NCBI RefSeq assembly: GCF_963678975.1
Contig: NC_089280.1
Location: 16,032,780 to 16,096,779 of the forward strand
Direction: 5' to 3'
Origin: Dysidea avara
Lineage: Eukaryota; Porifera; Demospongiae; Dictyoceratida; Dysideidae
Length of the DNA: 64,000 bases
The stretch's first letter is position 1, and the number at the start of each line of letters is the position of its first letter. The translations under genes and the position numbers were made by a program. The notes below the pieces were generated by a model. The model was not told the origin of the DNA, did not search any database, and saw nothing but the letters and a program-made list of their open reading frames with translations. Shown here in pieces: positions 1 to 64,000 of this stretch.

Positions 1-47
1 ACAAGTTTTCACACTAAGCAACTGTAGAATAGTAGTATTTAATTCAC

Positions 48-74
48 TGACTGTTCTATTAGAGTATCTCGATC
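48..74 (-). repeat. Dispersed dyad motif, near-consensus copy
   Basis: This is a copy of a motif that recurs across the window. On one strand it reads GATCGAGATACTCTAATAG and continues with AACAGTCA or AGCAGTCA. Other clear copies are at about 975-999, 7954-7980, 7987-8007, 8683-8709, 8711-8730, 19551-19570, 34043-34070, 36036-36057, 36059-36085, 36359-36381, 37397-37443 (two), 38181-38209, 50958-50983, 51173-51199 and 63009-63029. The core CTCTAATAGAG is an odd-length palindrome. Function is unknown. Confidence 0.85.
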
Positions 75-579
75 TTTTAGCCAAAATACTATTTTGTGGA
101 GTTCCTTGAGGAAAGAGGCTGTGCTCCCACTGATCATCATTGTAATGGTGTAGATTGATGTACGTACTCATACTGATATGTGTTTGTGAACAAATTAAAT
201 AAGCAGCAACACATTGGCCTGAGCTTTTCTTGTCATTCAGAAGGGGTTTCCGAACCCCCCCTTGCAGGCCCCTGGATTTTTGCTGAGTTCCATGTACACT
301 GGAAGAAGAAGTATGAATACTATCATAGATAGTATCTATGATACTATTATAGTGAGCTAGAAAGCAGAATTAGCTAGTATAATATAGTATAAGGTTTCCT
401 CAACAAAGGAAAAATTGAAAAATCAACTTTCTGAGATGGAATTTGGTGACAATTTTGACTAAAAGTTGAATTTGTTTATGAAAATTCAATGCTGGAAGCA
501 TGAATACTACTGAGCTGGTAGTAGCTATAAAGTCTGTAAGGAATTTTGAAAAATTCACTTTTTGAGAATGATTTTGGTG

Positions 580-950
580 GTTGAAAATTTATGTAACGGT
601 TGAACATAGCTGACAACAAAGCGTAACAGATACTTCACTTTTCAGACAATAATTGATAGCTGGGGCACGTGGCACCATTTCTTTTGATGTGGTACGCGTG
701 GGTTCACCAGTCAAAATAATTAATTTTATTTTACAAAAAATAAAGTTGACAAGTACACAAAATAATTTGGAATTTTCAACTAGAGTAGGGACCATAGCAC
801 ATCGATTAAAGAAATGCACAGTAGGGATATAACATTTCTTATTGTTTTACTGTGATTTAATATTGTGTACTACTCCAGCTTGTTTCAGCACTTTTTTATT
901 GATGTGCTATGGTCCCTACTCTAGTTGAAAATTCCATTTTTTTGTGTACT
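580..950. repeat. Foldback repeat, family A copy 1
   Basis: The arms at about 750-810 and 895-955 are inverted copies of each other, sharing the text for 'GGACCATAGCACATC' and 'TTTCAACTAGAGTAGG'. The left flank (about 655-770) is also homologous to 5940-6050, which shares a TGATGTGGTA block, a TTACAAAAA block and an AAGTACA block. It is therefore a dispersed non-coding element. No coding sequence is visible in it. Confidence 0.7.
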
Positions 951-3900
951 TGTATACTCTTGACTGTTTTATTAGACTGTTCTAATAGAGTATCTCCATG
1001 CATCTCTAAATGTATAGAGGGGCAAATTTAGGGGAGGGGAAAGAGGGGCCAATACCCCTCCCCCCCTTCAGAAATTTTTATAGTGTTACTCATTGAACAT
1101 AATAAGATTCAAACATTTTTTGATGCAGTTTATGACTGTATAATAAAATAGATCTGAATTTCTACCCATATAGGTATAACACAAGGGCCACCGAGTACAA
1201 AAAGGAAATAAAAGTTGTGATCTGAAGACAGGGTTAGTAAAGTTAGAAGGCCCTTGCAGCTGAGTTTCCCTTGCATTGTCTTCATTAGTGCCCTGTCTAA
1301 GAGACTAAATTGACTTCTAAACAGTTGCCTAACCCTAACCTAATCCTAGAAGCACTTTTCCTAATCCTAGGAGCGCTGCTCCTAATCTTAGGAGTGCTGT
1401 TCCTAGATAAGAAAAATCAATGGTATCATACTGTGCGTAGTGCATGGCTAGCCATTCTAATCACTACATGTATACAATAATTTGCAACATGCTAAAGTGC
1501 TCCTACTAATAACTAGTAGCCTGAGGGGTCCGCAACTACGAACAATCCTGTACAAGATTTCAAATCTTTGGCAAGATTTTAAAGAATTCATGGCAAGATT
1601 TCAAAGCAAATGAAATATCTAGTATCTGGGATAGTTCAATCACGTGATGCTTAGTATCCTAAAATGTGTGGAAATAGTTAGATACCACACATACCAGCAT
1701 CCTTGAGGCATAAAATGCTGAGTAGCAAGTGTTAGAATGATGTGATCCTATGAAGCATTTATGCCTCAAAGTCGCTAGTATTGGTATCTAACTGCTTCAA
1801 AAAATGGTCAGCCAGCAGTGAAAAGGACATTGTAGCTATGCCTCATGTGAAGAGTATACAAAAGGCTGATTGGAAAACTCCATGTGAAAATTTACCTGCC
1901 TCTCAAGGCTCAGCTGCTGAGACAGTACTTTTACTGGTGATACACACTGCTTATCAACAAGTACTGCATCAGTTTGAGTAAGAGAAATGTATCAAGAATT
2001 AGCAACAGTACCTTCAACAATATAAAGTTGTATCGGTGCACCAGACGCTCAACTAGATGAGTATCTATCCTCAACTTCTACCCAAGACAAGTCAAATAGA
2101 CTACCACGAGCAAGATTTCATGGATTGGATTCACCATGCCTCGTGTAAAAGAAGTGAAAGTGGAATCATATAGCTAGTAACAATACTGTAATGGCGTTTG
2201 TCATGTCGCAGCATCGGAGCCCATTTTCTAGGAAAATTAAGACACCTATACCTACCTTGGCACTCCAGTTGCCGGTAACTCGTGATCACCAGTATAGGTA
2301 GTGAAAAACATGCACTACCTAGCTACTAGGTTAGTTGTGCTATTGTTTTGTTGACAATATAATTATATCAGCGGTAAATTCTTGTGTGCATAGTAGTGAT
2401 AACTAATTGATTAGTATGGTTGGTACTCAGAGACTTGTGTTGGAGTCTCTTCATAACTAACTTCTATTTTAATTGAACTTAAAGCATTGCTAACATACCA
2501 TTTTCTAATATTTAAATAGATTTCTGTCGCTAAAATGTTTACAAGAGCCGTGGACTGCTTTGGGAAGCACGGATGACAGTTCTAATAAAGCACTTTTCAA
2601 AACTTTAGATTTCAAATTTGAGGTTTCAACAAGATTTCAATGAGGTTGTAAAGATTTCAAGAGAGTTGCAGATCCCTCGCCCCATCCCTTTCCTTGTAGG
2701 AAGGACTACCTCTTGTGATATTCCAGTATAGCCAAAATTTAGTTTATAATTCAAGAAATGTTGATATATTGAATAATTTTAAAGGCAGCCGTATCATCTG
2801 CAAATTTACCTGAAACCAAATTTAAACTTTCACCCAACACTTTCGTGTACACTAAACGCCTCTAAAAATTATTGTGTGGTAGTTGTTTAAACCATCGATA
2901 GCTTGTGTAACACATTTTAAGACTCAACCGTCTGCAATGGCCTGAATCGAAAATTTTACCAGTGAAACACTACTGATAGGTGATTATCTGCCGTATGCAT
3001 CAATCATAACAGACTGTAGCTAGCTAGCTATATACTAGCTACTCAGAGTGGGAACCCATTTAATAATGTGAATCTGAACTTGTCTGTGCCCCTCCCCCTG
3101 GATCCGCCCCTGCCTAACCTTGTACCCAGACTGCTCCCTAACCAAATCAACAAAAAGAAAAAAAGTGATCTGAGTACCTATGTGTAGCTATTCCCCATGC
3201 AGCTGTGAAGCCTACCATCTTTATGATAGGGCTCATGCAATACATTTGTTGTACCAAACAATGCATAACTAGCTAGCTACATGGGTGCAATACTGCTGTT
3301 TACCAGAGCTTATAATATCTCTATGGTATAGTGTAGCCTATATAACAAGAGGGTGGCACTCCAATCAACCATGTGCTTTAATTTTTGTTCTCGGTCAAAG
3401 TCAAAAAATAAATCTTGACCCTTGACTTACACTAAAATTATGTTTGACTTTTGACCAAACGCTTGTATATTTGTGACCCACTGAGTGAAAACCTGACTTG
3501 TTTGTGTTTCTTTCAAACTTCATTTTATGATTATTGTTGTCTAGAAAGAAAAACCAATGGGTTGTCATAGGCGTAGCAAACACCTTGTGGTTGAGGGGGG
3601 GGGGGGGGGGAGGGGGGGAGACAATGGTAGAATAAAATAAAAGCTGAAGCATGCTAAAATAGAGAATGTGGGAGCATACCCCCCCAAGAAAGTTTTGAAA
3701 ACTAATGCTCTGAAACTGAATTTCAGAGTATTTTAGCAGTAAAAACACTTTCCAGCAGTGTATTCTTACTTGTATCATTTACTTCAATGTCAGTCACAAA
3801 CACTATGAATTTAATTTTAGAGGCACTTGCCACAATTGTCGATTTGAAGTGTTGCTGAGAAGTCACTATGTAAGCTGATAGCTTCATTAATTCTATATGG

Positions 3901-4769
3901 ATTGTTGATTGAATAGAAAGGTGAATTATAGAGTAATTTGAAATGTGGGTGGTAAGTAGACTGTTGAGAACACATGAGAGAACTTATGAGATGACTTGAA
4001 ATAGCTAACTAATTTATTGGGGGGCTCCCCGCTTTCTACACCTATAGTTGTTAAATTTCAACCTTATCTGGTAAATGCTTTCAGAGTTATAGCAATAAAC
4101 AACAAGAAGAACAAAATTGATTTGTACAGTGCCTATACAGAAAAAAAAATTACAGGCGCTTGTTTAAGTGATCATAAGTCTTGAGTGCAACGGGCTACTT
4201 TCTGCAAATGCAAGCCCGTGATTACTCCATCTTAATGGCTGCCAAGAATCAACTTACTACTTTACCATTAGCTCAATCAATATACTTGAAAGCCAAACAT
4301 CTCACTGTGAGGATCACCTCCAAACACTTTCAGTTCAGTGCAAATTTGATGATTCAGCTATGCTGGAAGCTACTTGTGGATCTTAAAATTGTTTGTTGTC
4401 AGGATTCCATCCAGGGCAATTATCCTTTCTTCTACGGGCATCATCTGACATGTTACCAACCGTGGGTATTGAATTGGGTAAACTTCTTGCTGGCAGAATA
4501 TCTCTTTCACAGACTTAACATTACAATTCGTTACTGTATGTGTGTATTGTATAGTTTCTGAGAGCTTATATGCTTCTCCAACAATTGCAACTATTCTGAA
4601 AGATTGAAACACCTAGTTGAGTCACTTCACAATTAATGTCTAGACAATAACTGAGCTGTTCCTATCTATCATCTTGAAGGTTTTAGACAAATCTTTTTCA
4701 TCTGCCGTATCTCATCTAACAACATAGCTTTGTTTTCAAATTTGAATCAAAACACATTGGTCTACTCCA
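951..4769. other. Long stretch without a recognisable gene
   Basis: I see no coding region supported by homology. The stretch holds a short minisatellite (1333-1405), a G tract at about 3595-3618, two ends typical of 'AGGGGCGGATCC' terminal-repeat elements (about 1017-1060 and 3085-3115), and at about 3346-3440 a fragment resembling the left end of the MITE at 22398-22688 (GGCACTCCAAT followed by GGTCAAAGTC). Confidence 0.5.
1333..1405. repeat. Minisatellite, about 21-bp unit
   Basis: About three imperfect units of the form TCCTAATCCTAGGAGCGCTG follow one another. The unit is partly self-complementary, since CCTAGG and AGCGCT are palindromes. Too few units and too little spacer variation for a CRISPR array. 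Confidence 0.7.
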
Positions 4770-5066
4770 CTCTCTTTAAAGTCAAAGAATTTTAAGTGAC
4801 CACAGAGCTTTTCATTCCAGCAGTTTGGTGATTGTTTTTTCAAGACATAGATATAGACTTGTGTACTCAGTTTGCTGACTAATTTCCCAGCTGCACGTAT
4901 AGCTTCTTGGCTGCAAATGCAAGTGGGGTAGATGGCAAATGTGCAAAAGGGAAAATATTCCTATAAACACTTTGTGAATATCCTTGACAACAAGTCTGCC
5001 TTTGAAACACTTCACTTTACCATTACCATCATACTTCACCCTGTATATATATATATAAATACCCAT
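4770..5066 (-). mobile_element. Ty1/copia reverse transcriptase relic
   Basis: The minus-strand frame that starts just after an AT microsatellite reads YRVKYDGNGKVKCFKGRLV. This matches the block at the beginning of copia-type reverse transcriptases (W-[VI]-[FY]-[KR]-x-K-x5-G-x3-[RK]-[YF]-K-x-RLV). Further downstream a second reading frame gives CWNEKLCGHLKFFDFKESGV, another copia block located after the catalytic region. The catalytic YVDD-type motif, an integrase and LTRs are not visible, and several stops interrupt the frame. It is a short, dead remnant. Confidence 0.7.
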
Positions 5067-6300
5067 TTAAATTATGCCCTTTAATAAACTCCAGGTTTGC
5101 ATCAAGGAACTGTACTCAAGTTCAGTGGTGCTTATCATAATCACAGTCGAGGGCATTATCAGTAGTAGTTGACTCCTCAATCTTTACTGTGTAGTAAGCT
5201 TTATGCTCACTAATCAAATCATAAATTATCATCATAGATGCATGCAACAAATAAGGAAAGGTTTTGATTGCATAAATCACATTATATGGTTGTATTGTAT
5301 ATTAGGGAACATGGAGGTTTGCCCATTTTCACAAAAAAATTTTGACCAGAAACCGTGCAGCCACTCACAGCATCTTAGCAGTATTGGTGAAGTATCTTCG
5401 GTGCGACCCAAAATACTTCCAATAAGTTAATTGCTATGAAATTTTATATATTATTTTATTCAGTGTAATTCTTTTGCTGACTCATGGACAGACTGACTGA
5501 CTTACTTAGACAAACATAGCTCGATAACGGCTATTATTTTTATTTAGTGGAATTTTCTACTGACTGGCCTACTTGCTAATACCTTCAGACAAGAGTAACT
5601 CAATAACGGCTAAGGCTAAAAAGCTGATTGTTTTACTGCTAGATGTCGCTTCAGTGCCTTTTGGCATACCATAGTATGTACACAGTGCATTCATCATAGA
5701 TTTATATCTTTGCTTTCCTTTGTGTCCCATTTATCTTCGCTGACAACACTAGGTGTTAGTTCGCTGACAGTAGCGCATGATGGCTTCTTTGCATTTGTGC
5801 AGGAATTTGTCCATATTTCCATAGTGATTGGTGAGGCACTTCTCATACTGTCCTAATGCTGTGCTGAACTTAGCTAAAAGCAATGCTCCACTTTTCAGTA
5901 ATTGATAGTTGTGCCATGCATTCAGACGAAAATGTTAAGTCTGGCACCATTCTTTCTTTTGATGTGGTATGCACAAATTTACTGGTCATAAATATAATTA
6001 TGTTACAAAAAGTAAACAAACAAGTACAAAAAAGTATTTGGAATTGTAAGTTCGATTAGTGATCATAGAATTAAAAAGTAGTGAAACAAGGGAGGTCACC
6101 TACACCTGGAGAATCGGAGATATACTAGTGGACATTAAATCCCTAGGGTATAGAGACTAGTACATCTTCAGGTGTAGGTGATCTTGTTTAATATTTCGAT
6201 GATCCCTAATCAAACTTAGAATTCCTTACATTTAAGTGGTGTGAAGTTTGTAGAGTTATCTGGAAGATTTCATCCTCATATTTTAGATTTCATTATATAC
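5067..6300. repeat. Non-coding stretch with foldback repeat, family A copy 2
   Basis: 5940-6060 is homologous to 655-770. 6080-6190 is an imperfect palindrome whose arms both encode the string GGTCACCTACACCTG or its close reverse complement (TTCAGGTGTAGGTGATC). Nothing gene-like is seen in the remainder. Confidence 0.55.
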
Positions 6301-7512
6301 CGCATGTATAGAATAATATGTACATATATGGCTAGTGATTCTTGAAAACATGCTAATTGATAGAAGGGTAATAAGTTCTTGTCTGCATTATAGTTTTGAT
6401 TATCCAGGTTTACTACCAATAAGCAGCATTCTGGCACAAGAATCTGATAATGTACAAGTACACTGTGTTTAGAATGAATGAGATCAATGTAGATGCAACA
6501 TAGTTATGTGCCCTACTTTGGTTTGCGATTCAAGTTTTTGTAAAAAGTGTGTGCTAGAAAGTAAACTAAGGAAAAAAATACAAAACATTCAGGAATTTTC
6601 TTAACACACTTATGATATACCATCTATCTTGTCTCTTAATTCACTTGTTTTAGTGCATGAATCTTTAATTTCATTGATAATTAAATACACTAGTTTTTAA
6701 GCTATATAGAAAGGAGATGCATGTGACTGTTCTGTAAATGACTATTTGAACACCACTGTTTGTCTGGCTACATTGTATCAGCTATTAGGGTGTAATTATT
6801 AAACTGTGACTTTTTAATCTTTACTCAGAATTTAATGCCATCCTCATTTGAACCCAAAGACACTCTTATGTGCTCTGTGTGCGCAGCTGCTGAGGAATCC
6901 TTAATATCTACCTTGTTGTTGTCATTCCTTCTGTGAAGAATGTCTGGAGAAGATATGAATACAATCCAAACAAAGACTACTGTCCCTACAGGAGGAGTAA
7001 AAGAGTGTAACTTATTTTAAGAGCCAACCAGTGAATGAACTGAATCTGGAGAAGGAATTGGGAGGTGATGTATATTTTACTTGTAGTAAATGTAAGCTTG
7101 ACTGTGAATCATATGATGAGCTGACATGCAAACATCACACTATCAAAGAACAATGTAATGATCCAATAATGAACCTGAACAGTAAGCACCAACATCAGTT
7201 GAAATCAAGTGAACTTGTTGATTTGCAGTTACGTAAAACTCCAGATCCAAATACATCAGAAGTAACCACTAATCTTCCCAACTACATTTCTGTACATACA
7301 AAAGTGGAATTTTCTATCATTACTAAGGATGGCAATGGAGATCATTGTTCCAAGGGAGGCCACAATGTGACTGTGGAGTTAAAATCATCAGCAGACCACG
7401 TGACATGTTTGGAAGTAAAGGATGATCATGATGGAAGTTATGTGGCTTTACTTGAAGGTAAGCAAGCTGGAGGAGCTGAGTTACATCAAGAGTACATAAT
7501 ATATATATTTAG

Positions 7513-9060
7513 TAGGGCTGCACCGATTCTAGTATCGGTATCGGTATCGGGCCGATATTGTTGTTTTCATGAAGTATCGGAATCGGCCATTATATTGTTG
7601 CAGATACCGATTCTTATCACGTGCGAGAATAAAATAACGTTTGTTTGTACTTGCTTATTTTACTAGCACAGTGGACGCCTAAAAGCATCAAGTGTAACAC
7701 TAATAACTACCAGCAAACAGTGGCGTAGCTACCATTGAGGCAACCGAGGCAGCTGCCTCGGTAAAAAAAAAATGCAACAGGCTGAGCAGGCCTGAGTTTT
7801 GGCACCCCGAATTTTCTACTCAAACATGACTAGACAGCATTACTGTACCACACACAATAGTATCTATGGCTGTAGTACTAAGCAGGGCCAGAACCCTTGG
7901 TGACACAGTCCGGCATTGGATGGATCATTTTTCAGCTACTTGAGTTTGTAAAAGATCGAGATACTCTAATAGAGCAGTCATCATAATACACTCTAATAGA
8001 ACATTCAGTACAGATTATAGCCACTGTTCTCATTGCACTGCTTGGTCTAAATCATTTACATTTATGTTAATCAATTGATCATGCATATCATGTATTAGCA
8101 GTTACAATAAAAAATAGACTCCACATACCATTTAAAAGCATATATTTTCAAACATTTCCTTAAGGGAGCATGCCACTAGACTCACTAGCTTGACATGATT
8201 AGCACATGCAGTTGAACATCACATCAAAGAGATAATCTCTGACTTAAAACATCACAGCAGATCAATGCTGAAAAAGTAGTGTGCATGACTATGACTACCA
8301 TTGCAGTCCATGATGGCCTGATCACTCAAAATATCTCTGGAGTAGTCTGATTCAGTTTTTGTGTTGAGTGCAATTACAAATTGAAGTATGCATGGTATGC
8401 ATATACTGTAGCACTAACTAAGCTGGAACATTACTTATGACATGTAGAAAATGCTCAGAGTCTTCTGAAACAATTTCTTCCATCCAAACAGAGAGTCAGC
8501 CTGCAAATGCTGTACCACCCAATCTTGAAAGTGTGTGTGAATCAGTTGAGTCAGAAGCTGACCCTCTCAATTATTTCAATGAATAGACTTTGCCTTGGTA
8601 AAAAAATTTTCCTGGCTACGCCACTGGCAAAATAACTGAAATATGCTGAAACCTATGTGTGAAAACGTTTTACTGAGAAAAAGATCGATATACTCTAATA
8701 GAACAGTCAATAACTCTAATAGAGCAATTAGGTAGCTAGAAGTGATTAGAATATTTTGTGATTTTGTAAGCACCATTATGATATTATCTACACTTCTCCA
8801 GAAGAATACTGGAATATCCACTGGTTTGCATTTTAGTGACTTCCTTCTTTGTAAATCTTGATTGGCTACTACATTATAAACATGAACCATACTGAAAACA
8901 TGTACAAGAATACCATGAAATGTACTATATAATAAATGCGTACACTATATGAAGTAGCTACTTTAAGGTACTTGGTATCGGTACTTGTACTTGCAGATAC
9001 TTCCCAGCTGAGTACTTGGTATTTGAAGTATCAGTAAAAAGTGGAATCGGTGCAGCCCTA
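7513..9060. mobile_element. Non-autonomous hAT-type element (middle insertion)
   Basis: Perfect 17-bp terminal inverted repeats TAGGGCTGCACCGATTC lie at the two ends. A perfect 8-bp duplication ATATTTAG flanks it (7505-7512 and 9061-9068). An 8-bp duplication is the hallmark of the hAT superfamily. No transposase reading frame is visible, so it must have been mobilised in trans. The internal sequence contains two copies of the dispersed dyad motif (8683-8709 and 8711-8730). Confidence 0.92.
7718..8626. mobile_element. TIR element inside the hAT element (innermost insertion)
   Basis: The terminal repeat CAGTGGCGTAGC starts the element and its reverse complement GCTACGCCACTG ends it. The flanks are GCAAA at 7713-7717 and again at 8627-8631, a 5-bp duplication. 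No transposase frame is visible. It carries two dyad motif copies (7954-7980 and 7987-8007). Superfamily is unassigned; a 5-bp duplication is less usual than the 8 bp of hAT. Confidence 0.75.
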
Positions 9061-10275
9061 ATATTTAGTAATATATGTATATATATATATACATATATAT
9101 ATATTATGTACCCTTTGTTACATGTATCCATGGATGGAAGGCTTATCAGGGGAAACCCCTATAGTATTACTTTTAGAACTACTGTGAAGTAAAGCTACCT
9201 AGCAAGACAGTGAACAATAATGGTGGTATGGGTAAACTTTGCAGTATTGCATTTGGCAGAAATGGAATATGGGCTGTTACCGACTATTCCAACCACTGTG
9301 TGCACGTGTTTGATGGTCAAGACCAGTTGATCAATTCTTTTGGTAACAAAGGTAACAGGACCAGTCAGTTCATTAATCCACGTGGTATTGCATTTGATGA
9401 AAGTAACTATTTGTATATTAATCACAGAGTGCAGAAGTTTGATGTCAGTGCTACTTGCTGCATTTTGGAGGTTATGGCTCTGATAATGGAGAATTACAGT
9501 ATCCACTTGGTGTCAAAGCACATAACGGTCAGATATGTGGGATAGTAGACGTATATCGGTGTTCCAGTATAATGGATATCATGCTTCTCTTTTGGTTCCC
9601 AGTTGGATTAGCCATTTGGTTTGGTGGTGAATGTTAATGACTATAACCTTTACTACATTCCCAGATTCACTCATGATGGTCATTATATTAACAAGTTTGG
9701 CACACATGGGTTTGAAAGAGGTCACTTGAATTATCCCTGTAGTGTTGCCACTGATGAAAATGGTCTTGTTTATGTGGGAGATGGAAATCATCGTGTATCT
9801 ATGTTTGACAGTTTTGGAAACTTTATTCATTGCTTTGAGTCCCAAGGATCTGCTAGTGGCAAATTTAACTCTCTCTGACTCAATGGGATTACTGTTAGTC
9901 CTAATGGCAGTACATATGTTGCTGATGGCAATAACAAAAGGATTCCGGTTTTTGCTGACTTCTAGTTGACTCCCTTTCAGTTGTAAATTATAGAATGGAT
10001 TATAAATTACTGTAAAATTACATTCTGGCTCAGCACCTAATTCCATGATTGTTGTACTGAAGTCTGATTGGTAACTTGTATAGTTTGAAGATTTCAACTG
10101 AATTTGTGGAGTTCCAACGTTATAAATCGTACTATAAAAAGCACTGGTACCTGCTTTATGGTGCAGGGCATGCTCTAGTGTACATGTTATGCATTTTGAG
10201 TTTAACTTGGTAGTGACAAAACTAATTTCATTCCTACACGGTACAACCAAGTATTCACTATTTGCATGTTCAGTA

Positions 10276-11539
10276 TGATAATGTGTGTACATAATTTCAT
10301 GTGTGTTTTGTATGATCCTATCCTCCGGTTGGCACAGCGTGACTAGCTTTGCCACACTGTATGGACTACCAAGTTTTAAGCAACTTCTCTGCATGACTTT
10401 TGACTAAATGATTCAAGCATTTATAGGTACAAAACTTGCATAAAATTCTATCCTATATAGCATGCATGCAAAATAATAAACAATAATTCCTAAACTAGCA
10501 GTTCACAAGAGCTAAACAAAATTACAATACACAATAAACAATGGTTGTAAAAATCTGTGCACTCTCTACAAGTCACGCAATTACAAAAGTCACCAATAAA
10601 GTAATTGGAAATGGTGGAAATGGACACCAGAAATGGAAATGATCAAATTGTTATATAAGTGTACCCAGTAGTATAACACTTATTTAGTGGCCACCTCTTA
10701 AAGACCACCTCCATACAAAGACCACAGTGTAATTAGATCTTAAAGATGGCTAAAGCATATACTTAATGACCTTATAAATTCATAAGACTATTTCATGGTT
10801 GCCTTTAAAAAGACCACCCTCTTTACAAAGACCACCTCTTCATAATGTGATAATGGCTAAGTTTTAAATGTCTATTTCATGACTTTATCAAAACAGCTAT
10901 ATAGGTCAGTTAAAAAAAGCTAGGCACTTAAGGTAATCATCTCCTTATTATAATATATATATATATATAGACTTCATTTTCTTTCGATACAGTAGGTTGT
11001 AGCATATACTAGCTACATTCCACTTGCATTGGCTATTTTTGTATGACACATTCTGGTACAACTAATTAAGCGATGTTGATAGCCAAATGACTCCAGTGAA
11101 GTGTGGAGCAAAATATAAATGACCCCTTTATATGAGTCATTAAATACATGTTTGAAGCTTATAAATATTACCATCAAGAATTGTAAAGTGTTAATAATAA
11201 AAAATAATAATAAAATTCATAGTAAAGACCACCCTCACTATTTTTATTATGAACTCTTGTTACCTTATAAAGAGGTGGTCTTTATAAAATGTGACCATGA
11301 AGTGGTCTAATCAATCAGATCATCAAGTATGCCTTAGCTATCTTTAGAACCTAATTACTGTGTGGTCTTTGTGAAAAGGTGGTCTTTAAGAGGTGACCAC
11401 TAAGTGAGGCGTTTGCTCTAGGATACATCTATACAAAGATTTGACCATTTCCATTTTAATTTTCAGTTTCCATTTCCTCTGGTTCTGCCCTCAGCAATAT
11501 AAAAATCACAATAAAAATTAAAGTGTTTAATCTCTCACA
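10276..11539. repeat. Foldback element with repeated AGACCACC blocks
   Basis: The element spans about 10677-11410. The left arm begins TTTAGTGGCCACCTCTTAAA and the right arm is its inverted counterpart (TTTAAGAGGTGACCACTAAG). The arms pair for about 65 bp. Between them, 'AAAGACCACC' or its complement occurs many times. No coding capacity is visible. The rest of the interval is unremarkable AT-rich DNA. Confidence 0.75.
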
Positions 11540-12420
11540 CTCCTACCTCCTTCTCCACTAGTTTGCTGCTACTCTTGATAGAGCATCAGCATTACCATTA
11601 AGTGTCCCTGTCAATACTCTACTGCTAACTTATATGGCTGCAAAGCCAAACTCCGTCTTGCCAATTTTGGATTACTACTGTCTTTTAGTCAATCCAGCCA
11701 CTACAAAGCCTGATGATAATTAGGTTTCAATAATGAACTGATAACCCAAAAAGTACACCCTGAATAAGTCTGTGAAAAATCTACATTCCTTCTCAACAGT
11801 GGAATAATGTGGCACCCCTCTAAGTTATAGTTTTTTGCTATAGTAAGCTATAGGGTGTTATTCTCCCAGATTATCCCAGTCATTAATTTTATCCTTCAGT
11901 GGGCTCTTCAAAACAGGGGCTGAGCATAATAAATCTTTCAGTTTCTGCCGTTCTTGGTGACACTGTTCAGTCCAGACTATACTCTATTTGGTTAGTCAAA
12001 TTAGTCAAGGGGGTTGCCACTGAAGCATAATTTGGCAGAATTTATGGTTCTATCCAGTAATTGCAATGTGTCTTGCTCAAGGGATACTTCAATTTTTCTC
12101 CCTGTCCCACCTCTTACAACATGGCCAAGGTACATGCTACACACACTGCTGCATAGCGTACTGACACTTGCTTAGCTTCGTTGTCACTCCTGACTCTCTC
12201 AAACGTAACAAAATAGAGTGTAGATGTTCAAGGTACTCTTCCCATGTCTCACTGAACAGTACTAAATCATCTTAATAAGCTGCTGAAAATTAATACTAAA
12301 CAGTCTATCATCCTTTGAAAGGCTGCTGGGGCTCCCTGTAGGCCAAATGACATCACTCTGGACTGAAAGAAAAGGAAAAAAAAGGAAAGCTGTCCTGTCA
12401 CAATCTTTCTCAGCCTTCCA
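11540..12420 (-). mobile_element. Ty3/gypsy pol relic (reverse transcriptase to RNase H)
   Basis: Reading the minus strand from 12400 downwards, fragments in changing frames give VMSFGLQGAPAAFQRMID (RT block around the primer grip), then a stretch equivalent to 'GHVVRGGTGR', then RNase H and post-RNase H blocks (HYSTVEKEC, GYQFIIET, GTLNGNADALSR). The order matches gypsy pol. Many stops and frameshifts occur, and no LTRs, gag or integrase are seen. It is an old, dead fragment. Confidence 0.85.
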
Positions 12421-13891
12421 ATAACATTGATTAAATTAGATTTGATTGGATTATCCATTTTTATCAAAAGACAGGGGTACACAAAAGGCATATAGCTTGT
12501 TAACGTGCTACCCACACAAAGTACATACACACATACACATGAGAACAAGTTTATAATTACAACAGATAAGACACATACAAAAATAACAAAACAATTAAAT
12601 TACACAACAAGAAAACGATGAAGTGCCATGTGAAATGCAAGATGATTTGACAACTAGAAAATATGGTAAGAAAACAAGTTCCATAAAAAGGGGTGTTAAT
12701 GAACAAAGAATGATGGTAAGGATTGATAGCTAGAGGAAATAGAAAGTGTTAGTGGATGGGATTGTGTGTCGGTAGTAGAAAATTGAAAATGCTTGTTAAA
12801 TAGGATGGAAATTAGGATATCATGGACTAAACAAACAGAAAAGTAGGATCGTCTAGAATGGAGTAAGGGCCACTTCAGTTCTTGTACAGGAATCTGAATA
12901 TTAAAACCAGTTGCAGGTATCAGGGTCCCATCCACTGCCACACACCAAAGATTTGCACAGAGTAATGCATTTTTAAAGTGTGAGTTTCCACTGTGTAAAT
13001 TGTCATCTGAAAAAATGAAAGGGATTGCAAATTGAATGTTTTTGAGTAAATTAAGATGACAAGCAATTGAGGTCCAGTACTGGGACACTCACTTGAGGCA
13101 CCCCTAACAGAATATTGTATAAATTTGAGAATGAATTTCCAATTTTGATGCATTGGCAGTGGTACTTCAGAAATCACTTCCATATACATACTGTCCCAGC
13201 TATCACAATGGAACGTGGTTTGTTCAGTAGATGATCATGAAAAACAGTCAAAGGCTTTTCGTTTACAAAATTAACTTCACCCTGTACACCTTTTCCAGCA
13301 AATACTAGTAATTGTTGTGATTTGAATGGCAACAGTAGCAAGACATGTACATGAATGTGTGAGCTATAAGGGCAATAATATACTAGCTATGTGATACATG
13401 TAAGTAGTTCAAACATAATCAGGAGCATCTACATGTATATAGCTGGTAGGAGATATTTTGGACCTAAATGGTTAATTTAATATTACTTACATGGCAACAA
13501 AGCATTACAATATTAAGATTGTCATGTTGCTTGAGGCATAAATATAATTCTTAATACATACATGTATATAGTGGATTCAGTTACATACATGTTTATCATG
13601 CTACAACTTTATTTGGATTGCACATAATTTCTTTGGTTCTGCACAATTTTTTACACACTTGAACCCCATGTAAAGCTGGTTTCTCTGGTAAATAACTACA
13701 TAACCAGGATCTATGAAGTAACTGGAGTTACTAGAATTCCCCAGTAATATAGCTCTTCATAATATTATACTGGTACATATTTTACAGACTTTCAGTTGCA
13801 AAAAAATTCATACCATTGTATAGCTATACACCAGTACAGTATTAACTACACTGTATGTGGTGCAAGTACATGTATATTGAGGAGTTTTTCC
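12421..13891. other. No gene recognised
   Basis: Minus-strand open frames of 89-130 codons exist at 12696-13189, but they show no domain, no signal peptide and no compositional support. The 3' untranslated region of the Ig-like gene may lie in the last few hundred bases. 13860-13890 directly follows that gene's stop. Confidence 0.4.
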
Positions 13892-14779
13892 TTAAGAGAA
13901 AAATTTAGACACAGCATCCAGCAATGATGATGATGATGTTTTACTATCTCCTGGAGAATATGAAGATGACACCATAAACATAAATATCACTTGTGTACCT
14001 TTACTGATAGTCACTTGATGGGTTAGTTGATCTACTACACTTCCATCTCCTATAGTGAACACTAGACACTGATATTTGCCATCATGTTTCACAGAGTGGA
14101 CAGTGAGGTGATGGGTTTTGCCTTGTAGTGACCTGAAACTTGGAGACACAGAAACAGAGTGATCATCATCTCCATTTTGGATGATGGAACTTTTATACAA
14201 CCATCCCACCCAGTATTGGTTTGGATCACCATACACTTCACATGATAAAGTGATGGGTAGACCAGGTCTAGTAACAGTAGCATTAACTGGATTGCTGATT
14301 ATTGTTGGTTTGGAATCTTTAGATATCACTGTAGGTGTAAAGACAGTAATAAAATCATTCTATGTATGCTGTGCTATATACCTTGAACTGGTTTACTGAT
14401 CATTTCATTCTTGTTGTTTGTGTTGCATTCCAAGTCAAAAGAAATGTTACCCTTTAAACAGGTAATCTTGAAGTTGTTAATGTAGTTTGCATGTCGTAGA
14501 GCTGGACCCATTAACATCGCTTCATTGACTGTGCAATTTGGACCCATCCCACTGATGCGTATGTACATGGGTTTTTTTGCTCCTGTAAAAATACAGCTTC
14601 CATTGGCTACTTCTCCATCGTAAAGAGTACTAGAAACATTAAGCTCAACTTTAGCATCTCCTATATGAACATGCAGTGTTAAAATAATCTGATATTATTG
14701 TTAAATCTACGTTTAAACTCTCACCTTTATATATGAGTGCTATCACTATGAGACTTGCTGTTGCAACAATCCCAGTCAT
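13892..14779 (-). CDS. Secreted or cell-surface immunoglobulin-like protein, three exons
   Basis: Exon 1 is 14779-14725, exon 2 14660-14382, exon 3 14328-13892; all phases agree and give about 256 residues. Exon 1 is a hydrophobic leader (MTGIVATASLIVIAL). Exon 2 encodes a first beta-sandwich-like domain with several cysteines. Exon 3 encodes a clear Ig domain: ITLSCEVYG, a tryptophan after about 12 residues, and HDGKYQCLVF, the C...W...DxGxYxC pattern. Introns have GT-AG ends (gtgaga, gtatat). No convincing transmembrane helix follows, although FMFMVS is weakly hydrophobic. An AAAG/gtacac site near the end of exon 3 could be an alternative donor, in which case the C-terminus given here is wrong. 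Role is likely recognition or adhesion; the ligand is unknown. Confidence 0.75.
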
Positions 14780-16516
14780 CTTGATTGAAGAAATAATTGC
14801 AGCACACTCAGTTAGTCACACTAGCTGGTTTGAACTATATAGCACAGAGTGAGAGCTGCTTTTATAGGCTGAACCCTGGCCATATTGCACCATCAATTGC
14901 ATGCACTTCCCTAAACACAATATACATAGAAATCACTTTATCAAGCTAAGAAAATCACCTTAACCATTGTTTGACATTTTATCAATTCAGTTTCTTGGGA
15001 AACTGCAGCTCTAAACTACAAGGTAATATACTATTGACTATTCAATGCATAATATGTTATCAGTTTGAGATTAAACTTGTTGTACAGTACCAAACCACTT
15101 GATCAAAAATAGTCACAGCAAGTTATTACTTGTACATATATTTCTGAATATTTTCAAACACTTTTAGCATAAACAGGTTGTAGGACCAGGTGTTCTACAG
15201 ACCTTCAGCACTTGTGCTGTAAAGCCTTAATAAAATAAAATAAAATAATACTGGACTGAATTTGTACATGGAAAGTTTACTACAATTTGAAGCTGAATGC
15301 AACAGATACCAAAAGATGCTGGATCACATTTACACTTGCGAAAAGTCTATTACATGATTAAACAATTGGAGCATACAGTTGTGTTTATTATAAGTAAATT
15401 ACATAGTAGAATATGTTATGAATGTAATTCTTAAACCATGTATGCAATGCTGAACTACAATGATGCTAGCCCAATAACAAGACTATGAATAATGTGGAAG
15501 TCTTACTATTGTGGCCGGACTGGATGCATACTACCTGACATGATTACTGTAATGATACAGTCTTATTAAGTGATGAGGTGGTTATTAAGTAGGTTATTTT
15601 CCTGGAAATTGATCCCATCTTAAATAAATCCCTTAATTGAGCTATACTGTTGACAATTACTTTGAAACCTGTCAGAAGTGGTTTGTTTTAGGGCTTTATT
15701 TCCCAAGATTTTCTTTGAATGATTTGAACCATACGCAGTCAGCCCACACATACATATGTCACCCATTGTTGTTATTCAAACTATTGTTCTTTCAATATAC
15801 ATGCATATCCAGTGGCTAAAAGACTGCTTTTACAACTAGCCCTAACTTAAAGCAGGATGTGAGAGAAGTGGGTATTTTTTACAAATAATTGATAGTAAGT
15901 GAATCTGCATAATTTTGTCTTTTGAAGTATTTTGTGTGCTATATCACATGACTCAAAACTTAAATGTCCAAATAGTTATAGTCAGGAGAGGGCTTGTGTG
16001 GTGAAGTGTCAGTAGAGGGGGTAACCAAGGAGTTCTCGGATTTTTCACACTCATATATGCATATATGCATATATAGCACATGGTCCAACTAGGGGTCTGG
16101 GAGCATGCTCCCTTAGGAAATTTTCTATATCATGAGCTGGAAGCAATTGATAACTAAAATTAAATTAATTGTGAAAAAGGATTGAAAGAAATTTAAGGAA
16201 ATAGTGAATGAAAATGAGAGACATTTAAAAAAAGAACTATGTAGTAGCTAAAAGGCTGCAATTCAAAAATCTGTGCTTGAAAGTTATAGAATTTTAAGAC
16301 AATTTTAATCATTAATTAGTAGTACGTAGAAGAGAAATTAAAAGTAGCTACGACCATAGAATGAATTGTAAGGCAATTTTAATCAATTAATTAAATCACT
16401 GCAACTATTGCTTATGGGAGTTGTTAATCTTAGTAGTAGACTGTAAAATAGAAATTAAAAGTAGCTATGACCATACATATACATTGGCAATTTTGTGACA
16501 TCATGTAAAATGCTTT
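14780..16516. other. No gene; SINE tail at 15165-15250
   Basis: The only recognised item is a SINE 3' end (CAGACCTTCAGCACTTGTGC then TGTAAAGCC and a TAAAA-type tail). A 'GGGG..' element end lies near 16015-16140. The first part probably contains the promoter of the Ig-like gene, but no specific site can be called. Confidence 0.4.
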
Positions 16517-16740
16517 ATAGCAAGGAGAAAACATCCTGACTGCCTGGTAGACTCCTGTAAGCGTTAATCAGATGGCTGCAGGTTTGAGACTGCCCAGGTA
16601 CAGTCATGGAATTTTTCTCCTTCTCCACCTTTTCAAACCTACTTTATGGAACAATTTTTAACAGGTTGTAGGATTTAAGTGTCCTACAGACCTTCAGCAC
16701 TTGTGCTGTAAATGTAAAGCCTTTATAAATAACTATAAAC
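16517..16740 (+). mobile_element. tRNA-derived SINE
   Basis: The head carries an internal Pol III promoter: a box-A-like CTGCCTGGTAGACTCC and a box-B-like GGTTTGAGACTGCC. The tail is CAGACCTTCAGCACTTGTGC followed by CTGTAAA and an AT-rich end. Related copies are at 44866-45030 (+), 18525-18600 (-, head only), 15165-15250 (+, tail only), 24035-24100 (-, tail only) and 62140-62460 (-, complete but with a diverged head). Confidence 0.75.
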
Positions 16741-17470
16741 ATTCGTTAATTTGTCATGCCATTGCAGTATAGAGACATTGAGGCAATCCCCCAAAATTAT
16801 TCTTGTTGCAACTGAATTATTATCCGTGATTGGGCCTGCAAAAATAGGGCATGTGGGCACAAACTATATCACATTACATAACAGATAAAATCTCAATACT
16901 GACATTAAAAATCTGCATTCTGTAACTTTAACACCAATTGAATTTTTTATGAGTACTGGAATTTGTATGGCCATAGCATCATGGCATGATAAGAAGCTAA
17001 TGAAAGTTTGATAAAGCAGATGCAGGCAATTTTTTTGTGCCCACATGCCCTATTTTCACAGGCTCAGTCATATGGAATAACTAGCTGGCTGTTTGAAGTT
17101 GTTCACAATGGTCAATGCAGACTTATCTGTGATGTGTTTGGGCATAATATTGGTGATAACAGATCCATGTAGAGTATGAATTGGCAAACACCATGCACAC
17201 AATACATTAGAAGTAAAGTTGTATAGCATCACATAGTTACTGTGAACTGCATTGCAAGTGCATGTGGGACACACAATACTTGGAACTTCATGTCATAATA
17301 CTTTTATATAGAGCACTTGTTATGGATACATATATTGTCAGTAACATATGAACATATAAAAGTATTATTATACGTAGCTATCTAGCACATAACTTATTAT
17401 CGTTATCAAATTTTTATGCTTTCTTCCTATAATAATTGTACAAGACACCTTTAGTTCAGAAACCTTAAAA

Positions 17471-17687
17471 TGTGACCGGATTTGTGAAAAGGTACCTTTC
17501 CACACATTTTACATACCAGCATGTAATACTTGACTTCTTATACTGACTAACTTGATCATGTCTGTAGCTGCACTCATAGAAATTTTCAGGCAATTATATG
17601 CCATGATAAAAAATTATGGAGCTTCAAAGTTCAAAAATAGGTCAAATATTGTGTGTGAAAAAGGTACTTTTCACAAATCCGGTCACA
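17471..17687. mobile_element. MITE, TGTGACCGGATTTG family, copy 1
   Basis: The inverted ends are TGTGACCGGATTTGTGAAAA and its mirror TTTTCACAAATCCGGTCACA. The second copy, 37067-37307, shares the outer 14 bp and the general layout but differs inside. No coding capacity. Confidence 0.85.
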
Positions 17688-18524
17688 AATGACATCAACA
17701 CATGAAAGCAACCTAGTAACAAATACCACAAATATACCAATACCAAGAGTTCATGACCTCTTGCCAATACTATAACAACAAACTGAAGCAACTGTTATTA
17801 TATGGTAAAAACTAAGGGTCAGTCCCTTGCATTGGTAGCTTGGCATATACATTACACTCTATAGTGGAAAAATAATTGCTCACTGTTGTTACCATGGTGT
17901 TGTTAATGAATTATTTGCACTTTCAAATGGTTTATTGTTGGACTGCTACAATAGCTATGTATGAACAGTTTACTACTCTGACATGCCATACAATGCCCTT
18001 CTACTCTATAACTGAAACAATGAATAAAAGTCTTTGTCACAACATCAGTACATGTAGGCAGAGATCCTGTATCCTTTGGTTTATGTCTACTGACTGATAA
18101 CTAATGTTTGTGCAGCAATGCATAGGAATAGATTAAGAGGTGTCTCCACATACTTGGATGGCCCATTTTAGAAAGTAAAGCACACAACACCCTCTAAACT
18201 GTTATAATGTATAAAAACACAAATAATTTGGTGTAATTATGCCAATGTATCTATCATACTAAGAGCACATAAAAGTCTCAAAATAGCTGAAGCCTAGTTA
18301 TGCACATATAACTCTTTAGCAATATAGCATAATCAGTTAATCCTTTTAATTTACAACAGTTTGGTCTTAAAGATGACAAGACACTTGTGTACATACAAAA
18401 ACTTATGAATACCCAGTAATCTACACAAATACATTATGTATGAGGGACTATGAGCACAAAGGTCTGTAAGACACTTAATTGCTACTACGTATCTGTTTAA
18501 AGATGTTATCTTATAATAGATATG

Positions 18525-18600
18525 TTTAGAAAGGAGAAAAAATTCTATGACTGGACCCAGGCAGCCTCAAACCTGCAGCCATGTTAGTTTTCTTGGACTT
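18525..18600 (-). mobile_element. SINE head fragment
   Basis: The reverse complement contains GGTTTGAGGCTGCC (box B) followed by TGGGTCCAGTCATAGAA, as in the SINE copies at 16517 and 44866. Confidence 0.65.
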
Positions 18601-18829
18601 AAATGGGATTAGACATATTCCATAGCAACTGATCAGAGTCAGTTGTAACTCCCACTAATTATTAGCTGAGTCTTATCACAGCTGAGTCTTTGCACGTTAA
18701 ACTGGGTCCACTCCTACTTGCTGGATAGATGTATTACTTTTGCTTGCCCACACAAATAAATGCAGTTTATTCAAACACTTGAAATAGTTATGCACAATTT
18801 CTTTACTGAATGCAACCTTCCTTCTGTTT

Positions 18830-19305
18830 TTGCATGCAACAGTTTCATGAACACTATTTTCTTGGTGAGTCATGTGAGGACATCTACAATATGAATCCAG
18901 CCAGTCATAAGACTTATAATAGGCCAGGATATTAATGAACCACTGCTGGACAATGCAGATGTGTATTGTGTAATGACACTGGGTCATCTTGTTTGAATAT
19001 CAATAACAATCATCCTGAAACTGGTGACAAACCTAAGTATTATCGCATGAATAACAATCAATGGATCTATTGTATTATGACAGCACCTGCAGGCGGCTAT
19101 ATATGTATATATTCCCACTTGTGCCAGCATTGGAGGAGGATGGACTAGGATAGCAAATGTCAATACCAATGCAGGACATGGTTGTCCCAGTGGGTGACAC
19201 AGTAGTGTGTTAGATTTTGCTATTAACCTGACAGTGTTCACTGTGTCTATATGCCTATTTCTACACTAATAGAAAAGTTACCAAAAAGTGTGTGGGAGAG
19301 CAAGG
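18830..19305 (+). pseudogene. Pseudogene of the cysteine-rich secreted GGWTRIA family
   Basis: The DNA parallels the coding sequence at 46500-46050 on the other strand: GESCEDIYNMNPA, then TGSSCLNINNNHPETGDK, YYRMNNNQWIYC, GGGWTRIANVNTNAGHGCPS and finally YQKVCGRAR, but spread over different frames with stops. Only the N-terminal part of the domain is present. The copy ends where the 2.1 kb repeat element begins at about 19306, so that element probably truncated it. It preserves the bases that are missing at the frame break in the 46 kb gene. Confidence 0.85.
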
Positions 19306-21386
19306 CAAGGGAAGATTTAGGGGGGGTGGGTGCTTGGGGTGCTGAAGGACCTCCCCTTCAAAAATTTTCCATGTGCAAGCTAGGAAGCTTCTAGAAGTTG
19401 CAGTATAAATGCAATTGCATCTTATACGTATGCATGGGCAATGAAAAGATCGAAAGAGGAGGGAGAATGGCTAATCTTTACTTAGAATTACTAAGAGGGG
19501 TTCAAATTATACTTTTGGAGTGAGACTTAATCTAAAAGCTGCTAAAAATTGAAATACTCTAATAGAACGGTACTACTCTAACAGAACATCCATCATAATG
19601 TTTTTTCAAGAAGTTGCCAGTGTGTTTTCTTGACTTGTGCACTGCTATCTTACCATTGCTCCAAGCATCCTGCCATATACTAATCACTTTCTGAGAACAA
19701 CTTCTGTCAAAATTAATAATTTAATACTATAGTGGGTATTTTCAGTTGTTGCTACATTGATGCTTGGGTTGACATGCTTAAGTAAAACAGTTAATTTCTT
19801 AGCATGTATACAGTTAATTTCTTAGCATGTATACAGTTACAATCAGTGTTCTTGGAATTTGAAAACAAATTGGACAGGCAGGTCAGTTTGTAACAAGGCT
19901 GTAGTATCTGAGAACTGTTTGTTTCTGCTTTATCAGTATATACCAAAGTTTCATGCTGCATTTATCTGATCTGAATCTAGCATCAATTGAAACTTATAAT
20001 GTCATACAGGGTTGCACTCCCAAACCCCTTGAAGCTCAACTTTATAAGCTCAAATGATACTACAGCAATTATGCTGTCACATTATAAGGGGGTTAGTTGT
20101 TGCCAAAAACTAGTTGTATATGTAAGTGACTTTGGACTCTGGTTGTAAAAAATTAATAATGGTGATGGGGCCATATAGTTGTAAAAAGTCAGATTGAAAT
20201 GGTAGCAAAACAGTCTGTGGCTATATATGCTACGAAGTTGAAGTTTTTTTGTGTGCATTTTAAATCTCTACAGTGACCTTAAGATCCAATCCTGTGTATG
20301 TCTTTGACAATCCACTATTATGTATTGCCTTAGCATTTAAAAGTGTAGTTCTGTTTTTCTAAAATAGCTTACAACTGAACTCATCCATCTTGTACCCCCA
20401 CAATCTTTCAGTACAATTGGTTAAAAATAGCTTCCAGATTCAATTTTGTGATACGTAGCTATATTCCAAAGATTTCCAGAGGGAGCATCACCCCAGATCC
20501 CCTAGCTGGAAAATTCTACGTATGCGTACTTTACACACTGCATGGTGAGTGTATACTTGCCCTCTCAAGCCCAGCTCTCTTCATTGTTACTGTTTGGACG
20601 TTATAGTTTGAACCATGAGAGACTGACTGTAAAGCATACTAGCTATACTTAGGCAAAGCAATACACTAAATTTGGTGATCTTGTATATTGATGGATTTAC
20701 CATATAAATTTTATTAATTCGTGAATTGATGTAATCAATTAGCAAACTCTAAAATTGCTAAATTTAACTTAAGGTATTTCAAATACAAAATTAATGGCAA
20801 ATATTGATCATGTGTAGCTGCATCCCTGTTCTTTATGCAAAGAATATATTTTTAGTCACTGGTTGTGCCCTTATATGACAGCTAGTAACTATAACAACTG
20901 TTCTGGAATAATGGTGTCATTTCATCATTATTACACTAAGGTGCATGACTCACAATACTTTACAAGCATTGTGAATCACTTAAACAAAGTGGCATCATTT
21001 TTCAGTCTAGCCAAATTTAACACTGAATAGGCTAAATTTGCAAAAAAAATCTGTGGGGGCATGCCCCCAGACCCCCTAGATAGCATAGATATAGCATAGA
21101 TATAGCATAGATAGTTGTAGCCAACCATAGCACCCCGCCCTTCTGAAAAATAAATAAATTTACGTGACACGTGTGGCGTGTTGCTTTTCTCCTCTCATTA
21201 ATTCTGGTGTTTGACTTCAGTTATTCTGTCGTCAGCTTGTCCGAATGAGCCAGGATTTTTTCAGGGGATGCCGGTCTACGGGGAATTTTTTGGATTGTGA
21301 TGGCCGCTCTCAGTGTTTACTACTCCAATGTTCGTGAATGTCATTGTAGATGTTAATGTAAAAAAAAAATCCTAGATTCGCCCCTG
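19306..21386 (+). mobile_element. 2.1 kb TIR element, copy 1
   Basis: It aligns along its length with 50735-52920. The ends are imperfect inverted repeats (left AGGGAAGATTTAGG, right the complement of AGGGGCGAATCTAGG). The flanks GCAAGGCA and GCAAGGGA would be an 8-bp duplication with one mismatch, consistent with a hAT-like element. No transposase frame is visible. An internal 24-bp tandem duplication lies at about 19796-19843, and two dyad motif copies lie at about 19551-19592. Confidence 0.7.
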
Positions 21387-21506
21387 CAAGGGATTATTAA
21401 TAGGGCGCTATACCGGCCTCTTTATCCTGGTATTGATGGGGGGTAAATATAGATGGACTGTGTTATCATTTGTGGCCCCAGCAGTGAATTTGTCTTGTTT
21501 TATGTT

Positions 21507-22360
21507 CAAACAATAATAGGAAAGGAATATGGGACATAACACACGTACATACTGAAAACTACACCATATTACTACTTATTACCTAACTATATACTTAATT
21601 ATTACTACCTACGTACTTAACTTAACCAATGTCAAAGTCAGGAAATTCGTCCTCAGCAGTAAGCGAATACTGGCGGAGTATCATTTTCGCATTGTACCTC
21701 CACAAAGTCACAGACAGTTGCTGGAGAAGTTGGCGCCTAGCAAACTTTCGAGGTAAACCGTTTCTAACAGTTGTTCTGTCAGCTAAATGGATCCTAAAAT
21801 TGATAGGGCAAACACCAAAGGTCTCACATACAAGAGGGATAAAATCTCCTCCATTATCATTCACAATGTCCTGGTATTGGTTGTCCTTAGCTATCTCACC
21901 AACAGCAGCGGCCACCCCAGCCTGAGAAGAAGCAGAAGATATGACAGCAGACTGAGTGGTACTCCTGACGGAGAGATCAAAATAGGCAGGACGACCAAGA
22001 TGAAAGTCAGGGTGGTATATGTCGCCAGGACGAGATTGGTCAGATGAAATGCCTTGCTCCCTAAGAACACCAGGGTGATCTTGGAGCAAGGCATGGTGTA
22101 CAACAGACACTAAAGCATTATGACGCTGGATCCTCAAGGGACCATGAGAGCACCCCAGCAGATGATCACCAAACTGGTCAATGACAGATAGACAAGTACA
22201 GAGTGGTAAAGAAGGGAACAAAGGAATGCCAAGCCACAAACGTAAAGCTATAGTAAAATCGTGAGGAGGAATAGCTAGACCCAAAGCAGGCTGTGGAAGT
22301 GCTTTAAGCCAACCACTGCGGGTGCCAGAAGAATGTGATAAAGCACGCAGACGTGCTTGA
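21507..22360 (-). mobile_element. 5'-truncated LINE with C-terminal ORF2 domain
   Basis: A perfect 14-bp duplication TCTTGTTTTATGTT (21493-21506 and 22361-22374) brackets the insert, as expected of target-primed reverse transcription. The minus frame from 22359 to 21622 is open for about 245 codons and ends in a normal stop. It contains the domain found after the reverse transcriptase in many non-LTR elements: a Cys-x-Cys then FGDHLLGCSHGPLRIQRHNA zinc-knuckle/RHN block, a RPGDIYHPDF acidic block, and AYFDLSV. The catalytic RT part is missing through 5' truncation. About 115 nt of 3' UTR follow, without a poly(A) tail. The uninterrupted frame points to a recent insertion. Confidence 0.88.
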
Positions 22361-22397
22361 TCTTGTTTTATGTTGCTATACCAAAATGGATGGAGAG

Positions 22398-22688
22398 GAG
22401 TGTCACTCCAATAGACACTGTACTACGATCTGCGACCGGGGTCAAAGCCGGTCAAGATCGATTTTCGATTTTGACCGTTGACTTTCATCGAAAATTTGTC
22501 TTGACTACTGACCTGGTTCCGTTTATTTTCGCTATATTTTCGTGTACTACTTACTCGCGAAGCTTTGCGGACCGTGCTGGAAAAACAGTTTGACCATTGT
22601 TCTTCGTGGAAAATCGGCCTTGTTCATTGACCTTTAGTTTTGACCGCGGTCGCAGATCGTAGTACAGTGCCTATCGGAGTGACACCCC
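22398..22688. mobile_element. MITE with about 48-bp inverted ends
   Basis: The ends share GTGTCACTCC, CACTGTACTACGATCTGCGA and CCGGGGTCAAA/CCGCGGTCAAA in inverted orientation. The interior contains repeated 'TTGACC' blocks and is richer in CpG than its surroundings. The LINE insertion point is only about 24 bp to the left. Confidence 0.85.
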
Positions 22689-24355
22689 CTTGATAACTGG
22701 ACCATACAGGATTACATAAAGCGATTAGCTAGTACCGTTAACTTGTAGAGGTCACTGCTTGTGCGTGCAAGGGAAACCTATAGCTGTTGAGTCTAGTGAA
22801 ATGCTGAAACTCATCAATTTTTAACCGCACACCAGCTGACCTCATACCACATTTTTACTGCTCACAGCTGTAGCTTTCACTGAACAACCTGCTTGATGTA
22901 GCTAGCCTAATATTAGTTGTAATGCTGAGGCGTAACCACAAGTATATATACACAATTCAACCTTCATCATTTTATCATGCTTTTGTGTAAATGGTTACAT
23001 ACATCTGCTTACGATATTTTATTTTAAACCAGCACCTCAATGATTACACACATATGCCATTACAATGAGTGCATCAATGCGTACACAGCATTACCATGTT
23101 CATATTTATAATACATGTACAATGCTGTACCTGTGCTATTATATGTGTACAGAAAACCAACACTTGTGCATATATACAGCTGTGAAACATGTACACATAC
23201 AACTCTGTAAAAGCGGGTGTTCATACACCTGTATTACATGTTTAGAGATATGTAACTTTAACCACTTACATATCTACCAATATAATTACTCTTACTCCCC
23301 CACTCACGCCTAAGTACCCCAAACATGGGTGGGAGGGTGGAGAGACTTTATCTTCCTTCCTTAAATTTTTGTCGCCTTAAATTTTACCTCCAAAGTTGAT
23401 TACGTGAATGGGATGCGCATGGGTTATATAGATTACAGTTCTATCCAGTGTATGTCATAATATTAACTATGTTTAACAAGGGCTAAACTTGCAATTAATT
23501 AATAGAACAGTTGATGACTAACAGCATATAATTTTATTAGATGCGGAAACATATCAAATGGAACTGCCAAAATGTATAATGGAAAACAATGTCATTAGTC
23601 TCAACAGTTGCCAACAGATAAATACTGCAGAAAGTGAGGGTTTTTAGCAATATATACTGCAAATAAGACATTAATATTCCCCATTGCATCATAAACATAC
23701 ATCTATTATGTGATCATGACACTATGATAGCTGAAGTTAGTTCGGTGCTGTATAATACTGATTGAGCCAGAACGTACGGAATGTTGAATGGAATTTAATG
23801 TTGTGCTCAGGTTGGAAGTAAGAGATATATAGATTTGTGGCTAACCACCAATCAACATCACCACCACCATTGCATGGAAACTAGCATCTTTGTAGTATAT
23901 CACTACTTCAGAGCTAATGTTAGAATAATGCATAGAAACCTCAGCTCCACCTTGCAATTGGCTAATACCTCCTCTTCATGTTTATAAAGAAGTTACTTAT
24001 ACTTAGTTCACCTTACATAAATTTTGCTCTGTGTTAAAGCTTTACAGTGGCACACTGAAGGTCTGACAGTAACATGTGCTGCAGCCTTTGGTGTGAGTTT
24101 TATGAAAATATTTTAATACTGGATCTTACATATCAATAAAATGAATGACAGTATGTGAGCATACTTACAAAATGATATAATTGTGTGTCATCGTATGGAC
24201 AAGGTGTAAACTGTATGCTATATACATGCAAGTGTGGTACAGTTGAGTGTACTTGCAATTACTCAATGATGTCATTACACATTACAAAAGCAAAACTTTG
24301 AAATAATTATGGTTTAGTGTCTTGAAAATTGAAAGCACTTCTTGAATGATATCAT
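22689..24355. other. No gene recognised; SINE tail at 24035-24100
   Basis: AT-rich DNA without homology-supported frames. The 3' untranslated region of the NLR gene presumably lies just left of 24356. A minus-strand SINE tail (complement of CTTCAGTGTGCCACTGTAAA) is the only element seen. Confidence 0.4.
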
Positions 24356-27300
24356 TTAATAGCTGAGATCTTCATTAATTATTACATAGAGTGCAGACAT
24401 GCCATTTAGCTTCCTATTGTTATTAATTTGTCGAACATTTTTCTCTACAGTTGCTAAGCATTGACAATCATGATAGTCATCAGGATCAACACACACTGTA
24501 ACTGCTACTTCCTCTAATGTACAAGCCTCTGTTAGTCGTTCCAAAAACTTTAACATAATATCCACTGTCATTGAATTATCGCTATACTTTAATATTTTGA
24601 CTGATTTATTTTTCTTGACACCATCAGCAAGTACTAGTATGTCATCAAAAAGATAGTTCTCATCATCATAGCCTATAATACTCAATTCTGTAAGTGATAC
24701 AGTATGTTCTAATAAATTAGTTACACCTGTTATCCATGTCTTTATGGTACCTTCTACCCACATAATGTTTTCACCATAACTAAGTGTCAAACTTCCAATA
24801 TGAGGATTTTGTGCTATAACACTTAATATGTCTTCATTCATTGACAGATCTTCAATCTCAATTTCAATATCACTCAACCTGATGGTATTGACTAAACTAT
24901 CGTAGATCACTTTACAATCACCTTTGGGTAGAGTAAAACTTATAGAGTTTACTTTCTGCAAAGTGTCAGCAATTATATGACATGAAGATGATGTCATCTC
25001 TACACGACGTAATCCAATATGCTTCATTGTGGCTATGAGAGATGATAAGAGCACACTGACTCCTTCATCTTTCAAAGGATTAATTGACAAATCAATTCTG
25101 GTGAGAGTTCCCATCAGTCTTATTAGGTGGTGTACACCAGCTACAGTGATGGAGTTGTAACACAAATTAAGATCTTGAATTTTGTTGGTAATGCTCAAAA
25201 AATGCACTAACCTATCTATTCCCTTGTCTTCAATAAAAGTGCAAGAAAGATTAACAGATGTGATAGATTCATTACTTTGCAGAATTTCACCAATTTTGTC
25301 AAATCCTGTAGCACCAAAGTGACAGTAACGTAATCCAAGAAAATTAAAGCAATTGGAATTTTTTAGGTAAACAGAGCGTGATACTGCCATAGTTAAACTA
25401 ATATTTACTACTTTGAAACTGTTGCAACAGTTGGATAATTGTAATAATGCAATATTGTGTGATGGTACGTCTGTATATAGTCAGCTTTAAAATTAGAAAC
25501 ATTTGCTGAATTGAATCGCATACCCATGATAGTAAGTTCAGTAATGGGACAACGCTCTGTAAAAACAAGATCAAAAATCAAATCTAATGTCATAGTACAA
25601 TTTGACCAACTAAAACTAAGGGCCTTATCATAATTTGAATTATCCAATAATGTTTTCAAATTTTGAAACATTTGATGACTCAAATTAGTAGTAGAGTATA
25701 CTGATTCTATTTCTTGGTACTGCATGAGGAAATAGCTATTAGCTATCCATGATCTGCTGAGATCAATCAGCCTACCATCAAGGTGATCTCCTACTATTTG
25801 ACAGACTTCAGGGTTTTGTGTCTCATAAATGCAATCAATCAAAAGTCGTACTGTCTTTGAAGTAAGCCAGGAGCTCATTAGTTTATATGGCAGCATAACA
25901 TTTAGTATTTCCCTGTTACTCAGTCCAGTAATACCTGAATAAAACATCCACACCATCCTGTAGTCATTATCATGCCAGTAAGAGTTTATGCAGTCAAGTT
26001 GATCTTCTGGGGATAATGCTTTAGAAATGTGCCATGCTGCACAAAATTCTTGCACTGTTTTATGTATGAAATTGTAAGACGTTTCAATGCCAAATTCTGA
26101 AATACTAGGAGCAGCTACTAATAGACCCATATTGTTCTGAATGTCAGCAATACAGGTATCTTCAAGATCTTGTGATGTAAATACAAGCTTTTTGTTTTTG
26201 ATAGCTTTATATGCAAAGGAACACAGTTGAGTAAAATTTGGAAGACGATCTAGTGATCGGAGTGCAGTAACTTGATTATCAGGGTGTTGTTTACTGATAT
26301 GTCTGAGTATCAAACGTAAACAAAACAAAGTGTACAGTTCTGTAAGTGTCTTCGGTACATCTTTCTTGTGTTTAAAAATCATACACACTATCGCTAAAAT
26401 TATAGGAATGTATAAGATGTTCAGACCTGTCACTGCCCCAAAATGTGAATCTACCAGTTGGGTACGCAACATTTTCTGATCTTCAACTTTAAATGTGTTT
26501 GCAATATAATCACATATTGAAGTCTCCGTAAAACCTTGGATTTGGTACTCGACACCTTCTAGCCAGTTACAAGCTTCAGGACGGGATGTATACACTATGG
26601 CACAATCTGGTAGTTGTTCCTCTAACTTAAAGAAAATCGAAGACTGGTGTATTTCTTTAGGTAATTCATCATATCCTTCAAGGATAAAACAAACATTTTT
26701 ACCATCGCTATCTGTAATTTCTTTAGCAACACATTTTCTGAACTCATCATCTAGTGTCATCAGCAAGTCACCAATGCCTTCTGCTTTTTGTACTAGTGGA
26801 TCACGTAATAACAACAGAATCACTGTATATGTTTGCAGCAATTTACCTTCTGCCCAAGATTTACATATGTTAATAGCAAGTGTAGTCTTACCCACTCCTG
26901 GATCTCCCTTGATTAAAATTACTTTATTTTCTCCACCCTCAAAATTAAGCATTTCAGACACACTAACAATGTCACTGCCTTTTTTGTTCTCTGTTTCATT
27001 TTGTTTATTGACTTTTTTAATTGTCAAATCAATGTACTTTGAGGAGCAGCAGTCTAATATTTCATACATTGAAGTCAGTTTTAATTTTGCATACATGCGA
27101 CACAAGTGTTGTCGATATTTACACATGTGAGAACTCAAAGGTGATTGGCAAGGTTCAGTCACACTGCTCCCTACAAAATAATCATGTTCAAAGCAATAAT
27201 CATTAATTTTAGTGGACTAGAGATATAGTGCTATAGTTTTGCAGGAATGCAGCTATTACCCTTTAATGGAATATCCCTAACATGCTTATGCAATAGTGCC

Positions 27301-28235
27301 ACAATGGTTAACCTGCCTACAGACTGGTTTTCAACCTATGTTTATAGGTGGTTAACATTGATAGTAGGATTAAAGGTATTTGGATACAACACCCGTCCTT
27401 GGATGATGGTTGGATTTGGTAAATGTACAGGCCACTGCAAATTACAAGCTGTCTATACTCCAGGCCACTACTGTGACACTATACTGTGACACATGGTGCT
27501 ACTTATCACATGTATAATTCCAATAAGCACACATATGTGTGCATGTGATGTAATTGTAATTAGCGACACTGACTCGCCCAACTGATGGATTACTATTTAA
27601 CTGCAGCCCTACTAACATTACCGTATAGCCTAAATGTTTCAAGAGGGAAAATTTTTACTCTTTCAAGGTTTTTGGAGTTGTTAGTGAAAATTTTATCCTT
27701 GAAAAATTTAGACCTCCATATATGAGATTGCTTGTAAATCCATGAAAAATTTATGTTTACATTGCTCAACCTTGAAAATTTTGCCCTCAAAATATTTAGG
27801 CTATACGGTAACTTGGTTTAAGGTCTTAAATTTCATTTTGTCTGTAGACATGATGCGATGTTTTTACATGAATAAAAGTTACTAACTCTGATCAGATTTA
27901 CGTAACATAATTACACTTCTTACTCTTCACCACTTACCTTTCAACTTTCCCTCTATCTGACTAGCAATGGAGTTCAAATTAATATTTTTAATAGCATCAA
28001 TGAGTTTATTCCAGCTAGCATCTGGTGTGGTATACCATTTTTCAAGCATACTCTTGCAACATTCTTCAACACTCCGAGGAAAGTTTGCATCAATCACTTC
28101 CAACGCACGTCCTTCCACTACAGAAGGGTCTAACAGTTCTACACCAAGACCTTTCCACTTGTCTGCTACAGATGGTACTACATGTTTGTACATATCTCCT
28201 AAGGAAGGACGATCATTTCCTACACATAAAGACAA
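24356..28235 (-). CDS. NOD-like receptor: Death-NACHT-LRR
   Basis: Exons 28235-27938, 27170-25524 and 25470-24356; phases agree and give about 1019 residues. Residues 8-95 form a Death domain (GDMYKHVVPSVADKWKGLG). The NACHT ATPase follows, with Walker A GDPGVGKTT at about 188 and Walker B VCFILEGYDELP at about 258-270, then a helical region. The C-terminus carries leucine-rich repeats (SVNLSCTFIEDKGIDRLV, IDLSINPLKDEGVSVLL). This order is the bona fide animal NLR plan: intracellular sensing, ATP-driven oligomerisation, and signalling through Death-domain contacts. Intron 1 (767 nt, gtaagt) holds a MITE. Intron 2 is 53 nt (gtatgc...cag, CTGAC branch-like site) and removes the apparent frameshift between NACHT and LRR. 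The start is uncertain: an acceptor-like TGTGTAG at about 28220 would mean an extra 5' exon. No lesion is seen. Confidence 0.88.
27619..27810. mobile_element. MITE in NLR intron 1
   Basis: Inverted ends TACCGTATAGCCTAAAT and ATTTAGGCTATACGGTA. The inverted similarity continues inwards (GGGAAAATTTTT versus AAAATTTTGCCC). Non-coding, about 190 bp, lies wholly inside the 767-nt intron. Confidence 0.85.
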
Positions 28236-28901
28236 TAATTACTACTGAAGTTAATTTCTGGATCCATGGTCTTTGGCTTTTTATTTAGTAGTGTTTGAAT
28301 TGTTGTATACTTGGACTACAGTGTAGTCCACGTAATGGGGCATACTCAAAGCTTATACTAACTGCAAAATCATTGCTGTATTTTTTACCGGTTAATGCAA
28401 AATAATTATTATGGTGTTTATTATTGTTTAATGTCCAGGTCATGGTACCCAGGGATATTGCTCTAAAATTTTCATGTAGTTATAAATACTTGAGGTAAAT
28501 TGCTGAATTCCAGCTAGGCAAAATTAAATCAATCAATCTAATAGTTTATTAGATTGATTGATTTATTATTTTATACTCACAACCACCAACACAATGCTGT
28601 TCCTCCTTGTTGGAGTGATACAAAACAATTACAACAACAAACTAAACATACATTACATGCATAGTTAAATAAAGACAATAGCAAACATTACACCACACAC
28701 AAACAACACTGAATTATGTAGATGGCAAGAAATGGCTGATAGCATTATATGGCACCAATAAATGCTACTGAAGTTTTAAGCTGATTGTTGCAATATTGTG
28801 ACTATTGTAGGGACAAAATTTGTGATTCTCAGCATAGTGATATAATCATACACACACCATAAAAATGTAGAACATACTGGATTACCATGTTAGTTACACA
28901 A

Positions 28902-30470
28902 TCAAAGTTTAATGAGTAACTCTTGTTCAGTGAACTTAGATTGTTCTGGTGTCAGTTTTGCTATTTGTGTCAGGAGGGACAACAAGCTGTAATCCTGAAA
29001 AAGAAGGACGAGCCAGTTTCAGACAAGAAATTTGAACATGATATAGTGTGAATTGAACTCTCTTCCTAAAAAGTTCGTTCCTGTTGTAATTTTCTGTACT
29101 AAACAGCACTCTGCTTGTGCAACAACTAGTTGAACACTAGAAGAAAAGTTTTGATGAAAAGACTGGCAAACACAGGTGAGATTAGTTTTAAAATTAAGAA
29201 TAAACGGGTTGACTGGCTGTTGGAAGTTACTTGGAGTTGAGGCAGTTGGGAGAGCTTGGCTATTACCACTAGTATTAATGAACAACTGTAACAGTTGTAG
29301 AATATTGGCAACTTGTCCACCAACTGTGTTGATAGATGTAGACAATGCTGGAGCTGCCTGATGTTGAATCAAACAAGTGGAAGAAGTTGCAGTGATTAAA
29401 GGGTAAGCTGTTGGAGTAGACATAGCTGGAGTAATGACACACTGTTGGAATTTTGAATATTGCTGATCAGAGTTGGGGGTAATGCGTTATGTAATAATAT
29501 TACTTTAACAGTAACGAGTAATATAACGTGTTACATGACAAAGTAGCAAGTAATATGTAACGGATATTACATTCGGAAATTGTAACAAATGTAATGCGTT
29601 GCTTCCTATTAAGGCGCATTGTATCCAGGCATGTGATTGATTGCATTTTGGAAAGACTGGAGATAGCGTTATAGGCATGGAAAAAGAATGATGGCGTAAG
29701 GGGAGTGCCCTTGAGGCCAAGATACAACAACAAAGTATGTATTTGTGGCTGAAATACACCACAGAAACACGTGTCTCGCTCGTGTCACTTGTAGTTGTAG
29801 GCTGGTAGCTTGTATTTAGAAAGTTGGACTTACTTTATAGTTTGTAATGAACAAATGTAATATGTAATATTATTACTAGTTACAGCCCTCAGAGTAGCGA
29901 ATAATATGTAACTCGTTACTTTTTCAGTAAGTAAGATATAACTGTAGCGTGCTACATCGCATAAAAGTATGAGTAATATGTAACTAGTTACATTTTTAGA
30001 GTAACGACCCCAACTCTGTTGCTGATTATTTTCTACAAAACATATCTTGAATCTGTGAAGGAGATATCAGTGGTACAGAAATAGATGAATTAGCAGTTGT
30101 CTGTTGGTCGATACCCATAGACTGTGCACACTTGCTGAAACAGATAATGGTGCAGGTGGCAACTGAAGTGTATGGTGTTACGATAGCAGTGCTTGTCACA
30201 GTAAAGCGTTTTGGGTTTGGCTCACCATTATCTTGCACAAAACATCGTGAAGAACTGCTCTCAACTGGAGTATGTGGTAGTCTTATTCTTTTAGCAACTC
30301 CTCCTTTTCTACCCACATCTATTGGCATTCCTTGTTGCAATGACTGCGACAGTATACTAGCAACAAAAACCCACACTAAAGTCAACTCTGTTCAAGTCAC
30401 AAGCACTGCCATCATCTCTCGCTTCATCTGGGTCTGATTCAGAGCTGTCACCACTAATCGTCGTCTCCAT
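28902..30470 (-). CDS. Unknown four-exon gene, probable nuclear or polar low-complexity protein
   Basis: The proposed exons are 30470-30387, 30343-30115, 29425-29100 and 28994-28902, with consistent phases and 243 residues. The start METTISGDSSESDPDEARDD is acidic and serine-rich. Exon 2 has a basic patch GRKGGVAKRIRLP that could be a nuclear localisation signal. Exon 3 is rich in Ser, Thr, Gln and Asn. Exon 4 encodes LLSLLTQIAKLTPEQSKF and a stop. I recognise no domain. The first intron would be only 43 nt and its donor (gttgac) is weak, so exon 1 or its junction may be wrong. Introns 2 and 3 use gtatcg and gtacag. A hAT element sits in intron 2. It ends about 670 bp upstream of the NLR, on the same strand. 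Confidence 0.4.
29468..30018. mobile_element. Non-autonomous hAT element
   Basis: Ends CAGAGTTGGGG and CCCCAACTCTG. It is flanked by a perfect 8-bp duplication TTGCTGAT (29460-29467 and 30019-30026). The inside is built from repeated GTAACG/TAATATGTAAC blocks, the sub-terminal pattern known from hAT elements of the 'gagttgggg-taacg' type. No transposase. Confidence 0.92.
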
Positions 30471-30833
30471 TTCAGCTTGTCACAGTTGACACCTCCCGAG
30501 CAAGACACTTTCACCTACACTTAATTGACATGCACAGTAGTTTGATTATCCACTCATTTCCTTATCAATTCTCCATTTCTCTGTTTCCCATTTTCTGTTT
30601 CCTATTTCTCCATTCCTGGTTTTACCAATACCGATAATGGCAGCCTTAGGACCACCACTTGGAATAGTGTTAATTAAGAAATAGGGGACATGGTGATGTG
30701 GGGATTTGACAAGCTTCTTCACAGGGAAAATTGATATTAGAATACAGTATGTCAAATTTTCTGTGTTGCCCCAGGGGTGGGGCATGATATTGCATTGATA
30801 GCTAGGTACATAACAACATTAACAACTAGTATA

Positions 30834-32636
30834 TAGGGTCTGCAATCCAAAAAATCAACTTTTGCAAATCAATCCCCCTACCACTGCAGGATGTTCATGG
30901 TAGTATCCCATTGCTAGATCTACCATGAAACTGGAGGCACGATTGTTGTCTTCACAGAAATATTGATTTTAGTATCTCACAAGATGCAAAATTTATTCTT
31001 AAAATTTCATGCTCCACACAAACGACTGGATAAAACTGCTACTTAGCTAGATATTATCTAGAGTCATTGTAGTTAAAAGTACTGTACGCACAGTAATAAG
31101 CAAATGATTCACTGGGTTCCCGGCACAAGGTTGCTTTCTTTTAAAATCAGAAAACAAAACACTAACTTTCGAATTCAAGCTGCCCTACCAGCTAAGACAA
31201 GTAAAGCCAACTCTTCTTCACAGTATTGTGATAAGGTTGGATGCATAGCCTGTCTATGCTGTTAGTCTGGAAAGGATCTAAGACTTCTCACCATCTGGGT
31301 GAAGAGCATCAAAGTTTCATGCATCATTAATTACACAGGATTCTCACAAGGGTGTCAAAGTCCTTTCCAGTACTTCTGATGCCACACTGGTCACCTAATA
31401 TTGTATTTAATAGTTATACCATGGCCACGGGCCTGATATATATGCCCAAGCCCGAGGGCATGGGCATATATCAGGCAAACCCCGAGTGGTCATGGTATAA
31501 GTAATATATACCACTCTGGTATGCTCACCTAATAGATAAAGGAAGACAAACCTGCATTCACCACATTACTTTTATACAGAGGTTTGCAAACATCGATTGT
31601 GAGTTTAAATTGTGGGCACAAAAAAGAAATGATTGTGGGTTTCACTGGTTGTAGTGATACCATTTTAAACCAAATAACCACTTTGTGGACCTAAGGTGCT
31701 AAAATAAACACTTAGACATAAAGGTTATGAATGTTTGAGGCATCTTTTCATGCAGTTGAAATGTACTCTAGAAAAACAATCCCCACATTTCAAAAATGAT
31801 TATTTAGTGATGTCTTGTAACTGAACTATGCAATGCTGACTCACTCAATTCTTTTTGCTTCACAACAATGCATCTAACTAAATCAACATGTTTAACTCAA
31901 ACCCACAATGCAAAACTTTAAGTATCTCTATATAAATAATCAAAGGGAACTGATGCTTTGTAGCTGCCTCAGCATCAAAGGCAGTTGTGGTCAGGGCTAT
32001 GTCATGATATCGCCCTAACCACAGGGCGATATCTAGATATTGCTCTGTGGTCAGGGCAATATGTGATATATAACCCTGTGGTTTCCTTTAATCTGAGGTG
32101 TCAAAGTGGTGCATAGAATGATTATAAATGATGGTCCAAAACATTTGGTAGTAGCAGCAGTCGGTGTTCCTGTGATTTCATATGATACAGTATACCAGCA
32201 GCTCACCAGGAGCTCCACCCAGCTCGAATCAAAAATGAAAGATTTTGTGCATTTTTTTGGCTTGCTTTGGTTGGTTTCTCTTGCCCTGCCAGTGGTAGCT
32301 ATAGCTAGGGCAGTTTGAAATTCGTATTTCTTAGTCTGTTTTTTCAAAGAAAACAACCCTGTGCTGACCCAGCAAATCATTTGCATATTACTGTGCGTAC
32401 TTTTTAACTACAACAACCTTGGATATGATTTGGCTTAAGTAGCAGGTTTCATCCAGTCCTTTGTGTGAAGCACGAAATTTAAAAAATAAATTTTGCATCT
32501 CACAAAAATATTAAATTCGATATTTCTGTGAAGACGCCTCCGGTTTCATGGTGGATCTAGCAATGGGATACTACAATGAACATCCCACAATGGTAGGGAG
32601 ATCAATTAAAAGTTTATTTTCAGATTGCGGACCCTA
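30834..32636. repeat. Large inverted-repeat element, arms of about 290 bp
   Basis: The left arm 30834-31130 begins TAGGGTCTGCAATC and the right arm 32365-32636 is its inverted, diverged copy ending GATTGCGGACCCTA. Shared internal blocks include ATCCCATTGCTAGATC and ACCATGAAAC, and near the inner ends GTACGCACAGTAAT. The interior has a foldback at 31414-31500 (TTATACCATGGCCAC versus GTGGTCATGGTATAA) and alternating inverted copies of CTGTGGTCAGGGC at 31985-32090. No transposase frame is visible. Confidence 0.75.
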
Positions 32637-32638
32637 AC

Positions 32639-33025
32639 TATAGTATGTACACATTGAGCTGGATCCTCAAAAACATTTAATAACTCATGGATGGAATTAC
32701 ACACAATCTTGAAATTTGGCACACTAGTAGTACTGCTTGACCCGCTAAAAATATTTCAAAATCGTTTTGTTCAAATGTCTGACATAATATTTATGGCCAA
32801 TCAAAATTTTCACCATACATTTCCTATGGGAAAGCCATGCAGTGTCTATTAAAGCCCTTTCCCAGACTTGTAATAGAGCCAAACTGTACATGTCTGTTGT
32901 TGACACCTTTGCTATCACCATTAATCATCTGGTTGGTTGAAATGTTTACTCTCTTGAGAAAAAAAAATTTTTAGCTGTTTTTTGAGGATCCAGCTCAACT
33001 CAAGCGGCTCAACTTGTACATACTA
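32639..33025. mobile_element. MITE, TATAGTATGT family, copy 1
   Basis: It aligns throughout with 55605-55992 (CTCAAAAACATTTAATAACT and ACCCGCTAAAAAT are shared). The ends are inverted, TATAGTATGTACA versus TGTACATACTA; the right end has an extra duplicated 'GGCTCAACT' piece. It directly abuts the right arm of the preceding inverted-repeat element. Confidence 0.85.
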
Positions 33026-33414
33026 GATGGGTTTCCTTTTTAGGGTGTGTCCTTTGCGAGCAAATGCGTGTTTCCGTGTTACAAATGTTGGTCAAGAAGT
33101 CAACAAAAACCCATTGTTAAAAATAGCTTAGCAAACAGTATGGATTCTTTAAAGATACAAAACGTTTTAAAACCACCCAATCTATCATTCTGACTAGTAG
33201 CGAGGTCTTAAGAAGAATGTTTTCAGTGAGTTTTATCGCTTTTCCAAAACCTGAGATTGAGAGGAAATCACCTTCTCTTTCATCCTTAACCTTACGCGTT
33301 GGATATGTTTTGGCTCAAACCTAATACTATAACATACTTTCTGTTCTAAAAGCTGGCTAGTACTAACATGCTAAAGTTAACCGAAACATTTGTTTTCCCC
33401 GGCCATTGGCCATA

Positions 33415-35275
33415 ATACATTAGAGTTTCCACTCAAAATAGGAAGGTGCCTCATTTTGTTGTGTCTGGAGTTTTCACACAGATTTACCTTTAAGATAAAG
33501 CAAACAAGTGCCAATTTGTTATTGGATTGTTTGCAGCATTCAATATCAGCACAATTTAATATCTAAAAAGTGGTCACGTGACCAAAAATCCCTTCATATA
33601 TGATTTCCACTGCAAAATGGGATGATGCCTCAGCCTTTTTCATTGTTTCTGATGACTTTCACACAGACTGACCTTAAGATAAAACAAACAGGTGTTAATA
33701 TTTACTAGTATATTAAAAATTATAAATCTAAATATGAAGTAGAAACCCAAGTAATAAAAAATAGTGAAACAAGATATGAATGATGGTAGTTTTCACAGCA
33801 TAGCTTGGTGAGAAATCTCTACTTTGACATGGTATAGCAATTATTTTGTGTTCAATGCCAAAGTAGGGATTTCCCACCGAGCTATGCTGTAAAAGCTACC
33901 GTCATTCATCTCTTGTTTTACTACTTTTTATCGATTTTAGATTTACTTCATTTTTAGATTTATAATTTTTAATATACTAGTTTGTTTAGTTGTTTTGTTA
34001 AGGCATACAACCAGCTATAAACATGTGACTGTTCTATTAGGATGACTGCTGTATTAGAGTATCTCGAGTCAGCCTGCAAAGATGTGCGCTTGCCTAAAAA
34101 GAGGCATGGTTTTGATCGATTATAGAGTATCTCGAGTCAGCCTTCTAAATTGAAGGTGTGTGGTCACTGAAATGCAGCTAGCGTAAAAGGGGTGTGTCAT
34201 TGTGGTTTCAATTGATAGATCAATAATGCGTAGAATGAAGAATGGGCGGGATCTTGTGACCTATCATGAAAGCTATCTAGTACTGGTACTTCCGTACAGT
34301 AGCCTATGTTATAGGTTATATAAGTAAGGAATATAAAATCTATGCCTCTGTACAGTAGCATAGTCTAAGCGCATTAAATAATCTTGTGGCGTCTATTATG
34401 CTGCTTAAAGAAAGCGTTGATACGGAAAATTAACGACTTGATATGGTTTCGTTGAATGAAGAAGACAAGCAACCTGATTGAAGATAAAAGAAAAGACAAG
34501 ACGCAGAGGGCACAACCCCAAAAGGCACATCCCACTGGTGAGTTTGTTCTTGTGGCGTAAAATGGTGGCAGTGCACTGCTTCGATTGGCCTCTAGGCTTG
34601 CGACTGCAGTCAGTCAGTTAGGCAGTCAGTCAGTTAGGCAGTCAGTCTAAAATTCAAGATTTGGCGATTTTTAAAAATTCTGTATCCGGTCACCTGTAAG
34701 TGTTTTGTTGTATTTAATGCTGTTTTATGTATTATATGGACTAGTACTATTCCGTAAAAGTGATTTTCGTCTTGTAAGATATCTCTAGGATGATTTTTAA
34801 AGGCGGAATTTTGGGCGGCGTGCGAAATTTCATCTGGATTCCTACTTAAATGGTACGACCGTACCGTTTGATTAAACTGTCTATTTCTTTCAATATAAGG
34901 TACAGTTTATACTGTAAATATCCAAAAAGTGGTCACGTGACCAACAATCCCATTACAGCTATACAGGATGTGCTATAGCACTCCAAGATGTAGAAGTCTT
35001 AAGAAATACAATACTTGTGACTTAGATCACCCTAAAATACAATGATTTTTTTTCAATAAGCTGTCCGATATAACCATTAAGGTATTTTTGGTCACGTGAC
35101 CACTTTTTGTTGTTTTTGTGTGTTAAGCTTACGTTGATACCCAATGCTACAAACAATCCAATGGTAAATTAACACATGTTTGCTTTATCTTAAAGGTCAA
35201 TCTGTGTGTGAAAATCTCCAGAAACTGCAAAAGTAAGCACCTTCCTATTTTGAGTTGGAAACCCTAAACACATTT
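33415..35275. repeat. Inverted-repeat element, about 170-bp arms, with tandem inner repeat
   Basis: The left arm, about 33420-33585, and the right arm, about 35085-35275, are inverted copies: TCAAAATAGGAAGGTGC, CTTTAAGATAAAGCAAAC and GGTCACGTGACC occur in both. The left arm has a diverged direct repeat at 33600-33700. The block AAAAGTGGTCACGTGACCAA also recurs at about 34925. No open reading frame is visible. A minisatellite (AGTCAGTCAGTTAGGC, 2-3 units) lies at about 34605-34650. Confidence 0.7.
33704..33981. mobile_element. Long-arm foldback MITE
   Basis: The two arms of roughly 130 bp are inverted copies (left ACTAGTATATTAAAAATTAT, right TTTTTAATATACTAGT; inner AACAAGATATGAATGATGG versus the complement of AACAAGAGATGAATGACGG). 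It leaves only about 20 bp of loop. It is nested in the 33415-35275 element. Confidence 0.85.
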
Positions 35276-35968
35276 TTGACATAGAAAACTCGGAAAGTAT
35301 GCGGTAAGGTTACGGTAAAACGACCACGCCTTAAAAAGGCAACCAGTCTATAGTAGCTAGATCTATGCAGTGCAGTAAGCTGAAACCATATGATTATCGC
35401 AAGCAGCAAGCATCTCTACAACCCTGTTACTAAAGTGTCAACGTTGTGGTCTGACAACTGCACTGATCATTTAAAGTTAAAAGGGCGTTTAACACACAAT
35501 GCATTGTATGCAAGCTTTTTTTCCCGTGGCATTACACAAATTAATGACACCTGAAGCAGAGATGAAACTCCTGTCCATACTTGAACCGCTTCCGCTTCAC
35601 CACGAAGGCCAATCTGTCAAACGCACGTGATCACTACATGATCACACACGTGATCAAATTCTCTTTGTACTTCAGTACTTACAGCATAGATTTATATACA
35701 GTATTATGGTTTTTCCAAAAAATCCCTTAGCGAGAACCTATACAGCAATGCTACATCATCTATCTTTTTTACTTTTTTTTCTCCAGGGGTGACCAACACC
35801 CCTGTCACCATAGACGGATCTGAGGAGGGCCAAGCCGCCAAGGGGGGCATCCCCCCGGCCCTTCTCTTTCTCCCCCTTGGTACAGGACTGTATTGGCACC
35901 AGAAATAGGAATCATGCATTCACACTGTATTCAGAAGTACAGAAAGCCAGCAGGCTGGCAAATAGAAG

Positions 35969-36286
35969 CAGGGGCGGATGAGGGGGGGGTCAAAGGGTTC
36001 CATGGAACCCTCCTTGAAAGAGCCTCTCTTACTCAAAATACTGTAATAGAGCAGTCAAGATCGAGATACTCTAATAGAGCAGTCACAGTATTCTAAGAGG
36101 AGCAGTATATAGTACATGTGGAATTATAAATAAGGAAATATAATTGGTGAAGGTATCTATGGTGAGGGGCAGCTATTGTCAGCAGGTGATGACCTTTTCT
36201 TTTTTTTTGGTCTTTGATTTATAGCTGGGCTGAAGTTGCAATTCCAGAGTGGAACCCCCCTTTTAAAAAGTCTGGATCTGCCCCTG
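35969..36286. mobile_element. CAGGGGCGGAT-type TIR element
   Basis: It begins CAGGGGCGGATGAGGGGGG and ends with the complement of CAGGGGCAGATCCAGAC. Two dyad motif copies lie inside (36036-36085). No clean target duplication could be read. A further element of the same look begins at 36584 (CAGGGGTGTAGCCAGGATTT), but its right end was not found. Confidence 0.6.
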
Positions 36287-38732
36287 AAAAGACAACAGTT
36301 GTAAATGCACTTTACAGTTATAAGCACACTGTGAAGAAAAATGAGTAGTAGAGCAGCCACTACTCTAATAAAGCAGTCACAATCAAATGTCATAAACTAG
36401 TCACAATCAAATGTCATAAACTGAAAGTTTTTGTAAATTATAACAATGCTACCTTATTTTGTTTACCATCAAACACTAACCAATATTATGCTTTGCAAAC
36501 CATGCATTTTAGCTAAATAGCTAGCTATCAAAAATGCTCCCAAATTTAAACCTAGGAAGTCTCTCAGAAGATATCCAACTAGCAGGGGTGTAGCCAGGAT
36601 TTTTTGAAGGGGGGTTCCAGCACCAGCATTGAGTTACCAGAAGCAGGGGTCTGGGGGCACAGCCCCCAGCTGCTGAGAGACTGTCAATATTTTAATGAAT
36701 CAAAACTCAGCAAATTGCTATATTTTATGCAAAAGTACATTAATTATGATGCATATAAGTGCCCCTGGGATGAAGGTAGTACTAGATAAAGCCACCTAGT
36801 GGAAACAGACAGCTTAACACAGAGACACATATAGTAATCTGTAAGTGATAGGTATATCTCACTGTGGTATAGGAGCCATGAATCCACTGATACAAATGGA
36901 ATGACTTACAATCAAAACAATATAACTATACAAATATGCATAGTATGAATTCATTTTGCATAACACAAGTGATAAATTACTAGAGCTCTATATCTTTAAA
37001 CACTGCACACCAAAGCTATAGCAGCATAAGGCATAGATAATATATACCTTACCGGTAAGGTATATATGTGACCGGATTTGACAAAACCAGGCTTCCACAC
37101 ACATCCAATTCTTCGACTTTAATTGCTATAGTAACTTGACAACGCAGTATGCTATTTCCCTACAATTTTCACACAATGCTTTCATTGCTTTATGTAATAA
37201 CAAGTCCAAATTTGAAACTGATAGCTCACTTTCATACTGAATTATGGTCCTTCAAAGTCATAAATTTGGATGTGTGTGGAAGCCTGGTTTTGTCAAATCC
37301 GGTCACATATTATCTATGCATAAGGTCATGCTAAGTTTTGCATTTAATGTTAGAATGTCTGAAAAACTTCATATGGACATGGATATATTTACATGCATGT
37401 TCTATTAGAGTATACCTGACTGCTCTATTAGAGTATATCGATCCCTTATAACAAGTTTTGAACAGGGCTCATGTTACCTCTGTGAATCCTTCCCTGAGAG
37501 ATGAATGCAAGCTTTATCAATTGTTGTGCTGCGCCCTTACACTATATTACTCACTCATTTTGTCCTGCCACACTAAATGGTGTGCCGCTAAGATCCTGCT
37601 TGCAGAAGTCTAAATTTTACAGGGGGGTTCCTGAACCCCCCGGATGCATGCATAAAATCACTAACATGCATAAAATCTACTCATGCATAAGATCTACTAA
37701 TGCATAAAATCACTAACAGATGATTTCAAGAGTCACTGCCAGCAACTCCACAAGATCAGGAGCATAATTTTATCGACAAGTGAATTCGCTTAAGGACATG
37801 CATCTGACATCATGATCAGTACAGCCCAGAGTAATTTTTATTTGAACAGAATTGTGAAGACTAACAGCTATTTACCAGTCCTAATTATACTCCATACCAA
37901 CACGATTAAATACAGGATAATCAATGACTTATTTGAATACCCGTGCAGGCCCAAATAACCTATACTCTATTTCCCACATTCTTTGCCACTGGTAAAATTA
38001 TATTGGATTCTCCGAATCAACTCTAGACACTGTCACACTGCAATTACTCATGGATGCTAGCACTAGATACAGAAATGCATATATGCTTTTAGCACACATA
38101 TAGGCAGTGGAAACAGGAGAGCGGAGGTGGGCATATGTAGCCCTCTCACTTTCAGTGCATGGACAATGCTTGCAAGAAAAGATCGAGACATATTCTAATA
38201 GAGCAATCAGCCTCTCTCACTTTTACATTAACTGTCAGTAGCTGCTTAATTCATTTGTAATAACATAGTGAAATCATCTAAAATACTCTCTCAGAGCTTC
38301 ATGTAATAAAATTTTCTATGGACAACCCATAAATGACATCCATATCTTTTAAGCTTCCGGCAAATTCATACTACATGTATGATTCGTTGTCAAAGTTGGT
38401 TCCTCACTCTTTGGCCTGCTCTACCACACGGCTGCTCCAGCATGCACACAAAAATTAATATATTGTTGTAAAATAAACATGTGCACAAAACAGTAGTACA
38501 GATTAATACACTGTGTTAACAACTACGTAGCTAGGAATTGGATATTCACAGATTTTATCATCATAAAGATCAAATGGTTGAGCTATTAAGTTGAGTTATG
38601 AAGAGCACAAATAAATGAAAAATATTACAAATACACAATAGTGTATATATTTGTACATATGCACAGTACAGCCACAGGTACCTACATATAGTCATTTAAC
38701 ATTATTTTGCATATATATGTAGTATGTTTTTG
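36287..38732. other. Repeat-rich interval without a gene
   Basis: It contains dyad motif copies (36359, 37397-37443, 38181), the MITE at 37067-37307, a perfect palindrome at 37041-37066 and a short tandem array at about 37645-37710 (unit ATGCATAAAATCACTAAC and variants). No homology-supported coding frame. Confidence 0.5.
37067..37307. mobile_element. MITE, TGTGACCGGATTTG family, copy 2
   Basis: The inverted ends start TGTGACCGGATTTGACAAAA and continue CCAGGCTTCCACACACATCC, matched by the inverted right end for about 42 bp. Its outer 14 bp equal those of 17471-17687. Confidence 0.9.
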
Positions 38733-41700
38733 TTATTCATCATACCCAATTAAAGAGTCCCTAAATTCCTTGTAGTTGTAAGTAACATCAGTAATCCTGC
38801 TCCTAAAATCATCCATTGTAATGCTATTTGAATTGTTACATTTTTTCATGTGTTTCATTTTGTGAACGATTGATTGCAATCTATTGACATAATTATCAAC
38901 AACGCCCTTCCACTTGAACATTACACAGTGATATGATATTGCCATTATCAGGTATATGAGACCAATAACTGCTGTTATTTGTGCTATTGTAAGGCGTACT
39001 GATTCATCTTTGTATAAAGGAGCCACATGTACTATTAGCAAGTTTAACAACAAAAGTGACTCTTGGATGTTGTTGAATTTATCTTTAAATGGTCTCTTGT
39101 GTAGATAATAGCACACACAGCAATATGACAATAGCCAACAGGTTGGAATCTTTAAGAAGACCTGATAAAGCAAGGACAATTTCCCTAACTAAAAGCTGAA
39201 GACCAGTCCAATAGTACACTTTGTCTTTGTGAGAGCTAAAATATGTACCAAGCAATGGCTTGAACATAGTCACTAACTTAAAATATGACAATTTCCTAGT
39301 ACACAGCAGCACAAAATTAAATGGCATCAAAATGAAGAAAATAACTAAACAAATAACAAAAATTAGTGTAAATTTTAATCCAAGTAGTGGAGCAACAGTG
39401 TCTATGGACCACACATATTCTGTGGTATTGTAAGAGAGGTGAATAATTTTAGCATAAGAAAACAAGACCTTACATACTGTTTGTAGTACTTTAGTGTAAG
39501 ATAATAGAAACAGTGTGGCCAATACTGGTAGTGCTCGTTGTGCAGTTAATCTCTGTACTCTAATGGAATAGCAACTGGTGATAATAAGCAAAAGAGCAAT
39601 TGTTAGCATATAAGAAGGAAACACCAATTGCAGCCATGCTTTAGCATAATCATCCATTCCATTGTAGAAACATGTTGTGATACCCAAATCAAGGTTGAAT
39701 AATGAAAGTAGTGAGCAAGCTACCTGTGGTTTACAACTTGGAAACAGTGTAAAGATGTTAATGTTGAGGATGTTTACATAGAAAATGAATGTGTTGATTG
39801 TTCCATTAATAACACTGAGGTTGAAAATGAAAAGTATTAGTACCAAACCAATACCAGCTATTCCCAAACGTATAATGTTTAATAAATAAACATTAGAACA
39901 TTTCATGGCACCATGATGAACCAAATACTGTACTGAGGCCATATTGACATTGTCCACACAACACACCAGACCTGTTAAACTGACACCGTGAGTCAGGAAT
40001 GGACAGGTTGAGATAAGACAAGTGTGGCAAACAGTATGAACCATAAGGGGACACATCATAGGAGAATGGGCCTTTGGGAGCAACATCAGTGATCCCCAGC
40101 TATGGGCTGGACGTTGTATAGTTCCATCATCTAGGTTACAAGAAGTAATTAATAGCAAACTAGATGATAAAATCGGATCACAATCACATGCCTGTTTACT
40201 CTTTTGTAAAGTAAATCCAATTGGGCAATTCAGTTGCACATAAAACATTTCTGGCATACCATGTAAACCAAGAAAATGTTTGCAGGTTTTAGTAGATTCA
40301 TTACGTGGCCACAGAGTGTATTTGTACTCATTGCAATCTAGGTTATGATATATTTGTGATAGCTGTGACACATCTACAACATCACAAGCATTGTCATCTA
40401 AAGAGTTTTCAACCACAAGAGTGGTATCATAAAGATACTTTTGCTTCAGCCATTGTTTTGACACCATTAATTTAATCAATAAAGTCTTTCCTGGGCTAAT
40501 CTCACCCAATAATGGAGAATAGCAATTACTTTTAACTGCATTATTAGATTTAAAGGAATAGGTCTGGTGGAAATTTTTTCAACCACTAAGTTTTTTATGT
40601 CAATTGTTTTGTTGTAAACATACTTAGCTGTATATTTACGAACTACAGAGCCAGCAAGCCAAGAACAGTTACCAAACGACTTGTCTTCTCCTGGCAAGTC
40701 TTCAGATGTCATGTGTACATTCTCATATGCTACAATCATTCTTGTAAAATCTGTTTTATAAAACTTACCAACAAATTGTATGGGACAGATAAGATTTGAA
40801 CTAGTAGCTACTATAAGTGCGATCTTGTATTGCAACCTTGACATGTTAACAAATGTGTTCTCCGATAATGCAAAGTAGGACATAGCTTTGCTCCCAAAAT
40901 GAATCTAGCTGTATTTCTTAATAATTTGATGCTACCATTACAAATTAATGTAGTCATGTGCAACTTGATGATATTCTCATAATAATGGTTGAATACAATC
41001 TGCACTGATCCAGATAGTTCAATTACTCCATTTGTAATTGAAATCAAATCATTTCCACCATAATAATGTATATTAGATATTATTTTTGCATGCATAATGA
41101 CTATATAACTTGTTAACTACCATATGATTTCCTGATTCCTGTTGACATTTATGAAATGAACATTCCTGTTATAACAAAATTCACTGTTATTTACCATGAC
41201 ATATCCAGTAATAGTTCGCGTGCTGGCAGGTAATATAGAAATCATTGATAATATATCAGAATTATTTCTGAACGAACAGTTTTGGAATGTAATAAAATTG
41301 TACTGCTGCTTATCATATAGCCTTACATGAAAATCCAATTGCTCAGTGTAGCCGCAAGTAGAGAACATGATATAAATCATTGCATAATTAGTGTTCCCAA
41401 TATTTTGCATTATTGTAACATTACTAATGTGCAAGATATTTTTTGTGCCTCTTCCGCAAGTGTAGCTTTTGTAATTCAATACAGCTGAGTTAGTTAGATT
41501 ACAGAACACAGCATTTTGAATGACAATGAAAACAGTATAATTTCTTTGTTTTAATTGTATTTTCATTGCATACATATAGATATTAATGCATGATTTTCTT
41601 GCTGCAATTGAAAAAATAAAATTTGTTAAGTTAAATGTGCAATTTGTTGTCTCTTTTAACATGTTGTTGTAGGAGACCTTAATTCCATACAATTGTGGAT

Positions 41701-42303
41701 CTTTTGGGTCAATGCAAACTTTAGGTGACCATTGGATTGCTATAGTTATGTTATTCATTGCTGAAAGCCTCTGGCATTCACAACAACAATACCATTAACT
41801 TTTGCATTAATCATCAGTTTTATATTTTCGAAAACTACTGATACACAATGAAAAAGAATAATTGATCCATTGTAGTTGTTATACTGCCATTCCTCACCCT
41901 TGAATTTTGAATGAGTTTTAAATGCATGATATTTTTGGTCCTTTTCAGACATAAAACTTAGGTTTTCAAATTTGACATTAGAACTATTACAAACTTTCAC
42001 ACTTGCAAAAGCTACAAAAGTAATGCCACAGGTGTTCATTCCTTGACCGGTAAAAGCAATGTTGGTTATATTATTTAGGAACACATCAGAATAGAGATAA
42101 TATTGACCAGATTTGAACCATATTTGTGTGTAGGAAGTGAAATATTTATCAAAGTTGTTGATGTAGTATTGGATAGTGTGAGTATTCTTGCTGTTATCCT
42201 CATCATAATCTGGTTTTACAAAATATCTTTTACATGTTGTAGACTCTACACCGCTGCATGTTATCAATGCTAACAATGGCATCAGCATACACCAAAATGA
42301 CAT
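38733..42303 (-). pseudogene. Beta-helix plus multi-pass membrane receptor-like pseudogene
   Basis: The gene starts with a signal peptide (MSFWCMLMPLLALITCSG). An extracellular part follows whose short Asn-rich beta-strand repeats resemble right-handed beta-helix/POMP-like proteins (NITNIAFTGQGMNTCGITF, NVKFENLSFMSE), then a Cys-rich piece (CPIGFTLQKSKQACDCDP). The C-terminal half has about eight hydrophobic helices (LNIIRLGIAGIGLVLILFIF, WLQLVFPSYMLTIALLLII and others). This architecture is a large uncharacterised family in sponges; the ligand and signalling route are unknown. The frame is broken near 41758, at an in-frame TAG (41117-41119), near 40884, near 40555 and near 39110. The remainder reads well, so decay seems recent. 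Sequencing errors are possible, but nearby genes are clean. Confidence 0.8.
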
Positions 42304-44497
<2,194 letters not shown>

Positions 44498-44865
44498 TAA
44501 CTAACTAACAAACTAACTAGTAAATGTTTCAGCATAGATCTAGATGTACATAATCAACAATAGACCAATTCCTTAAAAAATACAATTAGTGTTAATTGTG
44601 TATGATGTACAACAACTTGGTTCTGTGGATGCCCATAAAAATGTATTGAAGCCATTGGGAAAATGATGATAATCAATAGTATGATCTCTGTTACTTACAA
44701 AGTACATGGTATGTTCCAATTCTCTGTACATTTAATGAAACTATGTACAGGCTCTGCCTTTACCAGGTACTTTAATCATAATAAAATAATGTCCGTTTGG
44801 TTCCACTTGGTGTACTTGGAGATAATAAGTCACTCTCTACGGTTCCTATGGATACAAATACATGA

Positions 44866-45030
44866 AAATAGTAAGAAGAAAATATCCTGACCGCCTGGCA
44901 GACTCCTGTAAGCATTCGAGCGTTAATCGGATGGCTGCAGGTTCAAGGCTGCCCAGGTCCAGTCATGGATTTTTTCTTCTTTCTCCTACTTTTCAAACAT
45001 ACTTAGTGCAGTTAATATAAACATCTTAGG
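44866..45030 (+). mobile_element. tRNA-derived SINE, second copy
   Basis: Box B GGTTCAAGGCTGCC, preceded by CCTGACCGCCTGGCAGACTC and GCGTTAATCGGATGGCTGCA as in the 16517 copy. Flanking it, the block TTTACCAGGTACTTTAATCA occurs twice (about 44758 and 45054), a direct repeat that brackets the SINE but is longer than a typical target duplication. Confidence 0.75.
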
Positions 45031-45574
45031 CCTTCTGGTATACAGGCTCAGCCTTTACCAGGTACTTTAATCATAATGTACATTAATTTCTCTTTGCTTT
45101 GTGGTTGTCTGCTGTGAATAGGGTAAAGGATGAGCAAGTTATAGGCCTTCAAAGTTTAAGTTATGCTGGACAATGCTTTCCATGGCTGATAATTGTGAGT
45201 TTGTACTTGAAAACCGCTTAGAATTGATTGGCAAAGCTTTGTGTCAAAGATAAAGGCTACAGTCAACCTGATGGGCTAACAAACATGTTTAGTAAGTCCA
45301 GTATTATGCAATAACAAATACCAGAATACACACATCAAATGAACTGCATGGTCTGTTGGTTCAAATGAACATTCCGGCTCAACTGAACTGTAGCTATATC
45401 AACCATTTGTCTACCAAATATATGTTATCAATGTAAAGTATGTATACTCTAATGACTATACAGAAACTTGCTATGTACACACTGCAAATGCATGCACTAT
45501 GTATGTGATCTTACAACAGCTAAAGTTCATATAGCTACATATAATTATGTTGAATGTACATAATAATTATGTTT

Positions 45575-46572
45575 TTACTGGATGTACAACTCTAACTGAT
45601 CAATCAAGATACCTGATGAACCAAAGTTCCAGCCAGTACAAATTCTGGCTTGTATATAATCTGAAGTAACACCACTTAACTGACGAAAGAACCAGGGTTG
45701 AAGGGGATTGTTACAGCAGTCACTAGTGAAGCAACCAGATCTATCCCACAATGGGTCATTCAAGTAGTAGGCAGTGTAATCGATTACATCAGCAGCTCCT
45801 GATTCACAGTAGAAGTTTGTGTCCACAAAGGTGGGAGAGGTTGGTCCACTACCAACAGCACATGGACAGTTGAAGGAAGATTGTGTATGGTTGTCAAAAT
45901 AGCCAGCAACATAAGACCAAACATGTTCATAGCTGGAACTACGAGTGATCAGTAGCCCATCTGCATAGTAGCTAGTTCTTGAATGACCCCCATGGTTACC
46001 ATAATAGAAGGCAACTGTAGCTCCCTTTTGATATCCTCTTGCTCTTCCACACACCCTTTGATAACTTGTTCCATTAGTATAAAAATAGGCAGAGACACAG
46101 TGAGTACTGTCAGGTTGACGACAGAAATTAACACCAGATTGAATGCCAGTTTGCCACCCACTGGGACAACCATGTCCTGCATTGGTATCAATGTTTGCTA
46201 TCCTAGTCCATCCTCCTCCAATACCAGCACAAGTGGAGATATAGCCATTTGCAACTGCTGTCATATTACAATAGATCCATTGATTGTTATTCATGCGATA
46301 ATACCCAGGTTTGTCACCAGTTTCAGGATGCTTGTTATAGATATTCAAACAAGATGACCCAGTGTAATTCATTGCACAATACATTCTGCATGGCCCATTA
46401 GTGGTCCAGTAAAATCCTGGCCTATCATGATTAGCTGGACTTTATTGTAAATGTCCTCACAAGACTCACCAGGAAAGAATTGAGAATTAAACTGATGTGT
46501 ACCACACTGTTCTGTACTCTGAGCTATTGCCAGTTTCACTGTAAGGATCACTACACAATATACCACTAGCAT
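45575..46572 (-). pseudogene. Cysteine-rich secreted GGWTRIA-family gene with one frame break
   Basis: A clean signal peptide (MLVVYCVVILTVKLAIAQS) precedes a domain with about 16 cysteines: ESCEDIYNK, a second SCLNIYNKHPETGDKPGYY unit, NNNQWIYCNMT, GGGWTRIANI, GCPSGWQ, YQRVCGRARGYQ, CPCAVG, YCESGA, DPLWDRSGCFTSDCC, PWFFRQL and a C-terminal LELYIQ. The family is widespread in cnidarians and sponges, has fibrinogen/collagen-C-like features (GGWT), and is uncharacterised; a secreted lectin- or matrix-like role is inferred. Single exon, about 332 residues expected. At about 46440 one base is missing against the 18.8 kb relative (AATCCA there, GTCCA with its neighbour here), shifting the frame after 44 codons. 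Either a recent null or an assembly error. Confidence 0.8.
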
Positions 46573-48504
46573 TTTGTCAACTTCACTGCAGTTAAAAGTG
46601 TATGCAAAGACTAGCTACTTCTAGCTAACTACTTTGTCAACTTCACAACACAACACTGCTTGCTCTAAATACGATATATGGTACTTATATAGTGGCAATG
46701 AAAATGTAAGAAACTTGAGTTATGTATACATACAATATCTCCCACTGGTGGTAGGAATTCAAACATGTACAATTAGGTTCACCCATCATTTGCATTAGCC
46801 AGTCAACCAGAATAATAAACAAGCATATATGTCTGGATTCTTGATGATTATAGCACATAGTACCTATACAATAAACATATGGCATTTACTGCATACTCAG
46901 ATATGGATGATTTAATTTCCTAAATCCTAAATTGGTTCCTTGTCTGTTCGCAAGCATCTCATCTATCTGTCTGTACCAAGTTATCGCAGTAAGTAAATTA
47001 GATGTCTTGAGAAATAGCTACATAGGGCTCAGCAACTGACCAATCAAATGATTTATTAGTTCTATTAATTTGTTACGCATGTACAGAGTGAAACTCAATT
47101 TGAGTATCATTGTAGGAATTACTTATTAGATTGTTGAGTCCCTCTGTGAATAATTATAAGTAAGGTCTTGGCTTGTGAAAGGAAGGAACAGGAATCACAT
47201 TCAGTCTACACATTATAATGTAGTTGTTGAAAAACTTCTTAGTGGTATTTTCTTAAATGTACAGTGGATGGAAGCAGTGGTAAACACTGTACACACATAC
47301 CAAATTATTCATTATACATCATAACTAGTTCAAATTTTTAGTGGTGATCAAATCTTATCTATCTATTCCCATCTCTATACTGTTACAAACACCATTCCAC
47401 TCTCATTGGCAAAGTTCTGGCTATGCAATATCATGATAGGGTAGCATACCGAGTTGGCATGCAATGTATGAAATACATATGTGACATGTAGGCAGAGAGC
47501 AGGTGGGTGTTTTGGTGCATGTCAGTTAGTACAAATGATAAGCCTATAATAGCTAAATTGTGCATTGGCACAGATGTGATCACAACAATGTGCAATTATT
47601 GTTATGTATATGATCAAGCACAAAGCATGCACATATACCAACTGAACCATTAATTTGTCAGTGTGGGAGACTAACCATTGGATATTACCATGAAGAGTTT
47701 ATAACATCTGTTAACATGAATCATCACATGTTGATCACGTTGATGTGGATATGCATTGATTGCATTCTTGACACATGATAAATTGTGCAGCCAGTTAAAT
47801 GTGTTCATGCATAATCAATGGCGTTTGTTATGTTACTTGCATGTGCTGATGTCATTCAAAGGCTGGTGATTTATATTTGACAATAAGTATTAGAAGAATG
47901 ACTCATGATCAATGAACCATTGCAACCAAGGCTAGCATAAAGATGATACCCATAGCCAAGTGGTTATCTCAATTCTCAAGTAAATTAAAGTTAGAAACTT
48001 TTAAAAGTAAACAACTAAAGTGGAGGTGTCATAATGATGCAACAATATAGTGGAGTTGCGATTTCAATTATGACAATGTAATACTAACTCAGGCTTACAC
48101 TTTTGAGTTGGTGACACGACCATCTGTTGTGTAGCTGCATGAAAATCTGATTCACTAACTCAAGTAAAGTAACTTCACACTTTAAAGTAAGCACCAGTGA
48201 ATACCTTCCATCTGACAGTAGCTATGCTATTTAAAGTTTCAAAATATTCTACAAGACAAAACAGTGATGGTTAAGAAAATTCCACAGCAAAATTGTCCAA
48301 AGCCTGACTGCGGTGTAGTCAAGTTGTGTAACACATACTATATTCATGAATGAGCCTTAAATTTCAACTGCAACAAACTTTCAAATTTCGTAAAAATGCA
48401 ATGCTACGGCTGGGCTATGCACATACACAGTTATATTATACGCAGTCATGTCACGGACTTATAGTTAGCAGCACATACAGCATGTGTGAAATTTGGAATG
48501 TGGG
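46573..48504. other. No gene recognised
   Basis: AT-rich spacer between two minus-strand genes. It includes the probable promoter of the secreted gene and the 3' flank of the ubiquitin-like gene. No repeats with readable ends. Confidence 0.4.
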
Positions 48505-48999
48505 CTAATATAACACAGCAGACATATGGCTTTGTCCTCCTGGAATTCGAACAACTAAATGAATAGTAGCATTTCCTTGAATTCCGTATTCAGAAACTGT
48601 CTTTTTATTGTCTTCCAATTGTATTGTATTATAAATCAATCGTTGGTGATCAACCGGAACGGTTAACTTGTCAAAAATTCTCTTTTTCAGCACTAATATG
48701 GTTTCTCCAGGATCTATTTGGACCGTAATGGTTCTGCCAGTCAAAGATTTTACAGAAACACTAATCGGCCCAGCTCCGAGTAGTCGCGCAACCACGTGTA
48801 GGGTGGATTCGTTTTGAATGCAATAGTCACTTGGAGTCAAACTATCCTCAAGTTGCTTTCCGGCATATATCAGTCGCGCGTCATCTTTTAGCGCTGGATC
48901 GTCTAAAAAAAGTCTCAACTTGACTGTCTCGAAGTATTCGGTAGGTTCTACTTCCAAACTAACGGTCTTTCCATTGAGAGTTTTCACAAATATACGCAT
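48505..48999 (-). CDS. Tandem ubiquitin-like protein (two Ub folds), intronless
   Basis: 164 residues, no lesion. Domain 1 (residues 1-77) aligns without gaps to ubiquitin: [40 protein letters not shown]. It retains the hydrophobic patch L8, I44, V70 and lysines 6, 11, 27 and 48, but K29, K33 and K63 are R, D and N, and its end is LLGAG, so the Gly-Gly needed for cleavage or conjugation is altered. Domain 2 (about 79-155: [32 protein letters not shown]) keeps the I44 equivalent, lacks K48, and ends IPGG followed by QSHMSAVLY. If a hydrolase trims the tail, an ISG15- or FAT10-like modifier would result; otherwise it is a fixed two-domain adaptor. The pattern suggests it is not a polyubiquitin precursor. 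A related locus lies at 61504-62005. Confidence 0.9.
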
Positions 49000-50734
49000 A
49001 ATGAATGTCGAACTTTCTCGGAACTTCCCCTGAAACTGAAATCACGTGAAAAGTTTAGGGCGGGGCTTTGTCAATCTAGTTGAAAGTGCACGAGAGAGTG
49101 CATCAAATCATTAACTTCAGTTAAAAGGTATTCCAAGCTATAACACTGTTCGTTAGACTACATTTCATTGTGCATAATGTGGATTGTCAGAACACCAAAG
49201 CACAATATGCAATTTTGATTAACTGTGCGTTATTTAGAATTAGGAATTCCAAATAAAGCCTACTTAAAGGAGCAATGCTAGTGGTGTTTAGTTGAGCTGT
49301 TGTTAGCAGCGTTTCATTTCAGAGCATAAGGTATAGTAAGGTCCTGAGATCGGTATTGTTCTTTTGTGTATGCACATTAAATATGTATATGTCGAAGTGT
49401 AGCATATATGTATATACTGGCCAGTGTTATTCAGGTACTGGGGTTGGATCTAGGGCTGTTAAGGAGAAAATTCCCCCCTCCCCCTAAAAATTGTGTAAAC
49501 TACACTGTGTACTTGGTTGTTTCAGCACACGTAGCCACTGGCACTGGATGCCAGTGGACCTTCAGCATACACTAGATTTTAAGGACCAATGTTTATACTG
49601 TACGTATCTTGTTGTATGTATGCTGTAAAGCAAATAATTAATAAATAAAACATACCAAACGCAATCTCCAGGGTTTAAAATGTATGGCTAAGTGTCCTCT
49701 CAAAAAAGTCTGGTCCAGAATCAATTTTCGTGTTTAATCAACCTTTGTCATAAAATGTATACTTCCTTTTAAATTTCAAGCCACGTATACACTGAAAATG
49801 CCATGAACGATTGCTGGTAGCAGTGATGAGAGACACAGAGGCTGTTTTTCTATGATTGTAAAGGGCACACATCAAAACTCATGTCAAATTAACCCATACG
49901 TTACAATTTTCCATTAAATATTATGTGTAAAATCAATGTACAGCAGCCTATGGAGGTAAGTTAGTTTTAAGTTACATTATTCATCGTAACTCTGGTTCTG
50001 AAGGCAGTATCAAAATTGTTCGGCCGCTATTATACACGCATAACACTCCTCTATCCAATGGTAACAAATTTATTCGAAGCCAAAGTGTTTACAGGTTGCA
50101 AATTTACAACAAACGATGGTAAGTAGCAACTTACGCAATACAAAATCGATTGGAGAGCAAATCATGAATTTCGTGTTCTAATTAAATAGTGGTATCACAC
50201 CATTACCATGGTGATTAAGAATTTTGTTCAGCCGGAATCGGATAGAGCAATCCATAAGGAGTTGAATGATATCAAGTTTTATGGTATTTGAGTGTGAAAG
50301 CAAGTTGAAAACAAGTTGGCACATTGATTCTGGACCAGACCCCTTTTCAAGAGGGCATAGAACTTTATATATTTGTCTTTTTTAACTATCATTTTATGTA
50401 GTATTTTGATTCTAAGTGATGTTACAAGGGTTTCTTGATTTTCATAGTGTTTTGTAAAACCGAAACTAGTTTCATATGCTTAAGAAATTTTCAATATACA
50501 AACTATTTTCTGGAAGTAGATAGCCTGGGCTATAATTCCTGTCAAAAGATTTTAGCATTATCAGTGTGATGATTTAAACTTAGATTATGGCTTTTGCAAT
50601 GAAATTTACTAAATACGATTACATATAAAAATGTGTATTGGAACACTACTAGCATAGATAAGTGGTACTGAGCAGTAAATTAATGTAGTATGACATGTAT
50701 AAAAGTAAAATGAATATTGTAGCTCACTTCTACA
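49000..50734. other. No gene recognised
   Basis: The first 100 bp should be the promoter of the ubiquitin-like gene; there is no obvious TATA box in a convincing position. At about 49440-49480 there is an element end (GGGGTTGGATCTAGGGC). At about 49530-49660 lies a fragment reminiscent of the SINE tail (GGACCTTCAGCATAC, GCTGTAAAGC). From about 49700 to 50345, inverted similarity (TCTGGTCCAGAATCA near 49708 and GATTCTGGACCAGA near 50326) marks another inverted-repeat element of about 640 bp. Confidence 0.5.
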
Positions 50735-52920
50735 AGGGTGGATTTGGAGGGGGTGCTTAGCACCCCCTCCAAAATTGTACTATGTGCAAGCTAGGAAGCT
50801 TCTAGAAGTTGCAGTACAGATGCAATTGCATTTTATATGCATGCATGGGCAATGAAAAGATGGAAAGGGAAAGGTGAATGGCTCATCTTTTGTTAGAATT
50901 ACTGAGAGGGCTCAAATTATACTTTTGGTGTAAGGCTTTACCTAAAAGCTGCTAAAAATCGAAATACTCTAATAGAACAGTCAACTACTCTATTAGAGCA
51001 TCCATCATGAAAAATGTTTTTCAAAAAGTTATTAGTGTGTCACACATTTGCCTTCTTGATCTGTGCACTGCTATTTTAGGCCACTCCAAATGATACTGTA
51101 GTTTCCCGTCCTGATGTTTTTGTTATTTGGTGTGGGCAGGAGGCTAGTTATCATTATTCATTGTTAAAGATGTGACTGCTCTATTAGAGTATCTCGATCT
51201 TGAGAGGATTTTAAGGTCATGAAAATGGCTTCTTTGCAAACTAGCAACCACCAGAACTGTTCATTTTTAGGCTTTTTAGCAATGCAAAATAAAAGGCTCT
51301 ATGAGAAGTTTCCAGAAAGCAGTACAGGAAGTGATTTTGGAAAAATAATGACAATAATAACATGCAATGTGGGTGCCCAGACATGATGCGGGCGGAGGAT
51401 GGGAAACTACAGTCTCATTTGGAGTGGCCTTACCATTGCTCCAAACATCCTGCCATATACTATACCATAGATAATTACTTTCCGAGAACAGCTTCTAACA
51501 AATTGTTCAATATCATAGTTTTTTTAGTTGTTACTACAAACTTGATGTTTGGGTTGACATTCTTAAGTAAAACGGTGAATTTCTTAGCATGGATAAAGTT
51601 ATCAAGGGTTTGGTATCTGAGAACTGTTTGGTTTTGCTTTACCAGTACCAAAGTTTCGTGCTGCATTTATCTGATGAATCTCCCTATATTTTAGCATCTA
51701 AGAGTCTGCACTCCCAAACCTCTTGAAGTTCAACTTTATAAGTTCGAATGAGACTGCAGCATTTATGCTGTCAGTGTGCCCAGGTTATAAAGGGTGGACC
51801 AAAACTGGTTGTATATGTAAGTGACTTTGGACTCTGGTTGTAAAATATGGTGATGGGGCCATAGTTGTAAAAAGTCAGATTGAAATAGCAATAGAACAGT
51901 CTGTGACTATAATACAAAGGTGAAGTTATTTTTGTGTACATTTTAAATCTCTACATGTGACTAAATAACCTCAAGATCTAATCTTGTGTATTGTCTTTGA
52001 CAATGTATTGCCTTATAATCCAGTAACATTAATTTTAAAAGTGTAGTCCTGCTTTTCAACTATAATTGCTTACAACTGAACTTATCCATCTTGTACCCAC
52101 AATCTTTCAGTACAATAGAGTATTTGGCTAATAGCTTCCAGATCCAATCTTGTGATAGCTATATATATTCCAAAAATTTCCAGACGGAGCATCACCCCAG
52201 ATCCCCCTAGTTGTAAAATTCTACGTTTGTGTACTATACACACTGGTGAGTCTATACTTGTCCTCTTAAGCCCTCTCTTCATTGTTACTGTTTGGACATT
52301 ATAGTTTGAGCCAGCACACTAGCTATACCTCAAGCCGAGCAATACACTAAATGAAATTAGCAATCTTGTATATTGATGAATTTAGCATATACAAAATTTA
52401 GCAATTCATGAATTGATGTAATCAATTAGCAAAAATCCAAAACTTTAAAATTGCTAAATTTAATATACCAATATAAGCAAGTATTGATCATGTGTATATA
52501 GCTGATATTCATATTCCTGTTCTTTAAGATGTAAAGAATAAATTTTTAGTTACTGGCTGTACTCTTTATATGACGGCCGTGCCCTTATTTGACAGCTAGT
52601 ATTACAACTGTTCAGGAATAATGGTGTCATTTCATCCTTATTACATTTAGATGACTCATAATGCTTTACGAGCATTGTGAGTAACTTAAACAAAGCGGCA
52701 TCATTTTTCAGTCCAAATATTACCAAATTCAATACCGAATAGGCTAAATTGCAAAATTTTGCTGTGCCCCCCCCCCCCCCCCCCCCCAGATAGAGCACGC
52801 TTCGCACACTATACTACTGTAGTTAGTTGTATAAACCAGTTGTCGCTTTTCTTAGCAAACCAGCCATCATTTTAAATGCTCCTGTTAGCATCCCCCTTCT
52901 GAAATTCTAGATCTGCCCTT
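50735..52920 (+). mobile_element. 2.1 kb TIR element, copy 2
   Basis: It aligns with 19306-21386 throughout, for example GCAAGCTAGGAAGCTTCTAG, TCTGAGAACTGTTTG and AAATTGCTAAATTTAA. The ends are AGGGTGGATTTGGAGGGGG and the complement of AGGGCAGATCTAGAATTTC. No target duplication is obvious. It differs from copy 1 by a 351-bp insertion (51079-51429) and by a C tract at about 52767-52787. No transposase frame is visible. Confidence 0.8.
51079..51429. mobile_element. PIF/Harbinger-like MITE
   Basis: The inverted ends begin GGCCACTCCAAATGA and run on with ACTGTAGTTTCCC in both arms (right arm as complement). A 3-bp duplication TTA flanks it (51076-51078, 51430-51432), and the empty site CTATCTTACCATTGC is preserved in copy 1 of the host repeat at about 19650. 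A TWA-type 3-bp duplication is characteristic of PIF/Harbinger. The dyad motif is inside (51173-51199). Confidence 0.9.
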
Positions 52921-55604
52921 GCATTATAGAAAACTGTGTGGGTGATCAATAGAAATTTTTGGAGGTTAATGCCTACATTGACTAGAACAGGTACATTTTG
53001 TATTTTTTTTAAATGTTACGTATCTCAGAGTATTTGAGACCTGAAGACTTCCCTGGAGGCATGCCCCCAGACCTGACATCTATGTGTCTGGTGCTTCAAA
53101 CCAACTCATTTGCCTGCTCCTGATACTATCCCTGTATGCCAGCAGAAGCAAGTATAACAGGCTACATCAATCAATTCCTAAATTATGTTTAAAATGTCAG
53201 ATTTAAAGATTTTGGTGAAAATCTTCACCATATTCAACCTCTAAATGCATAATTTTCCTAAGAAGTATTTCACCAGACCCCCAAGATTTGTAAAAATGTA
53301 GTTACCTGTCACCTAAATTCTGGAGCCGCCCTTGTAGCATGAAATTGTCCTTAAATTCAAACTCAAAAAGTACAATTTTAAGGTAGATTGTCTTCAAAAT
53401 AGCATACACACACAACCGGTAGAAATAGTTACCTTCAGATTTAATCTCAAAAGCTTGTGATTTTACAAAGTTCCTTGTTTTGAGAATGGCCCCAAACTAT
53501 AAAAATGCCATAATATTCAATCTCAGATAGCCCAAGTTTGGAAGATATTAACCCAGATCTGTTAGATTCATTGCTAGTGCCTTGCCAATACAATGTCTCA
53601 AATTTCCCGTTTTATTCAACTGATTCAACACAAGCAGTGCACTACAAACAGAATTGTGTGTGTGAACAGTACAACTCTACCAACCATAAGATGTGGCTTC
53701 ACCCAAGCAGGCATGACACAGCCTAGACTATATAACTAGTCTGGCACTAGTCTGGTAACTACATATTTCAACTGTTTATGGTCGTGAACTTTGCTATAGC
53801 TATCATAACTATACTTCGTTATAATATAGTAGACTTTCACCCAGTCACACCCCTAATTCCCCCAAAGAAAAAATCAACTGAGCTAGGCTGCGGGATATAG
53901 CTTGAATGGGAAGCCATGCAAATGTCTTTCAATAAGAATCTGAGTAAGAATCTATTATCACAAGAAGTAAAAATCTTTAATCTTGACACACAGGTACTCA
54001 CTACTGCACTGAAGGGCTACCGTAGTCACTTCCATACCTCCAGTTGATACACTTATGACTGGGATCAAGAATTTGATTGTTGAAATTTTCCTTGATCACT
54101 TGATTTCACCTATAAAAGAGTCTTGATTCTTGATTGTCAACTGTAAAAGTCTATTAAATTATATTGTGTTGCTAAAAATTAGCCTTTATTGCCACTTTTG
54201 GGGACATCTTGATCGCTTGATTAAAAAAATAGCTTTGAAATGTGCTTGATTTCCACTTGTAGGAGGGACATCTTGATCGCTTGATTCACTATGCTAAAGC
54301 CACTTGATTGAATCCTGTTGCCAGTTGTAAGTGTTTCAACAAACAGTATTGAAGTGACTGATTTGCAACCACAGTTGTATGTTAAGGCCAGCCAAGTCAA
54401 CAGTCATGGACCAAAATTTTACCTATGACATCTAAAAGTCATAGGTATTCATCACAGATCATGTACTGGAATTGGCTCTTAGTCTTAAGTGAAATTTTTG
54501 CTCCCTGGATCAAGACTTTGACTGTGGTTCTCCAGTCCATGCCTACTTGACACCCCTCAGCTATGTTAAGTCACCATGTAGAGAGTTCAGGTACGTAGCA
54601 AGTTAGAATCCAGCTGCATAACAAGAGACAAACCAAGTCAGCATTCAACTATGAAACTATAGTCACTCTAAAGTATCTTACAAGTCTCAGATAGTTCAAC
54701 CACATAACAAATCACCCTGTACACACTATAGAGCTTTCAGCCATATAAGTACCATTAGTACTGTTATTATTAGCTTTATTTGACACACATCATGCAGTGG
54801 TTACTTCACTAGAGTATAATAGTGTTGATGTGGTTAATTAATACTTTGGAATATGCAATTATTATAATTTTAGCGGCGCATAAAGTTTAGGATTTGCTCT
54901 GGCTGCTTTCCATGAGTGGATTTCTAGAGATGTGTGCCAGCCACTGGGAGCGCTCTGGCACCTTCAAATGCCACTAGCCAGCTGAAACACGATCACGAAG
55001 CTAGAGACATGGACAGCCTTTGACAGTTTCCCAGATGTTTTCTACATAAATCTCTTTCATTTTCAGTGGCGCAGGTGGTCTTGACAGCCCAATATTAAAG
55101 CTGGAGATACCATATGACTTGCTTGACCATTTTCTGTTCATATACCAATTGCCTACCCGCCACCCATGCACCATGGTTGGCTTCATTCACGGTGAAAATT
55201 TCAAACTCATATATTTACCTACTCAAGCTATACTGGATTAAAATCGCATATCTCACAATCTATTGATGTGTGTAGATCGACTATTTTCCCAAATTAGATC
55301 ACATATATTTCTACAGAAAGGCAGGGCTAGTTTTGCATCTGTCTGTCATTGTATGAGGGAGAAAACCTTCAATAGGTCTTATACATTGCCTGTGATGGTC
55401 TTTCATAAACTTTTTGCTGGTGAAAGTTCCAGGGACAGGTTAGTTTTTGTGTTTAATTCCTGGTGAGTCATTTTTGTCTATTATACACATTTTTAGTCAA
55501 ATGCTCGAGTTTCATGTTCTGAGGTGTGTACTAAACTGTAATTTAAATAATTTCATGATGTGGTGAATTTTATTACCAAGTTACCATCGTCCATAATAAC
55601 ATGC
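52921..55604. other. No gene recognised
   Basis: Short element ends (CTGGAGCCGCCCTTG near 53320; GGAGGCATGCCCCCAGACC near 53055) show further decayed repeats. 54060-54310 has loosely repeated 'TTGATCACTTGATT'-like blocks. No domain in any frame. Confidence 0.4.
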
Positions 55605-55992
55605 TATAGTATGTTCACGTTGAGCTGAACCCTCAAAAACATTTAATAACTCATGGATGCAATTACACACGATCTTGAAATTTGGCTTATTTGTAGTACT
55701 GCTTGACCCGCTAAAAATGTTTCAAAATCTTTTTGTTCAAATATTTGACATAATATTTACGGCCAATCAAAATTTTCACAATACATTTCCTATGGGGAAG
55801 CCATATAAACACAGTGTCCATTATAGCCCTTTCCTGAACTTGTAATGGAGCCAAACTGTACGTGTCTGTTGTTGACACCTTTGCTGTTACCAATAATCAT
55901 CTGGTTGGCTGAAATGTTAACTCTGTTGAGAAAAAATCCACTTTTAATTTTTAGCTGTTTTTTAGGATTCAGCTCAACGTGAACATACTATA
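55605..55992. mobile_element. MITE, TATAGTATGT family, copy 2
   Basis: Inverted ends TATAGTATGTTCACGTTGAG and CTCAACGTGAACATACTATA, 388 bp. The interior aligns with 32639-33025. Termini starting with TA are consistent with a TA target, but this is not proven. Confidence 0.9.
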
Positions 55993-56771
55993 GGCACTTT
56001 CAACAAATGAGTTTCTCACAAAACCAGTAAACCTTCCATTATCAAGAGAATGTGTATAGTCAAGGTTGACGATCATTTCAATGATGGTATATATGAAACT
56101 AACCTAGGACAGGTGGCGCTTTTCTTATCCATGGTGGCAAATATTATCTATGAGCTAACCACTAAACAAGATATATCATTTTCCAGCATCTCCTGCAACT
56201 TTAAGCTGTAAATTGTCAGATAGTGTTGTAAACAGCTTGACAAGTTTTTTAGTGACAAGATTTATGTCTATTTTCATGAATAATGTTTGTTTACAATTGC
56301 AAAGCTTAGGTATATGAAACTAAAGACAGTGCTGCCCAAGAACACTGTCAAGTATGTTTATATACTACCATTACTAGCGTGATGTCAATATTTAATTTAA
56401 CTGCTGTGACCATGTTTTCCATCAAATCAAAGGCTATCCTAGAACATACAACAACATCTGGGTACTGGACAAAACCTGTAAGGGCTAAGCTGGTATATAA
56501 CTTTTATTCTATCAAAATTAATAATGCCTAGATACAGTATAACCCTGTGAGAGAATGCAGAATACTACCCGCTGGAGCAATACAGCTACAACTTTGAGGA
56601 ACTGACTTATTGAAAAAATTCAGCACCATGCACACAAAATTGATAGTGCAATGAAAGAATGTTCCAGGATGTTAGCCTTGTGGATAAGTAATCTTTAGAA
56701 AACGATGTCACTTAAAATTGTTTACCTGCAGGGATGGACAAACAGGGCCAGCCCCAAATGCTTTGGTGTAC

Positions 56772-59248
56772 TGCAAGTATGGAATAATATGTACATATGT
56801 GGCTAGTAATTTCTTGAAAACATGCTAATTGAAGTAATAGGTCCTTGTATACCACTGCATTATATTTTTATTATCCAAGTTTACTATCTATTAGCAGCAT
56901 TCACAAGAATCTATTGCATGAAAGCTGATAATGTACAAGTGTTTAGAAATATTGAAGTTGAGATCAATGTAGTGAAACCATGATACAACATAGTTATCTG
57001 CCCTACTTTGGTTTGCGATTCAGGTTTTTGTAAAAAGTGTGCACTAGAAAGTAGGCTAAAACAACAACAACAAAAAAAAACAGGATTTGACCAAAGCAGA
57101 AATTTTCTTATGGTATGCCATATATCTTGTCTCTTAATTCACTTATTTTTAGTGCATTAATCTTTAATTTCAGAAATACAATAGCTTTTAGTATTTGTTA
57201 TGCTACAGATAAATGCATGTGACTGTTCTATAACTGACTGTTTGAACACCGCTGTTTATCTGGCTATTGTATTAGGATCTGTAAATATTGGTATTTGCAA
57301 CAAGTTTTTGTTGAGGTCCCCAAATGAATGATGGTCTCTGCTACAAATTTTTATTGTGTGATGAGATGGTTGGGGCTGTTTGAATTATAAATATCTACTA
57401 TAAATGTATCTATGACTTAATCTTTACTCAGAATTTAATGTCATTTTCATTTGAACCCAAAGACACTCTTATGTGCTCTGTGTGTTACCAGCTGCTGAGG
57501 AATCCTTAATATCTACCTTCTTGTTGTCATTCCTTCTGTGAAGAATGTCTGGAGAAGACACGAATGCAATCCAAAATTATTTTAGGAAGGAGGCTACTGT
57601 CCCTACAGGAGGAGTAAAAGAGTTTGAATCAACTTATTTTAAGAGCCAACCAGTAAATGAACTGAATCTGAAGAAGGAATTGGCAGGTAATGTAGATGTT
57701 ACTTGTAGTGAATGTGCTGAAAACAAGCTTGACTGTGAATCATATGATGAGCTGACATGCAAACATCATACTATCAAAGAACAATGTAATGATCCAATAT
57801 TGAACCTGAACAGTAAGCACCAACATCAGTTGAAATCAAGTGAGCTTGTTGATTTGCAGTTACGTGAAACTCCAGATCCAAATACGTCAGAGGTAACTAA
57901 TCTTCCCAACTACATTTCTATACATACAAAAGTGGAATTTTTTGTCATTACTAAGGATGGCAATGGAGAACATTGTTCCAAGGGAGGCCACAATGTGACT
58001 GTGGAGTTAAGATCATCAGCAGACCACGTGACATCTTTGGAAGTAAGGGATAACCATGATGGTAGTTATGTAGCTTTACTTGAAGGTAAGAAAATTGGAG
58101 AAGCTGAGTTACATGTATCCATTGATGGAAGGTTTATCATGGGAAACCCCTATAGCATTACTTTTAGAAACTACCATGCAGTGAAGCTACCTAGCAAAAC
58201 AGTGAACAATAATGGTGGTATGGGTAAACCTTGGGGTATTGCATTTGGCAGAAATGGAATATGGGCTATTACTGACTATTCCAACCACTGTGTGCACGTG
58301 TTTGATGGTCAAGATCAGTTGATCAATTCTTTTGGCAACAGAAGTAACAAGACCAGTCAGTTCATTAATCCACATGGTATTGCATTTGATGAAAGTAACC
58401 ATATGTATGTGGTTGACAACAATAACCACAGAGTGCAGAAGTTTGATGTCAGTGGTAGCTACTTGCTGCATTTTGGCAGTATCCACTTGGTGTCAAAGCA
58501 CATAACGGTCGGATATATGTTTCTGAGTGGGATAGTAGTCGTATATCGGTGTTCCAGTATAATGGATATTTTAGCTTCTCTTTTGGTTCTGACCAGTTGG
58601 ATTACCCATTTGGTTTGGTGGTGAATGTTAATAATCAATTACTTGTCACTGACTGTAACCTTCATTGCATTGCCAGATTCACTCTTGATGGTCATTTTAT
58701 TGATAAGTTTGGTACACATGGGTTTGAAAGAGGTCACTTGAATTATCCCTGTAGTATTGCCACTGATGAAAATGGTCTTGTTTATGTGGGAGATGGAAAT
58801 CATCGTGTGTCTATGTTTGACAGTGTTGGAAACTTTATTCATTGCTTTGGGCCCCAAGGATCTGCTAATGGCAAATTTCACTATCTCTATGGGATTGATG
58901 TTAGCCCTAATGGTAGTATATATGTTGCCGATAGTGACAACAAAAGGATTCAGATTTTTGCGGACTACTAATTGACTCCCTTACAGTATTGTAAATTATT
59001 GTAAAATTACATTCTGGTTAATTCCATGATTGTACTAGTTACTTCTGATAACTTGTATAGTTTGAACATTTTAACTGAATCAGTGGAGTTGATCAACATT
59101 ATACATTATAATATTTAGAATAGCACTGGTATCTACTTCATGCATGGTGCAAGACTTGCTCTGGTGAACTTGTTATACATTTTTTCAACTTGTAGTGACA
59201 AAAATAAGTTTATTCCTACACAGTACAACCCTATTTACATGTTTGGCA
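56772..59248 (+). repeat. Segmental duplication, copy 2 (TRIM/NHL locus)
   Basis: This is the counterpart of 6301-10275. It lacks the nested insertions, and so serves as the empty-site reference for them. Confidence 0.9.
57438..58971 (+). pseudogene. TRIM-like RING/filamin/NHL gene, disrupted copy 2
   Basis: A RING start (ATG at 57438, MCSVCYQLLRNP) is cut by TAA at 57507-57509, after which CCHSFCEECL completes the C3HC4 pattern. A second frame from 57545 runs 359 codons through a Cys/His-rich B-box-like region (CSECAENKLDCESY, CKHH), a filamin repeat (KDGNGEHCSKGGHNVTVEL, DGSYVALLEGKKIGEAELHV) and the first NHL repeats. A 28-nt deletion relative to copy 1, near 58476, throws the frame off. 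The remaining NHL repeats continue in another frame to the stop at 58969 (LDYPFGLVVNVNNQLLVTD, ENGLVYVGDGNHRVSMFD). The product from 57545 could at most be a RING-less filamin plus partial propeller. The family role is E3 ligase/RNA regulation. Confidence 0.88.
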
Positions 59249-61503
59249 CAATAGCATGTTTAAATGAAGCTATAGTATATACCCCATATCTCAATTAGAT
59301 TGATAGGTTGTTACTTGTGAGCTGGGTTGAACAGTAAATTAACATGTAAAACAATTAAACACATGCAACTGTGCTTCCTCACAGGTACGTGGTAATTTCA
59401 TGTGCATGGTGCTGTGATTATTGTGCAGAGTGCATATAGTGCAAGATGTTAGAAATGACCAAAAATGAAAAAAATCATGAAAATTCATATTAAAATTTCT
59501 GCATTGTAATGGTCTGACCGCAACATAACCCATTAGGACATAGTGAGGGTGGTTCCATATATGGATATGTTAAGAGATACAATTGATTTAGTATTGATGG
59601 GCGGTAGCAAAAATACGAATGTCATCATAAATGCTCTTTAGATTCGATGTTAAGAAATCTGTCTTCACATATCTTGTGACATGTTTCTGCACCAAAATGT
59701 GAGGCATTACTCTGCATGGTTACTGAGAAAAAGTGCACTCAGTATTGTTGTATTTTTATAACAGAATGAAATTAAAATTTAAAAATCTGTCTTACAAAAA
59801 TGTAGGTATTAACAAAAGGAACCTTCACTGTACAGTCAGAGCCAGTAGGTACAACCAATTTTCTAAAAAGTGTCAAAACATTTTACTCTAATAAACCATA
59901 CATCACGCTCCCCCAAATTTAGGGGGGTTAGAATTTTGATTTTAAAAAGTTGTTGATCTTCAATATGTTTACAAGTAGTATAACTGGTGAAAATTTGGTG
60001 GTTTTTTATAAATCACAGCTGGAGTTATTCTCAATTATTTGTGGGGGTTCGTGTTTCGGTCATTTCTAATGTCTCTCATTATAGCGTGTAGACGCTATCA
60101 GTTTCTACACACATAGAACTATATGTTAGCTTAATACAAGCACTGTGCCTTGAGGCATTCCTGCCAGGACCTGGGTGGTATTGCTTTTCTGGTTGTCACA
60201 TTGTGATCTAGTAGTTGTCACTAGTTGATGATTTTAAAGCCATGATAGAAGTGACCCTTGTGCTCCATAATGTGATACAGGAGCAAATGTGAGACTATGT
60301 TGCTACAGTACTAAAATCTAGTATATAGTAGGATGTCACAATGTCCTCTTAGATTCAGATACTGTGCAAAATCATTCGCTGTGGAAATCAACTGTTGTGT
60401 TTCATGAAATCCTAAATTGTCCAGTCCATTTGCTGTACATGGTTGGATGTTAGTCAACAATCCGGCCAGGTAATGAGGTGCCATTCAGTTTGTTGCAGGT
60501 GAGAGGGAAATGTGTTTATCACTACACCTTGAGCTTATAACACTAACACTGTATATTTTAATTATGGATTGTAATCTTGGGCATTCATATATCCTATAAG
60601 GCCAGATTAATTGTTTATCATTCCTACCTGCATGCATCACTTCGATTCACCCCACTGCCTCAAATTTCATTATATTGCTGACGTTTGTATGTATTTTGAT
60701 GCTGAGAAGATTGCAGTACAAAAAAATTCCCTTTGCTGAAGTAAATGAATTATTAGTTATAGCTAACCTTTATGGTTATGGTAACTTGCACTTATGGATT
60801 TTTGGATTCTCAGTGCAATTTTAAAAAAACAACAAATGACCTCCCACCTACATGCAAGTCTCCCAGATATTGTGGATGATAAACAAGCAATCAAGTCTGC
60901 CTGGCCGTATGTGCAGTCTTAGAAGTGGTGTTCACCAAATCATATGCACCATTTTAAAGAGCATTATGCAAAGGAAATGTACCGTATACGTGATCTGATT
61001 GGAGGGCAGTATATTGGTAAATAAAGCACATTGGTGGGCCATTAAAATGACCGCTTGCTAGGTTGTGTGAGACCATAGGCAAACTATACTGGCGGGATCT
61101 TATTTCGGTGAGCACAGCTTAACTCACCAATTTGTCAAATTAAAATCCTTTTCAATCAGCTAGACCACACACACACACACACATATATATAATAGACTAT
61201 ATAATAAATACTATTATCATAAAGCAGCTTCTGTAAAAGTATGCAAAACACTTGGGGTTAACAGAACACTCAATGTTTTGTCTCCACCAGCTATTCCCAC
61301 AAAACATCACGTACCAGACCATACATGTTTGACTACTATACATGGGCTATACAAATTTAGTTTTCTTTGACATCATCAACAGTTGCATAAGATAAATTAT
61401 ATATAAAATATACAAGAGCAGTTATTATAGTTGCGTGATACCAACTGCCATGATCAGCATACACCTTATCATCTTAAAAAACAGAATCAGCTACTATAGT
61501 ATC
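59249..61503. other. No gene recognised
   Basis: The pair TTAGAAATGACC (about 59449) and GGTCATTTCTAA (about 60059) suggests a further inverted-repeat element of about 620 bp. Short CA and TA microsatellites occur at 61165-61190. No coding domain in any frame. Confidence 0.4.
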
Positions 61504-61758
61504 TTACGTACAATATGTCAATCCAGACAAGCCTCCAGGAAAACGAACAACAAAATGAATAGTGGTATTAGCTTCAATTCCATAATCAGCTATGGTCATC
61601 TTGTCTTCCAACTGTGATGAACTATAAAGCAGTCGCTGGTTATCAGGTGGTACTTGCAGTTTATTGAACACCTTGCTTTTTAGCGATTTTATGGTATCGC
61701 TTGGTTTAACTTCGACTGTGATAGTATTTCCATTCAAAGACTTTATAAAGATGCGCAT
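61504..61758 (-). CDS. Single ubiquitin-like protein
   Basis: 84 residues, open and apparently intact: MRIFIKSLNGNTITVEVKPS, DNQRLLYSSSQLED, IHFVVRFPGG and the tail LSGLTYCT. It is nearest to domain 2 of the gene at 48505 (both end PGG plus a short tail), although it starts with MRIF as domain 1 does. It retains L8 and V70; position 44 is Leu, and K48 is Ser. A decayed Ub-like domain precedes it (61790-62005), so its ATG may be the only usable start left of a former two-domain gene. Whether it is expressed is unknown; about 30 nt of leader separate it from the decayed part. Confidence 0.7.
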   Translation of the reverse strand: MRIFIKSLNGNTITVEVKPSDTIKSLKSKVFNKLQVPPDNQRLLYSSSQLEDKMTIADYGIEANTTIHFVVRFPGGLSGLTYCT

Positions 61759-61789
61759 TCCACTGTGCTACAATCGTAAAACTTAATGC

Positions 61790-62005
61790 CAGGTGGTTTC
61801 CTTTGGAATGCAGTTGTCACTCAGGGTGGACCGGGATGAGGGGCTTTTAGGTATATTGCTCGTGGCAAGTCGCGCCTCGAGTCGCGCCAAGGATCTTCAC
61901 GATCGTCTCGCTTTGTCAATCACAACTGTCCAACAATGGTATATAATTGGAATTTACTTCCAAAGTGATCGTCTTCCCGGTTAGAATTTTCACGAACAAA
62001 TCTTC
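61790..62005 (-). pseudogene. Decayed first ubiquitin-like domain
   Basis: In changing minus-strand frames: LFVKILTGKTITLEV (Ub beta1-beta2), later IVKIL and LSDNCIPKETTWH (equivalent to Ub LSDYNIQKESTLH). Stops and indels separate them, and the middle of the domain (through residue 50) is scrambled. The DNA is CpG-rich compared with its flanks. Confidence 0.75.
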
Positions 62006-62139
62006 AGTGCCGGAATCAGGCAGCACCCACGCGCTAGATCACGCGATGATGGTAACGCGCTGGCTAATAAATTAGTTTGGCGGTGGCGGCGCCCACCCAT
62101 ATTAAGGGACGGTCCCATGAAAAACCTAATGAGAAAAGT

Positions 62140-62460
62140 ACCCACATCCTGTATTATTGTATTGTATTAATGCTTTACAGTGACCAGCACTGAAGGTCTG
62201 CAGCAACATGTGCTGCAGCCTTAGGATTACCTAACCTAATTTCAAGGACTTAAACTTAGTGACTTATAGCTGAAAAGGTGTAACAGAAAAGGGGCCAAAG
62301 TAAGGAAAAAAATCCCTCCAACCACAGGAATCGAACTGCAGGTCACCCAATGTCTAGTCACGGTCGGGGCCACACTCAGTCTCCTCCAGGAGGGATGGAT
62401 TTTCTTCCTTAATCTTAAAGTCTGTGTTTTTATTCTCATAGGACAAACCCAATGAAAATT
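62140..62460 (-). mobile_element. SINE, full-length, diverged head
   Basis: The minus strand shows a box-B-like GCAGTTCGATTCCTG, then a body, then the shared tail GCAGACCTTCAGTGCTGGTC followed by ACTGTAAAGCATTAATACAA and an ATACA-rich end. The tail is related to the 15.2, 16.6 and 24.0 kb copies; the head differs from theirs. Confidence 0.65.
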
Positions 62461-63296
62461 GCCAATGCATGAATTGAATGAAAACTTGAGGGTGGGTTTT
62501 TAGTTGGGACCATTTTTGAATTTTTTTCTAGTAGTTGATATGGTACTTAAAGCTCTCTAACTGATAAACATATCACGGGGTGGGGAAGGGCTGCACTTCA
62601 ACATCCCCATATCAGCCACAGCATGTGTTGAAATAAATTTTGCATAGCTGTGCCGTTTTAGCTCACATCACACTCATTGCTTTGTTGCTTACTCCACAGC
62701 ATCAACAGCGTACCATAATCCTAAGAATATGATAGCTACTGTAGGTGGATTGGTAAATACCACCGTTTCCAAAACAATACTAACACTGGAATAAAACACA
62801 AGTGTGCATACGTATAGCTACTTTAATAATTTGTGCTTGATCAGAATGTTTTGCACAATTACCAAAGCCTTCATCCTACATAACTGCTGTTAGTAATCAG
62901 TGAACCCTTGGTTATCTGAATCCCAATGTATCTCACAATATTTAATGATAAAAGTGTTCAGATAGCTAAGTTAATTGTTCGGATAACTGACATTATACAA
63001 AGCTCTGTTGAAATACTCTAATAGAACATGTATCTGTACTCAAAATACTCTAATACACCGGTAGAACAATCGTTTCCAATTTTGAGGGTACGGATAAGTG
63101 AGGGTCTACTGTATCATATAATATATTTACCAACAACCCAGACCCCAATATTATACCAGTGATCTATATATCACATTTTCAGGTGTGTAGTTCTTGGACC
63201 CAATCACAATGAATTTGTTTGGAAAGTAGGACCTCCTGTCATTTTCACCGATCTGGATTGCTTTAAACTTCATGTCACACATTCATAACAATAGTA
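62461..63296. other. No gene; 3' flank of profilin
   Basis: A dyad motif copy lies at 63009-63029 with a degenerate second copy at about 63041. Nothing else recognised. Confidence 0.4.
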
Positions 63297-63713
63297 TTAC
63301 ATATTCTGTGACTCCAAATACTGTGCAATGGCATAAACACCTTTATTAATAAATCCTTGCTGGCTACCTACTGGACAGTGAGCAATAATAACAGCAGTTT
63401 TAGTTGCCTGAAGAGTAACTGCTTCACCTCCTGTTCTTGCATACACAACGTTGTCATCTTGTCTTATAAGAATGTAGTAATAACCCTCAACGTGCACACC
63501 GGTAGTCTCGAAAAAGGTAAAGTCTTTGGTTCTGAAACATCTTGCAATAGTTTGGCGTTCTTGTGTTTGTAACTTTAACGCATTAGGATGAGCTTGGGTA
63601 GTCCAAGAGTCACCATTGTCCAGTCCAATGATACATGCCTTATCACAGTGTACTGCTCCAGCTACATCTTCTGTCTGTGCAATCAGACTGTCAATGTAGC
63701 TATCCCAACTCAT
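63297..63713 (-). CDS. Profilin, intronless
   Basis: 138 residues starting MSWDSYIDSLIAQTEDVAGA, the typical profilin N-terminal helix with the conserved W and Y of the poly-proline pocket. GAVHCDKACIIGLDNGDSWT follows, then the central strands (FFETTGVHVEGYYYILIRQD, DDNVVYARTGG) and a C-terminal helix GVYAIAQYLESQNM. Length is as in animal profilins. Profilin binds G-actin and proline-rich ligands and feeds formins. The open frame extends 45 codons upstream to 63848, but the family start is the ATG at 63713. An 'ag' acceptor could lie upstream, so a 5' UTR intron is possible. Confidence 0.92.
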   Translation of the reverse strand: MSWDSYIDSLIAQTEDVAGAVHCDKACIIGLDNGDSWTTQAHPNALKLQTQERQTIARCFRTKDFTFFETTGVHVEGYYYILIRQDDNVVYARTGGEAVTLQATKTAVIIAHCPVGSQQGFINKGVYAIAQYLESQNM

Positions 63714-64000
63714 CTTGAGAAAATAGGCCTGTACACACATAATAATATTTATAGCACCTTGAGATGAATGAGAAATAGTAAAACACATAGCTCTAGTACC
63801 CATACATAAGACAGTTAAAAATACAAGAGGTATTTTATTATATTTCATTAGATCATTTACTTCTTATTGTCCCTCAACTGTGCCTTAGCTATATAATTCA
63901 TGTAGTGCATTGCCTTCTAATGCCTAACTGACGAGTGGACAACAAATTACGAATACGAATAAGGGTAAGACCTTAAAGTTCAATATTGCAAGTAGCTAGG

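Follow-up and report, generated by a model that had tools for sequence, protein, structure and literature searches.

An AT-rich motif of 27-29 bp, whose 27-mer is TGACTGYTCTATTAGAGTATCTCGATC, lies inside DNA transposons of different superfamilies in the sponge Dysidea avara and is near-identical from family to family. We tentatively favor, at somewhat less than even chances, the reading that a single sequence-specific DNA-binding protein of the host recognizes it as a composite site, and that DNA transposons retain it for a benefit that it confers. We infer the protein, its binding and that benefit from sequence. The motif consists of one to three modules of 17-19 bp (TGACTGYTYTATTAGAGTA) at flexible spacing, with a tail (TCTCGATCTT) following the last module.

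Recurrence in the window and the genome

The window is the whole analyzed stretch of 64,000 nucleotides, in which a preliminary description had noted a recurrent dyad motif. This recurrence is real, and its genome-wide scale exceeds what the window shows. The 550.8-Mb genome contains 18,122 exact copies of the 27-mer (9,049 + 9,073), a number far from random expectation since the backwards pattern gives none, and 64,332 exact copies of the 17-bp core, again with none for the backwards pattern. Allowing up to 3 mismatches, the 27-mer matches 58,480 times (backwards control, 0). Tandem module pairs number 7,253 genome-wide, and start-to-start spacings took 14 different values, by a count by eye, among the first 100 pairs listed.

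Within the window (Table 1), there are 8 matches to the 27-mer when up to 3 mismatches are allowed, against a mean and a maximum of 0 in 100 dinucleotide-preserving shuffles. For the core, the count is 17 with a limit of 2 mismatches (0.07 on average and at most 1 in shuffles) and 27 with a limit of 3 (1.06 on average and at most 3). Together with the backwards controls, the shuffles rule out chance recurrence. The earlier figure of about 20 copies therefore fits the core and overstates the whole 27-mer. The five positions given for near-identical copies were correct, four matching TGACTGYTCTATTAGAGTATCTCGATC exactly and the one at 37417 with a single mismatch, and the close pairs are genuine direct repeats (7964/7991, 8693/8714, 36041/36069 and 37394/37417). 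The host elements at 7513-9060, 7718-8626 and 51079-51429 were likewise borne out, each having its own target-site duplication (TSD). The statement that both 2.1 kb elements carry the motif is only half good, because the copy at 19547-19573 has 6 mismatches.

Table 1. Motif copies, modules and host elements in the window
Feature	Position	Strand	Details
Full motif, module + tail	48..76	+	exact 27-mer (48-74); at window edge
Two degraded modules, overlapping	961..1000	+	core/27-mer matching
hAT-type element	7513..9060	.	identical TIRs TAGGGCTGCACC, 8-bp TSD ATATTTAG; own module pair 8683-8730
hAT-like element nested in 7513..9060	7718..8626	.	TIR CAGTGGCGTAGC, 5-bp TSD GCAAA; module pair 7952-8007
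Full motif in nested hAT-like element	7952..7980	-	27-mer exact (7954-7980)
Upstream module of nested element's pair	7981..8007	-	core match
Full motif in outer hAT	8681..8709	-	1 mismatch
Upstream module of outer hAT	8714..8730	-	2 mismatches
Motif copy, degraded	19547..19573	-	6 mismatches
Module pair	34026..34069	+	second module 3 mismatches over 27
Module pair in CAGGGGCGG element starting at 35969	36031..36085	-	36059-36085 exact
Single core module	36363..36379	-	exact
Module pair	37394..37443	+	37417-37443 with 1 mismatch
Module, tail degraded	38183..38209	-	7 mismatches over 27
Module pair	50957..51004	-	50957-50983 with 2 mismatches
PIF/Harbinger-type MITE	51079..51429	.	TIR GGCCACTCC, TSD TTA
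Full motif in MITE 51079..51429	51173..51201	+	exact
Motif copy, degraded	63006..63032	-	7 mismatches

Host transposons of different superfamilies

The motif resides in hAT-type elements (8-bp TSD), hAT-like elements (5-bp TSD), PIF/Harbinger-type MITEs (TTA/TAA TSD) and a Helitron-like family, and two of the PIF/Harbinger-type MITEs have nothing in common except their ends and the modules. Comparison of the flanks of 71 motif sites yielded 20 clusters, which, with the different TSD classes, upholds the earlier view that common ancestry of the hosts does not account for the motif. Across the 71 sites, the motif begins abruptly on the left and ends near CGATCTT on the right, and information is close to background from about 20 bp to the left and about 10 bp to the right. 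The flanks thus do not align beyond the motif in all copies, and a single larger repeat family is rejected. One diverse set of CAGGG-type MITEs with common flanks accounts for 21 of the 71 sites, so that part of the recurrence reflects the usual multiplication of a family. The exact 27-mer stands in the consensus of 7 of the 8 multi-copy clusters (13/20 overall), although seeding the clusters by a motif search at up to 2 mismatches favors exact consensuses.

A module is present in 16 of 18 elements with TIR and TSD, against a mean of 3.8 and a maximum of 9 for shifted elements (2000 trials), in 288 kb made up of the window and 28 loci picked for holding the motif; the scan was confined to elements starting with CAG, TAG or GG. 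Where sequence had not been selected for the motif, a module was present in 3 of the 4 window elements and in 0 of 2 weak candidates from three random 10-kb loci. Hosts contain the motif in either orientation and without a fixed distance to their ends; in resolved hosts some 50 to 350 bp separate it from the nearer end, relative to which its direction varies.

Element 51079 fits a PIF/Harbinger MITE by its TIR and 3-bp TWA duplication. A first look at its family gave 228 genome candidates, of which 40 were scored; among 20 copies fetched by flank alone, the TTA/TAA TSD was perfect in 15, mismatched in 1 and ambiguous in 1, and 3 were without a left end. The family comp1 appears Helitron-like by its 5' end, with a host A directly before the TC terminus at 12 of 12 ends found, although one match starts 2 bases too soon and one end, perhaps of a related family, is different. 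Scanning 10 of 45 ORFs near motif sites revealed pogo-type transposase pieces (HTH_psq, DDE_1) beside locus L023:4398, and no autonomous partner was resolved among those scanned.

Persistence and decay of single copies

Retrieval by flank alone recovered the motif in 19 of 20 copies of the MITE family, the lone exception having a rearranged left half, and in all 20 copies of the Helitron-like family. The exact 27-mer has been lost in 12 of the 19 MITE copies, while the family consensus remains exact. CpG decay in the MITE motif resembles that of flank CpGs (6/38 and 49/342). Non-CpG changes (15/513) do not differ from the pooled flank (152/4499, p 0.70), most of which is the search query, so that its rate is biased downward; when only the left flank beyond the query is used, the comparison gives 15/513 versus 50/1021 (p 0.08) for non-CpG sites and 21/551 versus 76/1173 (p 0.025) for all sites. 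In the Helitron-like family, the motif (3/560) has fewer changes than the left flank (66/791, p 7e-13) or the upstream module (11/400, p 0.006); it is not clearly lower than the 20 bp that follow (8/400, p 0.06) or than the body of the query (41/3199, p 0.20). Single copies therefore decay as fast as the flank or somewhat more slowly. This change after insertion does not look cleanly neutral, and single copies may be under constraint; their decay, together with the exact consensuses of 7 of 8 clusters, fits selection acting mainly on transposon lineages.

Alternative explanations

The main rival is passive exchange, in which an abundant motif without function passes from element to element through template switching, gene conversion or the capture of filler DNA during gap repair. 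We consider it unlikely but serious. Copies of the motif are numerous enough to serve often as templates, the module array at L023:4398 is the junction between one family's right half and a left half of foreign origin, and the Helitron-like copy L065 has a short duplication within a module. However, only the motif is common to the hosts, with a sharp left edge in place of random flank lengths, and in the two families compared it has changed less than the left flank that lay outside the search. Moreover, 18,122 of 58,480 genomic matches are exact as against 7 of 8 multi-copy consensuses, which exceeds what random capture of decayed copies would give, although capture of fresh copies and motif-based cluster finding weaken this objection. 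The same reduced change relative to the left flank outside the query, in both families, would also suit an architectural or regulatory site of the host (insulator, loop anchor or enhancer), spread by transposons and now used by the host, a scheme whose outline is known from placozoans and ctenophores in passages of PMC12221973. In Lamellodysidea and Dysidea avara, moreover, the same two conserved blocks enclose a module, with 26 of 28 bases alike and the rest of the interval without alignment. Yet the Lamellodysidea module also matches, at 22 of 22 bases, another, non-collinear module in the same 3.6-kb locus, so the positional coincidence may be chance; 12 of 19 MITE copies are without the exact motif, and its CpG decays like those of the flank. 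Use by the host is thus improbable.

A subterminal binding repeat of one hAT transposase that mobilizes several families would agree with the CAG or TAG starts of 14 of the 16 motif-bearing elements, in a scan restricted to CAG, TAG and GG ends, and the repeated short modules recall hAT subterminal repeats. It is nonetheless very improbable: a single enzyme cannot account for TSDs of 8, 5 and 3 bp together with a Helitron-like family, the motif is internal with the variable placement described above, and the TTA/TAA TSD in 15 of 20 fetched MITE copies largely refutes it. A micro-insertion, that is, a very short mobile unit landing in other transposons, could explain the sharp left boundary and the separate copies in the outer and nested elements. 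We find it barely credible, as no clean empty site appeared around the 71 sites or among the 40 flank-fetched copies of the two families. One relative, in locus L013, has a 9-base gap inside the motif, and no target-site duplication was seen by eye at the motif edges of the 71 sites. Of the other early suggestions, a shared target fails because the motif is internal to elements and not terminal, and a Pol III or small-RNA unit is unsupported, with 0 Rfam matches at gathering scores in the window. Among the ideas first put forward, a captured protein-binding site, still putative, is the best.

Searches beyond the genome gave 0 motif matches in viral contigs and 3 matches to a 19-mer in bacterial genome contigs; the third is a Lamellodysidea contig, and the other two are probably chance, with no second module at up to 3 mismatches in 8 kb. 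Literature containing either of two motif 10-mers concerned unrelated subjects among the titles listed. Searches on Dysidea avara transposable elements and genome assembly, and on one motif common to unrelated transposon families, retrieved no papers, and wider searches returned nothing on the motif among the titles listed.

A putative host DNA-binding protein

Under the favored reading, the protein would have a long footprint, 27-29 bp being suited to a multi-zinc-finger or similar long-reading protein, and its expected bound sequence would be TGACTGYTCTATTAGAG(TATCTCGATCTT). Non-autonomous DNA transposons of several superfamilies have this putative site in their interior. Because the transposition machinery differs between hosts, the common factor would be a general need of DNA transposons in the germ line, such as an open donor site, escape from silencing, or a favorable replication or nuclear position. 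Lineages retaining the site would spread, and inserted single copies would then decay under weak constraint at most. The benefit to the hosts is not obvious, as non-autonomous elements need no promoter. In a stronger version, which we regard as doubtful, a single DNA-binding protein of the host germ line would be the gatekeeper for DNA transposons at large in dysideid sponges. To spread, hAT-type, PIF/Harbinger-type and Helitron-like elements alike would have needed its 27-29 bp site, and a single cis signal, independent of the transposase, would decide success.

Several known systems share parts of this pattern. The CENP-B box, a 17 bp protein-binding box found mainly in satellite DNA, may be likened to the motif in being short and shared by repeats that are otherwise unrelated. 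The subterminal transposase-binding repeats of Ac/Ds and other hAT elements are likewise short modules repeated inside DNA transposons, but they belong with a single transposase and with the element ends, whereas the sponge motif is internal and spans superfamilies. Different SINE families have conserved central domains in common, explained by recombination and shared enzymes; they resemble the motif in combining a common interior with unrelated flanks, and are longer and confined to SINEs. In placozoans, passages of PMC12221973 describe a Mutator TIR motif at promoter-hub loop anchors, which its authors suggest a protein may have come to recognize. This too is a motif spread by DNA transposons in a non-bilaterian animal, but there it belongs to the TIR of one Mutator family, unlike the internal motif of several superfamilies in the sponge. 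The same passages report a recurrent GC-rich loop motif of ctenophores, linked to DNA transposons and bound by the lineage-specific zinc-finger protein CTEP1/CTEP2; binding is shown there, whereas it is putative for the AT-rich, 27-29 bp sponge motif.

A long internal sequence in common is not expected for transposons that use different enzymes. That a site of 27-29 bp decays in single copies yet stays near-constant from family to family, in several superfamilies, points to a host factor that may be needed for DNA transposition at large. If this is true, limits on the success of DNA transposons beyond the transposase become testable, and the 64,332 exact cores would supply a large stock of binding sites through which gene regulation could be rewired in an early-branching animal.

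Abundance and anatomy of the motif

The window (G000:C9:16032780-16096779) lies in a host genome of 550,814,596 bases in 108 contigs, and its NACHT, NHL/filamin, ubiquitin, profilin and Ig domains are consistent with an animal origin. All five motif copies located in the preliminary description are present at their coordinates, and its total of about 20 holds approximately for the 17-bp core (17 occurrences at ≤2 mismatches, 27 at ≤3) and not for the 27-mer, of which there are 8 at ≤3 mismatches. The 27-mer is absent from 100 dinucleotide shuffles at the same threshold. Shuffled means for the core are 0.07 at ≤2 mismatches and 1.06 (largest, 3) at ≤3, so that the weakest one to three of the 27 cores may be chance matches. 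The genome-wide count proposed in the same description gives 9,049 + 9,073 exact 27-mers, 58,480 at ≤3 mismatches and 64,332 exact cores (TGACTGYTYTATTAGAG), while the control patterns read backwards give 0 in every count.

Flank alignment, also proposed there, resolves the motif boundary in 71 sites (≤2 mismatches, 150 bp on each side) drawn from the window plus 28 fetched loci; sites too near a sequence end, such as window 48-74, are left out. At the T of TGACTG, weak conservation gives way abruptly to values near 100%, which persist through CGATCT and then fade over the following bases; the weak conservation of positions -20 to -1 reflects an upstream module present at many sites. Among 129 cores with ≤1 mismatch in the fetched sequence, the TATCTCGATC tail (≤3 mismatches) follows 75 and is absent from 54, and the unit is thus modular. 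Tandem module pairs ≤30 bp apart number 3,648 + 3,605 in the genome, with 14 different start-to-start spacings among the first 100 listed (commonest 21, counted by eye).

Host elements

With modules masked, the 71 sites fall into 20 flank clusters (21, 13, 9, 7, 3, 2, 2 and 2 members, plus twelve singletons; Chao1 estimate, 36.5 contexts), a rough clustering that places L023:5009, within a PIF/Harbinger-type element, with cluster 3. The 21-member cluster comprises varied CAGGG-type MITEs with common flanks. The 13-member cluster is termed Helitron-like for its 5' end, A|TCAAGACACACGG, which resembles that of Helitrons; long ∼31-bp minisatellite arrays (AGCTGAACTCTCTACAGGGTGATTTGTTTGT) lie upstream of the motif in this family, for example in L009, L022 and L024. 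The outer hAT element and the element nested inside it each hold a separate module pair, and two PIF/Harbinger-type MITEs have only their ends and modules in common.

Host classes and features in the window and fetched loci (L numbers); classes are based on TIR and TSD analysis
Feature	Location	TIR	TSD or remark
Host class		TAGGGCTGCACC, CAGGGCCGCCCA, TAGGCACCGGCC, TAGGGCTGGGCG	8 bp
Host class		CAGGGGCGGATC, CAGTGGCGTAGC, CAGGGGC(A/G)TAG	5 bp
Host class		GGCCACTCC	TTA/TAA
Outer hAT	window 7513-9060		
Nested element	window 7718-8626		
PIF/Harbinger-type MITE	window 51079-51429		
PIF/Harbinger-type MITE	L023:4781-5159		
Motif-less element	window 29468-30018	CAGAGTTGGGG	8 bp
Motif-less element	L074:6256-6784	CAGTGTTGGG(A/G)	8 bp, up to one mismatch
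NHL/filamin-type copy 1	window 6492-9876		broken at ∼7486-9117, site of nested transposons
NHL/filamin-type copy 2	window 56982-58888		continuous there
pogo-type transposase pieces (HTH_psq, DDE_1)	L023:2045-4661		adjoin right half of CAGGGGCGGATC family
Lamellodysidea contig end	L001:4280-5370		collinear with G000:C12:25852075-25853328

A module lies in 16 of 18 TIR+TSD elements in 288 kb (shifted intervals: mean 3.8, maximum 9), in a sample where all loci except the window were picked for the motif and only CAG, TAG or GG ends were sought. Unselected sequence gives 3 of 4 for the window; three random 10-kb loci give 0 of 2, both weak candidates, and contain two motif sites in their 30 kb. 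The two motif-less elements are useful controls. The NHL/filamin-type copies lie ∼50 kb apart, with segments at 86-97% identity. Across the window and 28 loci, CpG observed/expected is 0.41 and that of TpG 1.27, values that suggest methylation of the genome.

Conservation in copies fetched by flank

Fetching copies by flank alone removes the bias of searching by the motif itself. For the PIF/Harbinger-type MITE family (40 scored of 228 first-look candidates), 19 of the 20 copies fetched have a recognisable motif, the exception being L043, whose left half is rearranged; 15 of 20 have a perfect TTA or TAA duplication. With L043 and the window copy excluded, 7 of 19 retain the exact 27-mer, and motif changes compare with a pooled flank that is mostly search query, and hence biased low, at 15/513 versus 152/4499 for non-CpG sites (p 0.70) and 6/38 versus 49/342 for CpG sites. 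The motif changes less than the left flank outside the query, both without CpG (15/513 versus 50/1021, p 0.08) and at all sites (21/551 versus 76/1173, p 0.025).

The Helitron-like family (40 scored of 2,290) carries the motif in 20 of 20 fetched copies, one of them (L065) with a short duplication inside it. The motif shows 3/560 changes. The comparable figures are 8/400 for the adjoining 20 bp (p 0.06) and 41/3199 for the query stretch (p 0.20); the upstream module has 11/400 (p 0.006) and the sequence further left 66/791 (p 7e-13). In two further families, the 40 candidates scored out of 1,166 and out of 1,315 are at 98-100% identity and therefore include very young copies. Single motif copies thus decay no faster than their flanks; weak constraint on these copies is possible, as are subfamily differences that leave the motif unchanged.

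Occurrence in Lamellodysidea

SP12ARB1 is described as a Rhodobacteraceae MAG from the sponge Lamellodysidea herbacea (PMC7313196). On its contig JACOMT010000094.1, GC falls from ∼0.58 to 0.33-0.41 at an AT-rich, eukaryote-like end, which is collinear with Dysidea avara (91% over 81 bp, 77% over 618 aligned columns) and looks like sponge DNA. An exact TGACTGTTCTATTAGAGTA stands between two conserved exon-like blocks; the collinear place in Dysidea avara has a module alike at 26/28 bases in an otherwise unalignable interval. The same 3.6-kb locus holds a second, non-collinear module matching over 22/22 bases, and since cores are common, the coincidence of position is no more than suggestive and may be due to chance. 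The Lamellodysidea occurrence does indicate that the motif extends beyond one species.

Origin and possible function

Because single copies lose the motif and its CpG alike, strong host constraint on each of them is unlikely. Families moved by different enzymes nevertheless agree: in 7 of 8 multi-copy clusters, and in 13 of all 20, the consensus, which rests on sites found by motif search, is identical over 27 bp except at the Y position. Selection on transposon lineages would account for both the single-copy decay and the identity between families, and would likewise spare the motif between subfamilies. Passive exchange of the motif between elements is also possible: at L023:4398, the module array is the junction between one family's right half and a foreign left half.

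The open-licence papers and titles searched gave no account of the sponge motif. Closest among the printed cases in them come the Mutator TIR motif at placozoan loop anchors and the CTEP1/CTEP2 motif of ctenophores, each, like the sponge motif, a single motif tied to DNA transposons; unlike it, neither is described, in the available text of that source, as an internal motif common to several superfamilies (PMC12221973). Because its hosts span three classes of TSD as well as a Helitron-like family, the motif can hardly be a transposase site, and we infer that a host protein recognises it. Under lineage selection, the benefit to the elements could be an open donor site, escape from silencing or replication timing.
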